From the NCBI RefSeq assembly GCF_001258055.1, contig NZ_CVRM01000009.1:1-44453 (forward strand): a DNA stretch of 44,453 nt, in the 5' to 3' direction. Source of the DNA: Phaeobacter italicus (GTDB lineage Bacteria; Pseudomonadota; Alphaproteobacteria; Rhodobacterales; Rhodobacteraceae). Both the position numbers and the translations under genes were made by a program. This document shows positions 1 to 44,453 of the stretch, piece after piece. Below the pieces are notes generated by a model. It did no database searches. It worked only from the letters and a program-made list of their open reading frames with translations, and was not told the DNA's origin. Numbering within the stretch: the stretch's first letter is position 1; every line of letters starts with the position of its first letter.

Positions 1-163
1 CTCGATGGTCGGCTGACCGTCGCAAACAGAAAACGCGCCGCATGACCCCCATGTTTTGTCCACTCCCTGTTCGAAAACCTCATCGTTTGATCGGTTGCGG
101 TTCTATGCGTCACGGGCCACGTGCACGACGCTACCCGGGAGTGCCGCGCGGTGCAGGTTTAGA
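1..163. other. Left-edge non-coding stretch
   Basis: I see no convincing gene here: frames are short and no ribosome binding site is evident. No transposon end could be recognised. The regulatory boxes for the next gene begin just to the right. Confidence 0.4.
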
Positions 164-212
164 TTTGTATCCATGTGTAGCAAGGGACTGACCTGATACA
201 AACAGCTACAAT
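164..212. promoter_or_regulatory. Two response-regulator-like boxes upstream of the two-component operon
   Basis: On the plus strand GATACA (195-200) and GCTACA (205-210) are spaced exactly 10 bp. On the minus strand GCTACA (181-176) and GATACA (171-166) show the same spacing. Direct hexamer repeats with a 10-11 bp period are typical of OmpR/PhoB-family binding sites. The same GNTACA-N4-GNTACA pattern occurs at 9752-9767 and 22556-22571. Inference: the regulator encoded at 257 binds here and autoregulates. Confidence 0.5.
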
Positions 213-256
213 TCTGCCCCTGAAACATGAAACGACTATGATTTAGGAAGGACGCC

Positions 257-979
257 ATGGGACCACCACCTCATATCCTTATCGTGGATGATCACGCTCA
301 GATTCGCGAAAGCGTCGCGCGCTTTCTGGAGAAGAACGGGATGCGGACCACAGTCGCCAAAGACGCCGTGGAAATGGATGCGAAACTCGTGACCGGCCAT
401 TTCGACCTGCTCGTGCTCGATGTCATGATGCCTGGAGAGGATGGCCTGTCGGTGTGCCGACGCCTTGCGCCCAAAGGTGATCTTCCGATAATTATGCTTA
501 CGGCGCTTGGTGAGGAAACAGATCGTATTGTGGGTCTGGAAATCGGCGCTGATGACTATCTGGCCAAGCCTTTCAATCCGCGAGAACTGCTCGCCCGGAT
601 CAAATCGGTTCTCAGAAGAAGCAACCGCGATGAACCCTTGGCCGGAAGTCTGGCTGGACGGAAAGTCAGTTTTGCGCATTGGATCCTGGATACCGACCGA
701 CAGGTCCTGATCGACGGCTCCGCCACCGAGACGCCATTGACGACATCCGAGTTCAAATTGCTGGCGGTCCTGCTTGAGAGAGCGAGGATGGTGCTCAGTC
801 GTGACCAGTTGCTTGACCTGACCGCCGGTCGGAGCGCCGGTCCCATGGATCGCACAATTGACAATCAAATCAGCCGTCTTCGCCGCAAGATCGAGCCGGA
901 TGTGTTAAGACCAAGCGTCATCAAGACAGTGCGAAATGGTGGGTACTGTCTGGCGGCCGATGTCGAGGATGCGATATGA
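257..979 (+). CDS. OmpR-family response regulator
   Basis: A 240-residue two-component regulator. The receiver domain (about 5-120) has the acidic pair at 11-12, the phospho-acceptor Asp55 in LVLDVMMPG, and Lys104 in AKPF. A winged-helix DNA-binding domain follows (about 135-235), ending in the usual RRKIE and GGYCL stretches. The start is supported by AGGAAGG upstream. It overlaps the sensor kinase gene by a few bases, so the two are co-translated. The signal is unknown; the copper context makes copper or periplasmic stress the leading guess. Its probable sites (GNTACA-N4-GNTACA) lie directly upstream and at several other promoters in this window. Confidence 0.93.
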   Translation: MGPPPHILIVDDHAQIRESVARFLEKNGMRTTVAKDAVEMDAKLVTGHFDLLVLDVMMPGEDGLSVCRRLAPKGDLPIIMLTALGEETDRIVGLEIGADDYLAKPFNPRELLARIKSVLRRSNRDEPLAGSLAGRKVSFAHWILDTDRQVLIDGSATETPLTTSEFKLLAVLLERARMVLSRDQLLDLTAGRSAGPMDRTIDNQISRLRRKIEPDVLRPSVIKTVRNGGYCLAADVEDAI

Positions 980-2445
980 TGCGCCGTGCGTTGGCCTCTC
1001 TGAGCGGACAGTTGATCCTGCTTGTGGTCGCCGCGCTTGTCGTGGCCCAGGCAATCAGCCTTTTCCTCTTCGCAGATGAGCGCAGCCTGGCTATCCGGGC
1101 GGCTTTGGGTTTTGAAGCCGCCGGTCGAGCGGCGAATGTCGCACGGCTGATCGAGGAGGCGCCGCGGGATTTGCATCAATCGATCCTTCGAGCGGCAAAT
1201 TCACCTCTTATCCGTTTTGATCTATCGAGTACCCCGAGTGTCGAACACACCGGCCATTCCGACGGCGGCATCGTAGAGGGACGCATACGCGCCCTGATGG
1301 ATGACAGCTACAGCCGGGATATTCGTGTTGAGTTGCATGAGGTCGAGGGCGAGTTGCGACCCTTGCCCAATCTCTCTGATGAAATGACAGAAATGCATCT
1401 CGCAATGATGCGTGGGGAGTTGACAGCGGTTGAAATGAACTTGTCGATCGCGATCGAGGGATCGCGTTGGCTGAATGTCGGAACGCGGTTCGAGCGTCCG
1501 CCAATCCAATGGCCTTTCTATTCGATGCTGACCTTTGGAATTTCCGCCGGACTGCTCCTGGTGGCGATCTTCTGGTTTGTCATGACGCGCCTGACGCGTC
1601 CTTTGCGGCACCTCTCCAAGGCCGCGGACCATCTTGGCCGGGGCGAGGATGTGGGTGAATTGACCGTCGCGGGGCCGACCGAGGTCAAGGATCTGACCGT
1701 CGCCTTCAACCGCATGCAACGACGGCTGACCCGGTTTGTCAGCGATCGGACACGGATGCTCGCAGCGCTTGGTCACGATTTGCGCTCGCCGTTGACTGCT
1801 ATGCGTGTCCGCGCGGAGCTGGTTGACGAAGAAGAGACGCGGGACAGCCTCATCGCATCGGTCGAAGAGATGCAGAGCATGGTCGAAGCGACGCTCACCT
1901 TTGCACGGGGCCTTACCGGATCCGAAGGTGCCGAAGTGGTCGATCTGCGCAATTTTCTGGACAGCTTGTGCAGCGATATGGCGGCACACTGCACCTTTGC
2001 CCCGAGTGATGATGTTGCCGTGCGGCTTCGACCCAACGCGTTCCGAAGGGCGCTGAGGAACCTGCTTGAGAACGCCGTTCGCTACGGTGGTGCCGCAAAA
2101 GTCAGCTGGGCGACCCACGGTTCGAACCTCGTACTCAACATCGATGACAATGGGCCCGGCATTCCCGTCGACCAGTTGGAAAAGGTCTTCGATCCCTTCT
2201 ATCGCCTCGAGCAATCGAGGTCTCTGGAAACGGGCGGTTATGGGCTTGGGCTCTCGATCGCGAGGACAATCGTCCAATCCCATGGCGGCGATATCCAGCT
2301 GGTCAACCATAACAGCGCGGGTTTGCGCGCTGTTGTCACCATCCCACTGGATGAAAGCGAACTAATCGAAGGAGAAACAGATGAAACTGAAAACGCTCAT
2401 TCCAACGTTGCTGGCCAGCTTGCCCGCCAGCATGGCGCGAGCTGA
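976..2445 (+). CDS. Membrane sensor histidine kinase
   Basis: A 489-residue partner of the preceding regulator. Order: TM1 about 11-33; periplasmic sensor about 35-180 with no recognised fold; TM2 about 184-205; HAMP; dimerisation/phospho-acceptor helix with His267 in LGHDLRSP; HATPase_c with NLLENAVRYGG (N box), DDNGPGIP (G1) and GYGLGLSIA (G2). All catalytic motifs are intact. The C-terminal tail runs about 20 residues past the usual end of the ATPase fold and overlaps the next gene by 65 bp in another frame. The family is EnvZ/CpxA-like; the ligand cannot be read from the sequence. Confidence 0.92.
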   Translation: MMRRALASLSGQLILLVVAALVVAQAISLFLFADERSLAIRAALGFEAAGRAANVARLIEEAPRDLHQSILRAANSPLIRFDLSSTPSVEHTGHSDGGIVEGRIRALMDDSYSRDIRVELHEVEGELRPLPNLSDEMTEMHLAMMRGELTAVEMNLSIAIEGSRWLNVGTRFERPPIQWPFYSMLTFGISAGLLLVAIFWFVMTRLTRPLRHLSKAADHLGRGEDVGELTVAGPTEVKDLTVAFNRMQRRLTRFVSDRTRMLAALGHDLRSPLTAMRVRAELVDEEETRDSLIASVEEMQSMVEATLTFARGLTGSEGAEVVDLRNFLDSLCSDMAAHCTFAPSDDVAVRLRPNAFRRALRNLLENAVRYGGAAKVSWATHGSNLVLNIDDNGPGIPVDQLEKVFDPFYRLEQSRSLETGGYGLGLSIARTIVQSHGGDIQLVNHNSAGLRAVVTIPLDESELIEGETDETENAHSNVAGQLARQHGAS

Positions 2446-2686
2446 TGGTCCAGGCTCCTGGACAGGTCACATGTGGGGCGGAGGCTATGGCTTTATGGGC
2501 GGCTTCATGATGCTCGCCTTCTGGGGCGCCGTGATCGCATTGATCGTGTTTCTGGTGCTCAGGCTGCGGGACAATGGCACCCGTCCCTCGGACTCGGACG
2601 CGCAGGAAGCGCTCCGGCGCCGCTTTGCGAATGGGGAAATCGACGAAGAAGAGTTCCGTCGCCGCAAAGCAACGCTCGACGAATAG
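2381..2686 (+). CDS. Small SHOCT-domain membrane protein
   Basis: A 101-residue protein with a signal peptide ending near ARA (about 21), a Gly/Met-rich stretch (30-44), one membrane helix (about 42-61) and a C-terminal SHOCT motif (about 74-100). The start has a strong GGAGAAAC ribosome site, although it lies inside the 3' end of the kinase gene (65 bp overlap). SHOCT proteins of this size are common beside metal and redox genes in Proteobacteria, but their molecular role is not established. Position suggests it belongs to the two-component operon. The hydrophobic helix plus charged cytoplasmic tail argue that it is a real gene. Confidence 0.75.
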   Translation: MKLKTLIPTLLASLPASMARADGPGSWTGHMWGGGYGFMGGFMMLAFWGAVIALIVFLVLRLRDNGTRPSDSDAQEALRRRFANGEIDEEEFRRRKATLDE

Positions 2687-2751
2687 ACCCCGCCGCGGAC
2701 GCCAAAGCCGTCCGACGCGACGCCCACCGACACTGGATAGGAAAGAACGCC

Positions 2752-4752
2752 ATGGTCCCGGAAATTGGTCACTTCGCACTGGCCCTCGCGCTTGCGCTTG
2801 CGCTTGTTCAAAGCGTTCTGCCGATTGCAGGTGCGTCGCGTGGAAACGCCGTCTGGATGAAATCCGCCCAGGCGACGGCAATAGGACAAGTGCTGTTTGT
2901 GGCCATAGCCTTCGCAGCGCTGATGCAGGCCTTCATCGTCAGCGACTTCACCGTCAGGAACGTCGTCGAGAATTCCCATTCGCTCAAGCCGATGCTCTAC
3001 AAGGTGGCCGGGACCTGGGGCAGCCATGAGGGTTCGCTGCTGCTCTGGATTCTGATCCTCGCGGTGTTCGGCGCGGGCGTCGCCTGGTTCGGATCGAACA
3101 TCCCCGCCGAGACCAAGGCGCGCACCTTGTCGGTGCAGGCGTGGATCAGTGTCGGCTTCCTGTCCTTCCTGCTGCTGACGTCGAACCCCTTCGAGCGGGT
3201 GTTTCCGCCGCCGCTCGACGGCAATGACCTGAACCCGTTGCTTCAGGACATGGGTCTCGCCATGCACCCGCCGCTCTTGTATTTCGGGTATGTCGGCTTC
3301 TCCATCGTGTTTTCCTTCGCCGTTGCGGCTCTTCTGGAAGGGCGCGTCGATCCGGCCTGGGCCAGATGGGTCCGCCCGTGGACATTGGCCGCGTGGGTCA
3401 GCCTTACGGCAGGTATCGCTCTTGGATCGTGGTGGGCCTATTATGAACTGGGCTGGGGCGGCTGGTGGTTCTGGGACCCGGTCGAGAACGTGAGCTTCAT
3501 GCCCTGGCTTCTGGGCACGGCGCTGCTGCATTCCGCCATCGTCACCGAAAAGCGCGACGCGTTCAAAAGCTGGACCATCCTACTTGCCATCCTGACTTTC
3601 TCGCTTTCGCTGCTCGGGACGTTCATCGTCCGGTCGGGCCTGCTTACATCCGTGCATGCCTTCGCCGTCGATCCAGAGCGCGGGCTTTACATTCTGGGTC
3701 TGCTGGCCGTGTCCATCGGTGGGTCGCTGGCGCTCTACGCCTGGCGGGCGCCCGAAATGGAGCCTGGCGGTCTGTTTCGCCCGATCAGCCGCGAAGCCGG
3801 GCTGCTGGTGAACAACCTCATTCTTGCCGCCGCTACCGGAACAGTCCTGTTCGGAACACTTTATCCGCTAATCCTGGAGGCTGTCACCGGGGACAAGATC
3901 TCGGTGGGTCCACCTTTCTTCAATGCCGCATTTATCCCGATGATGCTGGCTTTGGTGGTGTTCATGGGTCTCGGTCCATTCCTGTCGTGGAAACGGGCCG
4001 ATATCGCTGGGTTGCTCGATCGCATTCGGTTCGTAGCCGTGCTGGCTGTCATCGCAACTTTGGCCGCGTGGTATCTTCTGAACGGTGGGCCGATCATGGC
4101 CTATCTTGCCATCCTCGGCGCTGCGTGGCTGCTTTTGGCGACTTTACGGGAATGGGCGCTACGCATCCGTCTGTTCGAGGTTTCCTTTGCTGAGAGCGCG
4201 AGACGGGCGCGCAACCTGCCACGGGCGTCTCACGGCATGACGCTTGCCCATGCCGGCGTTGCCATTTTGATGATGGGGATGATCGGCTCCAGCGCTTGGA
4301 AGAGTGAAGAGATCGTCTTTGCTGCTCCAGGGACCGAAGTTGCGATCGCCGGGTTCGACATCACCTTCGAAGGCGCCGCGCAGGTTCAAGGGCCGAACTA
4401 CATTGCGGATCGCGGCACCCTTGTGGTCCGCAGGGATGACGAATTGGTCACGACACTGTTCCCGGAACGTCGATATTACCCGGTCGCGGAAAGCCAGACG
4501 ACGGAATCGGCGATCCGGTCCACACTTGCGGGCGATCTCTACACGTCGATTGCAACGCCAGCCTCGGATCAAGTGAACAACGCCGGAGCATGGACCCTGC
4601 GGATCCTCTATGAACCGCTCGTCAACCTGATCTGGATTGGCTCGATCCTGCTGGTGATCGGCGGCTGTCTTTCCTTGTCGGATCGCCGCTTGAGGGTCGG
4701 GGCGCCGCGCCGCGCCAAACAGCCTGCCAGCGACGCTGTTCCTGCCGAGTAG
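2752..4752 (+). CDS. ccmF: Cytochrome c maturation protein CcmF (haem lyase subunit)
   Basis: A 666-residue polytopic membrane protein that ligates haem to apocytochrome c in the periplasm with CcmH and CcmI. The WWD haem-handling signature is seen in GGWWFWDPVEN, and the length fits the family. I chose ATG 2752: the protein then opens with the normal CcmF N-terminus, whereas the upstream in-frame extension overlaps the SHOCT gene. It is followed within 8 bp by ccmG. Haem delivery genes ccmABCDE are absent from the window, so this set must rely on host copies or be a duplicate of only the ligation module. Confidence 0.96.
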   Translation: MVPEIGHFALALALALALVQSVLPIAGASRGNAVWMKSAQATAIGQVLFVAIAFAALMQAFIVSDFTVRNVVENSHSLKPMLYKVAGTWGSHEGSLLLWILILAVFGAGVAWFGSNIPAETKARTLSVQAWISVGFLSFLLLTSNPFERVFPPPLDGNDLNPLLQDMGLAMHPPLLYFGYVGFSIVFSFAVAALLEGRVDPAWARWVRPWTLAAWVSLTAGIALGSWWAYYELGWGGWWFWDPVENVSFMPWLLGTALLHSAIVTEKRDAFKSWTILLAILTFSLSLLGTFIVRSGLLTSVHAFAVDPERGLYILGLLAVSIGGSLALYAWRAPEMEPGGLFRPISREAGLLVNNLILAAATGTVLFGTLYPLILEAVTGDKISVGPPFFNAAFIPMMLALVVFMGLGPFLSWKRADIAGLLDRIRFVAVLAVIATLAAWYLLNGGPIMAYLAILGAAWLLLATLREWALRIRLFEVSFAESARRARNLPRASHGMTLAHAGVAILMMGMIGSSAWKSEEIVFAAPGTEVAIAGFDITFEGAAQVQGPNYIADRGTLVVRRDDELVTTLFPERRYYPVAESQTTESAIRSTLAGDLYTSIATPASDQVNNAGAWTLRILYEPLVNLIWIGSILLVIGGCLSLSDRRLRVGAPRRAKQPASDAVPAE

Positions 4753-4760
4753 GAGAGAAG

Positions 4761-5327
4761 ATGAAACGTCTCATCGCCGGGCTGCCGTTTATTGCAGCAG
4801 TCATATTCGGGGGGTTTTTCCTCTGGGGGCTCAATCCCGACCGGGATCCGAACGAAATCCCCTCCGTCCTCATCTCGCAACCGGCCCCGGCGTTCGACCT
4901 CGATCCCGTGCCGGGGTTGGAGACACCCGGCCTGGCCCGAAGCGATCTTGTCGGCAACGAACGACCGGTCGTGGTCAATGTCTTTGCGTCCTGGTGCGTG
5001 CCCTGCCGCGCGGAACATGCCGTGTTGACAAGATTTGTCGAACGAGACGGCATGCGGTTGTTCGGAATAAACTACAAAGACAAACCTGAGGATGCCGTGA
5101 AGTGGCTCAATGACCTCGGCAATCCCTACGAGCGGATCGGGTCCGACCTGTCGGGCCGCACCGGGATCGAATGGGGACTCTCGGGCGTGCCGGAGACCTT
5201 CATCGTCGATGGCGATGGCACCGTTTTGTTTCGCTATGTCGGGCCAGTTGTGGGTCCGGACGCTGTTGAACGTTTCACTACAGCCCTGACGCAAGCAGGC
5301 GCGCTGCCAAACGGAGCAGGATCATGA
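4761..5327 (+). CDS. ccmG: Periplasmic thioredoxin CcmG/DsbE
   Basis: A 188-residue membrane-tethered thioredoxin-fold reductant of apocytochrome c or CcmH. An N-terminal anchor (about 5-25) precedes a TlpA-like fold with active site CVPC at 79-82 inside FASWCVPC, and a cis-Pro loop SGVPETF. It receives electrons from CcdA or DsbD; both kinds of gene occur in this window (31608 and 6974). GGAG precedes the ATG, and the stop overlaps the ccmH start (ATGA), showing translational coupling. Confidence 0.95.
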   Translation: MKRLIAGLPFIAAVIFGGFFLWGLNPDRDPNEIPSVLISQPAPAFDLDPVPGLETPGLARSDLVGNERPVVVNVFASWCVPCRAEHAVLTRFVERDGMRLFGINYKDKPEDAVKWLNDLGNPYERIGSDLSGRTGIEWGLSGVPETFIVDGDGTVLFRYVGPVVGPDAVERFTTALTQAGALPNGAGS

Positions 5328-5797
5328 GACAGCTGATTTTCGCATTGTGCATCGGGGCGCTTCCCTTTGCTGCCAACGCCGTCGAACCGGACGAAATGCT
5401 GACTGACCCGCTATTGGAACAACGTGCACGGGAGATCTCCAAGGATCTGCGATGCGTCGTCTGTCAGAATCAGGACATCGACAGCTCCAACGCGGGTGTG
5501 GCCCGGGACCTGCGCCTTCTTGTCCGCGAGCGACTGGTCGCAGGAGACACTGACACCCAGGTGGTCGAGTACATTCGGGCGCGGTACGGCGATTACGTGC
5601 TGCTCAAACCGCCTCTGGAGCCTGCGACCTACGCGCTTTGGTTTGCGCCGATCGCTTTCGTTCTGATCGGGGTTTTCGTTGGTGGCGGGGTACTGATGAG
5701 TCGGCGAAAGCAAGAGGCTTTTGAAGATTTGGGCGCGGAGGATGAGAACACCGTGTCCGAGATTCTCAGACAAAACGAAGCGGGGGATGCGTCATGA
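5324..5797 (+). CDS. ccmH: Cytochrome c maturation protein CcmH
   Basis: A 157-residue haem-lyase component that reduces or presents the CXXCH of apocytochrome c. The signal peptide ends near ANA (19). The family motif LRCVVCQ supplies Cys44 and Cys47. A single membrane helix (about 105-125) is followed by a short Arg/Lys-rich cytoplasmic tail. This is the short (CcmH/CcmL) form, with the TPR part encoded separately by the next gene. It overlaps both ccmG and ccmI by 4 bp (ATGA). Confidence 0.95.
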   Translation: MRQLIFALCIGALPFAANAVEPDEMLTDPLLEQRAREISKDLRCVVCQNQDIDSSNAGVARDLRLLVRERLVAGDTDTQVVEYIRARYGDYVLLKPPLEPATYALWFAPIAFVLIGVFVGGGVLMSRRKQEAFEDLGAEDENTVSEILRQNEAGDAS

Positions 5798-6945
5798 TCT
5801 GGGGTATTTTCGGTCTTCTGACGCTGGTCGCGATCGGAATAGTCCTCTACCCGCTGCTGCTGTCCAAATCGAACACTCTCACCAGAGGAGATGCGGTACC
5901 GGCCATCCTCGCCGATCAGATGCAGGAAATCGAACGAGACATGGACCGCGGTTTGATTTCTGAACAAGAAGCTCAAGCAGCCAGACTCGAGATCAAGAAA
6001 CGGATCCTCGCGACGACCCGCAATTTGGAAGCAAAAGCCGGATCGTCCCGTAGTGGTGGCAGAGGCACTCTTGTTGTCGCGGCGGTCCTCGCGCCGGTTA
6101 TTGCCGCGGGCTACTATCTGACAATGGGATCGCCGGAGGTGCCTTCAATGGCCTTCGCTGCCCGTGCAGAGGAGCGCGCACAGACTGATGAAGTGACGGC
6201 GCTGGCAATACAACTTCGCGAAAGGCTTATATCCGATCCGACCGGCGGCCCCAGCGAAGGGTGGATGCTGTTGGGCCAGACCTATCAGCGCATGGGCAGA
6301 ACAGTTGATGCTGTCGAAGCATTCGAAGTTGTCGCCAAACGGGAGGATGCCACCTCCGCGACATTCTCCATGCTGGCGGAGGCTGTCGCGGTTGCCAATG
6401 ATGGCGTTGTTATTCCACGGGCGAAATTGGCCATTGATCGCGCTTTGGAACTTGACCCATCCAATCCTGCGGCAACCTATTTCGAGTCTCTCTACCATCT
6501 TCAAAAAGAAGAGACGCGTAAGGCCTACGATCTGCTCGTTTCCCGGCTGAACCAGGAAAAGACGTTCGTGCCCTGGATGGAAACATACGTTTTGCAGATC
6601 AACCGGATTGCAGCGGCAGCTGACCTCCCGGTCGTCAATCTACCCAGCGGGCCGACATCCCCACCCGGCCCGAGTGCGGCAGATGTCGCGGCGGCGTCGG
6701 AGATGAATGACGCGGACCGCGCGGAGTTCATCCGATCGATGGTCTCGCGGCTGGCCGAGCGTCTTGAGGATGAACCGGACGATCTGGATGGTTGGATGCG
6801 GCTGGCAAACGCCTATACGGTCCTTGAGGAGCCCGATCGCGCCGTTGAGGCCTACCGCAAGGCTGAAGCGCTGTTGGAGCAGCAGCCCGCCAGTGATCCT
6901 CGGCGTGCGGCGGTCCGTGCCGCGCTTGAGCGGCTCGGCGGCTGA
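5794..6945 (+). CDS. ccmI: Cytochrome c maturation TPR protein CcmI
   Basis: A 383-residue apocytochrome c chaperone. Two membrane helices (about 1-22 and 90-112) flank a cytoplasmic segment. TPR-like repeats fill the periplasmic part, visible as GWMLLGQTYQRMGR near 150 and GWMRLANAYTVLEEPDRAVEAY near the C-terminus (repeats quoted in part). The architecture matches the separate CcmI of alphaproteobacteria. It closes the ccmFGHI operon and converges on the minus-strand scsB gene with a 28-bp gap. Confidence 0.93.
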   Translation: MIWGIFGLLTLVAIGIVLYPLLLSKSNTLTRGDAVPAILADQMQEIERDMDRGLISEQEAQAARLEIKKRILATTRNLEAKAGSSRSGGRGTLVVAAVLAPVIAAGYYLTMGSPEVPSMAFAARAEERAQTDEVTALAIQLRERLISDPTGGPSEGWMLLGQTYQRMGRTVDAVEAFEVVAKREDATSATFSMLAEAVAVANDGVVIPRAKLAIDRALELDPSNPAATYFESLYHLQKEETRKAYDLLVSRLNQEKTFVPWMETYVLQINRIAAAADLPVVNLPSGPTSPPGPSAADVAAASEMNDADRAEFIRSMVSRLAERLEDEPDDLDGWMRLANAYTVLEEPDRAVEAYRKAEALLEQQPASDPRRAAVRAALERLGG

Positions 6946-6973
6946 CTGCTGGTCGGTGTCCCGCCCGGGCAGG

Positions 6974-9103
6974 TCACTCCTGTCCGGCAACCTTTGCGGA
7001 AACATCCCGACCGCTGGCTTGCGCCAAGGCGTCCATCACGTCTTCGGTTGTTAGCAATTCGGACAGCACAATGCCGTTCGGTGCCGATGGTCCGTAGACG
7101 GCATTGAAGGGGATGCCGTATCTGCCGAAACTCTCAAGGTAGCGGGAAATGCGCGTGTCCGGGCGTGTCCAATCTGCCTGCATCGCCGTGACTCCAGGCG
7201 CTTCAAGCGCGCTCCGGACTGGCTCCCGGTCGATGACAAGTGTCTTGTTCGCTTTGCAAGTCAGGCACCAGTCAGCGGTCACATCGACAAAAACGACCTC
7301 TCCTGCGGACACGCGTTTCGCTATGTCCGAACGATCAAATGCGATCCAAGCCATTGCCAACTGCGGCGTCGAACGCGCAGGTGCTGATTGCTGCAAGAGA
7401 GGACCTGCGGCAATGGCCAGGACAAGGCTGGCTATGGCAATAGACCACCTGAACTGGGACTGCACATTCGGGAGAGATAGTATCAGAACGGCGAGACCGG
7501 ACAACGCCGCGACCGCGATGACAGACACAAGCCCGGCGACACCGTCGAGCACCCAGAACAGCCACACGGCGGTTGCAAGCAACAAGACCCCCATGACGCT
7601 TTTGATGATCAGCATCCATCGACCAGGCTTAGGCATGAATGCGACCAGACGCGGGAACGCGGCGATGACGAGATAGGGCAGGGCGAGGCCGAACCCGAGG
7701 CTCGAAAAGACTATGAGGATGTCCAAGCCACGCCCGGCCAAAGCAAAGGCCACAGCGGTGCCGAGGAACGGTGCCGAACAAGGCGTCGCCATGACGGCAC
7801 CGAACATGCCAGTGAAAAAGTCGGCGGAATACCCGTTGCGTCCACCGGCCCCTGCAAGCCGCGTTTGAATGCCGTGTGGAAGGGCGAACTCGAACGCTCC
7901 GAACAGATTTGCCGAAAAGACGAGCAGGACAGCGATCATCACCGCAAGAAACAGCGGGCTTTGAAACTGCAGACCCCACCCGACGCTGAGGCCTGCCGTC
8001 TGGAGCGCCCAGAGGACGAGCGCCAGACCCCACATGAACGTCATGATGCCGGCGCTGGCAGCGACGAAACCGAACCGGACACGGGTTGTGTCGTGATCGG
8101 TGTGTTTGAGCACAGACGACACCTTGATGGACAGCACCGGCAGCACGCAGGGCATCACATTCAGGATCAATCCGCCCAGCAGCGCGATCGCGGCAATCCA
8201 GATCAGTTCCATCATGTCCGGTGTCGTGGCGGCCAGCTCAAAGGGTGGTGCTATTCCTTGCGCCACGCGATCCGCGATGATCGTGAAGGCCCGGTTCTCG
8301 CCGTCGGTGACGGTAATCGACGGAGCCACTGTCACATCCGTATTCGACGAGAGGATCGGCAAGCGCGCCCAAAGCAAACGATCCTCTTCTCCCAAACGGA
8401 TATCGGGTTTGCCAAGCGCAACACCCATACCCAGTTCGGGAAACACATCCGGCGACTGGAGTGGTTCATCGACGCGAAGGCTGACGATCAACTCCGTGAG
8501 GTCTTCGTCGATGAAGGCATTTGCCTCGCTGACGCCGCTCGTCTTGGCCCCTTCGGGGACGCGCTCGGAAAACGTACCGATCAGCCCAGCCGAAGTGCTG
8601 TCGATGACGTTGCCCCGTCCGAGGCGAAGTGACAGGTCAAACTCTTCCGGGACACAGACATTGGAGCACACCAGCAGTTTGACCTGCGCGGAAAGAGTCA
8701 CAGGTGCGCCGGGATCTTCGAGCGTTATGCGCAGCGGAAAGACGACTTCACCCGCATAACCAAAATTTTCGATGCCGAAGGCGGTGAAGCGCGTCGGGGC
8801 GGGCCACATGAATTCGACATCTGCGACGTTTTCGGAACCGCTCCATTCGACCGAAGGCGGTATTCCCCCCTCGCCCGCCGACCGCCAATAGGTCTTCCAG
8901 TTTTCGTTCAGTTGAAGGTGAAGCCCGGCTGACAGAGTCTGTGTGTTCTCGGGAACGCCGTCCTGTACACTAATGAGATGCGCGGTGAGTGGCGCGCTCT
9001 GGTATTCAGCAGAGGTTGCTGCCGCGACACTTCCAGAGACAAGGGCCAGGAGCACGAAGGGAATAAGCAAAACCCGTCGCAGGATCAAAAGGCAATCGAT
9101 CAA
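6974..9103 (-). CDS. scsB: ScsB/DsbD-type transmembrane thiol-disulfide reductase
   Basis: A 709-residue protein that passes electrons from cytoplasmic thioredoxin to periplasmic substrates. Order: signal peptide (1-28); N-terminal alpha domain with KTYWR and a Cys pair CSNVC (146 and 150); membrane domain from about 300 with two Cys motifs, NVMPCVLP and ATPCSAP; C-terminal thioredoxin domain with CLTC at 613-616. The alpha domain (TYWRSAGEGGIPP, GYAGEVVFPL) resembles ScsB, the suppressor-of-copper-sensitivity branch, more than E. coli DsbD; that assignment is from memory of the family. The start is TTG with AGCAGG upstream. Likely partners are ScsC at 14712 and CcmG. Confidence 0.88.
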   Translation of the reverse strand: MIDCLLILRRVLLIPFVLLALVSGSVAAATSAEYQSAPLTAHLISVQDGVPENTQTLSAGLHLQLNENWKTYWRSAGEGGIPPSVEWSGSENVADVEFMWPAPTRFTAFGIENFGYAGEVVFPLRITLEDPGAPVTLSAQVKLLVCSNVCVPEEFDLSLRLGRGNVIDSTSAGLIGTFSERVPEGAKTSGVSEANAFIDEDLTELIVSLRVDEPLQSPDVFPELGMGVALGKPDIRLGEEDRLLWARLPILSSNTDVTVAPSITVTDGENRAFTIIADRVAQGIAPPFELAATTPDMMELIWIAAIALLGGLILNVMPCVLPVLSIKVSSVLKHTDHDTTRVRFGFVAASAGIMTFMWGLALVLWALQTAGLSVGWGLQFQSPLFLAVMIAVLLVFSANLFGAFEFALPHGIQTRLAGAGGRNGYSADFFTGMFGAVMATPCSAPFLGTAVAFALAGRGLDILIVFSSLGFGLALPYLVIAAFPRLVAFMPKPGRWMLIIKSVMGVLLLATAVWLFWVLDGVAGLVSVIAVAALSGLAVLILSLPNVQSQFRWSIAIASLVLAIAAGPLLQQSAPARSTPQLAMAWIAFDRSDIAKRVSAGEVVFVDVTADWCLTCKANKTLVIDREPVRSALEAPGVTAMQADWTRPDTRISRYLESFGRYGIPFNAVYGPSAPNGIVLSELLTTEDVMDALAQASGRDVSAKVAGQE

Positions 9104-9162
9104 GATACCTGCTTCCTTCCCTTATTTTTACCGCAGATTTCGCCAAGACGGCGGAGGTCGCC

Positions 9163-9360
9163 TCAACGGAAACCTACGGCAAAACCCTGACGACCATCCG
9201 CGCAGTCAACTCGCGCGACGCCAGTCGCAGAAGTTGAAAGATACCGACACCCATCCGGCAGAAGGTCTGACGCTTGCTTCGTGGACACGATAGCGCCGCG
9301 ATCCGGGCAGTCTTCTAGACTTCCTGCACATCCCCCAAGCAAGAAACCCGACAACAGCAA
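9163..9360 (-). CDS. Putative small lipoprotein, TTG start or frameshifted
   Basis: A 65-residue frame opening with a hydrophobic stretch and lipobox LGGC (Cys11), then a short polar tail with three more Cys. The only in-frame start is TTG at 9360. The upstream gene's stop overlaps an ATG (TGATG, near 9390) whose frame stops after seven codons; a one-base shift would join it to the lipoprotein signal sequence. It may therefore be a small lipoprotein with a weak start or a frameshifted one. It sits between the 100-residue membrane protein gene and scsB, same strand. Confidence 0.42.
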   Translation of the reverse strand: MLLSGFLLGGCAGSLEDCPDRGAIVSTKQASDLLPDGCRYLSTSATGVARVDCADGRQGFAVGFR

Positions 9361-9388
9361 CGCGCCTACGCGTACCTTCCCGCGTACA

Positions 9389-9691
9389 TCACGGCCTGTC
9401 GCGGACCACGACTGGAATCGCGGAGGTCATGGGCTCGGTCGTTTCCTCGATAGTATCCTTTGCCTTGTCGGAATGGCACGATTTCCCCATGAATTTGTGC
9501 ATCGCAAGATGCGCCCCCACGCACAGCAGGAGCGGGGCGAAAGCCGCTGCATTGCCCCACATGCCCGCCAATGTGCCGCCGGCAAGAAAAAATCCCGCAA
9601 CGGGCAGCAGCATGACGGCGCAACACGCCATCATTCCGTAATGCATGAGCCTGTCCGTGATCGGCTTTTTTCTGTGGTTCTGGTGGTCCAT
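9389..9691 (-). CDS. Small His-rich two-helix membrane protein (DUF2933-like)
   Basis: A 100-residue protein opening MDHQNH, with two hydrophobic helices (about 17-38 and 44-63), His at the helix ends, and a C-terminal polar tail containing KSCHSDK. Small DUF2933-type proteins with this look are common beside copper ATPases; the match is by eye and the function is unknown. GAGGG precedes the ATG. A CueR-like promoter (9720-9750) reads directly into it, so copper induction is likely. It heads a minus-strand run with the small lipoprotein and scsB. Confidence 0.7.
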   Translation of the reverse strand: MDHQNHRKKPITDRLMHYGMMACCAVMLLPVAGFFLAGGTLAGMWGNAAAFAPLLLCVGAHLAMHKFMGKSCHSDKAKDTIEETTEPMTSAIPVVVRDRP

Positions 9692-9719
9692 GACACCCTC
9701 TTTGTCTCGTTTCCCGCGT

Positions 9720-9750
9720 CATTTGCGGCCCTCCAGCAGGGTAAGGTCAA
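9720..9750 (-). promoter_or_regulatory. CueR-type promoter/operator for the 9691 minus operon
   Basis: On the minus strand -35 TTGACC (9750-9745) is followed by a 19-bp spacer holding TTACCC...GGAGGG and a -10-like CAAATG (9725-9720). The over-long 19-bp spacer with an internal dyad is the hallmark of promoters untwisted by MerR/CueR. The CueR candidate is encoded at 18362. Confidence 0.6.
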
Positions 9751-9751
9751 G

Positions 9752-9767
9752 GATACAAATGGATACA
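9752..9767 (+). promoter_or_regulatory. Response-regulator-like box upstream of the first L,D-transpeptidase
   Basis: Two GATACA hexamers at 9752-9757 and 9762-9767 are spaced 10 bp, 81 bp before the ATG at 9848. The box abuts the CueR-like -35 element that reads the other way. Confidence 0.5.
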
Positions 9768-9847
9768 CTTCTCGCGGCCTTGTCAGGTTGCCAGATGCCG
9801 GGTCTCGCGTAAAAGACGTGTGACAAAACCGAGGCTGGGAGTGTGTC

Positions 9848-10408
9848 ATGACGTCTTTGCCGAATAACAAGATTAACCGACGACGCCTATTTGGTTTGGC
9901 GGCGGTTGCTTTGGCTGCCCCAAGCGTGGTTCGGGCCGAAGTCATTCGCCGCAATATCTCTTCTTTCCGAGTTCACGAGTGGCAAGACCATTTCGATACG
10001 CTTGGAAAGGGTATCATTATCTCGGACACGGAAACACGGGCTCTGCAGCATTGGACAGCAGATGGGTCAATGCGGATCTATCCGACATCCGTTCCTCTGA
10101 CCGATGAACTCACAAAACGCGGTTATACCGAAGTCGTGGAAAAGCGCAAAAACCCCAACTGGGCGCCGACGCCCTCCATGCGGGAACGCAATCCAGAATG
10201 GCCGGCACGTGTCGAGGGAGGCGATCCTGCCAACCCTCTGGGTACCCGCGCATTGTATCTGTCCTGGCAATACTACCGTATCCACGGAACACAGGACACG
10301 CGAAAAATCGGCCGTCGGTCATCAAATGGCTGCATCGGTTTGTTCAACGAACAGGTTGAAGAGCTTTACGAGCGGGTGCCCGTCGGCACTCAAGTCAAAC
10401 TCATCTGA
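9848..10408 (+). CDS. Tat-exported L,D-transpeptidase (YkuD family), copy 1
   Basis: A 186-residue enzyme predicted to form 3-3 peptidoglycan cross-links or attach proteins to the wall. A Tat-type signal (NRRRLFG then a hydrophobic stretch ending VRA near 29) is followed by the catalytic domain with HGTQ and the Cys motif SSNGCIGLFN. The usual Arg two residues after the catalytic Cys is Gly here, unlike the other three copies in this window. It heads the plus-strand run of cytochromes and multicopper oxidase, and a response-regulator-like box lies upstream. Confidence 0.88.
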   Translation: MTSLPNNKINRRRLFGLAAVALAAPSVVRAEVIRRNISSFRVHEWQDHFDTLGKGIIISDTETRALQHWTADGSMRIYPTSVPLTDELTKRGYTEVVEKRKNPNWAPTPSMRERNPEWPARVEGGDPANPLGTRALYLSWQYYRIHGTQDTRKIGRRSSNGCIGLFNEQVEELYERVPVGTQVKLI

Positions 10409-10436
10409 CCCAAGAGACAAGGCGGAAGATACAGGC

Positions 10437-10907
10437 ATGGACAAATTGACCGCGCTTATTGGAGCCGTAGTTATAGCTGGCGGGGGAGTTGCAACTTGGC
10501 AGTTCATTTCTGCGGAAGATTCTGCGGAAGATACAGCGATGGGTCATTCCATGACGCCTCCTGACACGAGTAGCATAGAAGCAGGCGACCCAATCGTTCA
10601 GGTCCAACTGCCGGCAGAATTCTCGGAGCAAGCCACGATTGGGAAAACCATATTCGAGGCTAAGTGTTCCGAGTGCCATGGAGCAAACGCAGCGGGACAA
10701 AACGGGATTGCCCCGCCTCTTGTGCACAAGATTTACGAGCCGAGCCACCATTCAGACATGGCCTTTGTTCTGGCCGCTCAAAATGGCGTGCGTGCGCATC
10801 ACTGGAAATTCGGTAATATGCCCAAGATCGAGGGGCTGACCCAAGGAGACGTCAAGATGGTGGCTGCCTATGTCCGAGAACTACAGCGGGCCAACGGGAT
10901 CAACTGA
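10437..10907 (+). CDS. Periplasmic c-type cytochrome, monohaem
   Basis: A 156-residue protein with an N-terminal anchor or signal (about 4-24) and one haem site CSECH (near 79-83). A Met ligand is probable in KFGNMPKIEG, a common class I cytochrome c ending. The region between has HHSDM and HHWKFG. The ATG at 10437 begins a proper signal sequence; the frame stays open upstream but overlaps the transpeptidase gene. The stop overlaps the next ATG by one base. Likely an electron carrier for copper oxidation or the neighbouring oxidase (inference). Confidence 0.85.
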   Translation: MDKLTALIGAVVIAGGGVATWQFISAEDSAEDTAMGHSMTPPDTSSIEAGDPIVQVQLPAEFSEQATIGKTIFEAKCSECHGANAAGQNGIAPPLVHKIYEPSHHSDMAFVLAAQNGVRAHHWKFGNMPKIEGLTQGDVKMVAAYVRELQRANGIN

Positions 10908-11236
10908 TGCGTTGGTCGAAGACGAACAGATGGATCCTGTCGATCGTTTTTGGCCTGTTCCTTGTGGTTCTCGGTGTCCCTGAGGCACCAGCGTTCCATG
11001 ATAGAGCGTCTTTGGCGCAAGAATCACACAGTCATGAAAATGTGGGGCCATCTACGAGCGAGACCTCTGGTCACTGTCATCCGGGACTCGACTGTTCTGT
11101 TCCGGCAGCGTTGTTGTTCCCAGAAACGGTGGTTTACGAGCCTCATTTTATGAACGCCGTCATGCAAGACGGCGCGACCCAACGAACCGAATTGCGCCCC
11201 GACAGCGATCCTCCACCCCCACGGAAGTGGGTCTGA
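10907..11236 (+). CDS. Small secreted or anchored protein of unknown function
   Basis: A 109-residue protein not recognised as a known family. A hydrophobic N-terminal segment (about 9-29) is a signal peptide or anchor. The mature part has a His-rich patch (SHSHEN, GHCHPGLDC; two Cys) and a Pro-rich end (DPPPPRKWV). His and Cys clusters would suit metal binding, which is inference. Its start overlaps the stop of the cytochrome gene by one base, so it is part of the same operon. Confidence 0.65.
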   Translation: MRWSKTNRWILSIVFGLFLVVLGVPEAPAFHDRASLAQESHSHENVGPSTSETSGHCHPGLDCSVPAALLFPETVVYEPHFMNAVMQDGATQRTELRPDSDPPPPRKWV

Positions 11237-11279
11237 TTTCACACCCCTCTTAGAGCAGACCCATTAAAGGATCGAAGAC

Positions 11280-11873
11280 ATGAAAAAGACGACTATCGCA
11301 GCGGCAGTGTTGATTGCAGGAACCGCGGTCGCGGCATTTGCGCATAGCGGTGCCACGGGCATCGTAAAGGAACGCATGGATGCCATGGCCGCCATGGGAA
11401 AGGCAGTCAAAACCGTAGCCCCGATGATGCGGGGCGAAACGGCCTATGACGCAGAAATAGTGGGCGATGCAGCGCGCCTGTTCCAGCAGCACGCCGGTGA
11501 GAGCATGACAAAGCTGTTCCCAGAGGGCACAGGTGGCATGCCCTCGGAAGCCAAAGACGAAGTGTGGACCGATTGGGACCGCTTCGCAGCACTGGCAAAT
11601 CAGCTGGAAGAATACTCTGAAGGCCTGAAACGCGCAGCCGACAATGGGCTAGGCGGCATGGGCGGCAATACCTCCACGGATGGCGCCTCGATGATGGGCG
11701 GCGGATCCATGATGGGAAGCGATACAACCATGATGGGCGGGAGCACGATGATGGGCAGCGGCGGCATGATGGATGCTGCCGCCATTGCCGAAATGCCCGC
11801 CGACGCGGCATTCGCGATGACGACACAGGTCTGTTCCGCATGCCATGAACGCTTCCGGGCGGAAGAAGACTAA
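11280..11873 (+). CDS. Cytochrome c'-like protein with Met/Gly-rich insertion
   Basis: A 197-residue periplasmic protein. The signal peptide ends near AFA (21). The mature N-terminus (IVKERMDAM) and C-terminal haem site CSACH (185-189) followed by RFR match the cytochrome c' four-helix family. Between helices, residues about 123-168 are inserted: five MM pairs separated by Gly and Ser, which lengthen the protein well beyond the usual 150 or so residues. Met-rich loops are known Cu(I) ligands in CueO and CopC-type proteins, so copper binding by the insertion is a reasonable inference. It is 2 bp from the next cytochrome gene. Confidence 0.85.
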   Translation: MKKTTIAAAVLIAGTAVAAFAHSGATGIVKERMDAMAAMGKAVKTVAPMMRGETAYDAEIVGDAARLFQQHAGESMTKLFPEGTGGMPSEAKDEVWTDWDRFAALANQLEEYSEGLKRAADNGLGGMGGNTSTDGASMMGGGSMMGSDTTMMGGSTMMGSGGMMDAAAIAEMPADAAFAMTTQVCSACHERFRAEED

Positions 11874-11875
11874 CC

Positions 11876-12793
11876 ATGCGCCGGTTTTTGAAACTCGTCA
11901 CCGGGGTCGCCGTGCTGGGCGCGGCCGGCCTCGGCGTGGTGATTGCATGGCCTGTCGGCAGTGCAGTGACTCCGATTGCAACAGAGGGCAATGTCGACCG
12001 GGGCGCATATTTGGCGCGCGCCAGTGGGTGCATTGCCTGTCATACCAATTTTGAAGCGGGCGGCGCACCACTTGCCGGAGGGGCGCCGCTCGAAACCCCG
12101 TTCGGAACGTTCTATCCGCCCAACCTGACGACCGACCCCGAACATGGCATGGGCGAATGGACGGCAGAACAGTTCGCAAAAGCCGTGCGGCAGGGGATCG
12201 GCCCCGATGGAACGCCCTACTATCCATCTTTCCCATATACGTTCTATGCGGATTTTTCTGACCAGGATATCGCTGACCTCTGGGCGGCGTTTCAAACCGT
12301 GCCGCCCGTGGACGAGCCTGCACCAGAAAATGATGTCAGCTTCCCATTCGACCAACGATGGGGGCTGAAGCTCTGGCGAGCGGCGTTCTTCTACGATCCG
12401 GATACCGAACCGATTGAAGGGCGAAGCGACGCATGGAATCGAGGACGGGAATTGGTGCGCGGTGCGGCACATTGCGGAGCCTGCCATACGCCGCGCAATC
12501 TTGCGGGAGGCCGCGATATCGGTGCTTCCTTTGCAGGCAACGCCCAGCTTCCCGGTGGCAGCAAGGCCCCCGCGATACGGCCAAAAGACCTGGTCAAAAA
12601 TGACTGGACGGTTTCAAACCTCGCTTATGCGCTCCAGACCGGCATCACCCCTTCGGGCGATGCTTTCGGCGGCAGCATGGCGGAAGTGGTTCGCGAGGGA
12701 ACTCGGTTTCTGACACCTGCCGATCGCGAAGCGATGGCGCTTTTCCTGCTGAACAAGGACACGGTCGAGGCGGAGAACCCCGCGTCGAACTAA
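11876..12793 (+). CDS. Dihaem cytochrome c
   Basis: A 305-residue periplasmic or membrane-anchored cytochrome. An N-terminal hydrophobic anchor (about 5-27) precedes two cytochrome c domains with haem sites CIACH (about 52-56) and CGACH (about 200-204). The GTFYPPNLTTDP and AVRQGIGPDG stretches resemble the cytochrome subunits of alcohol dehydrogenases and related dihaem carriers. It probably passes electrons between periplasmic oxidations and the respiratory chain. It is followed by a GC-rich hairpin and then the multicopper oxidase. Confidence 0.88.
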   Translation: MRRFLKLVTGVAVLGAAGLGVVIAWPVGSAVTPIATEGNVDRGAYLARASGCIACHTNFEAGGAPLAGGAPLETPFGTFYPPNLTTDPEHGMGEWTAEQFAKAVRQGIGPDGTPYYPSFPYTFYADFSDQDIADLWAAFQTVPPVDEPAPENDVSFPFDQRWGLKLWRAAFFYDPDTEPIEGRSDAWNRGRELVRGAAHCGACHTPRNLAGGRDIGASFAGNAQLPGGSKAPAIRPKDLVKNDWTVSNLAYALQTGITPSGDAFGGSMAEVVREGTRFLTPADREAMALFLLNKDTVEAENPASN

Positions 12794-12799
12794 CACCAC

Positions 12800-12820
12800 G
12801 CGGGGGCAACACGCCCCCGC
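12800..12820 (+). terminator. Intercistronic GC-rich hairpin
   Basis: Arms GCGGGGGC (12800-12807) and GCCCCCGC (12813-12820) surround a 5-nt loop and are followed by TTTCTC. It could be a weak terminator or attenuator between the dihaem cytochrome and the multicopper oxidase, or an mRNA-stability element. Confidence 0.5.
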
Positions 12821-12836
12821 TTTCTCGAGGATCGAA

Positions 12837-14231
12837 ATGAGACAAACACGTCGGGATTTCTTGCGCCATGCAACACTGGCGGCCTGCGCGGCGGCCATCC
12901 CGCAGTCGGCTTTTGCCGCGACCCCGTTCGAGGACCTGATTGCCAAGGTTGCACGTCGACAGCTTCTTCCGGACACCTACCCGGAAACAGAGATCTGGGG
13001 CTATGACGGCCTCGTTCCGGCCCCGGAAATCAGGGTCACACAAGGCGATCGGGTGCGTCGCAGGTTTCGCAACGAGGTACCCGATCCCAGTTCGGTTCAC
13101 TGGCACGGAATCCGGATCGACAACGCGATGGATGGCGTTTCAGGGCTGACCCAAGAGGCCGTAGCGCCGGGTGGAACCTTTGACTACGACTTCGTCGTAC
13201 CGGACGCGGGCACCTATTGGTATCACGCGCATAATCGTTCATACGAGCAAGTCGCGCGTGGTCTGCGCGGTGCCTTGATCGTCGAAGAGGTCGATGGACC
13301 GGACATCGACCGCGAGGAAGTCATCGTTCTGGAGGACTGGTTGCTCGACCCTGAGAGCGGGCAGCTGTTCGACAATTTCGAACAGCCCATGATGATGAGC
13401 CACGGTGGACGTACCGGCAACTTTATCACGACCAACGGGCGCTATGACCTGACCTTGCCCGCGCAGCGCAACGAGCGCATTCGCTTGCGGATCATCAACG
13501 CAGCAAGCGCTCGAATTTTCCCGCTGAGGCTCTCTGGATTCAGTGGCTGGACGGTGGCCGTGGATGGAATGCCAACCGGCCAACCCCAGTCGGTTGACGG
13601 CGAGTTGATCCTCGGCCCGGCACAGCGCGTCGACTTAATTGTGGATGTGACCGAAGACGAAGGCGGCACCGCCCAATTGCTTCGCATCGGCGATGATGAT
13701 CAACTGACCCCGTTGGTGAGTTTTCTGGTCAACGGCACAGCCAGTTCAGTACCAAGAGGCAAGCCACTGCCGTTGCCGCCGAACCCCGCGGCACACGCCC
13801 CGGACCTTGCCGATGCGCGAGATTTGCGACTGGTCATGTCCGGCGGGGCAATGGGGCGAATGCAGTCCGCATTGCTTGGCGGGGAACGTCTTGGATTCCG
13901 TCAGCTTGCCCAAGCGGGCAAATTCTGGGCCCTGAATGATGTCGCCGAAATGACCTACACGCCACTGGCCGATCTATCCCTGAACGAGCCGGTGCGCCTG
14001 AAGATCGAGAACCAGACCGTTTTCCCACATGCGATGCACCTGCACGGGATGCATTTCCGCGAGCTGCGCCCCGACGGCGCGTTCGGGCCGATGCGGGACA
14101 CGATCCTGTTGGCCGGCAACGAGTCCCGGGAGATCGCCTTTACGGCAGACAATCCCGGCAAGTGGCTGTTCCATTGCCACATGCTCAGCCACGCCGCATC
14201 TGGCATGACAACCTGGATACGGGTCACATGA
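12837..14231 (+). CDS. Tat-exported multicopper oxidase, copy 1
   Basis: A 464-residue three-cupredoxin oxidase. A Tat signal (RRDFL, ending near AFA 27) is consistent with cofactor loading in the cytoplasm. Copper ligand motifs are intact: HWHG (88-91), YWYHAH (127-132), HAMHLHGMHF near 400, and HCHMLSH near 446 with the axial Met in ASGM. Likely role: oxidation of Cu(I) or another periplasmic substrate (CueO/SufI-like family). There is no long Met-rich insert. The stop overlaps the next cytochrome start (ATGA). Confidence 0.92.
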   Translation: MRQTRRDFLRHATLAACAAAIPQSAFAATPFEDLIAKVARRQLLPDTYPETEIWGYDGLVPAPEIRVTQGDRVRRRFRNEVPDPSSVHWHGIRIDNAMDGVSGLTQEAVAPGGTFDYDFVVPDAGTYWYHAHNRSYEQVARGLRGALIVEEVDGPDIDREEVIVLEDWLLDPESGQLFDNFEQPMMMSHGGRTGNFITTNGRYDLTLPAQRNERIRLRIINAASARIFPLRLSGFSGWTVAVDGMPTGQPQSVDGELILGPAQRVDLIVDVTEDEGGTAQLLRIGDDDQLTPLVSFLVNGTASSVPRGKPLPLPPNPAAHAPDLADARDLRLVMSGGAMGRMQSALLGGERLGFRQLAQAGKFWALNDVAEMTYTPLADLSLNEPVRLKIENQTVFPHAMHLHGMHFRELRPDGAFGPMRDTILLAGNESREIAFTADNPGKWLFHCHMLSHAASGMTTWIRVT

Positions 14232-14710
14232 GATATCTCGTTTGGTCCCTTCCGATCACTGTCGCAGCAGCCGCCTTCACGTATTGGCTCTCGACCAGTG
14301 CATCCTCGGATGTCGGCAGCGCGTCCAGGGCGGAGAGCTACGACATCGAAGAAGGCGCGTTGCTCTACGCAGAAAACTGCGCGTCTTGTCATGGCGCGGA
14401 TCTGGAAGGCCAGCCGGAATGGCGAACGCCGGGCGCGGATGGGCGCCTGCCAGCACCACCGCATGATGAGACGGGTCACACCTGGCATCATCCTGACAGC
14501 CTGCTCTTCGATTACACAAAACTGGGGGGTGCAACGCTTCTGGCGCGTCAGGGCGTCGAATTCGACAGTGGCATGCCCGGTTTCGCAGACGTGCTGACCG
14601 ACCAGCGAATTCACAACATCCTGGCCTTCATCCGGTCCACCTGGCCAGATCGCATCCGCGAAGTCCAGGCCGCGCGGACAGAAGCCGACGAACAACGGGG
14701 AGAGAACTAA
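14228..14710 (+). CDS. Monohaem cytochrome c adjoining the multicopper oxidase
   Basis: A 160-residue protein with a signal or anchor (about 3-22) and haem site CASCH (near 54-58). A distal Met ligand is likely in SGMPGFADVL, and NILAFIRSTWP is the usual C-terminal helix of class I cytochromes c. The ATG at 14228 lies in the oxidase stop (ATGA), which fixes the start. Co-translation suggests it donates to or accepts from the multicopper oxidase (inference). Confidence 0.87.
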   Translation: MRYLVWSLPITVAAAAFTYWLSTSASSDVGSASRAESYDIEEGALLYAENCASCHGADLEGQPEWRTPGADGRLPAPPHDETGHTWHHPDSLLFDYTKLGGATLLARQGVEFDSGMPGFADVLTDQRIHNILAFIRSTWPDRIREVQAARTEADEQRGEN

Positions 14711-14711
14711 A

Positions 14712-15443
14712 ATGCGTTTCAGACAAGCCTTCACGACGGTCGCGATAGCTGCCTTGCTTCCGCTACCGGCACTCGCCGACGAACTGTCAGAGTCCCGGGT
14801 CAAGGAACTTGTGCTGGAAGCAATCCGCGAGAACCCGGAGATTGTCATGGAGGCCGTCGCCATCCTTGAACAAAGGCAGGCGCAAGCGCAGGAGCTCAGT
14901 CAGGCCCAAGTTCTGAATGACCAGCGCGATCTGATCGAGAACGATCCGAATGCGCCGGTTCTCGGCAACGCGGAAGGGGACGTCACCGTTGTGGAATTTT
15001 TCGACTACAACTGTCCTTATTGTCGGCGGGTCAAACCCGAGGTGCGGGCTTTGATCGAAGACGATCCAAACATTCGCCTCGTCTATCGTGAATGGCCCAT
15101 TCTCGGAGACGGATCGGTGTTCGCCGCGAAAGCGGCCTTGGCAGCGCGCAAGCAGGACAAATACGAAGAGTTTCACTGGGCGATGATGGGGCTGGAAGGC
15201 CGCGCGGAAGAGGCCTCCGTGCTGCGCGTTGCCGAGGAGATCGGCCTGGATATCGCACAGTTGCGCAAGGACATGGAGGCCCCCGAGGTCGAAGAGCACA
15301 TTGCGACATCCATGCAACTGACCCAAGCTCTGGGCTTTAACGGCACGCCGTCTTTCGTGATCGGTGACGCGCTGGTCCCGGGCTTCGTCGAAAAGGCGCA
15401 GCTTGTCGACTTGGTCGAGGAAGCCCGCAAAGTCGAAGACTGA
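14712..15443 (+). CDS. ScsC/DsbA-like periplasmic thiol-disulfide protein
   Basis: A 243-residue secreted thioredoxin-fold protein. The signal peptide ends ALA (22). A long helical, Glu/Gln-rich stalk (about 25-75) precedes the catalytic domain with FFDYNCPYC (Cys101 and Cys104) and a cis-Pro loop NGTPSF. The N-terminal stalk is typical of ScsC/Com1-type enzymes, where it drives oligomerisation and gives isomerase activity. The natural reductase partner would be the ScsB-like protein at 6974. It starts 2 bp after the cytochrome gene, so the run from 9848 to here may be one transcript. Confidence 0.87.
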   Translation: MRFRQAFTTVAIAALLPLPALADELSESRVKELVLEAIRENPEIVMEAVAILEQRQAQAQELSQAQVLNDQRDLIENDPNAPVLGNAEGDVTVVEFFDYNCPYCRRVKPEVRALIEDDPNIRLVYREWPILGDGSVFAAKAALAARKQDKYEEFHWAMMGLEGRAEEASVLRVAEEIGLDIAQLRKDMEAPEVEEHIATSMQLTQALGFNGTPSFVIGDALVPGFVEKAQLVDLVEEARKVED

Positions 15444-15449
15444 AATTCT

Positions 15450-15481
15450 GTGCCCGGACCGCCCTTGGGTGGTCCAGGCAC
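15450..15481. terminator. Strong imperfect hairpin between convergent genes
   Basis: GTGCC and GGACC on the left pair with GGTCC and GGCAC on the right around a very short loop, with one C/A mismatch and one G-U pair. It sits between the 3' ends of the ScsC-like gene and the minus-strand copper chaperone. There is no long U tract, so it may act as a bidirectional end or a processing signal. Confidence 0.5.
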
Positions 15482-15485
15482 TGCA

Positions 15486-15686
15486 TCAAGCGGCCGCAGG
15501 TTCCACGTTGTAGCCCGCATCCCGAATGATCGCTAGGACTTGATCGGCTGGTAACACGCTGGCGACACGCACATGTCGGGCAGAAAGGTCACATTCTACG
15601 CCTGCATTCGGATCTGCGCTCTTCACCGCGCTTTCGATTGCTGCGGTGCAATGTCCACAGCTCATGTCCGGAACGCTGAACTTCAT
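15486..15686 (-). CDS. copZ: CopZ-like copper chaperone (HMA domain)
   Basis: A 66-residue single heavy-metal-associated domain, the usual size of CopZ. The Cu(I) site is MSCGHC (Cys10 and Cys13), and the ferredoxin-like fold ends in IIRDAGYNVE. It likely carries cytosolic Cu(I) to the CopA ATPase encoded divergently, or to CueR. I chose ATG 15686, which gives the canonical MKFSVPDMSC start; the frame continues upstream only into the promoter. Its own CueR-type promoter lies at 15719-15749. Confidence 0.93.
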   Translation of the reverse strand: MKFSVPDMSCGHCTAAIESAVKSADPNAGVECDLSARHVRVASVLPADQVLAIIRDAGYNVEPAAA

Positions 15687-15718
15687 CGGAACCACTCCTT
15701 GATCTGATTTCTGTCGGT

Positions 15719-15749
15719 GACATGGGGCTTCCCCCCGCTGGAAGGTCAA
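15719..15749 (-). promoter_or_regulatory. CueR-type promoter for the copper chaperone
   Basis: Minus strand: -35 TTGACC (15749-15744), 19-bp spacer with TTCC...GGAAG arms, -10-like CATGTC (15724-15719). It ends 33 bp before the chaperone ATG. It is back-to-back with the copA promoter. Confidence 0.72.
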
Positions 15750-15777
15750 GTGAAGAAATTTATTTGGCGCCCTCCCA

Positions 15778-15808
15778 TTGACCCTCCAGTAACTGGAAGC
15801 CTCATATT
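15778..15808 (+). promoter_or_regulatory. CueR-type promoter for copA
   Basis: Plus strand: -35 TTGACC (15778-15783), 19-bp spacer containing the dyad CTCCAG TAA CTGGAAG, -10 CATATT (15803-15808). A transcript would begin near 15815, which makes the ATG at 15818 nearly leaderless and favours ATG 15839. Confidence 0.78.
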
Positions 15809-15838
15809 CCACTTCGAATGGAAAAACAGGTGACACAT

Positions 15839-18349
15839 ATGCCCGAACCCAAACAGATCAGCCTGCCGATCGAAGGCATGTCATGTGCGTCCTGCGTTGG
15901 CAGGGTCGACCGCGCATTGAATGCAATCGACGGCGTAGAGGATGTGTCGGTGAATCTTGCATCCGAAACCGCGCGTATGAGCGTGGACGCGCTCAAGCGC
16001 GTTCCGGAAATCATCGAAACCCTTCGCGAGCTGGGCTACCCCGCGCGGACGGCCAAGGCCGAACTCACGATTGCAGCCATGTCCTGTGCCTCTTGCGTCG
16101 GGCGGGTCGACAAGGCGCTTTCCGCGGTGCCTGGAGTGGTCGAGGTGAACGTCAACCTCGCCTCCGAGACGGCGACGGTGGTTTACGTCGAAGGTCTTGT
16201 CACGACATCCGATCTGGTAAATGCAAGCGGCGCGGCAGGGTATCCAGCAACCGTGGCAACGGCCCAAGCCGGTGACGACAGGGTTGCGCGCAAGGAGGAA
16301 GAGGCTCAGGCGCTTGCCAAACGGGTCACCTTTGCAGCCATCCTCGCCTTGCCGGTCTTTTTGATCGAGATGGGTGGCCACGTCATTCCGGCCGTTCATA
16401 TGCTTATCGAGACCACGATTGGTCAGCAGACGAGTTGGCTTCTTCAATTCGTTCTCACGACAATCGTTCTCTTCGGCCCGGGCCGGACGTTTTACACCAA
16501 GGGTTTCCCGGCCTTGTTCCGGGGTGCCCCCGACATGAACAGCCTCGTCGCGGTCGGCACCGGGGCGGCTTACCTTTATTCCGTGGTTGCGACATTCGTA
16601 CCGTCGGTCCTGCCTGACACGCTGCGCACCGTCTATTTCGAGGCGGCAGCGGTCATCGTCGTTCTGATCCTTCTGGGGCGGTTTCTTGAAGCGCGCGCCA
16701 AGGGGAGAACGGGCGCGGCCATCCAGAAGCTATTAGGGCTTCAGGCGCGGACTGCACGCGTGATGCGGGACGGAGAAAGCGTCGAGATCGAGATCGATGC
16801 GCTGGTTCAGGGTGACATCGTCATCGTGCGCCCTGGTGAACGCATCGCGGTCGATGGCGAGGTCATCGAGGGGACCAGCCGCGTCGACGAAAGCATGCTG
16901 ACAGGCGAGCCGATCCCCGCTGAAAAAGGTGCCGGAGATACGGTGACCGGCGGGACGGTCAACGGCGCCGGAAGCCTGCAGTTCCTCGCCACGCGGGTCG
17001 GCGCCGACACGACCCTGGCGCAGATTATTCGCATGGTCGAAGAGGCCCAGGGCGCCAAACTGCCGATCCAGGGATTGGTCGACCGGATCACCTTGTGGTT
17101 CGTGCCTGCCGTGATGGCGATCGCGGCGGCGACCGTGCTGGTCTGGCTGTTTTTCGGGCCTGATCCGGCCCTGACGATGGCGCTGGTCGCCGGTGTGTCG
17201 GTGCTCATCATCGCGTGCCCCTGCGCGATGGGGCTTGCGACGCCGACCTCGATCATGGTCGGGACGGGACGTGCTGCGGAAATGGGTGTCCTGTTCCGTA
17301 AAGGTGACGCCTTGCAGCAACTTGATTCCGTTGATGTGGTCGCCCTCGACAAAACAGGCACGGTGACCGAGGGGCGACCCGCACTGACTGACCTTGTGCT
17401 GGCGGAAGGGTTCGATCGCCCAACAACGCTCTCGAAGATCGCTGCCGTGGAGTCGCTCTCCGAGCATCCTGTCGCGGACGCCATCGTGCGGGCCGCGCGG
17501 GCCGAGGGCGCACCTCTTGTGGCGGCCGAAGGCTTTCAATCGGTCACAGGTTACGGCGTGCGCGCCGTGGTCGAAGACGTGGAGGTGTTGGTTGGGGCCG
17601 ACCGCTACATGGCACGCGAAGGCATTGACGTCTCGGCATTGGCTCCAGAGGAAACGAAGATCGCAAGCAAGGGTCGCACGGCGCTTTACGCTGCCATAGA
17701 TGGGCGTGTCGCCGCCGTGATCGGCGTGGCCGATCCGGTCAAACCGGCAAGCCGCGCAGCCATCGCAGCGCTGCACGAAAAGGGTCTTGCGGTTGCGATG
17801 ATCACCGGCGACAAACGCGAAACCGCCGAAGCCATCGCCCGCGAAACCGGTATCGACCACGTCATCGCCGGCGTCCTGCCGGACGGCAAGGTTGCGGCGC
17901 TCGACAGTTTGCGCCAAGGGAACAAGCGCATCGCCTTTGTCGGCGACGGGATCAACGACGCCCCGGCGCTGGCGCATGCCGATGTGGGCATCGCCATTGG
18001 AACCGGCACCGATGTGGCCATCGAATCTGCGGATGTCGTCCTGATGTCGGGCGATTTGCGCGGCGTGGTGAACGCCTTCGAAGTATCGCGGCGGACCATG
18101 CGCAACATCCGGCAGAACCTGTTCTGGGCCTTTGCCTACAACGTGGCACTTATTCCGGTCGCTGCCGGGGTGCTTTATCCCGCCTTTGGGTTGCTCCTGT
18201 CACCAATCCTTGCGGCGGGTGCGATGGCGTTGTCCTCGGTGTTTGTCCTGACCAATGCCCTGCGGCTGCGGCGCATCGCGCCTGCGATGGACGAGCAGCG
18301 CGCAATCCCGGCAGAGCTGGCAGCCGCCACTCCTGCTCCAGCAGAATAA
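15839..18349 (+). CDS. copA: Cu+-exporting P1B-ATPase CopA
   Basis: An 836-residue inner-membrane pump moving Cu(I) from cytoplasm to periplasm. It has two N-terminal HMA domains with MSCASC (14-19 and 81-86), eight predicted membrane helices, TGE actuator loop (LTGEPIP), CPC in [11 protein letters not shown], phosphorylation motif DKTGT, SEHP, and the GDGINDAP hinge: all P1B-1 features. ATG 15839 is preferred over in-frame ATG 15818 because AGGTGA lies 5 nt upstream of it and the CueR promoter would start transcription near 15815. cueR follows after 12 bp. Confidence 0.96.
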
Positions 18350-18361
18350 CGGAGGTCCGAC

Positions 18362-18760
18362 ATGAACATCGGAGACGTTGCCCGACAATCGGGTGTGCCC
18401 GCCAAGACGATCCGCTACTACGAGGACATCGGTCTGATCCGCCCGAACCGTAGCGAGAACGGCTATCGCGCGTTCACCGAGAACCATGTTCACAAGCTGG
18501 CGTTTCTGGGTCGCGCACGGGCCTTGGGGTTCACCATCGAAGATTGCAGGACGCTCCTGTCGCTCTACGAGGATGAAAACCGCGAAAGCATGCAAGTGAA
18601 GGCGGTTGCGGAAGACCATCTGCGCCAGATCGAGGAAAAGATCGCGAAACTGCAATCCATGCGCGCGACGCTCGCCGAACTGGTGGAAAAATGTGCCGGG
18701 GATCACCGGCCCGACTGCCCCATCATCGAGGATCTGTCGCCGGAGCGGTTGGCCAAGTGA
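18362..18760 (+). CDS. cueR: CueR-type MerR-family copper regulator
   Basis: A 132-residue MerR-family activator. The N-terminal winged helix (MNIGDVARQSGVPAKT) is followed by a dimerisation helix and the C-terminal metal loop with Cys111 and Cys119, spaced eight as in CueR Cu(I) sensors. It lies directly downstream of copA, apparently co-transcribed (GGAGGT before ATG), so it should amplify with copper. Predicted targets in the window are the promoters at 15719-15749, 15778-15808, 27074-27104 and 9720-9750. Confidence 0.93.
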   Translation: MNIGDVARQSGVPAKTIRYYEDIGLIRPNRSENGYRAFTENHVHKLAFLGRARALGFTIEDCRTLLSLYEDENRESMQVKAVAEDHLRQIEEKIAKLQSMRATLAELVEKCAGDHRPDCPIIEDLSPERLAK

Positions 18761-18781
18761 CAGGCAAGAAGGGGCTGTACC

Positions 18782-19546
18782 TCAGAACCAGATCGCGCGG
18801 ACCGGCATCCAGATACCCATGAAGATCATCATCAGGTTTTCCGTCAGCGAAATGAACCCCAGCGGGACGGAACTGTCACCGCCGACGCAGGCGCATTTCA
18901 GCTCTCTCTTGTCGATATAAACAGCCTTGAACACGCTGACAGCGCCTACCGTGCCGATAAACAGGGCGACAGGCGCCGAGAGCCACAGCAGCGCGCCGGC
19001 AGTCATCAGGACACCTGCCAACGCTTCGCCGAACGGGTAGACCTTGCCGTATCGCACCCATTTGCGCGCCAGCAGATCGTAGTTGAGGAACATCGTCGAA
19101 AACCCTTCGACATCCTGCAATTTCTGGATCGCGAGAATGGTCATGGACAGCGAAATGAACCATTCGAACCCCCGCAAGGTAAGGACCGACCCGTACTGGT
19201 GCCAAGACAGGCCCAATGCCAACAGCGCGGCAACGGAAAAGATCGCGATGACCGGCTGGTAGGTCGTGTCGCTTTGCTCTTCCTCGGGTGGGTCAATGTC
19301 GAAAAACACCCTGAGATCATCGTAACCGCCGATCCGTTCGTCCCCGATGAAAGTCTGCGGCGTCGTCTCGACCCCGTGCTTCTCCATGAAAGCATCGGTG
19401 TCTTCACGGGTGTCAAGCGGATGGTCTTCCACCTCGAAGCCTTGCCGCTCCAGCAGGTCTTTCGATTTCAGACCGTAGGGGCAGACATGGCCCGGCATGA
19501 CCATGCGATAAAGCTGCGCGGATTTACTGTCTGTGTCGCGGGGCAT
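18782..19546 (-). CDS. Glutaredoxin-MauE fusion membrane protein
   Basis: A 254-residue fusion. Residues about 10-85 form a glutaredoxin-like domain with CPYG (from Cys22), a TPQTFIGDERIGG cis-Pro/binding stretch, and no second active-site Cys, so a monothiol or electron-relay role is likely. Residues about 95-254 form a MauE/DoxX-like four-helix membrane domain with KCACVGG near the end. MauE-type proteins support disulfide formation or maturation of periplasmic enzymes. Inference: a membrane thiol relay linking cytoplasmic glutathione to the periplasm. It follows the DUF305 gene on the same strand (12-bp gap). Confidence 0.8.
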   Translation of the reverse strand: MPRDTDSKSAQLYRMVMPGHVCPYGLKSKDLLERQGFEVEDHPLDTREDTDAFMEKHGVETTPQTFIGDERIGGYDDLRVFFDIDPPEEEQSDTTYQPVIAIFSVAALLALGLSWHQYGSVLTLRGFEWFISLSMTILAIQKLQDVEGFSTMFLNYDLLARKWVRYGKVYPFGEALAGVLMTAGALLWLSAPVALFIGTVGAVSVFKAVYIDKRELKCACVGGDSSVPLGFISLTENLMMIFMGIWMPVRAIWF

Positions 19547-19558
19547 GTCCTTTCCTCC

Positions 19559-20395
19559 TTATCCGCTGCACGTAAGTTGACCACGGAACCCGGCTTCGTA
19601 GTCGGTTCCCGCGCTGACGATCAGATCGGTCAGGTCACCGTTCGTCTCTGCGATCTCGGCCGACAGCGGGCCTTCAGAAAATGCATTTTCGCCCTGCGCA
19701 TTCAGGCGCACCAGATCACCGCTGATCTTCATTGCGGCGGCAGACCCTTCGCCGGTTTCACCAGTCACCAGTACAGCCGGACTGTCCGAGGTGTAAGCAA
19801 AGCGGCAATTTCCGCCATTCGGGAACACCGCAGCGATTTCGTCTTCCGTCAGAAACTCAGGATCGACCTTCGACACGACCTCCGTTTGAAGCGCCTGTTG
19901 CGCATCCACAACCTGCGCCGGCGTTTCGCTTCGCGTGGCCGATGCTTCGCCGTTTGCTCCAATGTCAGCAATAAGGTAGCGCATTTCGGCGATTTCCTTG
20001 TCCTGCGCATAGATAATGTCGTCTGCGAGCCCCCGGACGCGCGGGTCGGTGATCTCGGCACGAGTCGACGTCATGATGGCGATCGAGTGGTGCGGGATCA
20101 TGGCGCGCATGTAGGACCTGTCCTGCACCGTGAATTGCCCGCGAACCAGCCAGAGGCTCGCCGCGAAAAGGACTATTGCGCCAACGAAAATCGCGATGTT
20201 GGCTTTGGTGTTCTGATACATGGACAACATGTACGCCAACATGATCACGGCCATGGTCGCCCCCATCAGGATGGCCATGTAAAGGCGTGTCTCCGAAAAG
20301 AAGATATGGCCCCAAAGATAGGTGTTCAGGTACATCAGAACGAACATGACCACGGTCGATGTTCCGATCATCATAAAGAATCGTGAGTAGTGCAT
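19559..20395 (-). CDS. Membrane-anchored DUF305 protein with extra C-terminal domain
   Basis: A 278-residue protein. Three or four N-terminal membrane helices (about 8-95) lead to a DUF305 core with IPHHSIAIM and AQDKEIAEMRYL, the His/Met pattern typical of this family near copper genes. Residues about 175-278 form an additional periplasmic-looking domain with one Cys pair (NCRF and LTCSG). DUF305 proteins are often linked to copper handling but the biochemistry is unproven. AGGAGGTGACTGGAA precedes the ATG. It is the first gene of the pair with the glutaredoxin-MauE fusion. Confidence 0.82.
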   Translation of the reverse strand: MHYSRFFMMIGTSTVVMFVLMYLNTYLWGHIFFSETRLYMAILMGATMAVIMLAYMLSMYQNTKANIAIFVGAIVLFAASLWLVRGQFTVQDRSYMRAMIPHHSIAIMTSTRAEITDPRVRGLADDIIYAQDKEIAEMRYLIADIGANGEASATRSETPAQVVDAQQALQTEVVSKVDPEFLTEDEIAAVFPNGGNCRFAYTSDSPAVLVTGETGEGSAAAMKISGDLVRLNAQGENAFSEGPLSAEIAETNGDLTDLIVSAGTDYEAGFRGQLTCSG

Positions 20396-20574
20396 TTCCA
20401 GTCACCTCCTTGCAGTTCTCTGTAAAACAACAACATTCCAGCGCTGGAGAGTTCCAAAAGCACGAATTTTCGTAGTTTCAAGGCAACAAAGGCGCGTCGT
20501 TTGCCCCGGTTCACGGCTTCTTTTCTTTGCCCCTGACGCGCACTGAATTTTCATGGGTCCGAGGAGATCGCGCC

Positions 20575-21156
20575 ATGCAGAATTTCACGAGACGAGAATT
20601 GATTTGTGCCGGAGCGATGGGTTGCTTTCTGCCCACAACTGCCTGGGCCCACAAAGTCAAATTGCCCGAACGGTTCGAACCACAATTGGTAAACACCCGT
20701 CGTGGTGACTGGGTTAAAGGCGATGTCCACGTCGTTCCCGACGATTTTTTCCTTTATTTCATGCTCGAGGACGGGATGGCGATCCGCTACGGGGTCGGGG
20801 TAGGGCGCAAAGGTTTGTACGAACCCGGAGAGTTCACGGTAGCGCGCAAGGCCAAATGGCCATGGTGGCGGCCAACGAACGCCATGATCCGGCGCGAGCC
20901 ACGCAAATACGCAAAGTACAAGGATGGACTGAAAGGCGGGCCAAACAACCCGCTCGGGGCCCGCGCGCTCTATCTCTACGATGCCGAGGGACGCGATACC
21001 TATCTTCGCATTCATGGAACGAACGCCCCGGAGACAATTGGGTCTGCCGTGTCGAATGGATGCGCGCGGTTGACGAATGAACATGTGAAGAATCTGTACG
21101 AACGCGTTGAAATCGGCGCCCGCGTCTTCCTGTATCCCAAAGTGACAACGGCGTGA
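20575..21156 (+). CDS. Tat-exported L,D-transpeptidase (YkuD family), copy 2
   Basis: A 193-residue enzyme. The Tat-like signal (TRRELICAGAMG, cleavage near AWA) starts at ATG 20575, preceded by GAGGAG; the longer upstream frame lacks a ribosome site. The catalytic domain has RIHGTN and the Cys motif SNGCARLTNEHV, with the Arg after Cys present. Pre-domain residues (DGMAIRYGVGVG, YEPGEFTVARK) are shared with copies 3 and 4. Predicted role: 3-3 cross-linking or anchoring of proteins to peptidoglycan. The second multicopper oxidase follows. Confidence 0.9.
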   Translation: MQNFTRRELICAGAMGCFLPTTAWAHKVKLPERFEPQLVNTRRGDWVKGDVHVVPDDFFLYFMLEDGMAIRYGVGVGRKGLYEPGEFTVARKAKWPWWRPTNAMIRREPRKYAKYKDGLKGGPNNPLGARALYLYDAEGRDTYLRIHGTNAPETIGSAVSNGCARLTNEHVKNLYERVEIGARVFLYPKVTTA

Positions 21157-21248
21157 GGAGTGTTCTGTCGCCTTGAAGTTCCTCTTCCGGAAATGGCACA
21201 AGTGCGGCAGTTGGCGAAAGCCAGTCTATCATTCATGAGGTGACGGAA

Positions 21249-22544
21249 TTGTCTTTGAGCCGGAGGTCTTTCCTTGGCGGGATGACCGTTGCGCTGGCTG
21301 GTACCCGCTTGCCAGCAGCGACACACGAGTTGATCCTCGCGCCCCAATCGATCAAGGCGCACCTTGCTGGGTACGACGTGTCGATGTTGGGCTTCAACGG
21401 TGGTCTGCCGGGCCCAGAAGTCAGAATGCGACAAGGACAAACCGCCCGCATTACCCTCGATAACCGATTGGAGGAGGGCGCTCTCGTTCACTGGCATGGG
21501 TTGCGGGTTCCAAATCGGATGGATGGTGTCAACGTCCTCACTCAGGATGTGGTCATTCCGGGCGACTCGTATCGTTATCAATTCGGCGTCCCGGATGCCG
21601 GCACGTATTGGTATCACTCGCATTACCTGTCTTACGATCAGGTCAGCCGCGGTCTTTTCGGCGCCTTCATCGTCGAGGAGCAAAATGCGCCGGCTGTCGA
21701 CCATGACATCGTTGTTCAGTTCTTCGATGTCTTGCTGGATCAGTCCGGGCAGTACGACGAAGCGTTCAACCCGGCCCATTTCGCAACCGAGGGCCGTATC
21801 GGCAATACGGTCACGGCACTTGTTTTCAATGGAACCGGCAAGACTGTGAAACGAGGCGACCGTCTGCGACTGCGTCTCATAAATCCCTCTATCGACAGGG
21901 TGTACCGTGTCGGCCTGGATGGTTTGATAGGCAAGATCGTTGCACTGGATGGCATGCCTCTGGCGCATCCTCGGACGCTCGAACCGATCCTTCTCGCTCC
22001 GGGGCAAAGATGCGATGTGATTGGTGATGCGACCGGGCCTATTAGATTCGACGACAGCTTTGGAGAACAGACGTTGAGCCTTGGCGAAATCGCTGTTTCC
22101 GGTTCCCGTGAGCCCGCGAAAGCGCCCATCACCGCATTGCCCGCCAACCGAATGCCCGCCCCGAAAGACCCCGGCCAAACCGCGGAGCTGGTGCTCCAGG
22201 GAGGTGCGGGAAGCGCGTCCCACAACGGCACAGGGACATGGGCGCTCAATGACGTATCCGGCCTGCCTCGAAGGCCTTTCCTATCCGCCGCGCAGGGGAC
22301 GACCGCGCGCATTTCGATCCGCAACGAAACCGGGTTCCCACACGTCATGCACCTGCATGGCCACCATTTCTGGGAACTCGATGCGGCGGGTGAAGCCGGT
22401 CCATACCGGGACTCGACCTATCTGGATACCGGCGAGACGCGGGATATTCTCGTCGTCCTGGACAATCCGGGATCGTGGATGCTGCATTGCCACATGTTGA
22501 GCCACCAGGCCGACGGTATGGCAACGTGGATCAGAGTCGGCTGA
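21249..22544 (+). CDS. Tat-exported multicopper oxidase, copy 2
   Basis: A 431-residue oxidase from TTG 21249; GTG 21240 would add three residues. AGGTGA at 21238-21243 is correctly spaced only for the TTG, which gives MSLSRRSFLGG, a Tat signal. Copper motifs are complete: HWHGLRV (about 81-87), YWYHSH (about 120-125), HVMHLHGHHF, and HCHMLSH with the axial Met in ADGM at the end. It is a paralogue of the oxidase at 12837, and shorter. It probably oxidises Cu(I) or another periplasmic reductant. Confidence 0.9.
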   Translation: MSLSRRSFLGGMTVALAGTRLPAATHELILAPQSIKAHLAGYDVSMLGFNGGLPGPEVRMRQGQTARITLDNRLEEGALVHWHGLRVPNRMDGVNVLTQDVVIPGDSYRYQFGVPDAGTYWYHSHYLSYDQVSRGLFGAFIVEEQNAPAVDHDIVVQFFDVLLDQSGQYDEAFNPAHFATEGRIGNTVTALVFNGTGKTVKRGDRLRLRLINPSIDRVYRVGLDGLIGKIVALDGMPLAHPRTLEPILLAPGQRCDVIGDATGPIRFDDSFGEQTLSLGEIAVSGSREPAKAPITALPANRMPAPKDPGQTAELVLQGGAGSASHNGTGTWALNDVSGLPRRPFLSAAQGTTARISIRNETGFPHVMHLHGHHFWELDAAGEAGPYRDSTYLDTGETRDILVVLDNPGSWMLHCHMLSHQADGMATWIRVG

Positions 22545-22555
22545 GGGTCGCGACG

Positions 22556-22571
22556 GATACATACCGTTACA
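22556..22571 (+). promoter_or_regulatory. Response-regulator-like box upstream of dsbB
   Basis: GATACA (22556-22561) and GTTACA (22566-22571) are spaced 10 bp. TGATAA at 22582-22587 could be the -10, which places the box over the -35 region as expected for OmpR-family activation. The box lies 87 bp before the dsbB start. Confidence 0.5.
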
Positions 22572-22657
22572 AATCTCTGAATGATAACAGCCCTTCTGCC
22601 GTTTACGTAACCTGACAAGCGAGAAACAGGTCCATCGATTGCCAACGGGAGCGTTCA

Positions 22658-23170
22658 TTGACCCTGACACCAAAATCTCTCGGCATGACTGCGGCGGCAG
22701 GATCAGCCGCCTTGCTGTTAGGGGCCTTCGTTTTCCAGGCTCTTGGCTACGCGCCTTGCGCAATGTGCATCTGGCAACGCTACCCACACGCAATCGCCAT
22801 TGGAATGGGCGCTCTGTTGCTCTTTGCTCTGCCGATTTTGCCAATCCTGATAATCGGTGCCCTGTCGGAACTCAGCACATCCGCGTTGGGAGTGTTTCAT
22901 ACCGGTGTCGAGCGCGGCTGGTGGGAGGGACCGACTTCTTGCACGGGATCCGGCCTCGATGTTTCCCAAATGTCGGTATCGGAATTGCTGCCCTCTGCCA
23001 GTTCAAATGCGTCCAATCTTGTTCTGTGCAGTGAGGTTGTCTGGGAATTTCTGACGTTGTCCATGGCGAGTTGGAACGCGATCCTAAGCGGTGTCCTTGC
23101 TTGCCTCTGGTTGGTCGCGATCGCAAGACATCAAAAGGTTCGGTGGCATGGGGTCGCGGACGTTTCTTGA
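22658..23170 (+). CDS. dsbB: DsbB-family disulfide bond formation protein, copy 1
   Basis: A 170-residue four-helix membrane oxidase that re-oxidises DsbA with quinone. First periplasmic Cys pair CAMC (34 and 37) inside YAPCAMCIWQRYPH; second pair Cys95 and Cys124 in the longer loop. The start is TTG with CGGGAG upstream. A response-regulator-like box precedes it, and an L,D-transpeptidase gene follows 42 bp downstream. A second DsbB is at 43727. Confidence 0.9.
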   Translation: MTLTPKSLGMTAAAGSAALLLGAFVFQALGYAPCAMCIWQRYPHAIAIGMGALLLFALPILPILIIGALSELSTSALGVFHTGVERGWWEGPTSCTGSGLDVSQMSVSELLPSASSNASNLVLCSEVVWEFLTLSMASWNAILSGVLACLWLVAIARHQKVRWHGVADVS

Positions 23171-23212
23171 ATCGTCCCGCATTCATCGAAAACAAACAAA
23201 GGGCTTCGCTTC

Positions 23213-23878
23213 ATGGTTACAAGACGACACTTCCTTGCACTTTCCGGCTCGCTGTTTTCAGCTTCTCTGAGTTCGCCAGCATTCGCTAAGACCTGGCCGT
23301 CAACAGCCGAAAAAGCAGCTTGGGATGCGCAGATCACGCCCGCCAACTATGACCCGGCAACAACCAACCCATGGGGGCTGCATCCCAGGCTGCTGCCGCA
23401 ACGCGTTTTGGCGAATGACGGTTTGCGCCCGGGTGACATTCACGTCGATGCGATCGCGCGCTATCTGTACCATATCGAGGAAGGTGGCACCGCGATGCGA
23501 TACGGGGTGGCGATTGCCAAGGGCGATCTCTATGAACCCGGCACCTATACGATCCGCCGAAAGGTCGAATGGCCGCACTGGACGCCAACGCAGTCAATGA
23601 TCGAACGCGATCCGGAGGCTTACGAGCGGTTTGCCGACGGTATGGAGCCCGGCCCCAACAATGCCTTGGGCAGCAGGGCTTTGTATCTATTCGTCGGAGA
23701 TCGGGATACGTACCTTCGAATTCACGGAACGCCGAGCCCTCGCAGCATTGGCGGCCGGGCCAGTTCGGGATGCGTGCGCATGGTGATGGCCCACATCAAT
23801 GATCTCTATCCGAATGTCGCTGTCGGATCGACGGCGTTCCTTTACTCGGCCGAAGACAGCGTTACCGCTCGAAGCTAA
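23213..23878 (+). CDS. Tat-exported L,D-transpeptidase (YkuD family), copy 3
   Basis: A 221-residue enzyme. Tat signal TRRHFLALSG with cleavage near AFA (24). Catalytic motif RIHGTP ... RASSGCVRMVMAHI: His, Ser, Cys and Arg are in place, while the residue before Gly is Ser rather than His or Asn. It is very similar along its whole length to copy 4 at 32650 (for example identical DRDTYLRIHGTP and AHINDLYPNV). Downstream of dsbB on the same strand, so it may share the box at 22556-22571. Confidence 0.92.
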   Translation: MVTRRHFLALSGSLFSASLSSPAFAKTWPSTAEKAAWDAQITPANYDPATTNPWGLHPRLLPQRVLANDGLRPGDIHVDAIARYLYHIEEGGTAMRYGVAIAKGDLYEPGTYTIRRKVEWPHWTPTQSMIERDPEAYERFADGMEPGPNNALGSRALYLFVGDRDTYLRIHGTPSPRSIGGRASSGCVRMVMAHINDLYPNVAVGSTAFLYSAEDSVTARS

Positions 23879-23954
23879 CCTATTGCATCTTTGGCTCACA
23901 CGCCGAGGACTGCGTCGTGCAGGGACATCTTCCAATGAATTGTTGGACGAACAC

Positions 23955-24584
23955 TCACGGCTGTGTCGCAAGTGAACTTTCGAACTGTGCGATCGCTACG
24001 GATTTGTCGTCCTCATCGTTCTCGAACAGCTTTGTGGTTCGCACGCCCGGCAACTTGCCAAAATCCGCCATCAGGCGCTTTGGAAAAAATGTGCGTCCGA
24101 TGGATTCAAATCCTGGTAATTGTCTGAGTACCGCGGAGGTACTGGCACTACAAAAACCGGAAGCGGCTGGGCCGCTGGCAATTGCAAGGCGCAAAGCCTG
24201 CTCCGCGACTTCGGGAGACACATCGATCTCTTGTATGACGACATGGTAGGTCTCGCGAGCATGAGCCCGCGCATAAAAATCGGCCACTTGTGGAGTAATG
24301 CCATAAAGCACATCTCCCCGTTCCGGTACAGCGCTCAGCCGGACCGTTCCTGCCGGATCGAAGATAACACGCTGCGACCCATTAATCATGACGCTGCTAT
24401 GCGCACCCGCCCCGGACCTGTTGTTGATCATGGTGTACAACGTCAGCGCGGCCGGTCCATCGTGACGGTAGGATGCGCTACTGATGACTTCGGCTGAAGC
24501 ATCCGGGCGCATGTCGTTTCCTGCGCCGCACCCCGCCAAAATTACCAAGGTTAGAACTGAGAAAATGCGGTTCAAAAAGAGCAC
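23955..24584 (-). CDS. Lipoprotein of unknown family with conserved His/Cys pattern
   Basis: A 209-residue protein from GTG 24584, which has AGGAGG 7 nt upstream; the open frame further upstream lacks coding character. The signal ends in lipobox LAGC. The mature part contains AHSSVMING, IFDPAG and a later FCSASTS. A His in a strand-like segment plus a Cys before a helix resembles permuted NlpC/P60-like hydrolases, but this is speculative; I do not recognise the family. It diverges from the Met-rich EF-hand gene. Confidence 0.62.
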   Translation of the reverse strand: MLFLNRIFSVLTLVILAGCGAGNDMRPDASAEVISSASYRHDGPAALTLYTMINNRSGAGAHSSVMINGSQRVIFDPAGTVRLSAVPERGDVLYGITPQVADFYARAHARETYHVVIQEIDVSPEVAEQALRLAIASGPAASGFCSASTSAVLRQLPGFESIGRTFFPKRLMADFGKLPGVRTTKLFENDEDDKSVAIAQFESSLATQP

Positions 24585-24909
24585 CCTGCAGCCTCCTGCC
24601 ATGGGTTGAATAATTGAATTTTCGGGATATTCAGGTCCTCTACCACTCTCGACACCAACTCTTCCGGATTTCACGTCCACCGAAACACGGGTTCGGTGTC
24701 GGTTGGTACGCGACTCCTCGACAGGTTTTTCTCTGGATATCGCAAGTCTCAGATTAAGAGGAGCGTTCGCCCCGAATTGATTTGTCGCAATTTGTAACAG
24801 ACCCCGCCTTTGTGACCTCGCGATACAAAACACCGGCTCGCGTGGCATTCCGCATCTGCAGGTGCATCCCATATGGTGGCTATCGTAACACTGACACGAG
24901 GTGATCGAC
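24585..24909. promoter_or_regulatory. Divergent intergenic region with a near-match regulator box
   Basis: No gene is seen in these 325 bp. On the minus strand GTTACA (24798-24793) and GCGACA (24788-24783) are spaced 10 bp, one base off the GNTACA-N4-GNTACA pattern. A lone GATACA lies at 24822. A 7-bp stem with a 7-nt loop (CACCGAA/TTCGGTG, 24678-24698) lies nearer the lipoprotein start. Confidence 0.4.
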
Positions 24910-25503
24910 ATGAAACGCAATACTCTACTCGCTGCAATGACTCTGGCTGCAACCGCCTTTGGTGGCGTCGCCTTGGCGGATGCCAACCATGGGCACAGTG
25001 GTCAACCTGGTGCCCAAAGTGGGGCAGGCATGATGCAGAACGGTGGTCCGGGCATGATGGGGAACATGGGCGGAATGATGGACATGATGCAGCGCATGCA
25101 CGGAAACATGATGGGCGCAGGCATGGGCAGTGGTATGATGGGCGCAGGCATGGCTGGCGGCATGATGCAAATGTTCGACACCGATGGAGACGGCACAACG
25201 ACGCCGGAAGAAATGCGCACGCAGCTGCAGGCCAAGCTTTCCGAGTTTGACAGCGACGGGGATGGAAACCTCTCGATTACCGAGTTTGAAGCTCTCCACA
25301 GCGCGATGATCCGCGAAATGATGGTGGATCGTTTTCAACACCTCGATGCCGATGGCGACGGCGCGGTGACGCCGGAAGAGATGGCCGCTCCGGCCGATAG
25401 GATGGAGCGGATGCAGATGATGCGGTCGAACATGGCAGATGCGCCTGCGCGGCCGGGCAACGGTCAGGGCATGGGCAACGGCTCCATGATGCAGGACAAC
25501 TGA
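24910..25503 (+). CDS. Periplasmic Met-rich EF-hand protein
   Basis: A 197-residue secreted protein. The signal peptide ends ALA (23). Residues about 26-34 hold two His; residues 40-88 are Met/Gly-rich with repeated GMMG-type units; then three canonical EF-hand loops begin at Asp90, Asp114 and Asp146, each D-x-D-G-D-G with Glu at position 12. The C-terminus is again Met-rich. EF loops imply Ca2+ binding and the Met clusters suggest Cu(I) binding; the combination as one copper buffer or sensor is inference. ATG 24910 is fixed by GAGGTGA 7 nt upstream. Confidence 0.85.
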   Translation: MKRNTLLAAMTLAATAFGGVALADANHGHSGQPGAQSGAGMMQNGGPGMMGNMGGMMDMMQRMHGNMMGAGMGSGMMGAGMAGGMMQMFDTDGDGTTTPEEMRTQLQAKLSEFDSDGDGNLSITEFEALHSAMIREMMVDRFQHLDADGDGAVTPEEMAAPADRMERMQMMRSNMADAPARPGNGQGMGNGSMMQDN

Positions 25504-25508
25504 GCCAA

Positions 25509-25534
25509 CGGGTGCCGGTTTTTTCCGGCACCCG
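25509..25534. terminator. Perfect 10-bp hairpin after the EF-hand gene
   Basis: CGGGTGCCGG (25509-25518) pairs with CCGGCACCCG (25525-25534) around a T6 loop, 5 bp after the stop. No U tract follows, so termination is likely but not certain. Confidence 0.65.
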
Positions 25535-25642
25535 TCCTCAAAACGCCAAAACCGTTCTCGGCCGGGACATTGAACCGAACCGCGACCTGAACCGTTTAGC
25601 CTCGTTATGCCAAAAAATAGAGACACGGAAAGGAAAATTCCC

Positions 25643-26029
25643 ATGGCCTATACCTATGATCGCGTCCTGAAAGACACCAATATCGATGACGCAGAGATGC
25701 GTGTTCGGGATGCTTTGGCAGACAAGGGCTTCGGCGTTCTGACTGAGATTGACGTCAAAGCGACGATGAAAAAGAAACTTGATGCGGACATGCCGCCTTA
25801 CCGCATTCTCGGGGCCTGTAATCCGGGCATGGCGCACAAAGCCATCGAGATCGAGCCTCGCATCGGTGCGATGCTTCCCTGCAATGTCATCCTGCGGCAA
25901 GTGGACGGCGACACCGAGGTCAGCGCGGTCGATCCTGTCGCTTCGATGCAGGCGGTGCAGAACCAAGACCTGGACGCGGTCGCCGGCGAAGTCCGCGATC
26001 TACTCCGGGACGCCCTCGACGCCGCGTGA
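25643..26029 (+). CDS. DUF302 protein
   Basis: A 128-residue cytosolic protein matching the DUF302 fold: an N-terminal YTYDRVL strand, the helix AEMRVRDALADKGFGVLTEID (quoted in part elsewhere), YRILGACNPGMAHKAIEIEP-type core and CNVILRQ. The core Cys in GACNPG is typical. The function is unknown, though the family recurs in copper and sulfur redox loci. ATG 25643 is preceded by GGAAAGGA; the upstream in-frame ATG at 25607 lacks one. Confidence 0.85.
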   Translation: MAYTYDRVLKDTNIDDAEMRVRDALADKGFGVLTEIDVKATMKKKLDADMPPYRILGACNPGMAHKAIEIEPRIGAMLPCNVILRQVDGDTEVSAVDPVASMQAVQNQDLDAVAGEVRDLLRDALDAA

Positions 26030-26134
26030 TGGCGGGATGGGCGTTGGATGCCCTGTCGCAGATCGAGCGCCTTTAGCGGTGCTCGATCAATGCCATCTAA
26101 TCCCCACGTAAATTCCTGATGAGGAACTCACCCA

Positions 26135-27055
26135 GTGCTGCCAGCGGGATTGCCATTTCCGGATATTGGAACCGACCTCATCTCCTTCGACATCGGGGGG
26201 GTCACATTCGCACTCCGCTGGTACGCGCTAGCCTATATCTTCGGTATCCTGATTGGCTGGCGCATTTGTTTGAGTGCGATAAGCCGTCCCGCGCTCTGGA
26301 CATCAGTTGGACCGCCGCTTGACCGGACGCAGATCGAAGATCTTCTGACGTGGATCATCATCGGCGTGATTGCTGGTGGTCGCCTAGGCTTTGTACTGTT
26401 CTACCAGCCCGCATATTATCTCGCAAATCCCTTGGAAATTCTGATGGTCTGGCAAGGCGGCATGTCCTTCCACGGGGGGTTCGCGGGCGTTGTCATCGCT
26501 GCCTTGCTGTTCTGCCTTCGACAGAACGCGTCTTTGCTCAGCACTGGCGACTTGCTGGCTTTGGCGGCACCGCCAGGCTTGTTTCTTGGGAGGCTGGCGA
26601 ACTTCACCAACAATGAGTTGTGGGGGCGGCCGACGGACGTTCCCTGGGCGGTGATCTTTCCCGGCGAAGTCGCGCAGGCCTGCCCAGGGATTAGTGGCCT
26701 CTGCGCCCGACACCCGTCCCAGCTGTACGAGGCGCTATTGGAGGGGCTCATTCTTGGAATGCTGCTCATTTATCTCGCTTGGGGCCGGGGCTGGCTGAAA
26801 ATGCCCGGTGCCTTGGCTGGCGTGTTTCTGACCGGCTATGGTCTTGCCCGAAGTTTCGTCGAGATGTTCCGGCAACCGGACCAACAATTTGTAACGGCGG
26901 ACAACCCGATCGGCCATGCGCTTCATTTTGGTGAGTGGGGTTTGACCATGGGCCAGTTGCTCTCCATGCCAATGGCGCTGGTCGGGCTGGCGTTGATCGT
27001 GTTCGCCCGGCGGGAACGGGGCCGGACAGCGCCACCCCGCAGAGCCGCAATGTAA
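26135..27055 (+). CDS. lgt: Prolipoprotein diacylglyceryl transferase Lgt
   Basis: A 306-residue polytopic membrane enzyme that attaches diacylglycerol to the lipobox Cys. Key motifs: FHGGFAG with the conserved His-Gly-Gly, [16 protein letters not shown], and RHPSQLYEA. Length fits the family. The start is GTG 26135 with GAGGAA 8 nt upstream. lspA and lnt occur at 38837 and 37269, so all three lipoprotein-processing steps are encoded in the window; such genes are normally single, essential chromosomal copies. Confidence 0.95.
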
Positions 27056-27073
27056 TCGCCGTACTGATCTCTC

Positions 27074-27104
27074 TTGACCCTCCCGCGGATGGAAGCCCTA
27101 GGCA
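27074..27104 (+). promoter_or_regulatory. CueR-type promoter for the CPMHP-type Cu ATPase
   Basis: TTGACC (27074-27079), a 19-bp spacer with CTCCC...GGAAG arms, and -10-like TAGGCA (27099-27104). It lies 30 bp before the ATG at 27134 and shows that the TTG at 27074 is part of the promoter rather than a start codon. Confidence 0.7.
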
Positions 27105-27133
27105 AGAGAAGCATTCTCGGAAAGGACCGCAAA

Positions 27134-29479
27134 ATGAGCACTCCCGACAGTTCTGAAACCACAGCAGCTTCTTCGGTATTCGTTTGCCCCATGCACCCTG
27201 AGGTGCGGCAGGACGAGCCCGGCAATTGTCCGAAATGCGGGATGCACCTCGTGCCGGAATCGGAGCTCGAGGTCCATTCAGCACATGATCATCACGAACA
27301 CCACGCGGGTGCCACGCCGGCCGATGGCCGATATGATCTGGTTCCTACAGGACATGATGGTCCCATTTTCACCTGCCCGATGCACCCTCAGGTGCGGCAG
27401 CCTGATCCGGGCGCGTGTCCGATCTGTGGTATGGGATTGGAACTGGAATCCGGTGTGCCGGGCGATGAAGGTCCAAATCCCGAACTGGTGGATTTCACAC
27501 GGCGGTTCTGGGTCGGCACAGTCCTGACGATCCCGCTCCTTGTCCTCACGATGGGGCCATTCGTCGGTTTCCCCGCAGTCCGGACTTTTTTTGGCGAAAG
27601 CACCACACAATGGATCGAATTGATCCTGGCAACGCCAGTGGTCTTGTGGTGCGGCTGGCCGTTTCTGGAACGCGGATGGATTTCGTTCCGCACATTGAAC
27701 CTCAACATGTTCTCCCTGATCGGCATGGGCGTTCTTGCCGCCTGGCTCTTCAGCGTCGTTGCCGTTCTCGCACCGGACATATTCCCTGATGGGTTCCGAG
27801 ACTCCGAAGGCCATGTCGGCGTCTATTTCGAGGCGGCGGCGGTGATCGTGACGCTGGTGCTGCTCGGCCAGGTGATGGAACTACGCGCCCGCGAGGGGAC
27901 CGGCAAGGCGATCCGCGCGCTTCTCGACATGGCGGCAAAGACCGCGCGGGTCATCCGGGACGACGGATCCGAGGAGGAAATCCCGCTGGAGGACGTGCAA
28001 GTCGGGGACCGGCTGCGCGTGCGGCCCGGTGACAAGGTGCCGGTCGATGGCGTGGTTCTGGACGGCCGGTCCTCGGTCGACGAAAGCATGATCTCCGGTG
28101 AACCCGTGCCGGTCGAGAAGACCGAGGGCGACCCGCTGACCGGCGCGACGATCAATGGCACCGGCAGTCTGGTGATGGAGGCGACGCGTGTCGGGTCCGA
28201 CACGATGCTGGCTCAAATTGTCGAGATGGTGTCGAACGCGCAGCGCTCGCGCGCCCCGATCCAGAAATACGCCGACAAGGTGGCGGGATATTTCGTTCCG
28301 GCCGTCATCGGTATCGCGGTCCTGTCCTTCATCGCCTGGGCGATCTGGGGGCCCGCGCCTGCGCTTTCCTACGCATTGATTTCGGCGGTGGCGGTTCTGA
28401 TCATCGCCTGTCCTTGTGCGCTTGGCCTGGCGACACCGATGTCGATCATGACAGCGACAGGACGGGGCGCTCAGGCAGGGGTGCTGATCAAGAACGCCGA
28501 GGCGCTGGAGCGGTTCGAGAAAGTCGATACCCTGATCGTCGACAAGACCGGCACGTTGACCGAAGGCAAGCCGCGGCTTGTCGACGTACTCCCGCAACCC
28601 GGCCACGACGAAGCCGAGGTCTTGCGTCTCGCCGCATCGCTTGAGCGCGGATCGGAGCACCCCTTGGCCGAAGCGATCGTCAGGGGTGCGGAGGAGCGAG
28701 ATGTCAAAATGGACGAGGCACGGGACTTCGAGGCGGTCACTGGCAAGGGCGTCAAGGGGGTCGTTGACGGCAAAGCGGTCGCGCTCGGCAATTTGGCGAT
28801 GATCCGCGAATTGGGGCTCGAGGCGGGCGCGTTGACCGCCAAGGCCAATGCCCGCCGCGACGAAGGCGAGACGGTCATGTTCGTTGTGCTGGATGGCGAG
28901 ATCGCCGGTCTAGTTGCTGTCGCCGACCCAGTGAAGGAGACCACGCCAGAAGCCATCGAGGATCTGCATGAACTGGGGTTCCGCGTCATCATGGCGACCG
29001 GCGACAACGAACGCACGGCCAAGGCCATCGGCACGCGGCTCGGAATCGATGAGATCCGGGCCGACGTGCTGCCGGAGGACAAGGCGCGGATCATCCTTGA
29101 GTTGCAAGAGGCGGGCCACAAGGTCGCCATGGCCGGGGATGGCGTCAACGACGCCCCCGCGCTCGCGCAGGCCGATGTCGGCATCGCCATGGGCACCGGC
29201 GCCGATGTGGCCATCGAAAGCGCGGGCGTCACGCTGGTCAAGGGCAACCTTGATGGTATCGTGCGTGCGCGGCGGCTCGCCCGGGCCACGATGCGCAACA
29301 TCCGCCAGAACCTGTTCTTCGCGCTGATCTACAACGCCTCCGGCGTGCCGGTCGCGGCGGGAGTTCTGTTTCCCTTCTTTGGCATCCTCATCAGTCCGAT
29401 GTTTGCTGCCTTCGCCATGAGCGCGTCGTCAATCTCGGTGGTGCTCAATTCGCTGCGCCTTCGCGGCGTTCGTATCTAG
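27134..29479 (+). CDS. Cu P1B-ATPase with tandem CPMHP heavy-metal-binding modules
   Basis: A 781-residue metal pump. The N-terminus carries two CPMHP(E/Q)VRQ...CP(K/I)CGM modules (about 16-40 and 77-101) with a His-rich linker (HDHHEHH) between them, in place of HMA domains. The core has eight membrane helices, SGEPVP, CPC in [20 protein letters not shown] and GDGVNDAP. This is the CopB/CopF-like group that exports Cu (or Ag) in Proteobacteria. AAGGA precedes ATG 27134, and the CueR promoter upstream supports that start. The APC permease gene follows after 48 bp. Confidence 0.93.
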
Positions 29480-29527
29480 AAGCGCGCAACAGCGTTCGGA
29501 TGAACCAAAATTAAAAGGGGGCCATTT

Positions 29528-30865
29528 ATGCAGAGCGAAAAAGAAACGTACCGCGAAAATTCCATCAGTCTGGGCGGAGCCGTTGCGATGGGGACAGGCG
29601 TGATGATCGGCGCTGGAATCTTTGCGTTGACGGGGCAAATCGCGCAGCTCGCCGGCCCGCTTTTCCCGCTTGCATTCATCGCCGGCGCGGTCGTCACAAG
29701 CTTCAGCGCCTACAGCTACATCAGGATGTCGAACAAATGGCCGTCCTCGGGTGGCATCGCCATGATCCTGCAGAAATGCTATGGCCCCGGAGCCATCGCG
29801 GGCGGGGCCGCACTGCTGATGGCGCTCAGCATGGTGATCGCGGAAAGCCTCGTCGCGCGAACCTTCGCCACCTATGTCCTGCGCCCTTTCGATATCGAAG
29901 GTGGCCCATTGGTCCCCGCTCTGGCTGTGGCCGTGATCGTTTTCGCCTTTTTGGTGAACATGGCCGGAAACCGCTCGGTCGGGCTGTTCTCGTTGATCAT
30001 GGCCGCGATCAAGATCGGAGGCATAGCTCTGTTTGGCATCGCGGCCCTGTGGTCCAGTGGTTTTGCGTTCGCCGCGGCGTCCGAGACCTCACAATCCTAC
30101 GGGCTCACGGGGTTCATCGCCTCTACGGCGCTGGCCATCCTTGCGTTCAAGGGATTCACCACGATCACCAACAGCGGAGCCGAGATCACTGAACCAAATC
30201 GCAATGTTGGCCGAGCGATCATGTTCTCTATCGGAATCTGCGTCGTCGTCTACCTGTTGGTCGCCTACGGGGTCGGTTCGAGTCTCACGATCGAGGAGAT
30301 CATCTCAGCGCGTGACTATTCGCTGGCACAAGCGGCGCAGCCCGCCCTTGGACAAACCGGCTTCATACTCACGGTGATCCTGGCCGCTGTCGCAACGGCG
30401 TCCGGCGTTCTGGCCAGCGTCTTCGCGGTGTCGCGTATGCTGGCGATGCTGACCGACATGGAAATGATCCCGCACAGCCACTTCGGTATGCCAGGTCCCA
30501 TCCAACGCCACACCCTGGTCTATACTGTCGTCATCGCCGCGACGTTGGCCGTGCTCTTTGATTTAGGCCGGATCGCATCCCTCGGTGCTTTCTTTTACCT
30601 CGTCATGGACATGATCATACATTGGGGCGTGTTCCGCTATCGTCGAGCAGACGTCGGCGCCTTCGGTATCGTGCTTTTGACTGCCCTGGCGCTCGATGCG
30701 ATAGTACTGGCAGCTTTCACCGTGATGAAGCTTCAAAGCGACCCGATGATCGTTCTCTACGCCGCTGTCGGGATGATCGCTGTGTTCGCCTTCGAGCGCG
30801 TTTACTTGTCGCAATGGGTGGCACCGCAAGTCGCCCCCGCCCCCGCCCACGCCCACGGTGATTAG
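29528..30865 (+). CDS. APC-family permease
   Basis: A 445-residue transporter with about 12 membrane helices. The N-terminal helix has the APC glycine motif GTGVMIGAGIFALTG, and a conserved FKGFTTITNSGAEI segment lies in TM6. The tail is short and His-containing (HAHGD). Substrate is probably an amino acid or amine, not readable from sequence. AAAAGGGGG precedes the ATG. It shares strand with the Cu ATPase upstream, but a role in metal stress is only suggested by position. Confidence 0.85.
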   Translation: MQSEKETYRENSISLGGAVAMGTGVMIGAGIFALTGQIAQLAGPLFPLAFIAGAVVTSFSAYSYIRMSNKWPSSGGIAMILQKCYGPGAIAGGAALLMALSMVIAESLVARTFATYVLRPFDIEGGPLVPALAVAVIVFAFLVNMAGNRSVGLFSLIMAAIKIGGIALFGIAALWSSGFAFAAASETSQSYGLTGFIASTALAILAFKGFTTITNSGAEITEPNRNVGRAIMFSIGICVVVYLLVAYGVGSSLTIEEIISARDYSLAQAAQPALGQTGFILTVILAAVATASGVLASVFAVSRMLAMLTDMEMIPHSHFGMPGPIQRHTLVYTVVIAATLAVLFDLGRIASLGAFFYLVMDMIIHWGVFRYRRADVGAFGIVLLTALALDAIVLAAFTVMKLQSDPMIVLYAAVGMIAVFAFERVYLSQWVAPQVAPAPAHAHGD

Positions 30866-30872
30866 CCTGCCA

Positions 30873-31517
30873 TCACCTGGCCTGAAGAGATGCGATGCCT
30901 TGTGCGCCGATCGTGATCAGCCCGACCGACAAGGCAAACGCAGCCAGGGCAAGCAGCATCACGCCCGTGTTCATGGGCAAGCGACGTACAACCGGTCCAA
31001 GAAATTCCGACCGCCCGAAAGCCGAGACGTAGAGCGGCAACGCGCTTATCATAGTCGCATAGAGGTAAACGCCGGAGATGTTCTCGAAAAATGCCGAACG
31101 CGCAAGAGTCGGGGATACAACCGCCAAAGCGGTTGAACGATTGCCGCCGAATGACCCGAACCAGTCGGCAGATAGAACGTATATCAGCACGTGGAGACCT
31201 GGAAAGAGAAGGGCTCTGAGCAAGACATCGACCAGCACGAAAAACGCCGTGTCTCTTGAGCCCGCCTTTGGTTGCTTTGTCATAGCGAAAAGGAAAAAAC
31301 TGACATAGTTGACGGCAAAAACCACGGGCAAACCGTTGGTCGCAACCTGCCTTAGTAAGCGCATGAGTGCCGGTCCGCCGGCAGCAAGAGCCGGAGCAAA
31401 GCCCGGAGCCAGTAAGACGTAGAACAACAGGACCGGCAGTAATGCAGCGAAGCTGAACAGCAGGACATTTCTAACAAACTGAGCCGCGGGCATACTGATA
31501 GAGAAAAATCTATCCAT
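30873..31517 (-). CDS. Polytopic membrane protein of unknown function
   Basis: A 214-residue protein with about five or six hydrophobic helices and few charged residues between. I do not recognise the family. ATG 31517 is preferred (AGG 8 nt upstream); a GTG further upstream would add nine residues. It converges on the APC permease gene. Its 5' end lies about 40 bp from the presumed IS end, so its native promoter may have been disturbed by the insertion. Confidence 0.6.
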   Translation of the reverse strand: MDRFFSISMPAAQFVRNVLLFSFAALLPVLLFYVLLAPGFAPALAAGGPALMRLLRQVATNGLPVVFAVNYVSFFLFAMTKQPKAGSRDTAFFVLVDVLLRALLFPGLHVLIYVLSADWFGSFGGNRSTALAVVSPTLARSAFFENISGVYLYATMISALPLYVSAFGRSEFLGPVVRRLPMNTGVMLLALAAFALSVGLITIGAQGIASLQAR

Positions 31518-31556
31518 TGAAATAGCCTGCCATGTGGGCACCACTAGGTCGATGAT

Positions 31557-31750
31557 ACGGGGCGTTGTTGCACAAGTCTGACGCCTCAGGATTCCCTTCG
31601 CGAACCCATGCTGTTAGCCGCATTCCATGAGCAACCCATCTCCCGCCCGCTATCGTACGACCAACTGGTCCAGCTACAACGCATCGCTGCGCAAGCGGGG
31701 GTCCCTGCTGATCTGGGTCGACGAAGACATCACTTGGCGCGCGCCCTCAC
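31557..31750 (+). mobile_element. IS5-family insertion sequence remnant
   Basis: A left end near 31557 contains GGCGTTGTTGCACAAG, like the ends of IS5-family elements, and is followed at 31627 by the N-terminus of an IS5-type transposase. Homology stops near 31744, where ccdA sequence begins. The rest of the element is missing. The end boundaries are approximate. Confidence 0.7.
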
Positions 31751-32456
31751 CGCCGCCCTCCTAGCCGGCACGATATCATTTCTGTCCCCCTGCGTGCTAC
31801 CTCTTGTGCCAGGTTATGTCTCCTACGTAACCGGGCGCACAGCCGCTGAGGGCGGGGTGGTCGGCGCTTCGCCGTCGCGCGCGGTCTGGCTGAGCCTGTG
31901 TTTTGTCCTCGGCTTCTCCACCATCTTCATGGGACTTGGCGCATCCGCGACTGCAATGGGTCAGGCCCTGCTTCGGTGGCGGTATGAACTCAACCTCGTT
32001 GGGGGCGGCATCATCATTTTCTTCGGGCTCTTCATGATAGGAGCCGCGCGTGTTTCGGTCATGGAACGCGACTTCCGATTCAATCTCAACATCCCCGGGG
32101 GCCAACCCGCTGCGTCCTATGTCCTCGGTCTTGCCTTCGGTTTCGGCTGGACTCCGTGCATCGGCCCGATCCTCGGCGCGATCCTGACAGCCAGTGCGGC
32201 GAGTGCCACGATGGGCGAAGGTATCATGCTGCTTGCCGTCTATTCCGCCGGCCTTGGAATACCGTTTCTGATCGTGGCCGGATTCACCGACCAGATCGCG
32301 GGACGGTTGCGGGCCATCGGCCGGGTTGGCCGCCGCCTCCACCAGCTTGCGGGCATAGTGATGATCTTGATGGGGCTGGCGATGATGACAGGGCAGTTGA
32401 GCGCGCTGTCATACTGGATGCTCGACGTATTTCCGGTTCTGGGACGGATCGGATAG
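31608..32456 (+). CDS. ccdA: CcdA-type thiol transporter, 5' end replaced by IS remnant
   Basis: A CcdA-like membrane protein that carries reducing equivalents to CcmG and other periplasmic thioredoxins. From about 31749 the sequence is normal: TISFLSPCVLP in helix 1 and FGWTPCIGP in helix 4 keep both redox Cys, with six membrane helices. The first codons upstream come from an IS5-type element read in another frame. Possible starts are ATG 31608, giving about 46 foreign residues, or TTG 31734, giving MARALTAALL. Only a few native N-terminal residues appear lost, so the protein may still work. Confidence 0.8.
   Translation: MLLAAFHEQPISRPLSYDQLVQLQRIAAQAGVPADLGRRRHHLARALTAALLAGTISFLSPCVLPLVPGYVSYVTGRTAAEGGVVGASPSRAVWLSLCFVLGFSTIFMGLGASATAMGQALLRWRYELNLVGGGIIIFFGLFMIGAARVSVMERDFRFNLNIPGGQPAASYVLGLAFGFGWTPCIGPILGAILTASAASATMGEGIMLLAVYSAGLGIPFLIVAGFTDQIAGRLRAIGRVGRRLHQLAGIVMILMGLAMMTGQLSALSYWMLDVFPVLGRIG
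31627..31764 (+). pseudogene. Truncated IS5-family transposase, N-terminal 40 residues
   Basis: A 45-codon frame opening MSNPSPARYRTTNWSSYNAS and continuing with RKRGSLLIW and DITWRAP, the characteristic N-terminus of an IS5-group DDE transposase. It then runs out of homology and stops in ccdA DNA. The catalytic domain is absent, so it cannot transpose itself. Confidence 0.8.
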
Positions 32457-32496
32457 CTCCATTAGTAGCAGCGTCTATTGATAACAGAAAATTTTC

Positions 32497-32527
32497 TTGA
32501 ACCTCTAGTAGCTTTAGGAGTTAAGCC
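32497..32527 (+). promoter_or_regulatory. CadR/ZntR/PbrR-type promoter upstream of L,D-transpeptidase 4
   Basis: TTGAAC (32497-32502), a 19-bp spacer with CTCTAGT...TTTAGGAG, and -10-like TAAGCC (32522-32527). It closely resembles the element at 33765-33795 before the Zn/Cd ATPase. No matching MerR-family regulator gene is in the window. Confidence 0.6.
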
Positions 32528-32649
32528 ACCGACAAAGAACGGCACCATGGAGCAAGTTGCCAATAACGCCTCACTCCTTCCCGGGCGAACAACACTGCGT
32601 TCGGGGTAAGGTTCGGTTTGCCGTCCAATGCGTGAACGGAGCAATCTAT

Positions 32650-33315
32650 ATGCTGACAAGACGACATTTCATCCAGACGACCACCGCGCTGTTTTCGGCA
32701 TCGATATCCAGCCCGCTCCTTGCAGACACGTGGCCTACCGATGCGCAGAAGGCAGCTTGGGACGCACAGGTTACACCTCCCGGCTACGACCCGGCCACGT
32801 CCAACCCTTGGGGCCTTCACCCTCGCTTCCTGCCACAGCGGGTCCTCGCGAAGGACGGACTTGTACCCGGTGATATCCATGTCGATGCTGTTGCGCGCTA
32901 TCTCTACCACATCGAAGAAGGCGGCACGGCGATGCGCTATGGCGTGGCGATCGCGCGCGGTAAACTTTACGAACCGGGCACCTATACGATCAAGCGCAAG
33001 GTCAGGTGGCCGCATTGGCAGCCGACACAAAACATGATCGACCGCGACCCAGAGCTTTACGCCGATATCGCTGACGGTATGGAACCCGGACCTGAAAACG
33101 CGCTCGGATCGCGAGCCCTCTATCTCTTCGTCGGCGACCGAGACACCTATCTAAGGATTCACGGGACACCGTATCCAAGAAGCATTGGCGGCCGTGCGAG
33201 TTCCGGCTGCGTCCGAATGGTCATGGCACACATCAATGATCTCTATCCCAACGTCGAGATTGGCTCGACGGCATTCCTGTACTCGGCGGAAGACAGCGTC
33301 ACCCCGAGAAGTTGA
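32650..33315 (+). CDS. Tat-exported L,D-transpeptidase (YkuD family), copy 4
   Basis: A 221-residue close paralogue of copy 3. Tat signal TRRHFIQTTT with cleavage near LLA (24). The catalytic residues are those of copy 3 (RIHGTP, RASSGCVRM). ATG 32650 has GGAG 9 nt upstream and aligns with copy 3; the longer in-frame upstream extension is not coding. A CadR/ZntR-type promoter lies 123 bp upstream, so expression should respond to Zn, Cd or Pb rather than to the regulator of copy 3 (inference). Confidence 0.92.
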   Translation: MLTRRHFIQTTTALFSASISSPLLADTWPTDAQKAAWDAQVTPPGYDPATSNPWGLHPRFLPQRVLAKDGLVPGDIHVDAVARYLYHIEEGGTAMRYGVAIARGKLYEPGTYTIKRKVRWPHWQPTQNMIDRDPELYADIADGMEPGPENALGSRALYLFVGDRDTYLRIHGTPYPRSIGGRASSGCVRMVMAHINDLYPNVEIGSTAFLYSAEDSVTPRS

Positions 33316-33362
33316 CTGGCGCATCATGTGTTACGCGTGGGCTTGACGCATCTATGGGCTGA

Positions 33363-33635
33363 TCAGGACTGGCGCGAAGTGCAGATGGGGTTGCCACCTG
33401 CCGAGCGTAGCGGAACCAAGGTGTTTTCCACCGGACCGCTGTGTTCATACCAATAACAGCCATCCTCGGGACGAAGCCGCGCCGTGGTGAGATCCTGACC
33501 AGGCGCAGCAAGGGCAATGACGGCCTCGGGAACACTTCCCACTTCGTTGCGAGCGCCGCCGTCGTCCAGCGTTGGCACCGCGCAGCCAGCAAGCACCAAT
33601 GTCGCTGCGATAATCGGCGCGTTTCGTTTCTGCAT
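33363..33635 (-). CDS. Small lipoprotein of unknown function
   Basis: A 90-residue protein from ATG 33635 (GAGGT upstream; in-frame ATG 33650 is an alternative). The signal ends in lipobox LAGC. The mature part is short, with EDGCYWYEHSGPVE and a final PICTSRQS, giving two Cys likely to pair. I do not recognise a family. It is read towards the transpeptidase gene, convergently, and away from the Zn/Cd ATPase. Confidence 0.65.
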   Translation of the reverse strand: MQKRNAPIIAATLVLAGCAVPTLDDGGARNEVGSVPEAVIALAAPGQDLTTARLRPEDGCYWYEHSGPVENTLVPLRSAGGNPICTSRQS

Positions 33636-33764
33636 GTCTACCTCACTCATTCTGATCGCTTCGTACCGGCAAGCGTTGCTCCAACCGCGTCGTTTCAAGG
33701 GGGCGGCTAGCTTCAAGCCTCCGCAGGGCGCCTTTCTTGCTGGACGAATATCCACTTGTTGCCC

Positions 33765-33795
33765 TTGAAGCTCTAGTTACTGTAGGGGCTATGTC
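33765..33795 (+). promoter_or_regulatory. CadR/ZntR/PbrR-type promoter for the Zn/Cd/Pb ATPase
   Basis: TTGAAG (33765-33770), a 19-bp spacer with CTCTAGTTACTGTAGGGG, and -10 TATGTC (33790-33795), followed by the ATG at 33828. The layout is typical of MerR-family Zn/Cd/Pb sensors. Confidence 0.72.
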
Positions 33796-33827
33796 AATGT
33801 GGAATCAATGAATCCTGAGGTCAATCC

Positions 33828-36182
33828 ATGTCTTCCGACGGCAACCGCAACGATCACGGCCATCCGGGTGATCAAGAGCATTCTGACCCAAGAGGCAACT
33901 CCTGTTGCGACGCCAGCAAGGACGTCGCGTCCACGGCGCCAGCGCCGTCTGGCGGAAGGAGCTTTCAGGTCTCCGGGCTCGATTGCGCCGAAGAGGTGGC
34001 GATCCTGAACCGGGTTGTCGGGCCGAAAGTGGGCGGAACCGAACACCTGGCATTCGACGTGATCAACGGGCGAATGACCATCCTCGATAGCGCCGAGAGG
34101 ATACCAGACGACGAAGTCACGCAGTTGGTCGCAACGACCGGCATGAGCGCCAAGCCATGGGATGCCGACAACGCAGCAGAGGACCAGGCGGCGCATCTGG
34201 CACGTCAGAAGCGCTTTACCTCGTTGAGCGGCGGCTTCTGGGCGGCGGGATTCCTTTTTCACATTGTCGAGACCGGCATGGGCGGCGCGCTCGGGCTCTT
34301 TGCGGGCCATGGCGAGGTGCCTATGCCTATGGTGGAAGCAGGGATCTTCGCCGTCGCGATTCTTTTTGGCGTCTGGCTTGTCGCGCCCAAGGCCTGGTCT
34401 TCGGCGCGGAGGCTTAGCCCCGACATGAACCTGCTCATGGTGGTGGCCGTCGCGGGCGCCATCGGCCTCGGCGAGTTTTTTGAGGCCGCGACGGTCGCCT
34501 TCTTCTTCTCGCTTTCGCTTTATCTTGAGAGCTGGAGCGTGGGGCGGGCGCGTAATGCGGTTTCCGCGCTCCTCGATCTGGCGCCGCCAACGGCGCGGGT
34601 TCTTTACGACGACGGATCTGAATCCGACGTTCCGGCCGCGGCCGTGGCAGTCAATGCAAGGTTTATCGTGCGCGGCGGCGACCGGATCCCCCTCGACGGT
34701 GAGGTCGTGGACGGGGCAGGGGCCGTCGATCAGGCCCCAATTACTGGGGAAAGCGCGCTAGTGCCCAAGGAACCAGGCGACGAGGTCTATGCCGGCACGA
34801 TCAACGGCGAGGGCACACTGACGGTGCGGGCGACGAAGGCCGCCTCGGACACGGTGCTCGCGAAAATCATTCGCATGGTGGGCGATGCCCATGCCCGCCG
34901 CGCGCCGGTCGAACAGTGGGTGGCCAAGTTCGCGCGCATCTACACACCCATCGTGATGGCTTTGGCGATCGCCATCGCGCTGGTGCCGCCACTGCTGCTC
35001 GGCGGCGCCTGGGACTACTGGTTCTACAATGCTCTGGTCCTTCTGGTCATCGCATGTCCTTGCGCGCTGGTCATTTCTACGCCGGTCTCCATCGTGGCAG
35101 CGCTGACCGCGTCGGCACGGGCGGGGGTGCTCATCAAGGGCGGCGCCTATGTCGAGGCGCCGGGGCGGACCACGGCACTGGCGATGGACAAGACCGGGAC
35201 GATCACCATGGGCGAGCCTGAGGTGGCGGCGGTTCACCCACTGGTCGGCGTTTCCGCACGCGATCTCATGGCGCTGGCAGCAAGCCTGGAGGCGCGGTCT
35301 TCACACCCGCTGGCACGCGCCATCCTCTCGCGCGCCGAAGCCGATGGTGTTTCCGTGTCTGCCGCAGAGGACACCCGTACCGTGCCCGGGCGCGGTCTGG
35401 AAGGACGCGCCGACGGGCGCGCTATCTGGCTCGGCTCGGATCGCTTCGCCGAAGAGAAGGGGTTCGGCAATGCCATTCCGGCGGATCTGCGGGATCGGAT
35501 CGAAGGGGCAGGGAGCACCCTCGTTGCCGTGGGTGACGAGACCGGCGTGACCGGCGTACTGGAGCTTCGCGACCGCATCCGCCCAGATGCAAAGGGGATC
35601 GTTGCGCGTCTGCATGCGCAGGGTGTGAAGACCATCGTGATGTTGACGGGCGACAACGAACGCACCGCGCGCGCGGTGGCAGCCGAAGTCGGCATCGACG
35701 AGGTGCGCGCCGAACTTTTGCCAGAAGACAAGGTGACGGCCATTGAGGAACTCGTCGAAAGCCACGACATGGTGGCGATGATCGGCGACGGTGTGAATGA
35801 CGCACCGGCCATGGCGCGGGCGCATTATGCCATCGCCATGGGCGCTGTCGGATCGGATGCCGCGATCGAGACGGCCGACATCGCGCTGATGACCGACGAC
35901 ATCGGCAAGGTACCCTGGCTTATCGGCCATTCGCGCCGTGCCATGACGATCATCCACCAGAATATCGGCATATCGCTGGCGACCAAGGCGCTGTTCGTCG
36001 GGCTGACCGCGTTCGGTATGGCCTCAATGTGGGGCGCCATTGCTGCGGATGTAGGCGTGTCTCTGCTGGTGGTCGCCAACGCACTTCGGCTCCTGAACGG
36101 CCATCAGGTTGAGGCCGGGCCTTCAGGCGGAGAACCGGTGGGCGAGCAGATGGCGAAAGGAGCACTGGCGCACGGTCATTGA
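33828..36182 (+). CDS. zntA: Zn2+/Cd2+/Pb2+ P1B-ATPase (ZntA/PbrA-like)
   Basis: A 784-residue exporter of divalent soft metals. The N-terminus is His/Cys-bearing (HGHPGDQEHSD, NSCCDAS), followed by a degenerate HMA domain with a single Cys (GLDCAEE). The core has TGES, CPC in ACPCALVIST (the Ile-Ser-Thr variant marks the P1B-2 group), [22 protein letters not shown]. Length fits ZntA. The final residues end in HGH. Its stop overlaps the convergent 91-residue gene by 7 bp. Regulation by a MerR-family sensor is indicated by the promoter at 33765-33795. Confidence 0.94.
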   Translation: MSSDGNRNDHGHPGDQEHSDPRGNSCCDASKDVASTAPAPSGGRSFQVSGLDCAEEVAILNRVVGPKVGGTEHLAFDVINGRMTILDSAERIPDDEVTQLVATTGMSAKPWDADNAAEDQAAHLARQKRFTSLSGGFWAAGFLFHIVETGMGGALGLFAGHGEVPMPMVEAGIFAVAILFGVWLVAPKAWSSARRLSPDMNLLMVVAVAGAIGLGEFFEAATVAFFFSLSLYLESWSVGRARNAVSALLDLAPPTARVLYDDGSESDVPAAAVAVNARFIVRGGDRIPLDGEVVDGAGAVDQAPITGESALVPKEPGDEVYAGTINGEGTLTVRATKAASDTVLAKIIRMVGDAHARRAPVEQWVAKFARIYTPIVMALAIAIALVPPLLLGGAWDYWFYNALVLLVIACPCALVISTPVSIVAALTASARAGVLIKGGAYVEAPGRTTALAMDKTGTITMGEPEVAAVHPLVGVSARDLMALAASLEARSSHPLARAILSRAEADGVSVSAAEDTRTVPGRGLEGRADGRAIWLGSDRFAEEKGFGNAIPADLRDRIEGAGSTLVAVGDETGVTGVLELRDRIRPDAKGIVARLHAQGVKTIVMLTGDNERTARAVAAEVGIDEVRAELLPEDKVTAIEELVESHDMVAMIGDGVNDAPAMARAHYAIAMGAVGSDAAIETADIALMTDDIGKVPWLIGHSRRAMTIIHQNIGISLATKALFVGLTAFGMASMWGAIAADVGVSLLVVANALRLLNGHQVEAGPSGGEPVGEQMAKGALAHGH

Positions 36183-36451
36183 TCCGGCGGTTTCGGTAGC
36201 TCGATATCGCTTTTGCGGTCCAGCCACGCCAGCGCCCCGACAGAGAATTCCGAACCCCGGTAGGGTTCCGTCCAGGCGGTCTCGATGTCGTCCCAGGGCA
36301 GAGGCTCGAGATTTCCAAGAAAGAGCGTCAGACGGTAGGCCGCTGCCTCGGGAAGCCAAGGCGCCTCCTTGGCCGGCGTCGCGGCGACAGGTCCGGACAG
36401 GAGGAGCGCACTTGCGAGTGTGGCGAGCAGCACTCTCATAATATTTCGCAT
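36176..36451 (-). CDS. Small secreted protein beside mntR
   Basis: A 91-residue protein with a signal peptide ending near VAA (29) and a Trp-rich mature part (WLPE, LPWDDIETAWTEPYRG, ALAWLDR). No family is recognised. ATG 36451 has GGAGG 8 nt upstream. It diverges from mntR, and a DtxR/MntR-like dyad (36473-36492) lies 21 bp upstream, so manganese-dependent control is likely. Its 3' end overlaps the ATPase gene by 7 bp. Confidence 0.68.
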   Translation of the reverse strand: MRNIMRVLLATLASALLLSGPVAATPAKEAPWLPEAAAYRLTLFLGNLEPLPWDDIETAWTEPYRGSEFSVGALAWLDRKSDIELPKPPDQ

Positions 36452-36472
36452 CACCACGGCCTCCAAAGTAAA

Positions 36473-36492
36473 AAGTTAGACATGGCTAACTT
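36473..36492. promoter_or_regulatory. MntR/DtxR-type operator
   Basis: A 20-bp dyad with perfect 7-bp arms AAGTTAG (36473-36479) and CTAACTT (36486-36492) around a 6-bp centre. It sits between mntR and the divergent small secreted gene and could control both. Confidence 0.7.
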
Positions 36493-36548
36493 ATCTACCC
36501 GAAGCAAACAAGTTGTCAATCCCGCTGTTTCGCTGCAAAGTCCCGAGT

Positions 36549-37007
36549 ATGACAAAGCTACAATCACAAGGGCGTGAGCCATTCGAAGCGGTCGACCGGG
36601 CTCCCGAGGCGCAGGCCGATGGCTTTGCGACCGTGCGTCAGGCACATGAAAGCGAGATGGCGGAGGATTACGTCGAACTGATCGCGGAACTGATCGAGAC
36701 GCGCGGGGAGGCCAGACCGGTCGAGATCGCCGAGCGGCTTGGCGTGAAGCCGCCGACCGTGACCAAGAACATCTCGCGGCTCAAGGCTGCTGGTCTGGTC
36801 CGGCGGGAGCCATACCGCGCGATATTCCTCACCGATGCCGGGCAGGACCTCGCGGAGATCTGTCGACGCCGCCACAGGGTCGTCGTCGCCTTTCTTCTGA
36901 GCCTGGGAATCGACGAAGAGACCGCGGAACGCGATGCGGAAGGGATCGAGCATCACGTCAGCGGGACGACATTGGAGGCGTTCGAGCGACGGCTCAATCA
37001 GAAATGA
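36549..37007 (+). CDS. mntR: MntR, DtxR-family manganese regulator
   Basis: A 152-residue regulator. The winged helix (about 48-105, with ARPVEIAERLGVKPPTVTKN in part) is followed by a dimerisation and metal domain with the His/Glu set CRRRHRVV and EGIEHHVS. The short form without an SH3 domain fits MntR rather than DtxR/IdeR. No manganese transporter (mntH, sitABCD) is in the window; the only divalent-metal importer candidate is the ZIP protein at 39315. The operator at 36473-36492 suggests autoregulation. Confidence 0.9.
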   Translation: MTKLQSQGREPFEAVDRAPEAQADGFATVRQAHESEMAEDYVELIAELIETRGEARPVEIAERLGVKPPTVTKNISRLKAAGLVRREPYRAIFLTDAGQDLAEICRRRHRVVVAFLLSLGIDEETAERDAEGIEHHVSGTTLEAFERRLNQK

Positions 37008-37101
37008 GCTCGCCTAGATGCACATTCGCGCGATTCTCTATCGGGACCTCGAGCTATCAGGTCTTCAAGCCGCTGACACGTTTGCGCAATTTCGAAGCTC
37101 G

Positions 37102-37269
37102 CTAGCCGAGAACCCGCGACAGCACGATGGTTGCAAACAGGGCGACAAGTCCGAAGGCGATCGCAGACGCTACCGCATATTGGAGGATATCCAGGTGATT
37201 CCCCCTCCTCCGTCGTGCCAGATAGCCACCCCAGATCGCGCCTCCGATAGCGCTCACGATCACAAGCAT
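37102..37269 (-). CDS. 55-residue membrane protein coupled to lnt
   Basis: A small two-helix protein (helices about 1-17 and 30-52) with a basic loop ARRRRGN between them. ATG 37269 overlaps the lnt stop (TGATG) and has AGGAGGT upstream, so it is translated together with lnt. No family is recognised. It is the last gene of the long minus-strand run. Confidence 0.68.
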   Translation of the reverse strand: MLVIVSAIGGAIWGGYLARRRRGNHLDILQYAVASAIAFGLVALFATIVLSRVLG

Positions 37270-38840
37270 CAGGATACCTCCGTTCCAAAATGCCGCGCAT
37301 CGGGATCTCGTCCGAGCAAACTGGCCAGCCAGCCGAAGACCCAGCACCCAAAAACAAGAACCAACAAGGTCCAGTCGCCGAACCGCGCATAGGGCGTTGG
37401 AGTACGCGCGCCCGGCAGGCCGGCATCAATGGTGCCTGTTTCCCCGGTATCAAGACGCGCGACGACATTTCCATTGGCGTCGATGATCGCGGATATCCCA
37501 GTGTTGGCCGCCCGGACCACGGGAAGTCCCTCCTCGACCGCGCGCATCCGCGCGGAGGCGAGGTGCTGCTCGGGTCCGATGCTGGTTCCGAACCAGGCAT
37601 CATTTGTGGCGTTGAATATCCAGTCGGGGCGGAAAAGGTCATCGACCACGTGGCCCGGAAAGATGATCTCGTAACAGATCGCCACCGCGACCAGAGGCGC
37701 GCCAGGGATCGCCAGCGTGCGCGGCCCTGGTCCCGGCGTGAAATCGCCCAACCCTTCGGTCAGCCGCTCGATGGGCAGCCAGCCTTTCAGGGGCACATAT
37801 TCCCCGAACGGAACAAGATGATGTTTTGCATACCCCGTCAGAACCTCGCCGCTGCCGTCATAGGCCTGAACCGTGTTGAAATATCTGGTTCCCCCATCGC
37901 CCTCCACTCGGTCAGGCGCACCTGTCAGTAGGATCCTGCCGTCTGGCAAAGCTGCAGATATCCGCGCGCGTGCCGCAGCATCTTCGTCCAGAAAGCCGGG
38001 GAAGGCCGTTTCCGGCCAAAGCAGCAAATCGAAACGTCCGGGTTGCGCGGACAAGCCCAGGTATTTTTCCAAGGTTCGCTGGCGGCTGCCCGGTACCCAC
38101 TTCTCGACTTGTGGCACATTGCCTTGGACGATGCGCAAAGCAACGTCTGTCGGCGGCACGTCCTGCCCTGACCGAAGCGCACCGCCAACCCAGAAACCCG
38201 CCACAGCAACGGCGAAGAGCACGAGAACAGGCGCGCGTCTCTTTGGCGCCGCCACAGTCAACACACCTGGCAATATGCCGATGAAGACCGTGAGAAAGCC
38301 CAAACCGTAGCTTCCGACCCAGGCGGCGGGTTGGCGCAGGGCGGCATAGTCGACAAGGGCATAAGCGGCAAGGTTCCAGGGAAACCCTGTCAGGACATGA
38401 CCCCGCAGCCATTCCGTGGCCACCCAGCAGGTTGCAAACAGCAGGCCCGCCGCAATGCCGCCGACAGCTCGGCGCTGCATGATGGCGGCAAAAAGCATCG
38501 CCGCCATGCCCGGGAAGATGGCAAGTCCGGCGGACAGACCCGCGACCGCCGGAATCGCCAGTGCGCCGAAACGTTCGGCATCGACGTAAAAGCTCTCGGC
38601 GATCCAGGAAATTCCAATCCCGAATTGGCCCAGTCCGAAAGCCCAACCGACAAGGAAAGCGCGCGAGGTTGAGATGTTCCGGAGAACGATAAAGAGCACG
38701 GAGAAGGCGACAGGGACCGCGATGAGCCAAGAAAACGGCGGAAGAGTCAAAACCGTCAATCCGCCGGCAGCAAGGGCAAGACCCATGCGCTGGAACAGGT
38801 TCAGGTCCTCACTAACGAACTGCGGCAATCCCGGCTTCAT
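37269..38840 (-). CDS. lnt: Apolipoprotein N-acyltransferase Lnt
   Basis: A 523-residue membrane enzyme that N-acylates mature lipoproteins. About six to eight N-terminal helices precede a nitrilase-type periplasmic domain with the Glu-Lys-Cys catalytic set visible in LLWPETAFPG, VPFGEYVP (Lys just before) and AICYEIIFPG. ATG 38840 overlaps the lspA stop (ATGA), which fixes the start; the frame is open further upstream only as an overlap with lspA. It is co-translated with the 55-residue gene downstream. Confidence 0.94.
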   Translation of the reverse strand: MKPGLPQFVSEDLNLFQRMGLALAAGGLTVLTLPPFSWLIAVPVAFSVLFIVLRNISTSRAFLVGWAFGLGQFGIGISWIAESFYVDAERFGALAIPAVAGLSAGLAIFPGMAAMLFAAIMQRRAVGGIAAGLLFATCWVATEWLRGHVLTGFPWNLAAYALVDYAALRQPAAWVGSYGLGFLTVFIGILPGVLTVAAPKRRAPVLVLFAVAVAGFWVGGALRSGQDVPPTDVALRIVQGNVPQVEKWVPGSRQRTLEKYLGLSAQPGRFDLLLWPETAFPGFLDEDAAARARISAALPDGRILLTGAPDRVEGDGGTRYFNTVQAYDGSGEVLTGYAKHHLVPFGEYVPLKGWLPIERLTEGLGDFTPGPGPRTLAIPGAPLVAVAICYEIIFPGHVVDDLFRPDWIFNATNDAWFGTSIGPEQHLASARMRAVEEGLPVVRAANTGISAIIDANGNVVARLDTGETGTIDAGLPGARTPTPYARFGDWTLLVLVFGCWVFGWLASLLGRDPDARHFGTEVS

Positions 38841-39310
38841 GAATCGGTCTGAAGTCGAGCGCCAACCCACGGCGCAATGAGCAGCAGCATCACGCCGCCA
38901 ACCACAAAAACATCGGCCATGTTGAAGGCAGGCCAGTGCGCCGTCCCGATGTAGAAATCGAGGAAATCCGTCACCGCACGATAGCGCAGGCGGTCCAGAA
39001 TATTGCCGAGTGCACCGCCGATGATCGCACCATAGGCAATGGCCTCGACCCGGCTGCTGGTACGGACCAGCATGAACGCCAGCCAGACGCAGATGCCAAG
39101 CGCCAGTAAGACAAGGCTCCACCACGGCGCGCCGCCGAGAAGCCCGAAGGTCACTCCGTCATTGCGCAGGTAGATGAGATTGAAGCCGGGAAAGACCGAT
39201 ACGCCGGAACTAAGAACAGTCGCATTGGACACAACGATTGCCTTCGTTGCCTGATCGACAAGAAAGGCGATCAGCGCAGCAAGCAGACCGACGAAGAGGC
39301 AAGTTCTCAT
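38837..39310 (-). CDS. lspA: Lipoprotein signal peptidase LspA
   Basis: A 157-residue aspartic membrane peptidase that removes prolipoprotein signal peptides. Four helices; catalytic Asp residues in GNILDR...TDFLDF and FNMADVFV. It starts 4 bp after the ZIP transporter stop and overlaps lnt. lspA homologues inside metal-resistance loci have precedent (pbrC in the Cupriavidus lead operon), but lspA with lnt and lgt in one region is unusual. Confidence 0.95.
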   Translation of the reverse strand: MRTCLFVGLLAALIAFLVDQATKAIVVSNATVLSSGVSVFPGFNLIYLRNDGVTFGLLGGAPWWSLVLLALGICVWLAFMLVRTSSRVEAIAYGAIIGGALGNILDRLRYRAVTDFLDFYIGTAHWPAFNMADVFVVGGVMLLLIAPWVGARLQTDS

Positions 39311-39314
39311 CAGC

Positions 39315-40097
39315 TTATCCCAGCCAGACGTCGAGGAACAACATGATCACAAGACCAACGGCGAGGCCGAGCGTCGCCCTGTTCTGATGGCCGGATCGGT
39401 GGGTTTCCGGAATGATCTCGTGGCTGATGACGTAGAGCATCGCACCTGCTGCGAAGGCGAGACCCCAGGGCAGCAGCGGTTGCGAAAGACTGATAATCCC
39501 TGCGCCGAGAAGTCCACCGACGGGCTCGACGAGACCGGTCAGAGCGGCGATGCCCCAGGCGCGAAGCCTGGAATAGCCCTCGCCGAGCAACGAAACCGCC
39601 ACCCCCAGACCTTCGGGGGCATTCTGTAATCCAATACCGATCGCAAGTGGCAACCCGCCCGACAAACCGTCAGCCCCGAACCCGACGCCGACGGCAAGCC
39701 CTTCGGGAAAATTGTGGATAGTGATCGCGATGATGAAAAGCCAGACGCGCCGCAGCGATGCGGCGTCGGGACCTTCCCGCCCCGTCTTGAAATGTTCATG
39801 CGGTAGCCGTTCGTTCATCAGAGCGATCGCGCCCATGCCAAGCAGGATCGCAACACATACGATGGCCGCCGGGAGAGCACCGTTGTCGAACTGTCCTTCA
39901 GCTGCGTCGAGAGCCGGGATGATCAGCGAGAAGAACGAAGCCGCGAGCATGACACCCGCCGCGAAGCCAAGCAGCAGATCGCGCGTGGCCCGGGACGGGA
40001 TGCGCCCAAAAAGAACGGGGACCGCCCCGACCGCGGTCAGCGATCCGGCGGCCAGGCTTCCAAGAAAGCCAAGCGCTATGGGGGAGAGGGGTTCCAA
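39315..40097 (-). CDS. ZIP-family divalent metal transporter
   Basis: A 260-residue, eight-helix ZIP protein of the ZupT/GufA type. Metal-site helices are clear: HNFPEGLAVGVG and QNAPEGLGVAVS, plus SHEIIPETHRSG near the end. Predicted to import Zn2+, Mn2+ or Fe2+ to the cytoplasm; mntR nearby makes Mn plausible, but specificity cannot be read. It is followed by lspA on the same strand. Confidence 0.92.
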   Translation of the reverse strand: MEPLSPIALGFLGSLAAGSLTAVGAVPVLFGRIPSRATRDLLLGFAAGVMLAASFFSLIIPALDAAEGQFDNGALPAAIVCVAILLGMGAIALMNERLPHEHFKTGREGPDAASLRRVWLFIIAITIHNFPEGLAVGVGFGADGLSGGLPLAIGIGLQNAPEGLGVAVSLLGEGYSRLRAWGIAALTGLVEPVGGLLGAGIISLSQPLLPWGLAFAAGAMLYVISHEIIPETHRSGHQNRATLGLAVGLVIMLFLDVWLG

Positions 40098-40119
40098 TTG
40101 TTAAGGTTCTGCCGCGAGT

Positions 40120-40578
40120 TCAGTCAGGAGCCGAGTAGCTGGTGTAGACCTCGGTCGATCCGTCTTCGTGGATCAGGAAGACATCGTAAGCCTCCCGGTC
40201 GTCCTCCGGTCCCATGCCGGGCGACCCGTAGGGCATTCCCGGCACCGCCAGGCCTACCGCGTCTGGCCGGTCCTCCAGCAGGCGTTGGATGTCAGCCGCC
40301 GGCACGTGGCCCTCGATCACATAGCCGTCGACCAAAGCCGTATGGCAGGAGACCATGCGCTGCGGCACGCCATTGTCGAGTTTGAAGCGCACAAGAGATC
40401 CTCCGAACATGTCCTCGCCCATCGGCGCGAAGCCATTCTCCTCGAGGTGCTTCATCCAGGACAGGCAACAGCCGCAGCCGTTTGTCTTCCGGACGTCGAT
40501 CTGAATCGCCTCTGCGACGGCCTGCGCCGCAGGAAGCAAGGCAAATGCGATGGCAAGGGCGGGAGTAAATCGTTTCAT
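40120..40578 (-). CDS. DUF411 periplasmic metal-binding protein
   Basis: A 152-residue secreted protein. The signal peptide ends AEA or AQA near 22. The DUF411 core shows KTNGCGCCLSWMKHLE, with three Cys close together, and MVSCHTALVDGYVIEGHVP. Family members are small periplasmic proteins repeatedly found with copper-resistance genes; the metal role is probable. It lies 3 bp downstream of the M23 peptidase gene. Confidence 0.9.
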   Translation of the reverse strand: MKRFTPALAIAFALLPAAQAVAEAIQIDVRKTNGCGCCLSWMKHLEENGFAPMGEDMFGGSLVRFKLDNGVPQRMVSCHTALVDGYVIEGHVPAADIQRLLEDRPDAVGLAVPGMPYGSPGMGPEDDREAYDVFLIHEDGSTEVYTSYSAPD

Positions 40579-40581
40579 GGA

Positions 40582-41955
40582 TCAAAGCCTTTCGGTTGTC
40601 GTCTGTGCAAATTCGCTGGCGAGCCTCTCAGCAAGAAGTGAACGCGCCTCACGCAGTCGCTCAAGCGCGGCCGTGTCGTCCGCTTCACGCTCGGCCGCCT
40701 CTGCCAATCGGTCGTCAGAGAGAGGGTCGGTTGGGCGACCGTCCACCAGCACTTCGTAATGTAGGTTGGGGCCTGTCGCGGTACCCGTCGCACCGACCCG
40801 CCCGATCATATCTCCGGCCATCACGCGTTGCCCTTGTGTGAGCCCGTCCGGTACGGCGCTCAGATGCGCATAGCGCGTCAGGGTGTCGGAGCCATGAGCG
40901 ATCTCGACGACCCGGCCATACCCACCGCGTCGGCCGATGAAGCTAACGCGGCCCGGCGCCGTCGCCTGTACCGGCGTGCCGCGCGCCGCCGCGAAGTCGA
41001 CTCCTGTGTGCATCCGTACATTGCCGTAGACCGGATGGGTGCGGCGCCCGAACACAGAACTCAGCCGTGCACCTTCGACCGGTTGCGCAAACACGCGCAG
41101 GACTTCTCCGTCGACATAGATCGTCGCTTGGCCGCTGCCGTCGTTCGGCCAGACGATTTCATAGACCGAGCCATCGATATCCAGTGCGGCAAAGGCAAGC
41201 TCGGGCTGACCAATCCTCTTGTTCCCGTCTCGGGCCTCGCGCCAAAGGAGGCGCATCGTCTCGCCACCCGCAAGATCACGACGGAAATCCACGGTGCCGC
41301 CCAGCATCTGCGCCAGGTCCACCGCAAAACGGGCGGGGATGTCTGCCGTGTTCAGGGCGGCGAAAATCGAGCTCTCGATCACCGCCTCGCCGGCGAAAGT
41401 CACCAATTCGGGATCCGGGTCCAACACGCGGGCGGCAAGCTGTTCGCCGAAGACCGCCTCTATCCGGACACCGTCTTCGACGGCGAGCTCTACACGACGC
41501 GGGTTGTCGTCCGTTGTGGAAACCACCGTAATGATGTGACCCGGACGCAGACGGCGCAGATCGTATTCCGTGCCAATCGCCAAGGCGATTTCGGCGCGAT
41601 CCGAAGCATCCAGCCCCGCATCGGAAAGGACCGCATCAAGCATCTCGCCGGACGCAATCTCCCGCGACCAGGTGACCAGCGGGGGCTCGATAGATGGCAA
41701 GGAGGTATCAGCGGGGGAAACGGTCAGGAGCGGCCGGGGTCTGAACTCGAATGCGATATCCGCCTGGGCGAGTGTAGGGCGGACCGAATTGGTTTCGGTA
41801 ATCCGAGGCGGCGCAAGCGGATTGGGAGTCCAGAGGGTCGCTTCAGCAATCGCAGGGGGCACCGGTTCTTTGGACAGAACGCCAGAGATGGCGATGGCGG
41901 TCACCGAAAATGCGCCTGCGACCGCAACGGCCGCCAAGACAGTTCTTATCTTCAT
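40582..41955 (-). CDS. M23-family peptidoglycan endopeptidase
   Basis: A 457-residue MepM/NlpD-like protein. N-terminal signal or anchor (about 5-27); LysM-like and OapA-like regions in the middle (GHIITVVST); C-terminal LytM domain with the Zn ligands HTGVDF and RYAHLS, so it is probably an active D,D-endopeptidase that opens 4-3 cross-links. A Glu/Arg-rich helical tail follows. The start overlaps the SCO stop (ATGA). An endopeptidase co-transcribed with copper chaperones and in a window with four L,D-transpeptidases is notable. Confidence 0.9.
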   Translation of the reverse strand: MKIRTVLAAVAVAGAFSVTAIAISGVLSKEPVPPAIAEATLWTPNPLAPPRITETNSVRPTLAQADIAFEFRPRPLLTVSPADTSLPSIEPPLVTWSREIASGEMLDAVLSDAGLDASDRAEIALAIGTEYDLRRLRPGHIITVVSTTDDNPRRVELAVEDGVRIEAVFGEQLAARVLDPDPELVTFAGEAVIESSIFAALNTADIPARFAVDLAQMLGGTVDFRRDLAGGETMRLLWREARDGNKRIGQPELAFAALDIDGSVYEIVWPNDGSGQATIYVDGEVLRVFAQPVEGARLSSVFGRRTHPVYGNVRMHTGVDFAAARGTPVQATAPGRVSFIGRRGGYGRVVEIAHGSDTLTRYAHLSAVPDGLTQGQRVMAGDMIGRVGATGTATGPNLHYEVLVDGRPTDPLSDDRLAEAAEREADDTAALERLREARSLLAERLASEFAQTTTERL

Positions 41956-42578
41956 GTTGCCCCCTCTACGTCTTCTGTCAGTGCGCGCTGGATCTTCGGC
42001 ACCGCGAATTCTCTTTGCTCGTGATAGTCGATCATGGTGACGAGCTCACCCTCGGCATCGAACAGGAATACGCTTGCCGTATGGTTCATCGTATAGCCGC
42101 CGCCCTCAGTCGGGACGCGCTCAAATGAGGCACGAAACCCTTCTGCAGCGCGGGCAATTTGGTCTTCCGGCCCCGTCCAGCCACGAATGACCGGATGAAA
42201 ATAGCCGACATATTCGGCCATGGCCTCGACCGTGTCCCGCTCCGGGTCGACCGTGATGAAGACCACGTTCATCTCTGATGCTTCGTCGCCCAGTTCCTCA
42301 AGCCAGCCGGAAATATCCGATAGGGTCGTCGGGCAGACGTCCGGGCAGTAGGTGAACCCGAAAAACACCATTGTGGGACGACCGATCAGGTTGCCAGGCC
42401 CTACCTCATTTTCCTCGTGGTCGGTCAGCCGGAACTCCATCGCCGATAGGGGCAGGGGCCGCTGCCCTTTTGGTTCAGGCGCACCGGGCCCGTCCACCCG
42501 CCACCAGCCCACGAAGAGCGTCAGGCCAAGAACGCCGGCACCGGCTGCGCCGTATAGAAGGAGCTGCCGACGTTGCAT
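41952..42578 (-). CDS. SCO1/SenC-family copper protein
   Basis: A 208-residue membrane-anchored thioredoxin-like protein for Cu delivery to cytochrome oxidase CuA or for thiol reduction. Anchor about 8-25; Cu site CPDVC (Cys78 and Cys82) and the distal His in TMNHTASVFLFD. Its start overlaps the stop of the PCu(A)C gene (TGATG). A second, truncated sco is at 44155. Confidence 0.94.
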   Translation of the reverse strand: MQRRQLLLYGAAGAGVLGLTLFVGWWRVDGPGAPEPKGQRPLPLSAMEFRLTDHEENEVGPGNLIGRPTMVFFGFTYCPDVCPTTLSDISGWLEELGDEASEMNVVFITVDPERDTVEAMAEYVGYFHPVIRGWTGPEDQIARAAEGFRASFERVPTEGGGYTMNHTASVFLFDAEGELVTMIDYHEQREFAVPKIQRALTEDVEGAT

Positions 42579-43045
42579 CAGCCCTCCGGTCCACGCGCGG
42601 CGATTCCGAGGATTGGGACCTCGACCGTCACCTTGCCGCCATCCGAGAAGGTCAGTGTCAGCGGGAAATTCTCGCCTTCGGTCATCGGCTCTTGCAGCTT
42701 CATGAGCATGGCGTGCAACCCGCCCGGCTCCAATGCCACGCTTTGGCCGGGCTCAATCGTGATCTCGCCTGCAGGCGCCATGGAACTGACGCCATCGGAG
42801 TTGGTTTTCGACTCATGGATCTCGGGCATCATTGCCAGCGGTGTCGCAAGTCCGGTCAGCGTAACGGCGTCTTCACCCGTGTTGCGCACGGTCATATAGG
42901 CGGCACCTGGCCTGTTGACGCCGATCGAGGCGCGGGACCACGCATTCTCGACCACGACATCCTCCGAACCGGCCAGTGCGGGGGCCGACAGCCCTGCAAC
43001 CGTCAAAAGCACGGCCAATGCATTGGTATATCTCAACTTCTTCAC
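42578..43045 (-). CDS. PCu(A)C periplasmic copper chaperone
   Basis: A 155-residue secreted cupredoxin-like chaperone. The signal peptide ends ALA near 23. The H(M)X10M...HXM Cu(I) motif is visible as MMPEIHES, a later SSM, and GGLHAMLM. It works with SCO proteins in CuA assembly. GTG 43045 (or 43048) is preferred, with AGGAGA upstream; the longer frame overlaps the DsbA-like gene. Confidence 0.9.
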   Translation of the reverse strand: MKKLRYTNALAVLLTVAGLSAPALAGSEDVVVENAWSRASIGVNRPGAAYMTVRNTGEDAVTLTGLATPLAMMPEIHESKTNSDGVSSMAPAGEITIEPGQSVALEPGGLHAMLMKLQEPMTEGENFPLTLTFSDGGKVTVEVPILGIAARGPEG

Positions 43046-43070
43046 CACTCGTTTCTCCTGCCTCCGCAAA

Positions 43071-43730
43071 TCAGCTTTGGCTTGCCGCAACTTCCACTGC
43101 CACCAGCCTCTGCAATTCGGCCTCACCGAACGGATCGAGAGGCTTGCCGTTCACGAAGAACGTGGGCGTTTGGCGGACCCCGACTGTCTCGACATCGGCG
43201 CGGTCCTGGTTGAGCACCGCCACAACACCGGGGGCCAGCATCTGTGTCCGGGCAGCTTCGACATCCAGACCTCCGCTTGCTGCAATCTCAAGGATCAATC
43301 CGGGTGCCGGGGTCCCGTGAGACGCCCATCTGGGCTGCTCTCGCAAGACTGCCTCGAGCACAGGTTCAAACACGTCCTGCATGCGCGCCGCCTCGAGCAC
43401 ACGGATCGCTTCTACCGACGCCTCGCCGTGAAAAGGCGTATAGCGGATTACAACGCGCACCGCGTCTCCGTGCTCCGCCATGATATCCTCGACGACCGGA
43501 TAGAAAGCGCGGCATGCCTCGCAGGCCGGGTCGAAGAATTCAACGATGGTTACGGGCGCATCCTCGGGCCCGAGGATCGGGGAATAGGGTCGGATCAGCG
43601 CGTCGGCCATTTCAGGGTCGATGGGATCGGACGCGGCAATCGGGTCGGGGCGGGTGGCATACCAGGCGGCACCGCCGAAACCGGCGACCCCGAGCGCGAG
43701 AACGGACAGGATGAGGCCGCGTCGTTTCAT
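43071..43730 (-). CDS. DsbA-family thioredoxin-fold protein, copy 2
   Basis: A 219-residue secreted oxidoreductase. Signal or anchor (about 5-25); active site DPACEAC (Cys70 and Cys73); cis-Pro in VRQTPTFFVNG. The CEAC dipeptide is unlike the CPYC of the ScsC-like protein, and there is no N-terminal stalk. ATG 43730 overlaps the stop of the dsbB gene (ATGA), so the two form a matched oxidase pair. Confidence 0.9.
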   Translation of the reverse strand: MKRRGLILSVLALGVAGFGGAAWYATRPDPIAASDPIDPEMADALIRPYSPILGPEDAPVTIVEFFDPACEACRAFYPVVEDIMAEHGDAVRVVIRYTPFHGEASVEAIRVLEAARMQDVFEPVLEAVLREQPRWASHGTPAPGLILEIAASGGLDVEAARTQMLAPGVVAVLNQDRADVETVGVRQTPTFFVNGKPLDPFGEAELQRLVAVEVAASQS

Positions 43731-44149
43731 TTTTGTGTTTCCTTCAGTGAGAGAGCCGACAGCAGACCGATCATCGCGAAGGCGACGAGCGCCATCAAAG
43801 GAATCGGAATGCCGAAGACCAGTTGATTGTCGTCGGTACAGGATGGGCCGGTCGCCGTGCAGGGCTGGATACGCTCGGGGATAACGCCGACATAGAGGCC
43901 CAAGTGCCAAAGCGCGACGGCGGCACCGCCCAAAGCCAGCGCGATCCCGTAGCGACCCACGCGCCGATCCTGCCACCACAGCCCAAGCCCGAGGATGATG
44001 GCCAAGGGGAACATGAAGGCACGCTGGAACCAGCAGAGCACGCAAGGTGTCTGCCCCAGAACCTCGCCGATGAAGAGCACGGCAAGCGACGCGGTGAGCG
44101 CGATGATCCAGGCCAGGCCAAGGGCCGTCTCTCCGGAAAGTCGGGTCAT
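43727..44149 (-). CDS. dsbB: DsbB-family disulfide oxidase, copy 2
   Basis: A 140-residue, four-helix, compact DsbB. First Cys pair CVLC (36 and 39) in TPCVLCWFQR; second pair Cys97 and Cys104 in a short loop. It is more compact than copy 1 at 22658 and resembles the short BdbC-like form. Co-translated with the DsbA-like gene. Confidence 0.92.
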   Translation of the reverse strand: MTRLSGETALGLAWIIALTASLAVLFIGEVLGQTPCVLCWFQRAFMFPLAIILGLGLWWQDRRVGRYGIALALGGAAVALWHLGLYVGVIPERIQPCTATGPSCTDDNQLVFGIPIPLMALVAFAMIGLLSALSLKETQK

Positions 44150-44154
44150 GACGA

Positions 44155-44409
44155 TCAGATCCTCTGTCTCAGATCGGCGAGGATCTCTTCGGCGGGCGTG
44201 CCGTAGGGCCAGGAGTCCGCGAAGCCTGCTTGCGTGTCGAAAAGGAAAAGATGCGACGTGTGACCCATCGTGTATCCGCCCGGCGCAGTCGCCTGCTCGA
44301 TCCGCTCAAAGAATATCGGAAAGGTTTCGGATGTCGCGGCGATCTGCTCCGGTGTACCGGTCAGCCCGATGATCCCTGCGTCGAACAGGGGCACATACGG
44401 TGTTGTCAC
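44155..44409 (-). pseudogene. Truncated SCO1/SenC, C-terminal part only
   Basis: An 84-codon frame from GTG 44409 matching the second half of SCO proteins: GIIGLTGTPEQI, then YTMGHTSHLFLFD with the distal Cu-ligand His. The CxxxC copper site is missing, and a stop lies a few codons upstream in frame, so the 5' half was lost by rearrangement near 44410. It is followed by dsbB after 5 bp. Confidence 0.75.
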
Positions 44410-44453
44410 ATTAACGGTCCTGAGGTTGCTGGTTCATTGATCTGGGCGTAGGC

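Follow-up and report, generated by a model that had tools for sequence, protein, structure and literature searches.

The direct repeat GNKACA-N4-GNKACA is very likely the head-to-tail operator of the OmpR-family response regulator encoded at 257-979, which would activate a copper and periplasm-repair regulon with a Met/His kinase acting upstream. The window analysed here, a 44,453-nucleotide stretch of Phaeobacter italicus DNA (Table 1), had been described beforehand as holding a probable regulon of its own response regulator, and the sequence tests reported below support that proposal. The box, its spacing, its conservation and its link to the regulator are read from the sequence, and we infer binding, activation, copper as the signal and the purpose of the regulon.

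Table 1. Boxes, genes and promoter elements of the window, with the score or model behind each assignment
Feature	Position	Strand	Score or model
Regulator box, leftward member of divergent pair; target gene outside window	166..181	-	PWM 35.6, in training set
Regulator box, rightward member of divergent pair before response-regulator operon	195..210	+	PWM 32.1, in training set
Response regulator of the OmpR family, to which the box is presumed to belong	257..979	+	Pfam
EnvZ-like sensor kinase; H94, M137, M140, H141, M144, M145 in presumed periplasmic part	976..2445	+	
ccmF, dsbE, ccmH, ccmI (cytochrome c maturation), downstream in regulator operon	2752..6945	+	Pfam
DUF2933 gene, divergent from 9752 box	9389..9691	-	
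AAGGTCAAG on + (CTTGACCTT on -), -35 side of putative CueR-type DUF2933 promoter, adjoining box	9743..9751	-	
Regulator box between DUF2933 gene (-) and L,D-transpeptidase 1 (+)	9752..9767	+	PWM 33.5, in training set
L,D-transpeptidase 1, first in cytochrome/multicopper oxidase run	9848..10408	+	
cueR, the island's second copper regulator	18362..18760	+	TIGR02044, 169.3 bits, above cut-off 147.4
Regulator box before dsbB and L,D-transpeptidase 3	22556..22571	+	PWM 32.4, in training set
dsbB	22658..23170	+	
L,D-transpeptidase 3	23213..23878	+	
Putative lipoprotein, lipobox LAGC read by eye; stop codon outside stretch read	24045..24602	-	
Regulator box with GCGACA half-site, towards lipoprotein gene	24783..24798	-	PWM 29.6, in training set
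Degenerate partner box, weak, towards Met-rich EF-hand gene	24812..24827	+	PWM 10.5, outside training set
Met-rich protein, DxDGDG (EF-hand-like) stretches; 3' end outside stretch read	24910..25371	+	

Boxes in the window and in the genome

A window scan returns four exact matches to GNTACA-N4-GNTACA (starting at 166, 195, 9752 and 22556) and a single one-mismatch box (24783), at the positions given in the preliminary description; all five are intergenic, as it had stated, judged by the gene layout of annotated relatives. In 100 dinucleotide shuffles of the window, exact boxes arise with a mean of 0.01 and a maximum of 1, such that the earlier chance estimate of 0.08 was of the correct order and, if off at all, on the generous side, while boxes with zero or one mismatch average 0.43 and none of the 100 shuffles gets to five. 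As GNGACA half-sites recur, the consensus is written GNKACA-N4-GNKACA, which the near-copy fits. The PWM was built from 84 sites, the five window sites included (lowest training score 9.2), after sites in RR (3), in lMCO2 (1) and unassigned (2) had been dropped.

The earlier description is amended at two points. The sites at 166 and 195 form a divergent pair, their starts being separated by 29 bp, and the near-copy at 24783 has a weak partner at 24812 (+); the latter two sites are also 29 bp apart, in the geometry of the 166/195 pair, the strong member being directed at the lipoprotein gene and the weak member at the Met-rich EF-hand gene. In the relative genome G002 the 24783 box occupies the same site and differs in the spacer alone, and the 22556 box is also found at the same site. 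A divergent pair at 29 or 30 bp recurs in 66 of 81 loci, with a single box in the remaining 15. The leftward target of the 166 box lies past the contig end, outside the window; its counterpart is a rhodanese gene on plasmids of P. gallaeciensis and D. shibae, and P. inhibens P88 has a transposase of the ISKra4 type there. Of 63 rhodanese genes, 26 have a box upstream.

The whole genome holds eight exact boxes: four in the window, three on contig C14 and one inside a glutamine-synthetase frame, this coding match being the sole exact copy genome-wide outside the window and C14. With one genic copy in eight, the motif is not equally common inside genes, the outcome that had been named as speaking against a regulon. 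C14 represents a second copper island of the same genome, with a paralogous regulator/kinase pair whose regulator is 61% identical to the window regulator, has the same recognition helix and carries the same box at its promoter. A further six proteins of the genome match the regulator (E up to 1e-25; identity 32-44%), and none of their genes is preceded by a box. Exact matches occur in 31 of 61 relative genomes, a figure of little meaning per genome as the reversed-pattern control is often higher; at least two exact boxes within 45 kb are seen (by eye) in G000 and G002 only.

Conservation of the box in related loci

The box lies 58-64 bp before the regulator start in 81 of 81 loci (the window, C14 and 79 relatives; L042, which has no regulator, was removed before counting). 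These loci comprise 43 distinct upstream sequences, with many near-copies spread on plasmids, and 81/81 amounts to far fewer than 81 independent events. In the related copper islands examined the word keeps one position ahead of the regulator gene, and on this ground the box is, with high probability, where the regulator docks. Its spacing is strict, with 151 GNTACA pairs at N4 versus 0-1 at each other spacing from 0 to 15 (1.66 Mb), which agrees with the earlier remark that a 10-bp period fits OmpR-family binding. Among 60 permuted half-sites none gets to the 234 matches of the real box (best 40). Promoter flanks vary while the box persists, and diverged relatives keep the box with its N positions changed.

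Promoters were counted with genes of less than 200 bp upstream and labelled frames below 40 bits excluded; since some tabulated frames begin too early, 10 sites labelled 'in lDUF2933' and 8 labelled 'in lCcmF' were taken as upstream. A box precedes 39/39 DUF2933 genes and 40/45 genes for L,D-transpeptidase 1 (LDT1; 5/45 without), for the most part as identical sites shared by the divergent genes, and 38 loci have a good box 79-122 bp before LDT1, six box sequences being represented among them. Boxes also stand before LDTb (10/11), dsbB and some cytochrome genes; for cyt10104 the count is 6/58. The box is specific to certain promoters, which favours the operator reading: in the same count, HK has a box upstream in 1/83 cases, and none is found before window-type CcmF (0/66), CcmH (0/70), DsbE (0/69), CcmI (0/71) or DsbD (0/51), nor one of their own before C14-type transpeptidase a (0/16), LDT2 (0/1), LDT3 homologues (0/11), copA (0/12), MCO1 (0/5), MCO2 (0/1) or window-type scsC (0/6). 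The unboxed transpeptidases, copA, MCO1/2 and scsC therefore imply that the box covers only part of the copper genes. Some unboxed genes may lie downstream in boxed operons, and the copA promoter looks like the CueR type. The ccmF start in Table 1 was moved onto window coordinates from the P. inhibens P88 annotation.

A second candidate word, CTTGTCAGGTT, has four copies in the genome (one of the reversed pattern), near chance, and its claim as a regulatory word was dropped. All 34 copies of CTTGTCAGGTTG in 82 loci fall within 120 bp of a box, most of them being the recurring LDT1 promoter, and at dsbB the CTTGTCAGGTT/CTTGTCAGGTTG word is in reversed orientation.

The regulator and the reach of its code

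The window regulator consists of a receiver (PF00072, 104.4 bits) and a winged-helix Trans_reg_C domain (PF00486, 74 bits), both above cut-off. By these domains and, at the sequence level, by tandem head-to-tail half-sites approximately 10 bp apart, it belongs to the OmpR/PhoB-type superfamily. The nearest solved structure to its DNA-binding domain is 6zwt, followed by the OmpR structures 6lxl/2jpb/1opc, and the recognition helix in copper-clade rows, DR[TKR][IV]DNQ[IV]SRLRRK, is close to that of OmpR, ERSIDVQISRLRR.

Of 29 class-wide relatives, 28 have a box-like place ahead of their own gene (1/29 fails), and the best repeated word in these promoters is G..ACA (18/29; the period of 10 was given, the word was not). 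This sample includes near-copies (L141/L145 and L127/L131, with L126/L128/L134 close). In another sample of 15 regulators at 47-57% identity, which shares one regulator with the first (L128, there L098), a box within one mismatch is absent before six. The predicted code extends beyond copper, and outside the copper clade it is not universal; a similar code before other alphaproteobacterial relatives predicts that those regulators are autoregulated. A tree built by a quick method, with near-copies of at least 95% past the third excluded, separates the 40 regulators paired with a Met/His kinase from the rest at a branch whose support is just 31; with L118 included, the resulting fork of 41 rows is supported at 98.

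Proposed mechanism and alternative readings

Two regulator DNA-binding domains would sit on one helix face, one per half-site and 10 bp apart. The kinase (976-2445) may sense periplasmic copper (or silver) via its Met/His cluster and phosphorylate the regulator, which would then activate its own operon (cytochrome c maturation genes included), the run of L,D-transpeptidase 1, cytochrome and multicopper oxidase genes, dsbB together with L,D-transpeptidase 3, and the lipoprotein/Met-rich gene pair. Such a regulon would replace or repair periplasmic functions damaged by copper.

The kinase comparison used 61 distinct near-full-length rows out of 97, and in all 55 of these with at least 56% identity H94, M137, M140, H141, M144 and M145 are invariant. 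As judged by eye, L090 among the other six has MxxMHxxMM without H94, and five are without the Met/His cluster; MxxMHxxMM is encoded by no frame of the 28 loci L118-L145. The invariance in copper-island kinases, together with the absence of the motif from those 28 loci, argues against a signal other than copper (silver, envelope disulfide stress or damaged cytochromes, with copper acting indirectly). A signal of this kind nevertheless has a modest probability: disulfide and cytochrome repair fill the operons as much as copper export does, and a 102-kb plasmid of D. shibae, which carries copper genes and a two-component system, conceivably that of the window, reportedly raised silver tolerance slightly and left copper tolerance unchanged (PMC9426580).

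As -35/-10 elements could not be fixed by eye, we infer activation rather than repression from the position of the boxes only. It is unlikely that the box, although real, serves repression or only autoregulation, with the rest mainly under CueR or constitutive. The regulator promoter is boxed in 81/81 loci with misses at other targets, which together with the unlocated promoter elements favours this reading, yet LDT1 boxes keep to 79-122 bp in 38 loci through six sequences, and LDTb, dsbB and some cytochrome genes are boxed too.

CueR binds dyads whose halves are set apart by a long spacer. The CueR-type reading of 9743-9751 was made by eye from the TTGACC-dyad layout, and AARGTCAAG adjoins the box in 50/50 DUF2933-side loci. 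Since the box adjoins a CueR-type -35, periplasmic and cytoplasmic copper signals may meet at DUF2933/LDT1. This promoter and the presence of cueR in the island would also suit ownership of the box by a different protein, either CueR or an OmpR-family regulator of the chromosome, the window regulator being just one of the targets. Such ownership appears highly improbable: the stretch upstream of copA in the window has the CueR layout, a dyad with long spacer, yet no box; the six other regulator matches of the genome (up to E 1e-25) are unboxed; and the box accompanies the regulator into genomes of other families. Finally, an origin by chance or as remnants of duplicated promoter DNA is practically negligible: one genome does hold two islands with related operons, yet the flanks vary around a constant box, the spacing is exact and diverged relatives alter the N positions of a retained box, and chance is ruled out by the shuffles, the spacing test and the permuted half-sites.

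Wider meaning

Operator function of the box under the window regulator would give a sharp, transferable, predicted binding code for an apparently undescribed copper two-component system; no description of the box or system was found in the titles, abstract starts and passages of the open-licence literature. L,D-transpeptidases, cytochrome c maturation and disulfide enzymes come under one predicted switch, and the idea that cells withstand copper by means of spare copies of what it attacks is thereby open to direct test. Several marine bacteria carry the island system on plasmids that are typed as conjugative. We tentatively suggest that an old class-wide OmpR-like code (GNKACA-N4-GNKACA, autoregulated) was taken over a single time by a Met/His copper sensor, spread on conjugative plasmids and came to command a 'bypass' regulon, which, if true, would consist of spare copies of the periplasmic targets of copper (cytochrome c maturation, disulfide enzymes, L,D-transpeptidases). 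Since a recipient can have other regulators that recognise this code, the regulons of host and island may each be rewired by the other once such a plasmid arrives.

Comparison with known systems

The best-scoring models for the regulator and kinase are OmpR and EnvZ, although the regulator scores 253.6 bits, under the OmpR cut-off of 331 (NF007005), and the kinase 190.8 bits, under the EnvZ cut-off of 415. The likeness to OmpR lies in the 10-bp-spaced half-sites and the structural match of the DNA-binding domain, whereas the OmpR helix has DVQ where the window regulator has DNQ, and the island targets are copper and periplasm genes. In agreement with the earlier remark that the box is not of the CusR/CopR type, a CopR/CusR identity is rejected by family score (128.6 versus a cut-off of 279.2, TIGR01387), and on the CopS side the kinase reaches 122.5 versus 292.55 for cztS_silS_copS. 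In the accessible parts of the reports, DsbRS of Pseudomonas aeruginosa is copper-responsive and induces disulfide-bond genes (PMC10141476), a likeness to the island system by description only, and UzcRS of Caulobacter (U/Zn/Cu) is copper-responsive with envelope targets (PMC8224329, PMC8963506). UzcR is set apart by sites alone, CATTAC-N6-TTAA (PMC8963506) versus GNKACA-N4-GNKACA. CenR of Rhodobacter sphaeroides, an alphaproteobacterium, has an OmpR-family box of the same 10-bp period with the half-site TGA-N8-TGA, and its targets differ, being cell division and envelope genes in the part of the report at hand (PMC9275681); UzcR and CenR identities are thus rejected on the binding sites given there. 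Computed OmpR boxes of Acidithiobacillus caldus include, in the excerpt available, GTTACAACTTGTTACATAAG (PMC9861516). The RisA half-site of Bordetella from ChIP-seq, GTTACA, is like that of the island box, although it is a single 6-bp word, with no fixed tandem mentioned in the accessible text, and the regulon is different (PMC11019879). The RstA box TACATNTNGTTACA, as quoted in the available passage, has tandem TACA at 10-bp spacing (PMC4117788), and the C14 site GATACATATCGTTACA matches it at every letter; the window regulator scores 157.2 versus the RstA cut-off of 330 (NF007977), and the island box differs in keeping a G two bases before TAC in both half-sites and in allowing GNGACA. On these sequences, the predicted half-sites resemble those of OmpR, RisA and RstA and are unlike those of UzcR.

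Occurrence of the box in the window and the genome

The GNTACA-N4-GNTACA direct repeat had been described at four places in the window, and a pattern scan finds exact copies at the same four; the one-mismatch copy is also present, and its weight-matrix score indicates that it is best read as a true GCGACA-type site. All five boxes are shared with the relative G002. In 100 dinucleotide shuffles of the window, the exact box occurs on average 0.01 times (maximum 1). Equal abundance of the motif inside genes genome-wide had been named as a refuting outcome; of the eight exact matches in the 4.05 Mb, 37-contig genome (four in the window, on contig C9, one on C31, and three on C14 that span no more than 4.1 kb), one lies inside a reading frame (glutamine-synthetase, C31). 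The pattern read backwards gives three exact matches. With one mismatch allowed (exact matches counted in), the box gives 38 + 26 matches versus 87 + 82 for the reversed control, so that a single-mismatch match alone is no evidence. Two such matches neighbour copper-island genes, one beside a DsbD-like gene (C14:28871, matrix score 16.5) and one ∼280 bp upstream of a cusF-like gene (C27:4305, score 14.7); another, upstream of CcmF (C14:7326), is compatible with the broadened GNKACA half-site. The small contig C27 (L104, 3738-4320) carries this cusF-like gene with its upstream one-mismatch box, and may be the left part that an island lacks.

In a weight matrix trained on 84 distinct sites, the window's five among them, these five score 29.6-35.6. 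The next best place in the window scores 10.5 (24812, plus strand) and coincides exactly with the divergent partner that the site at 24783 had lacked; nothing above 9 is found in the four stretches tried as reversed sequences.

Coordinates of the boxes and associated features
Feature	Location	Strand
Exact box	window 166-181	minus
Exact box	window 195-210	plus
Exact box	window 9752-9767	plus
Exact box	window 22556-22571	plus
One-mismatch box	window 24783-24798	minus
CueR-type -35 (TTGACC), ending one base from the regulator box, together with that box; DUF2933/L,D-transpeptidase 1 intergenic region	window 9743-9767	minus
CTTGTCAGGTT, downstream of a box	window 9779-9789	plus
CTTGTCAGGTT, downstream of a box, opposite orientation	window 22609-22619	minus
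L001, second copper island, with the same box and paralogues of the regulator and kinase	G000:C14:4000-23900

Conservation, spacing and promoter specificity

Public genomes were scanned with the kinase, and the best 80 of 117 candidates (L006-L085) were combined with the window and L001 into an 82-locus set, of which 81 were counted at the regulator promoter as L042 lacks the regulator. With 0-1 mismatch, the box lies on the coding strand 58-64 bp upstream of the regulator start in 81/81 loci, many of which are near-identical plasmid copies and hence not 81 independent observations; the set holds 39 distinct promoter sequences, with regulator identities of 60-100%. Mismatches are always T to G at the third base of the half-site. 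A second, divergent box, with starts 29 or 30 bp apart, is present in 66 loci, and 15 have a single box. In P. inhibens P88, 97% identical across window 1-6000, an ISKra4 transposase stands where other islands have the rhodanese gene (window 1-250; L102 18428-19789), which may have left the leftward box without its target gene.

Across the 82 loci (1.66 Mb), which include the best 80 of 117 candidates, GNTACA pairs occur 151 times at N4 spacing, and not at all or once at each other spacing from 0 to 15. GNKACA-N4-GNKACA gives 234 matches, the highest of 60 permuted-half-site patterns giving 40. Counted on either strand within 250 bp upstream in the same set, a box precedes the regulator (81/81), DUF2933 (39/39), L,D-transpeptidase 1 (40/45), C14-type transpeptidase b (10/11) and the divergent rhodanese gene (26/63), the DUF2933 and L,D-transpeptidase 1 boxes being mostly one common site. 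Mostly operon-internal genes are nearly boxless (window-type CcmF 0/66, DsbE 0/69, CcmH 0/70, CcmI 0/71, DsbD 0/51, kinase 1/83), and no box precedes C14-type transpeptidase a (0/16) or copA (0/12). The box is judged a real and functional-looking operator with a predicted regulon.

At DUF2933, the minus strand carries CTTGACCTTACCCTGCTGGAGGG, a CueR-type layout whose first base adjoins the box, and AARGTCAAG adjoins the box in 50/50 such loci; cytoplasmic and periplasmic copper signalling probably converge here. CTTGTCAGGTT might act as a second site or as a -35 element (TTGTCA). In the 82 loci, which include the best 80 of 117 candidates, each of the 34 CTTGTCAGGTTG copies is near a box.

Breadth of the code

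The second copper island of the genome, on C14, encodes L,D-transpeptidases, multicopper oxidases, CcmF and a DsbA/ScsC-like protein, as well as a separate response regulator and a kinase that share 61% and 60% identity, respectively, with their window counterparts; the two systems probably cross-talk. Among 15 regulators sampled from relatives, nine have the box within one mismatch and six (47-57% identity) have none. A third sample of 386 genomes drawn across the class gave 89 with a match, and the best 29 loci were taken beside the window. Of these 29 promoters, five have exact boxes, 21 are within one mismatch, and 28 contain a place whose matrix match beats 95 or more of 100 mononucleotide shuffles, L132 being the sole failure. 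With the period given and the word free, the commonest repeated word is G..ACA (18/29), and spacing 4 is again prominent (19 matches versus at most 3 elsewhere). Six further regulators encoded in the window's genome, at 32-44% identity, have no box at their own promoters. Taken with the two wider samples, this absence indicates that the box tracks a single clade of OmpR-like regulators, though not without exceptions; it probably predates the copper islands.

Kinase input and proposed mechanism

The presumed periplasmic domain of the kinase has H94 and MxxMHxxMM (M137, M140, H141, M144, M145) in all 55 distinct kinases with identities of 56% or more, and this cluster is a putative site for Cu(I)/Ag(I). 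In the best 29 of the class-wide sample it is encoded only in L117, besides the window's paralogue L110, and a six-frame look at L117-L145 gave no other cluster. The 40 regulators with a Met/His-cluster kinase form one side of a branch with weak support (31), inside a 41-row fork with support of 98, and we infer that Cu(I)/Ag(I) input was acquired once. Annotations of relatives place a SHOCT-domain ORF (window 2381-2686) across the kinase gene's end.

L,D-transpeptidases and cytochrome c assembly are inhibited by copper. Periplasmic copper would activate the kinase, and a regulator dimer bound upstream of the promoter, at the tandem box, would recruit RNA polymerase. Putative targets are the regulator's own operon including the cytochrome c maturation set, L,D-transpeptidase 1 with cytochromes and multicopper oxidase, dsbB with L,D-transpeptidase 3, and the lipoprotein and Met-rich EF-hand genes. 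The distance from the end of the box to the gene is 79-122 bp for L,D-transpeptidase 1 (38 loci) and 87 bp for dsbB.

Comparison with known systems

The literature searched gave no description of a copper regulon under this box. As a mechanism it belongs to an ordinary class; the regulon and how widely the code extends merit a test. Scores for regulator identity fall below the cut-offs for OmpR (253.6 versus 331), RstA (157.2 versus 330) and CopR (128.6 versus 279.2). The recognition helix of its DNA-binding domain, DRTIDNQISRLRRK, is near-invariant across the copper clade and closely resembles the OmpR helix, ERSIDVQISRLRR. The half-site resembles those of OmpR (PMC9861516) and RisA (PMC11019879) and, most strongly, the RstA box (PMC4117788), whereas the UzcR (PMC8963506) and CenR (PMC9275681) sites differ; the system is thus placed with the OmpR type.
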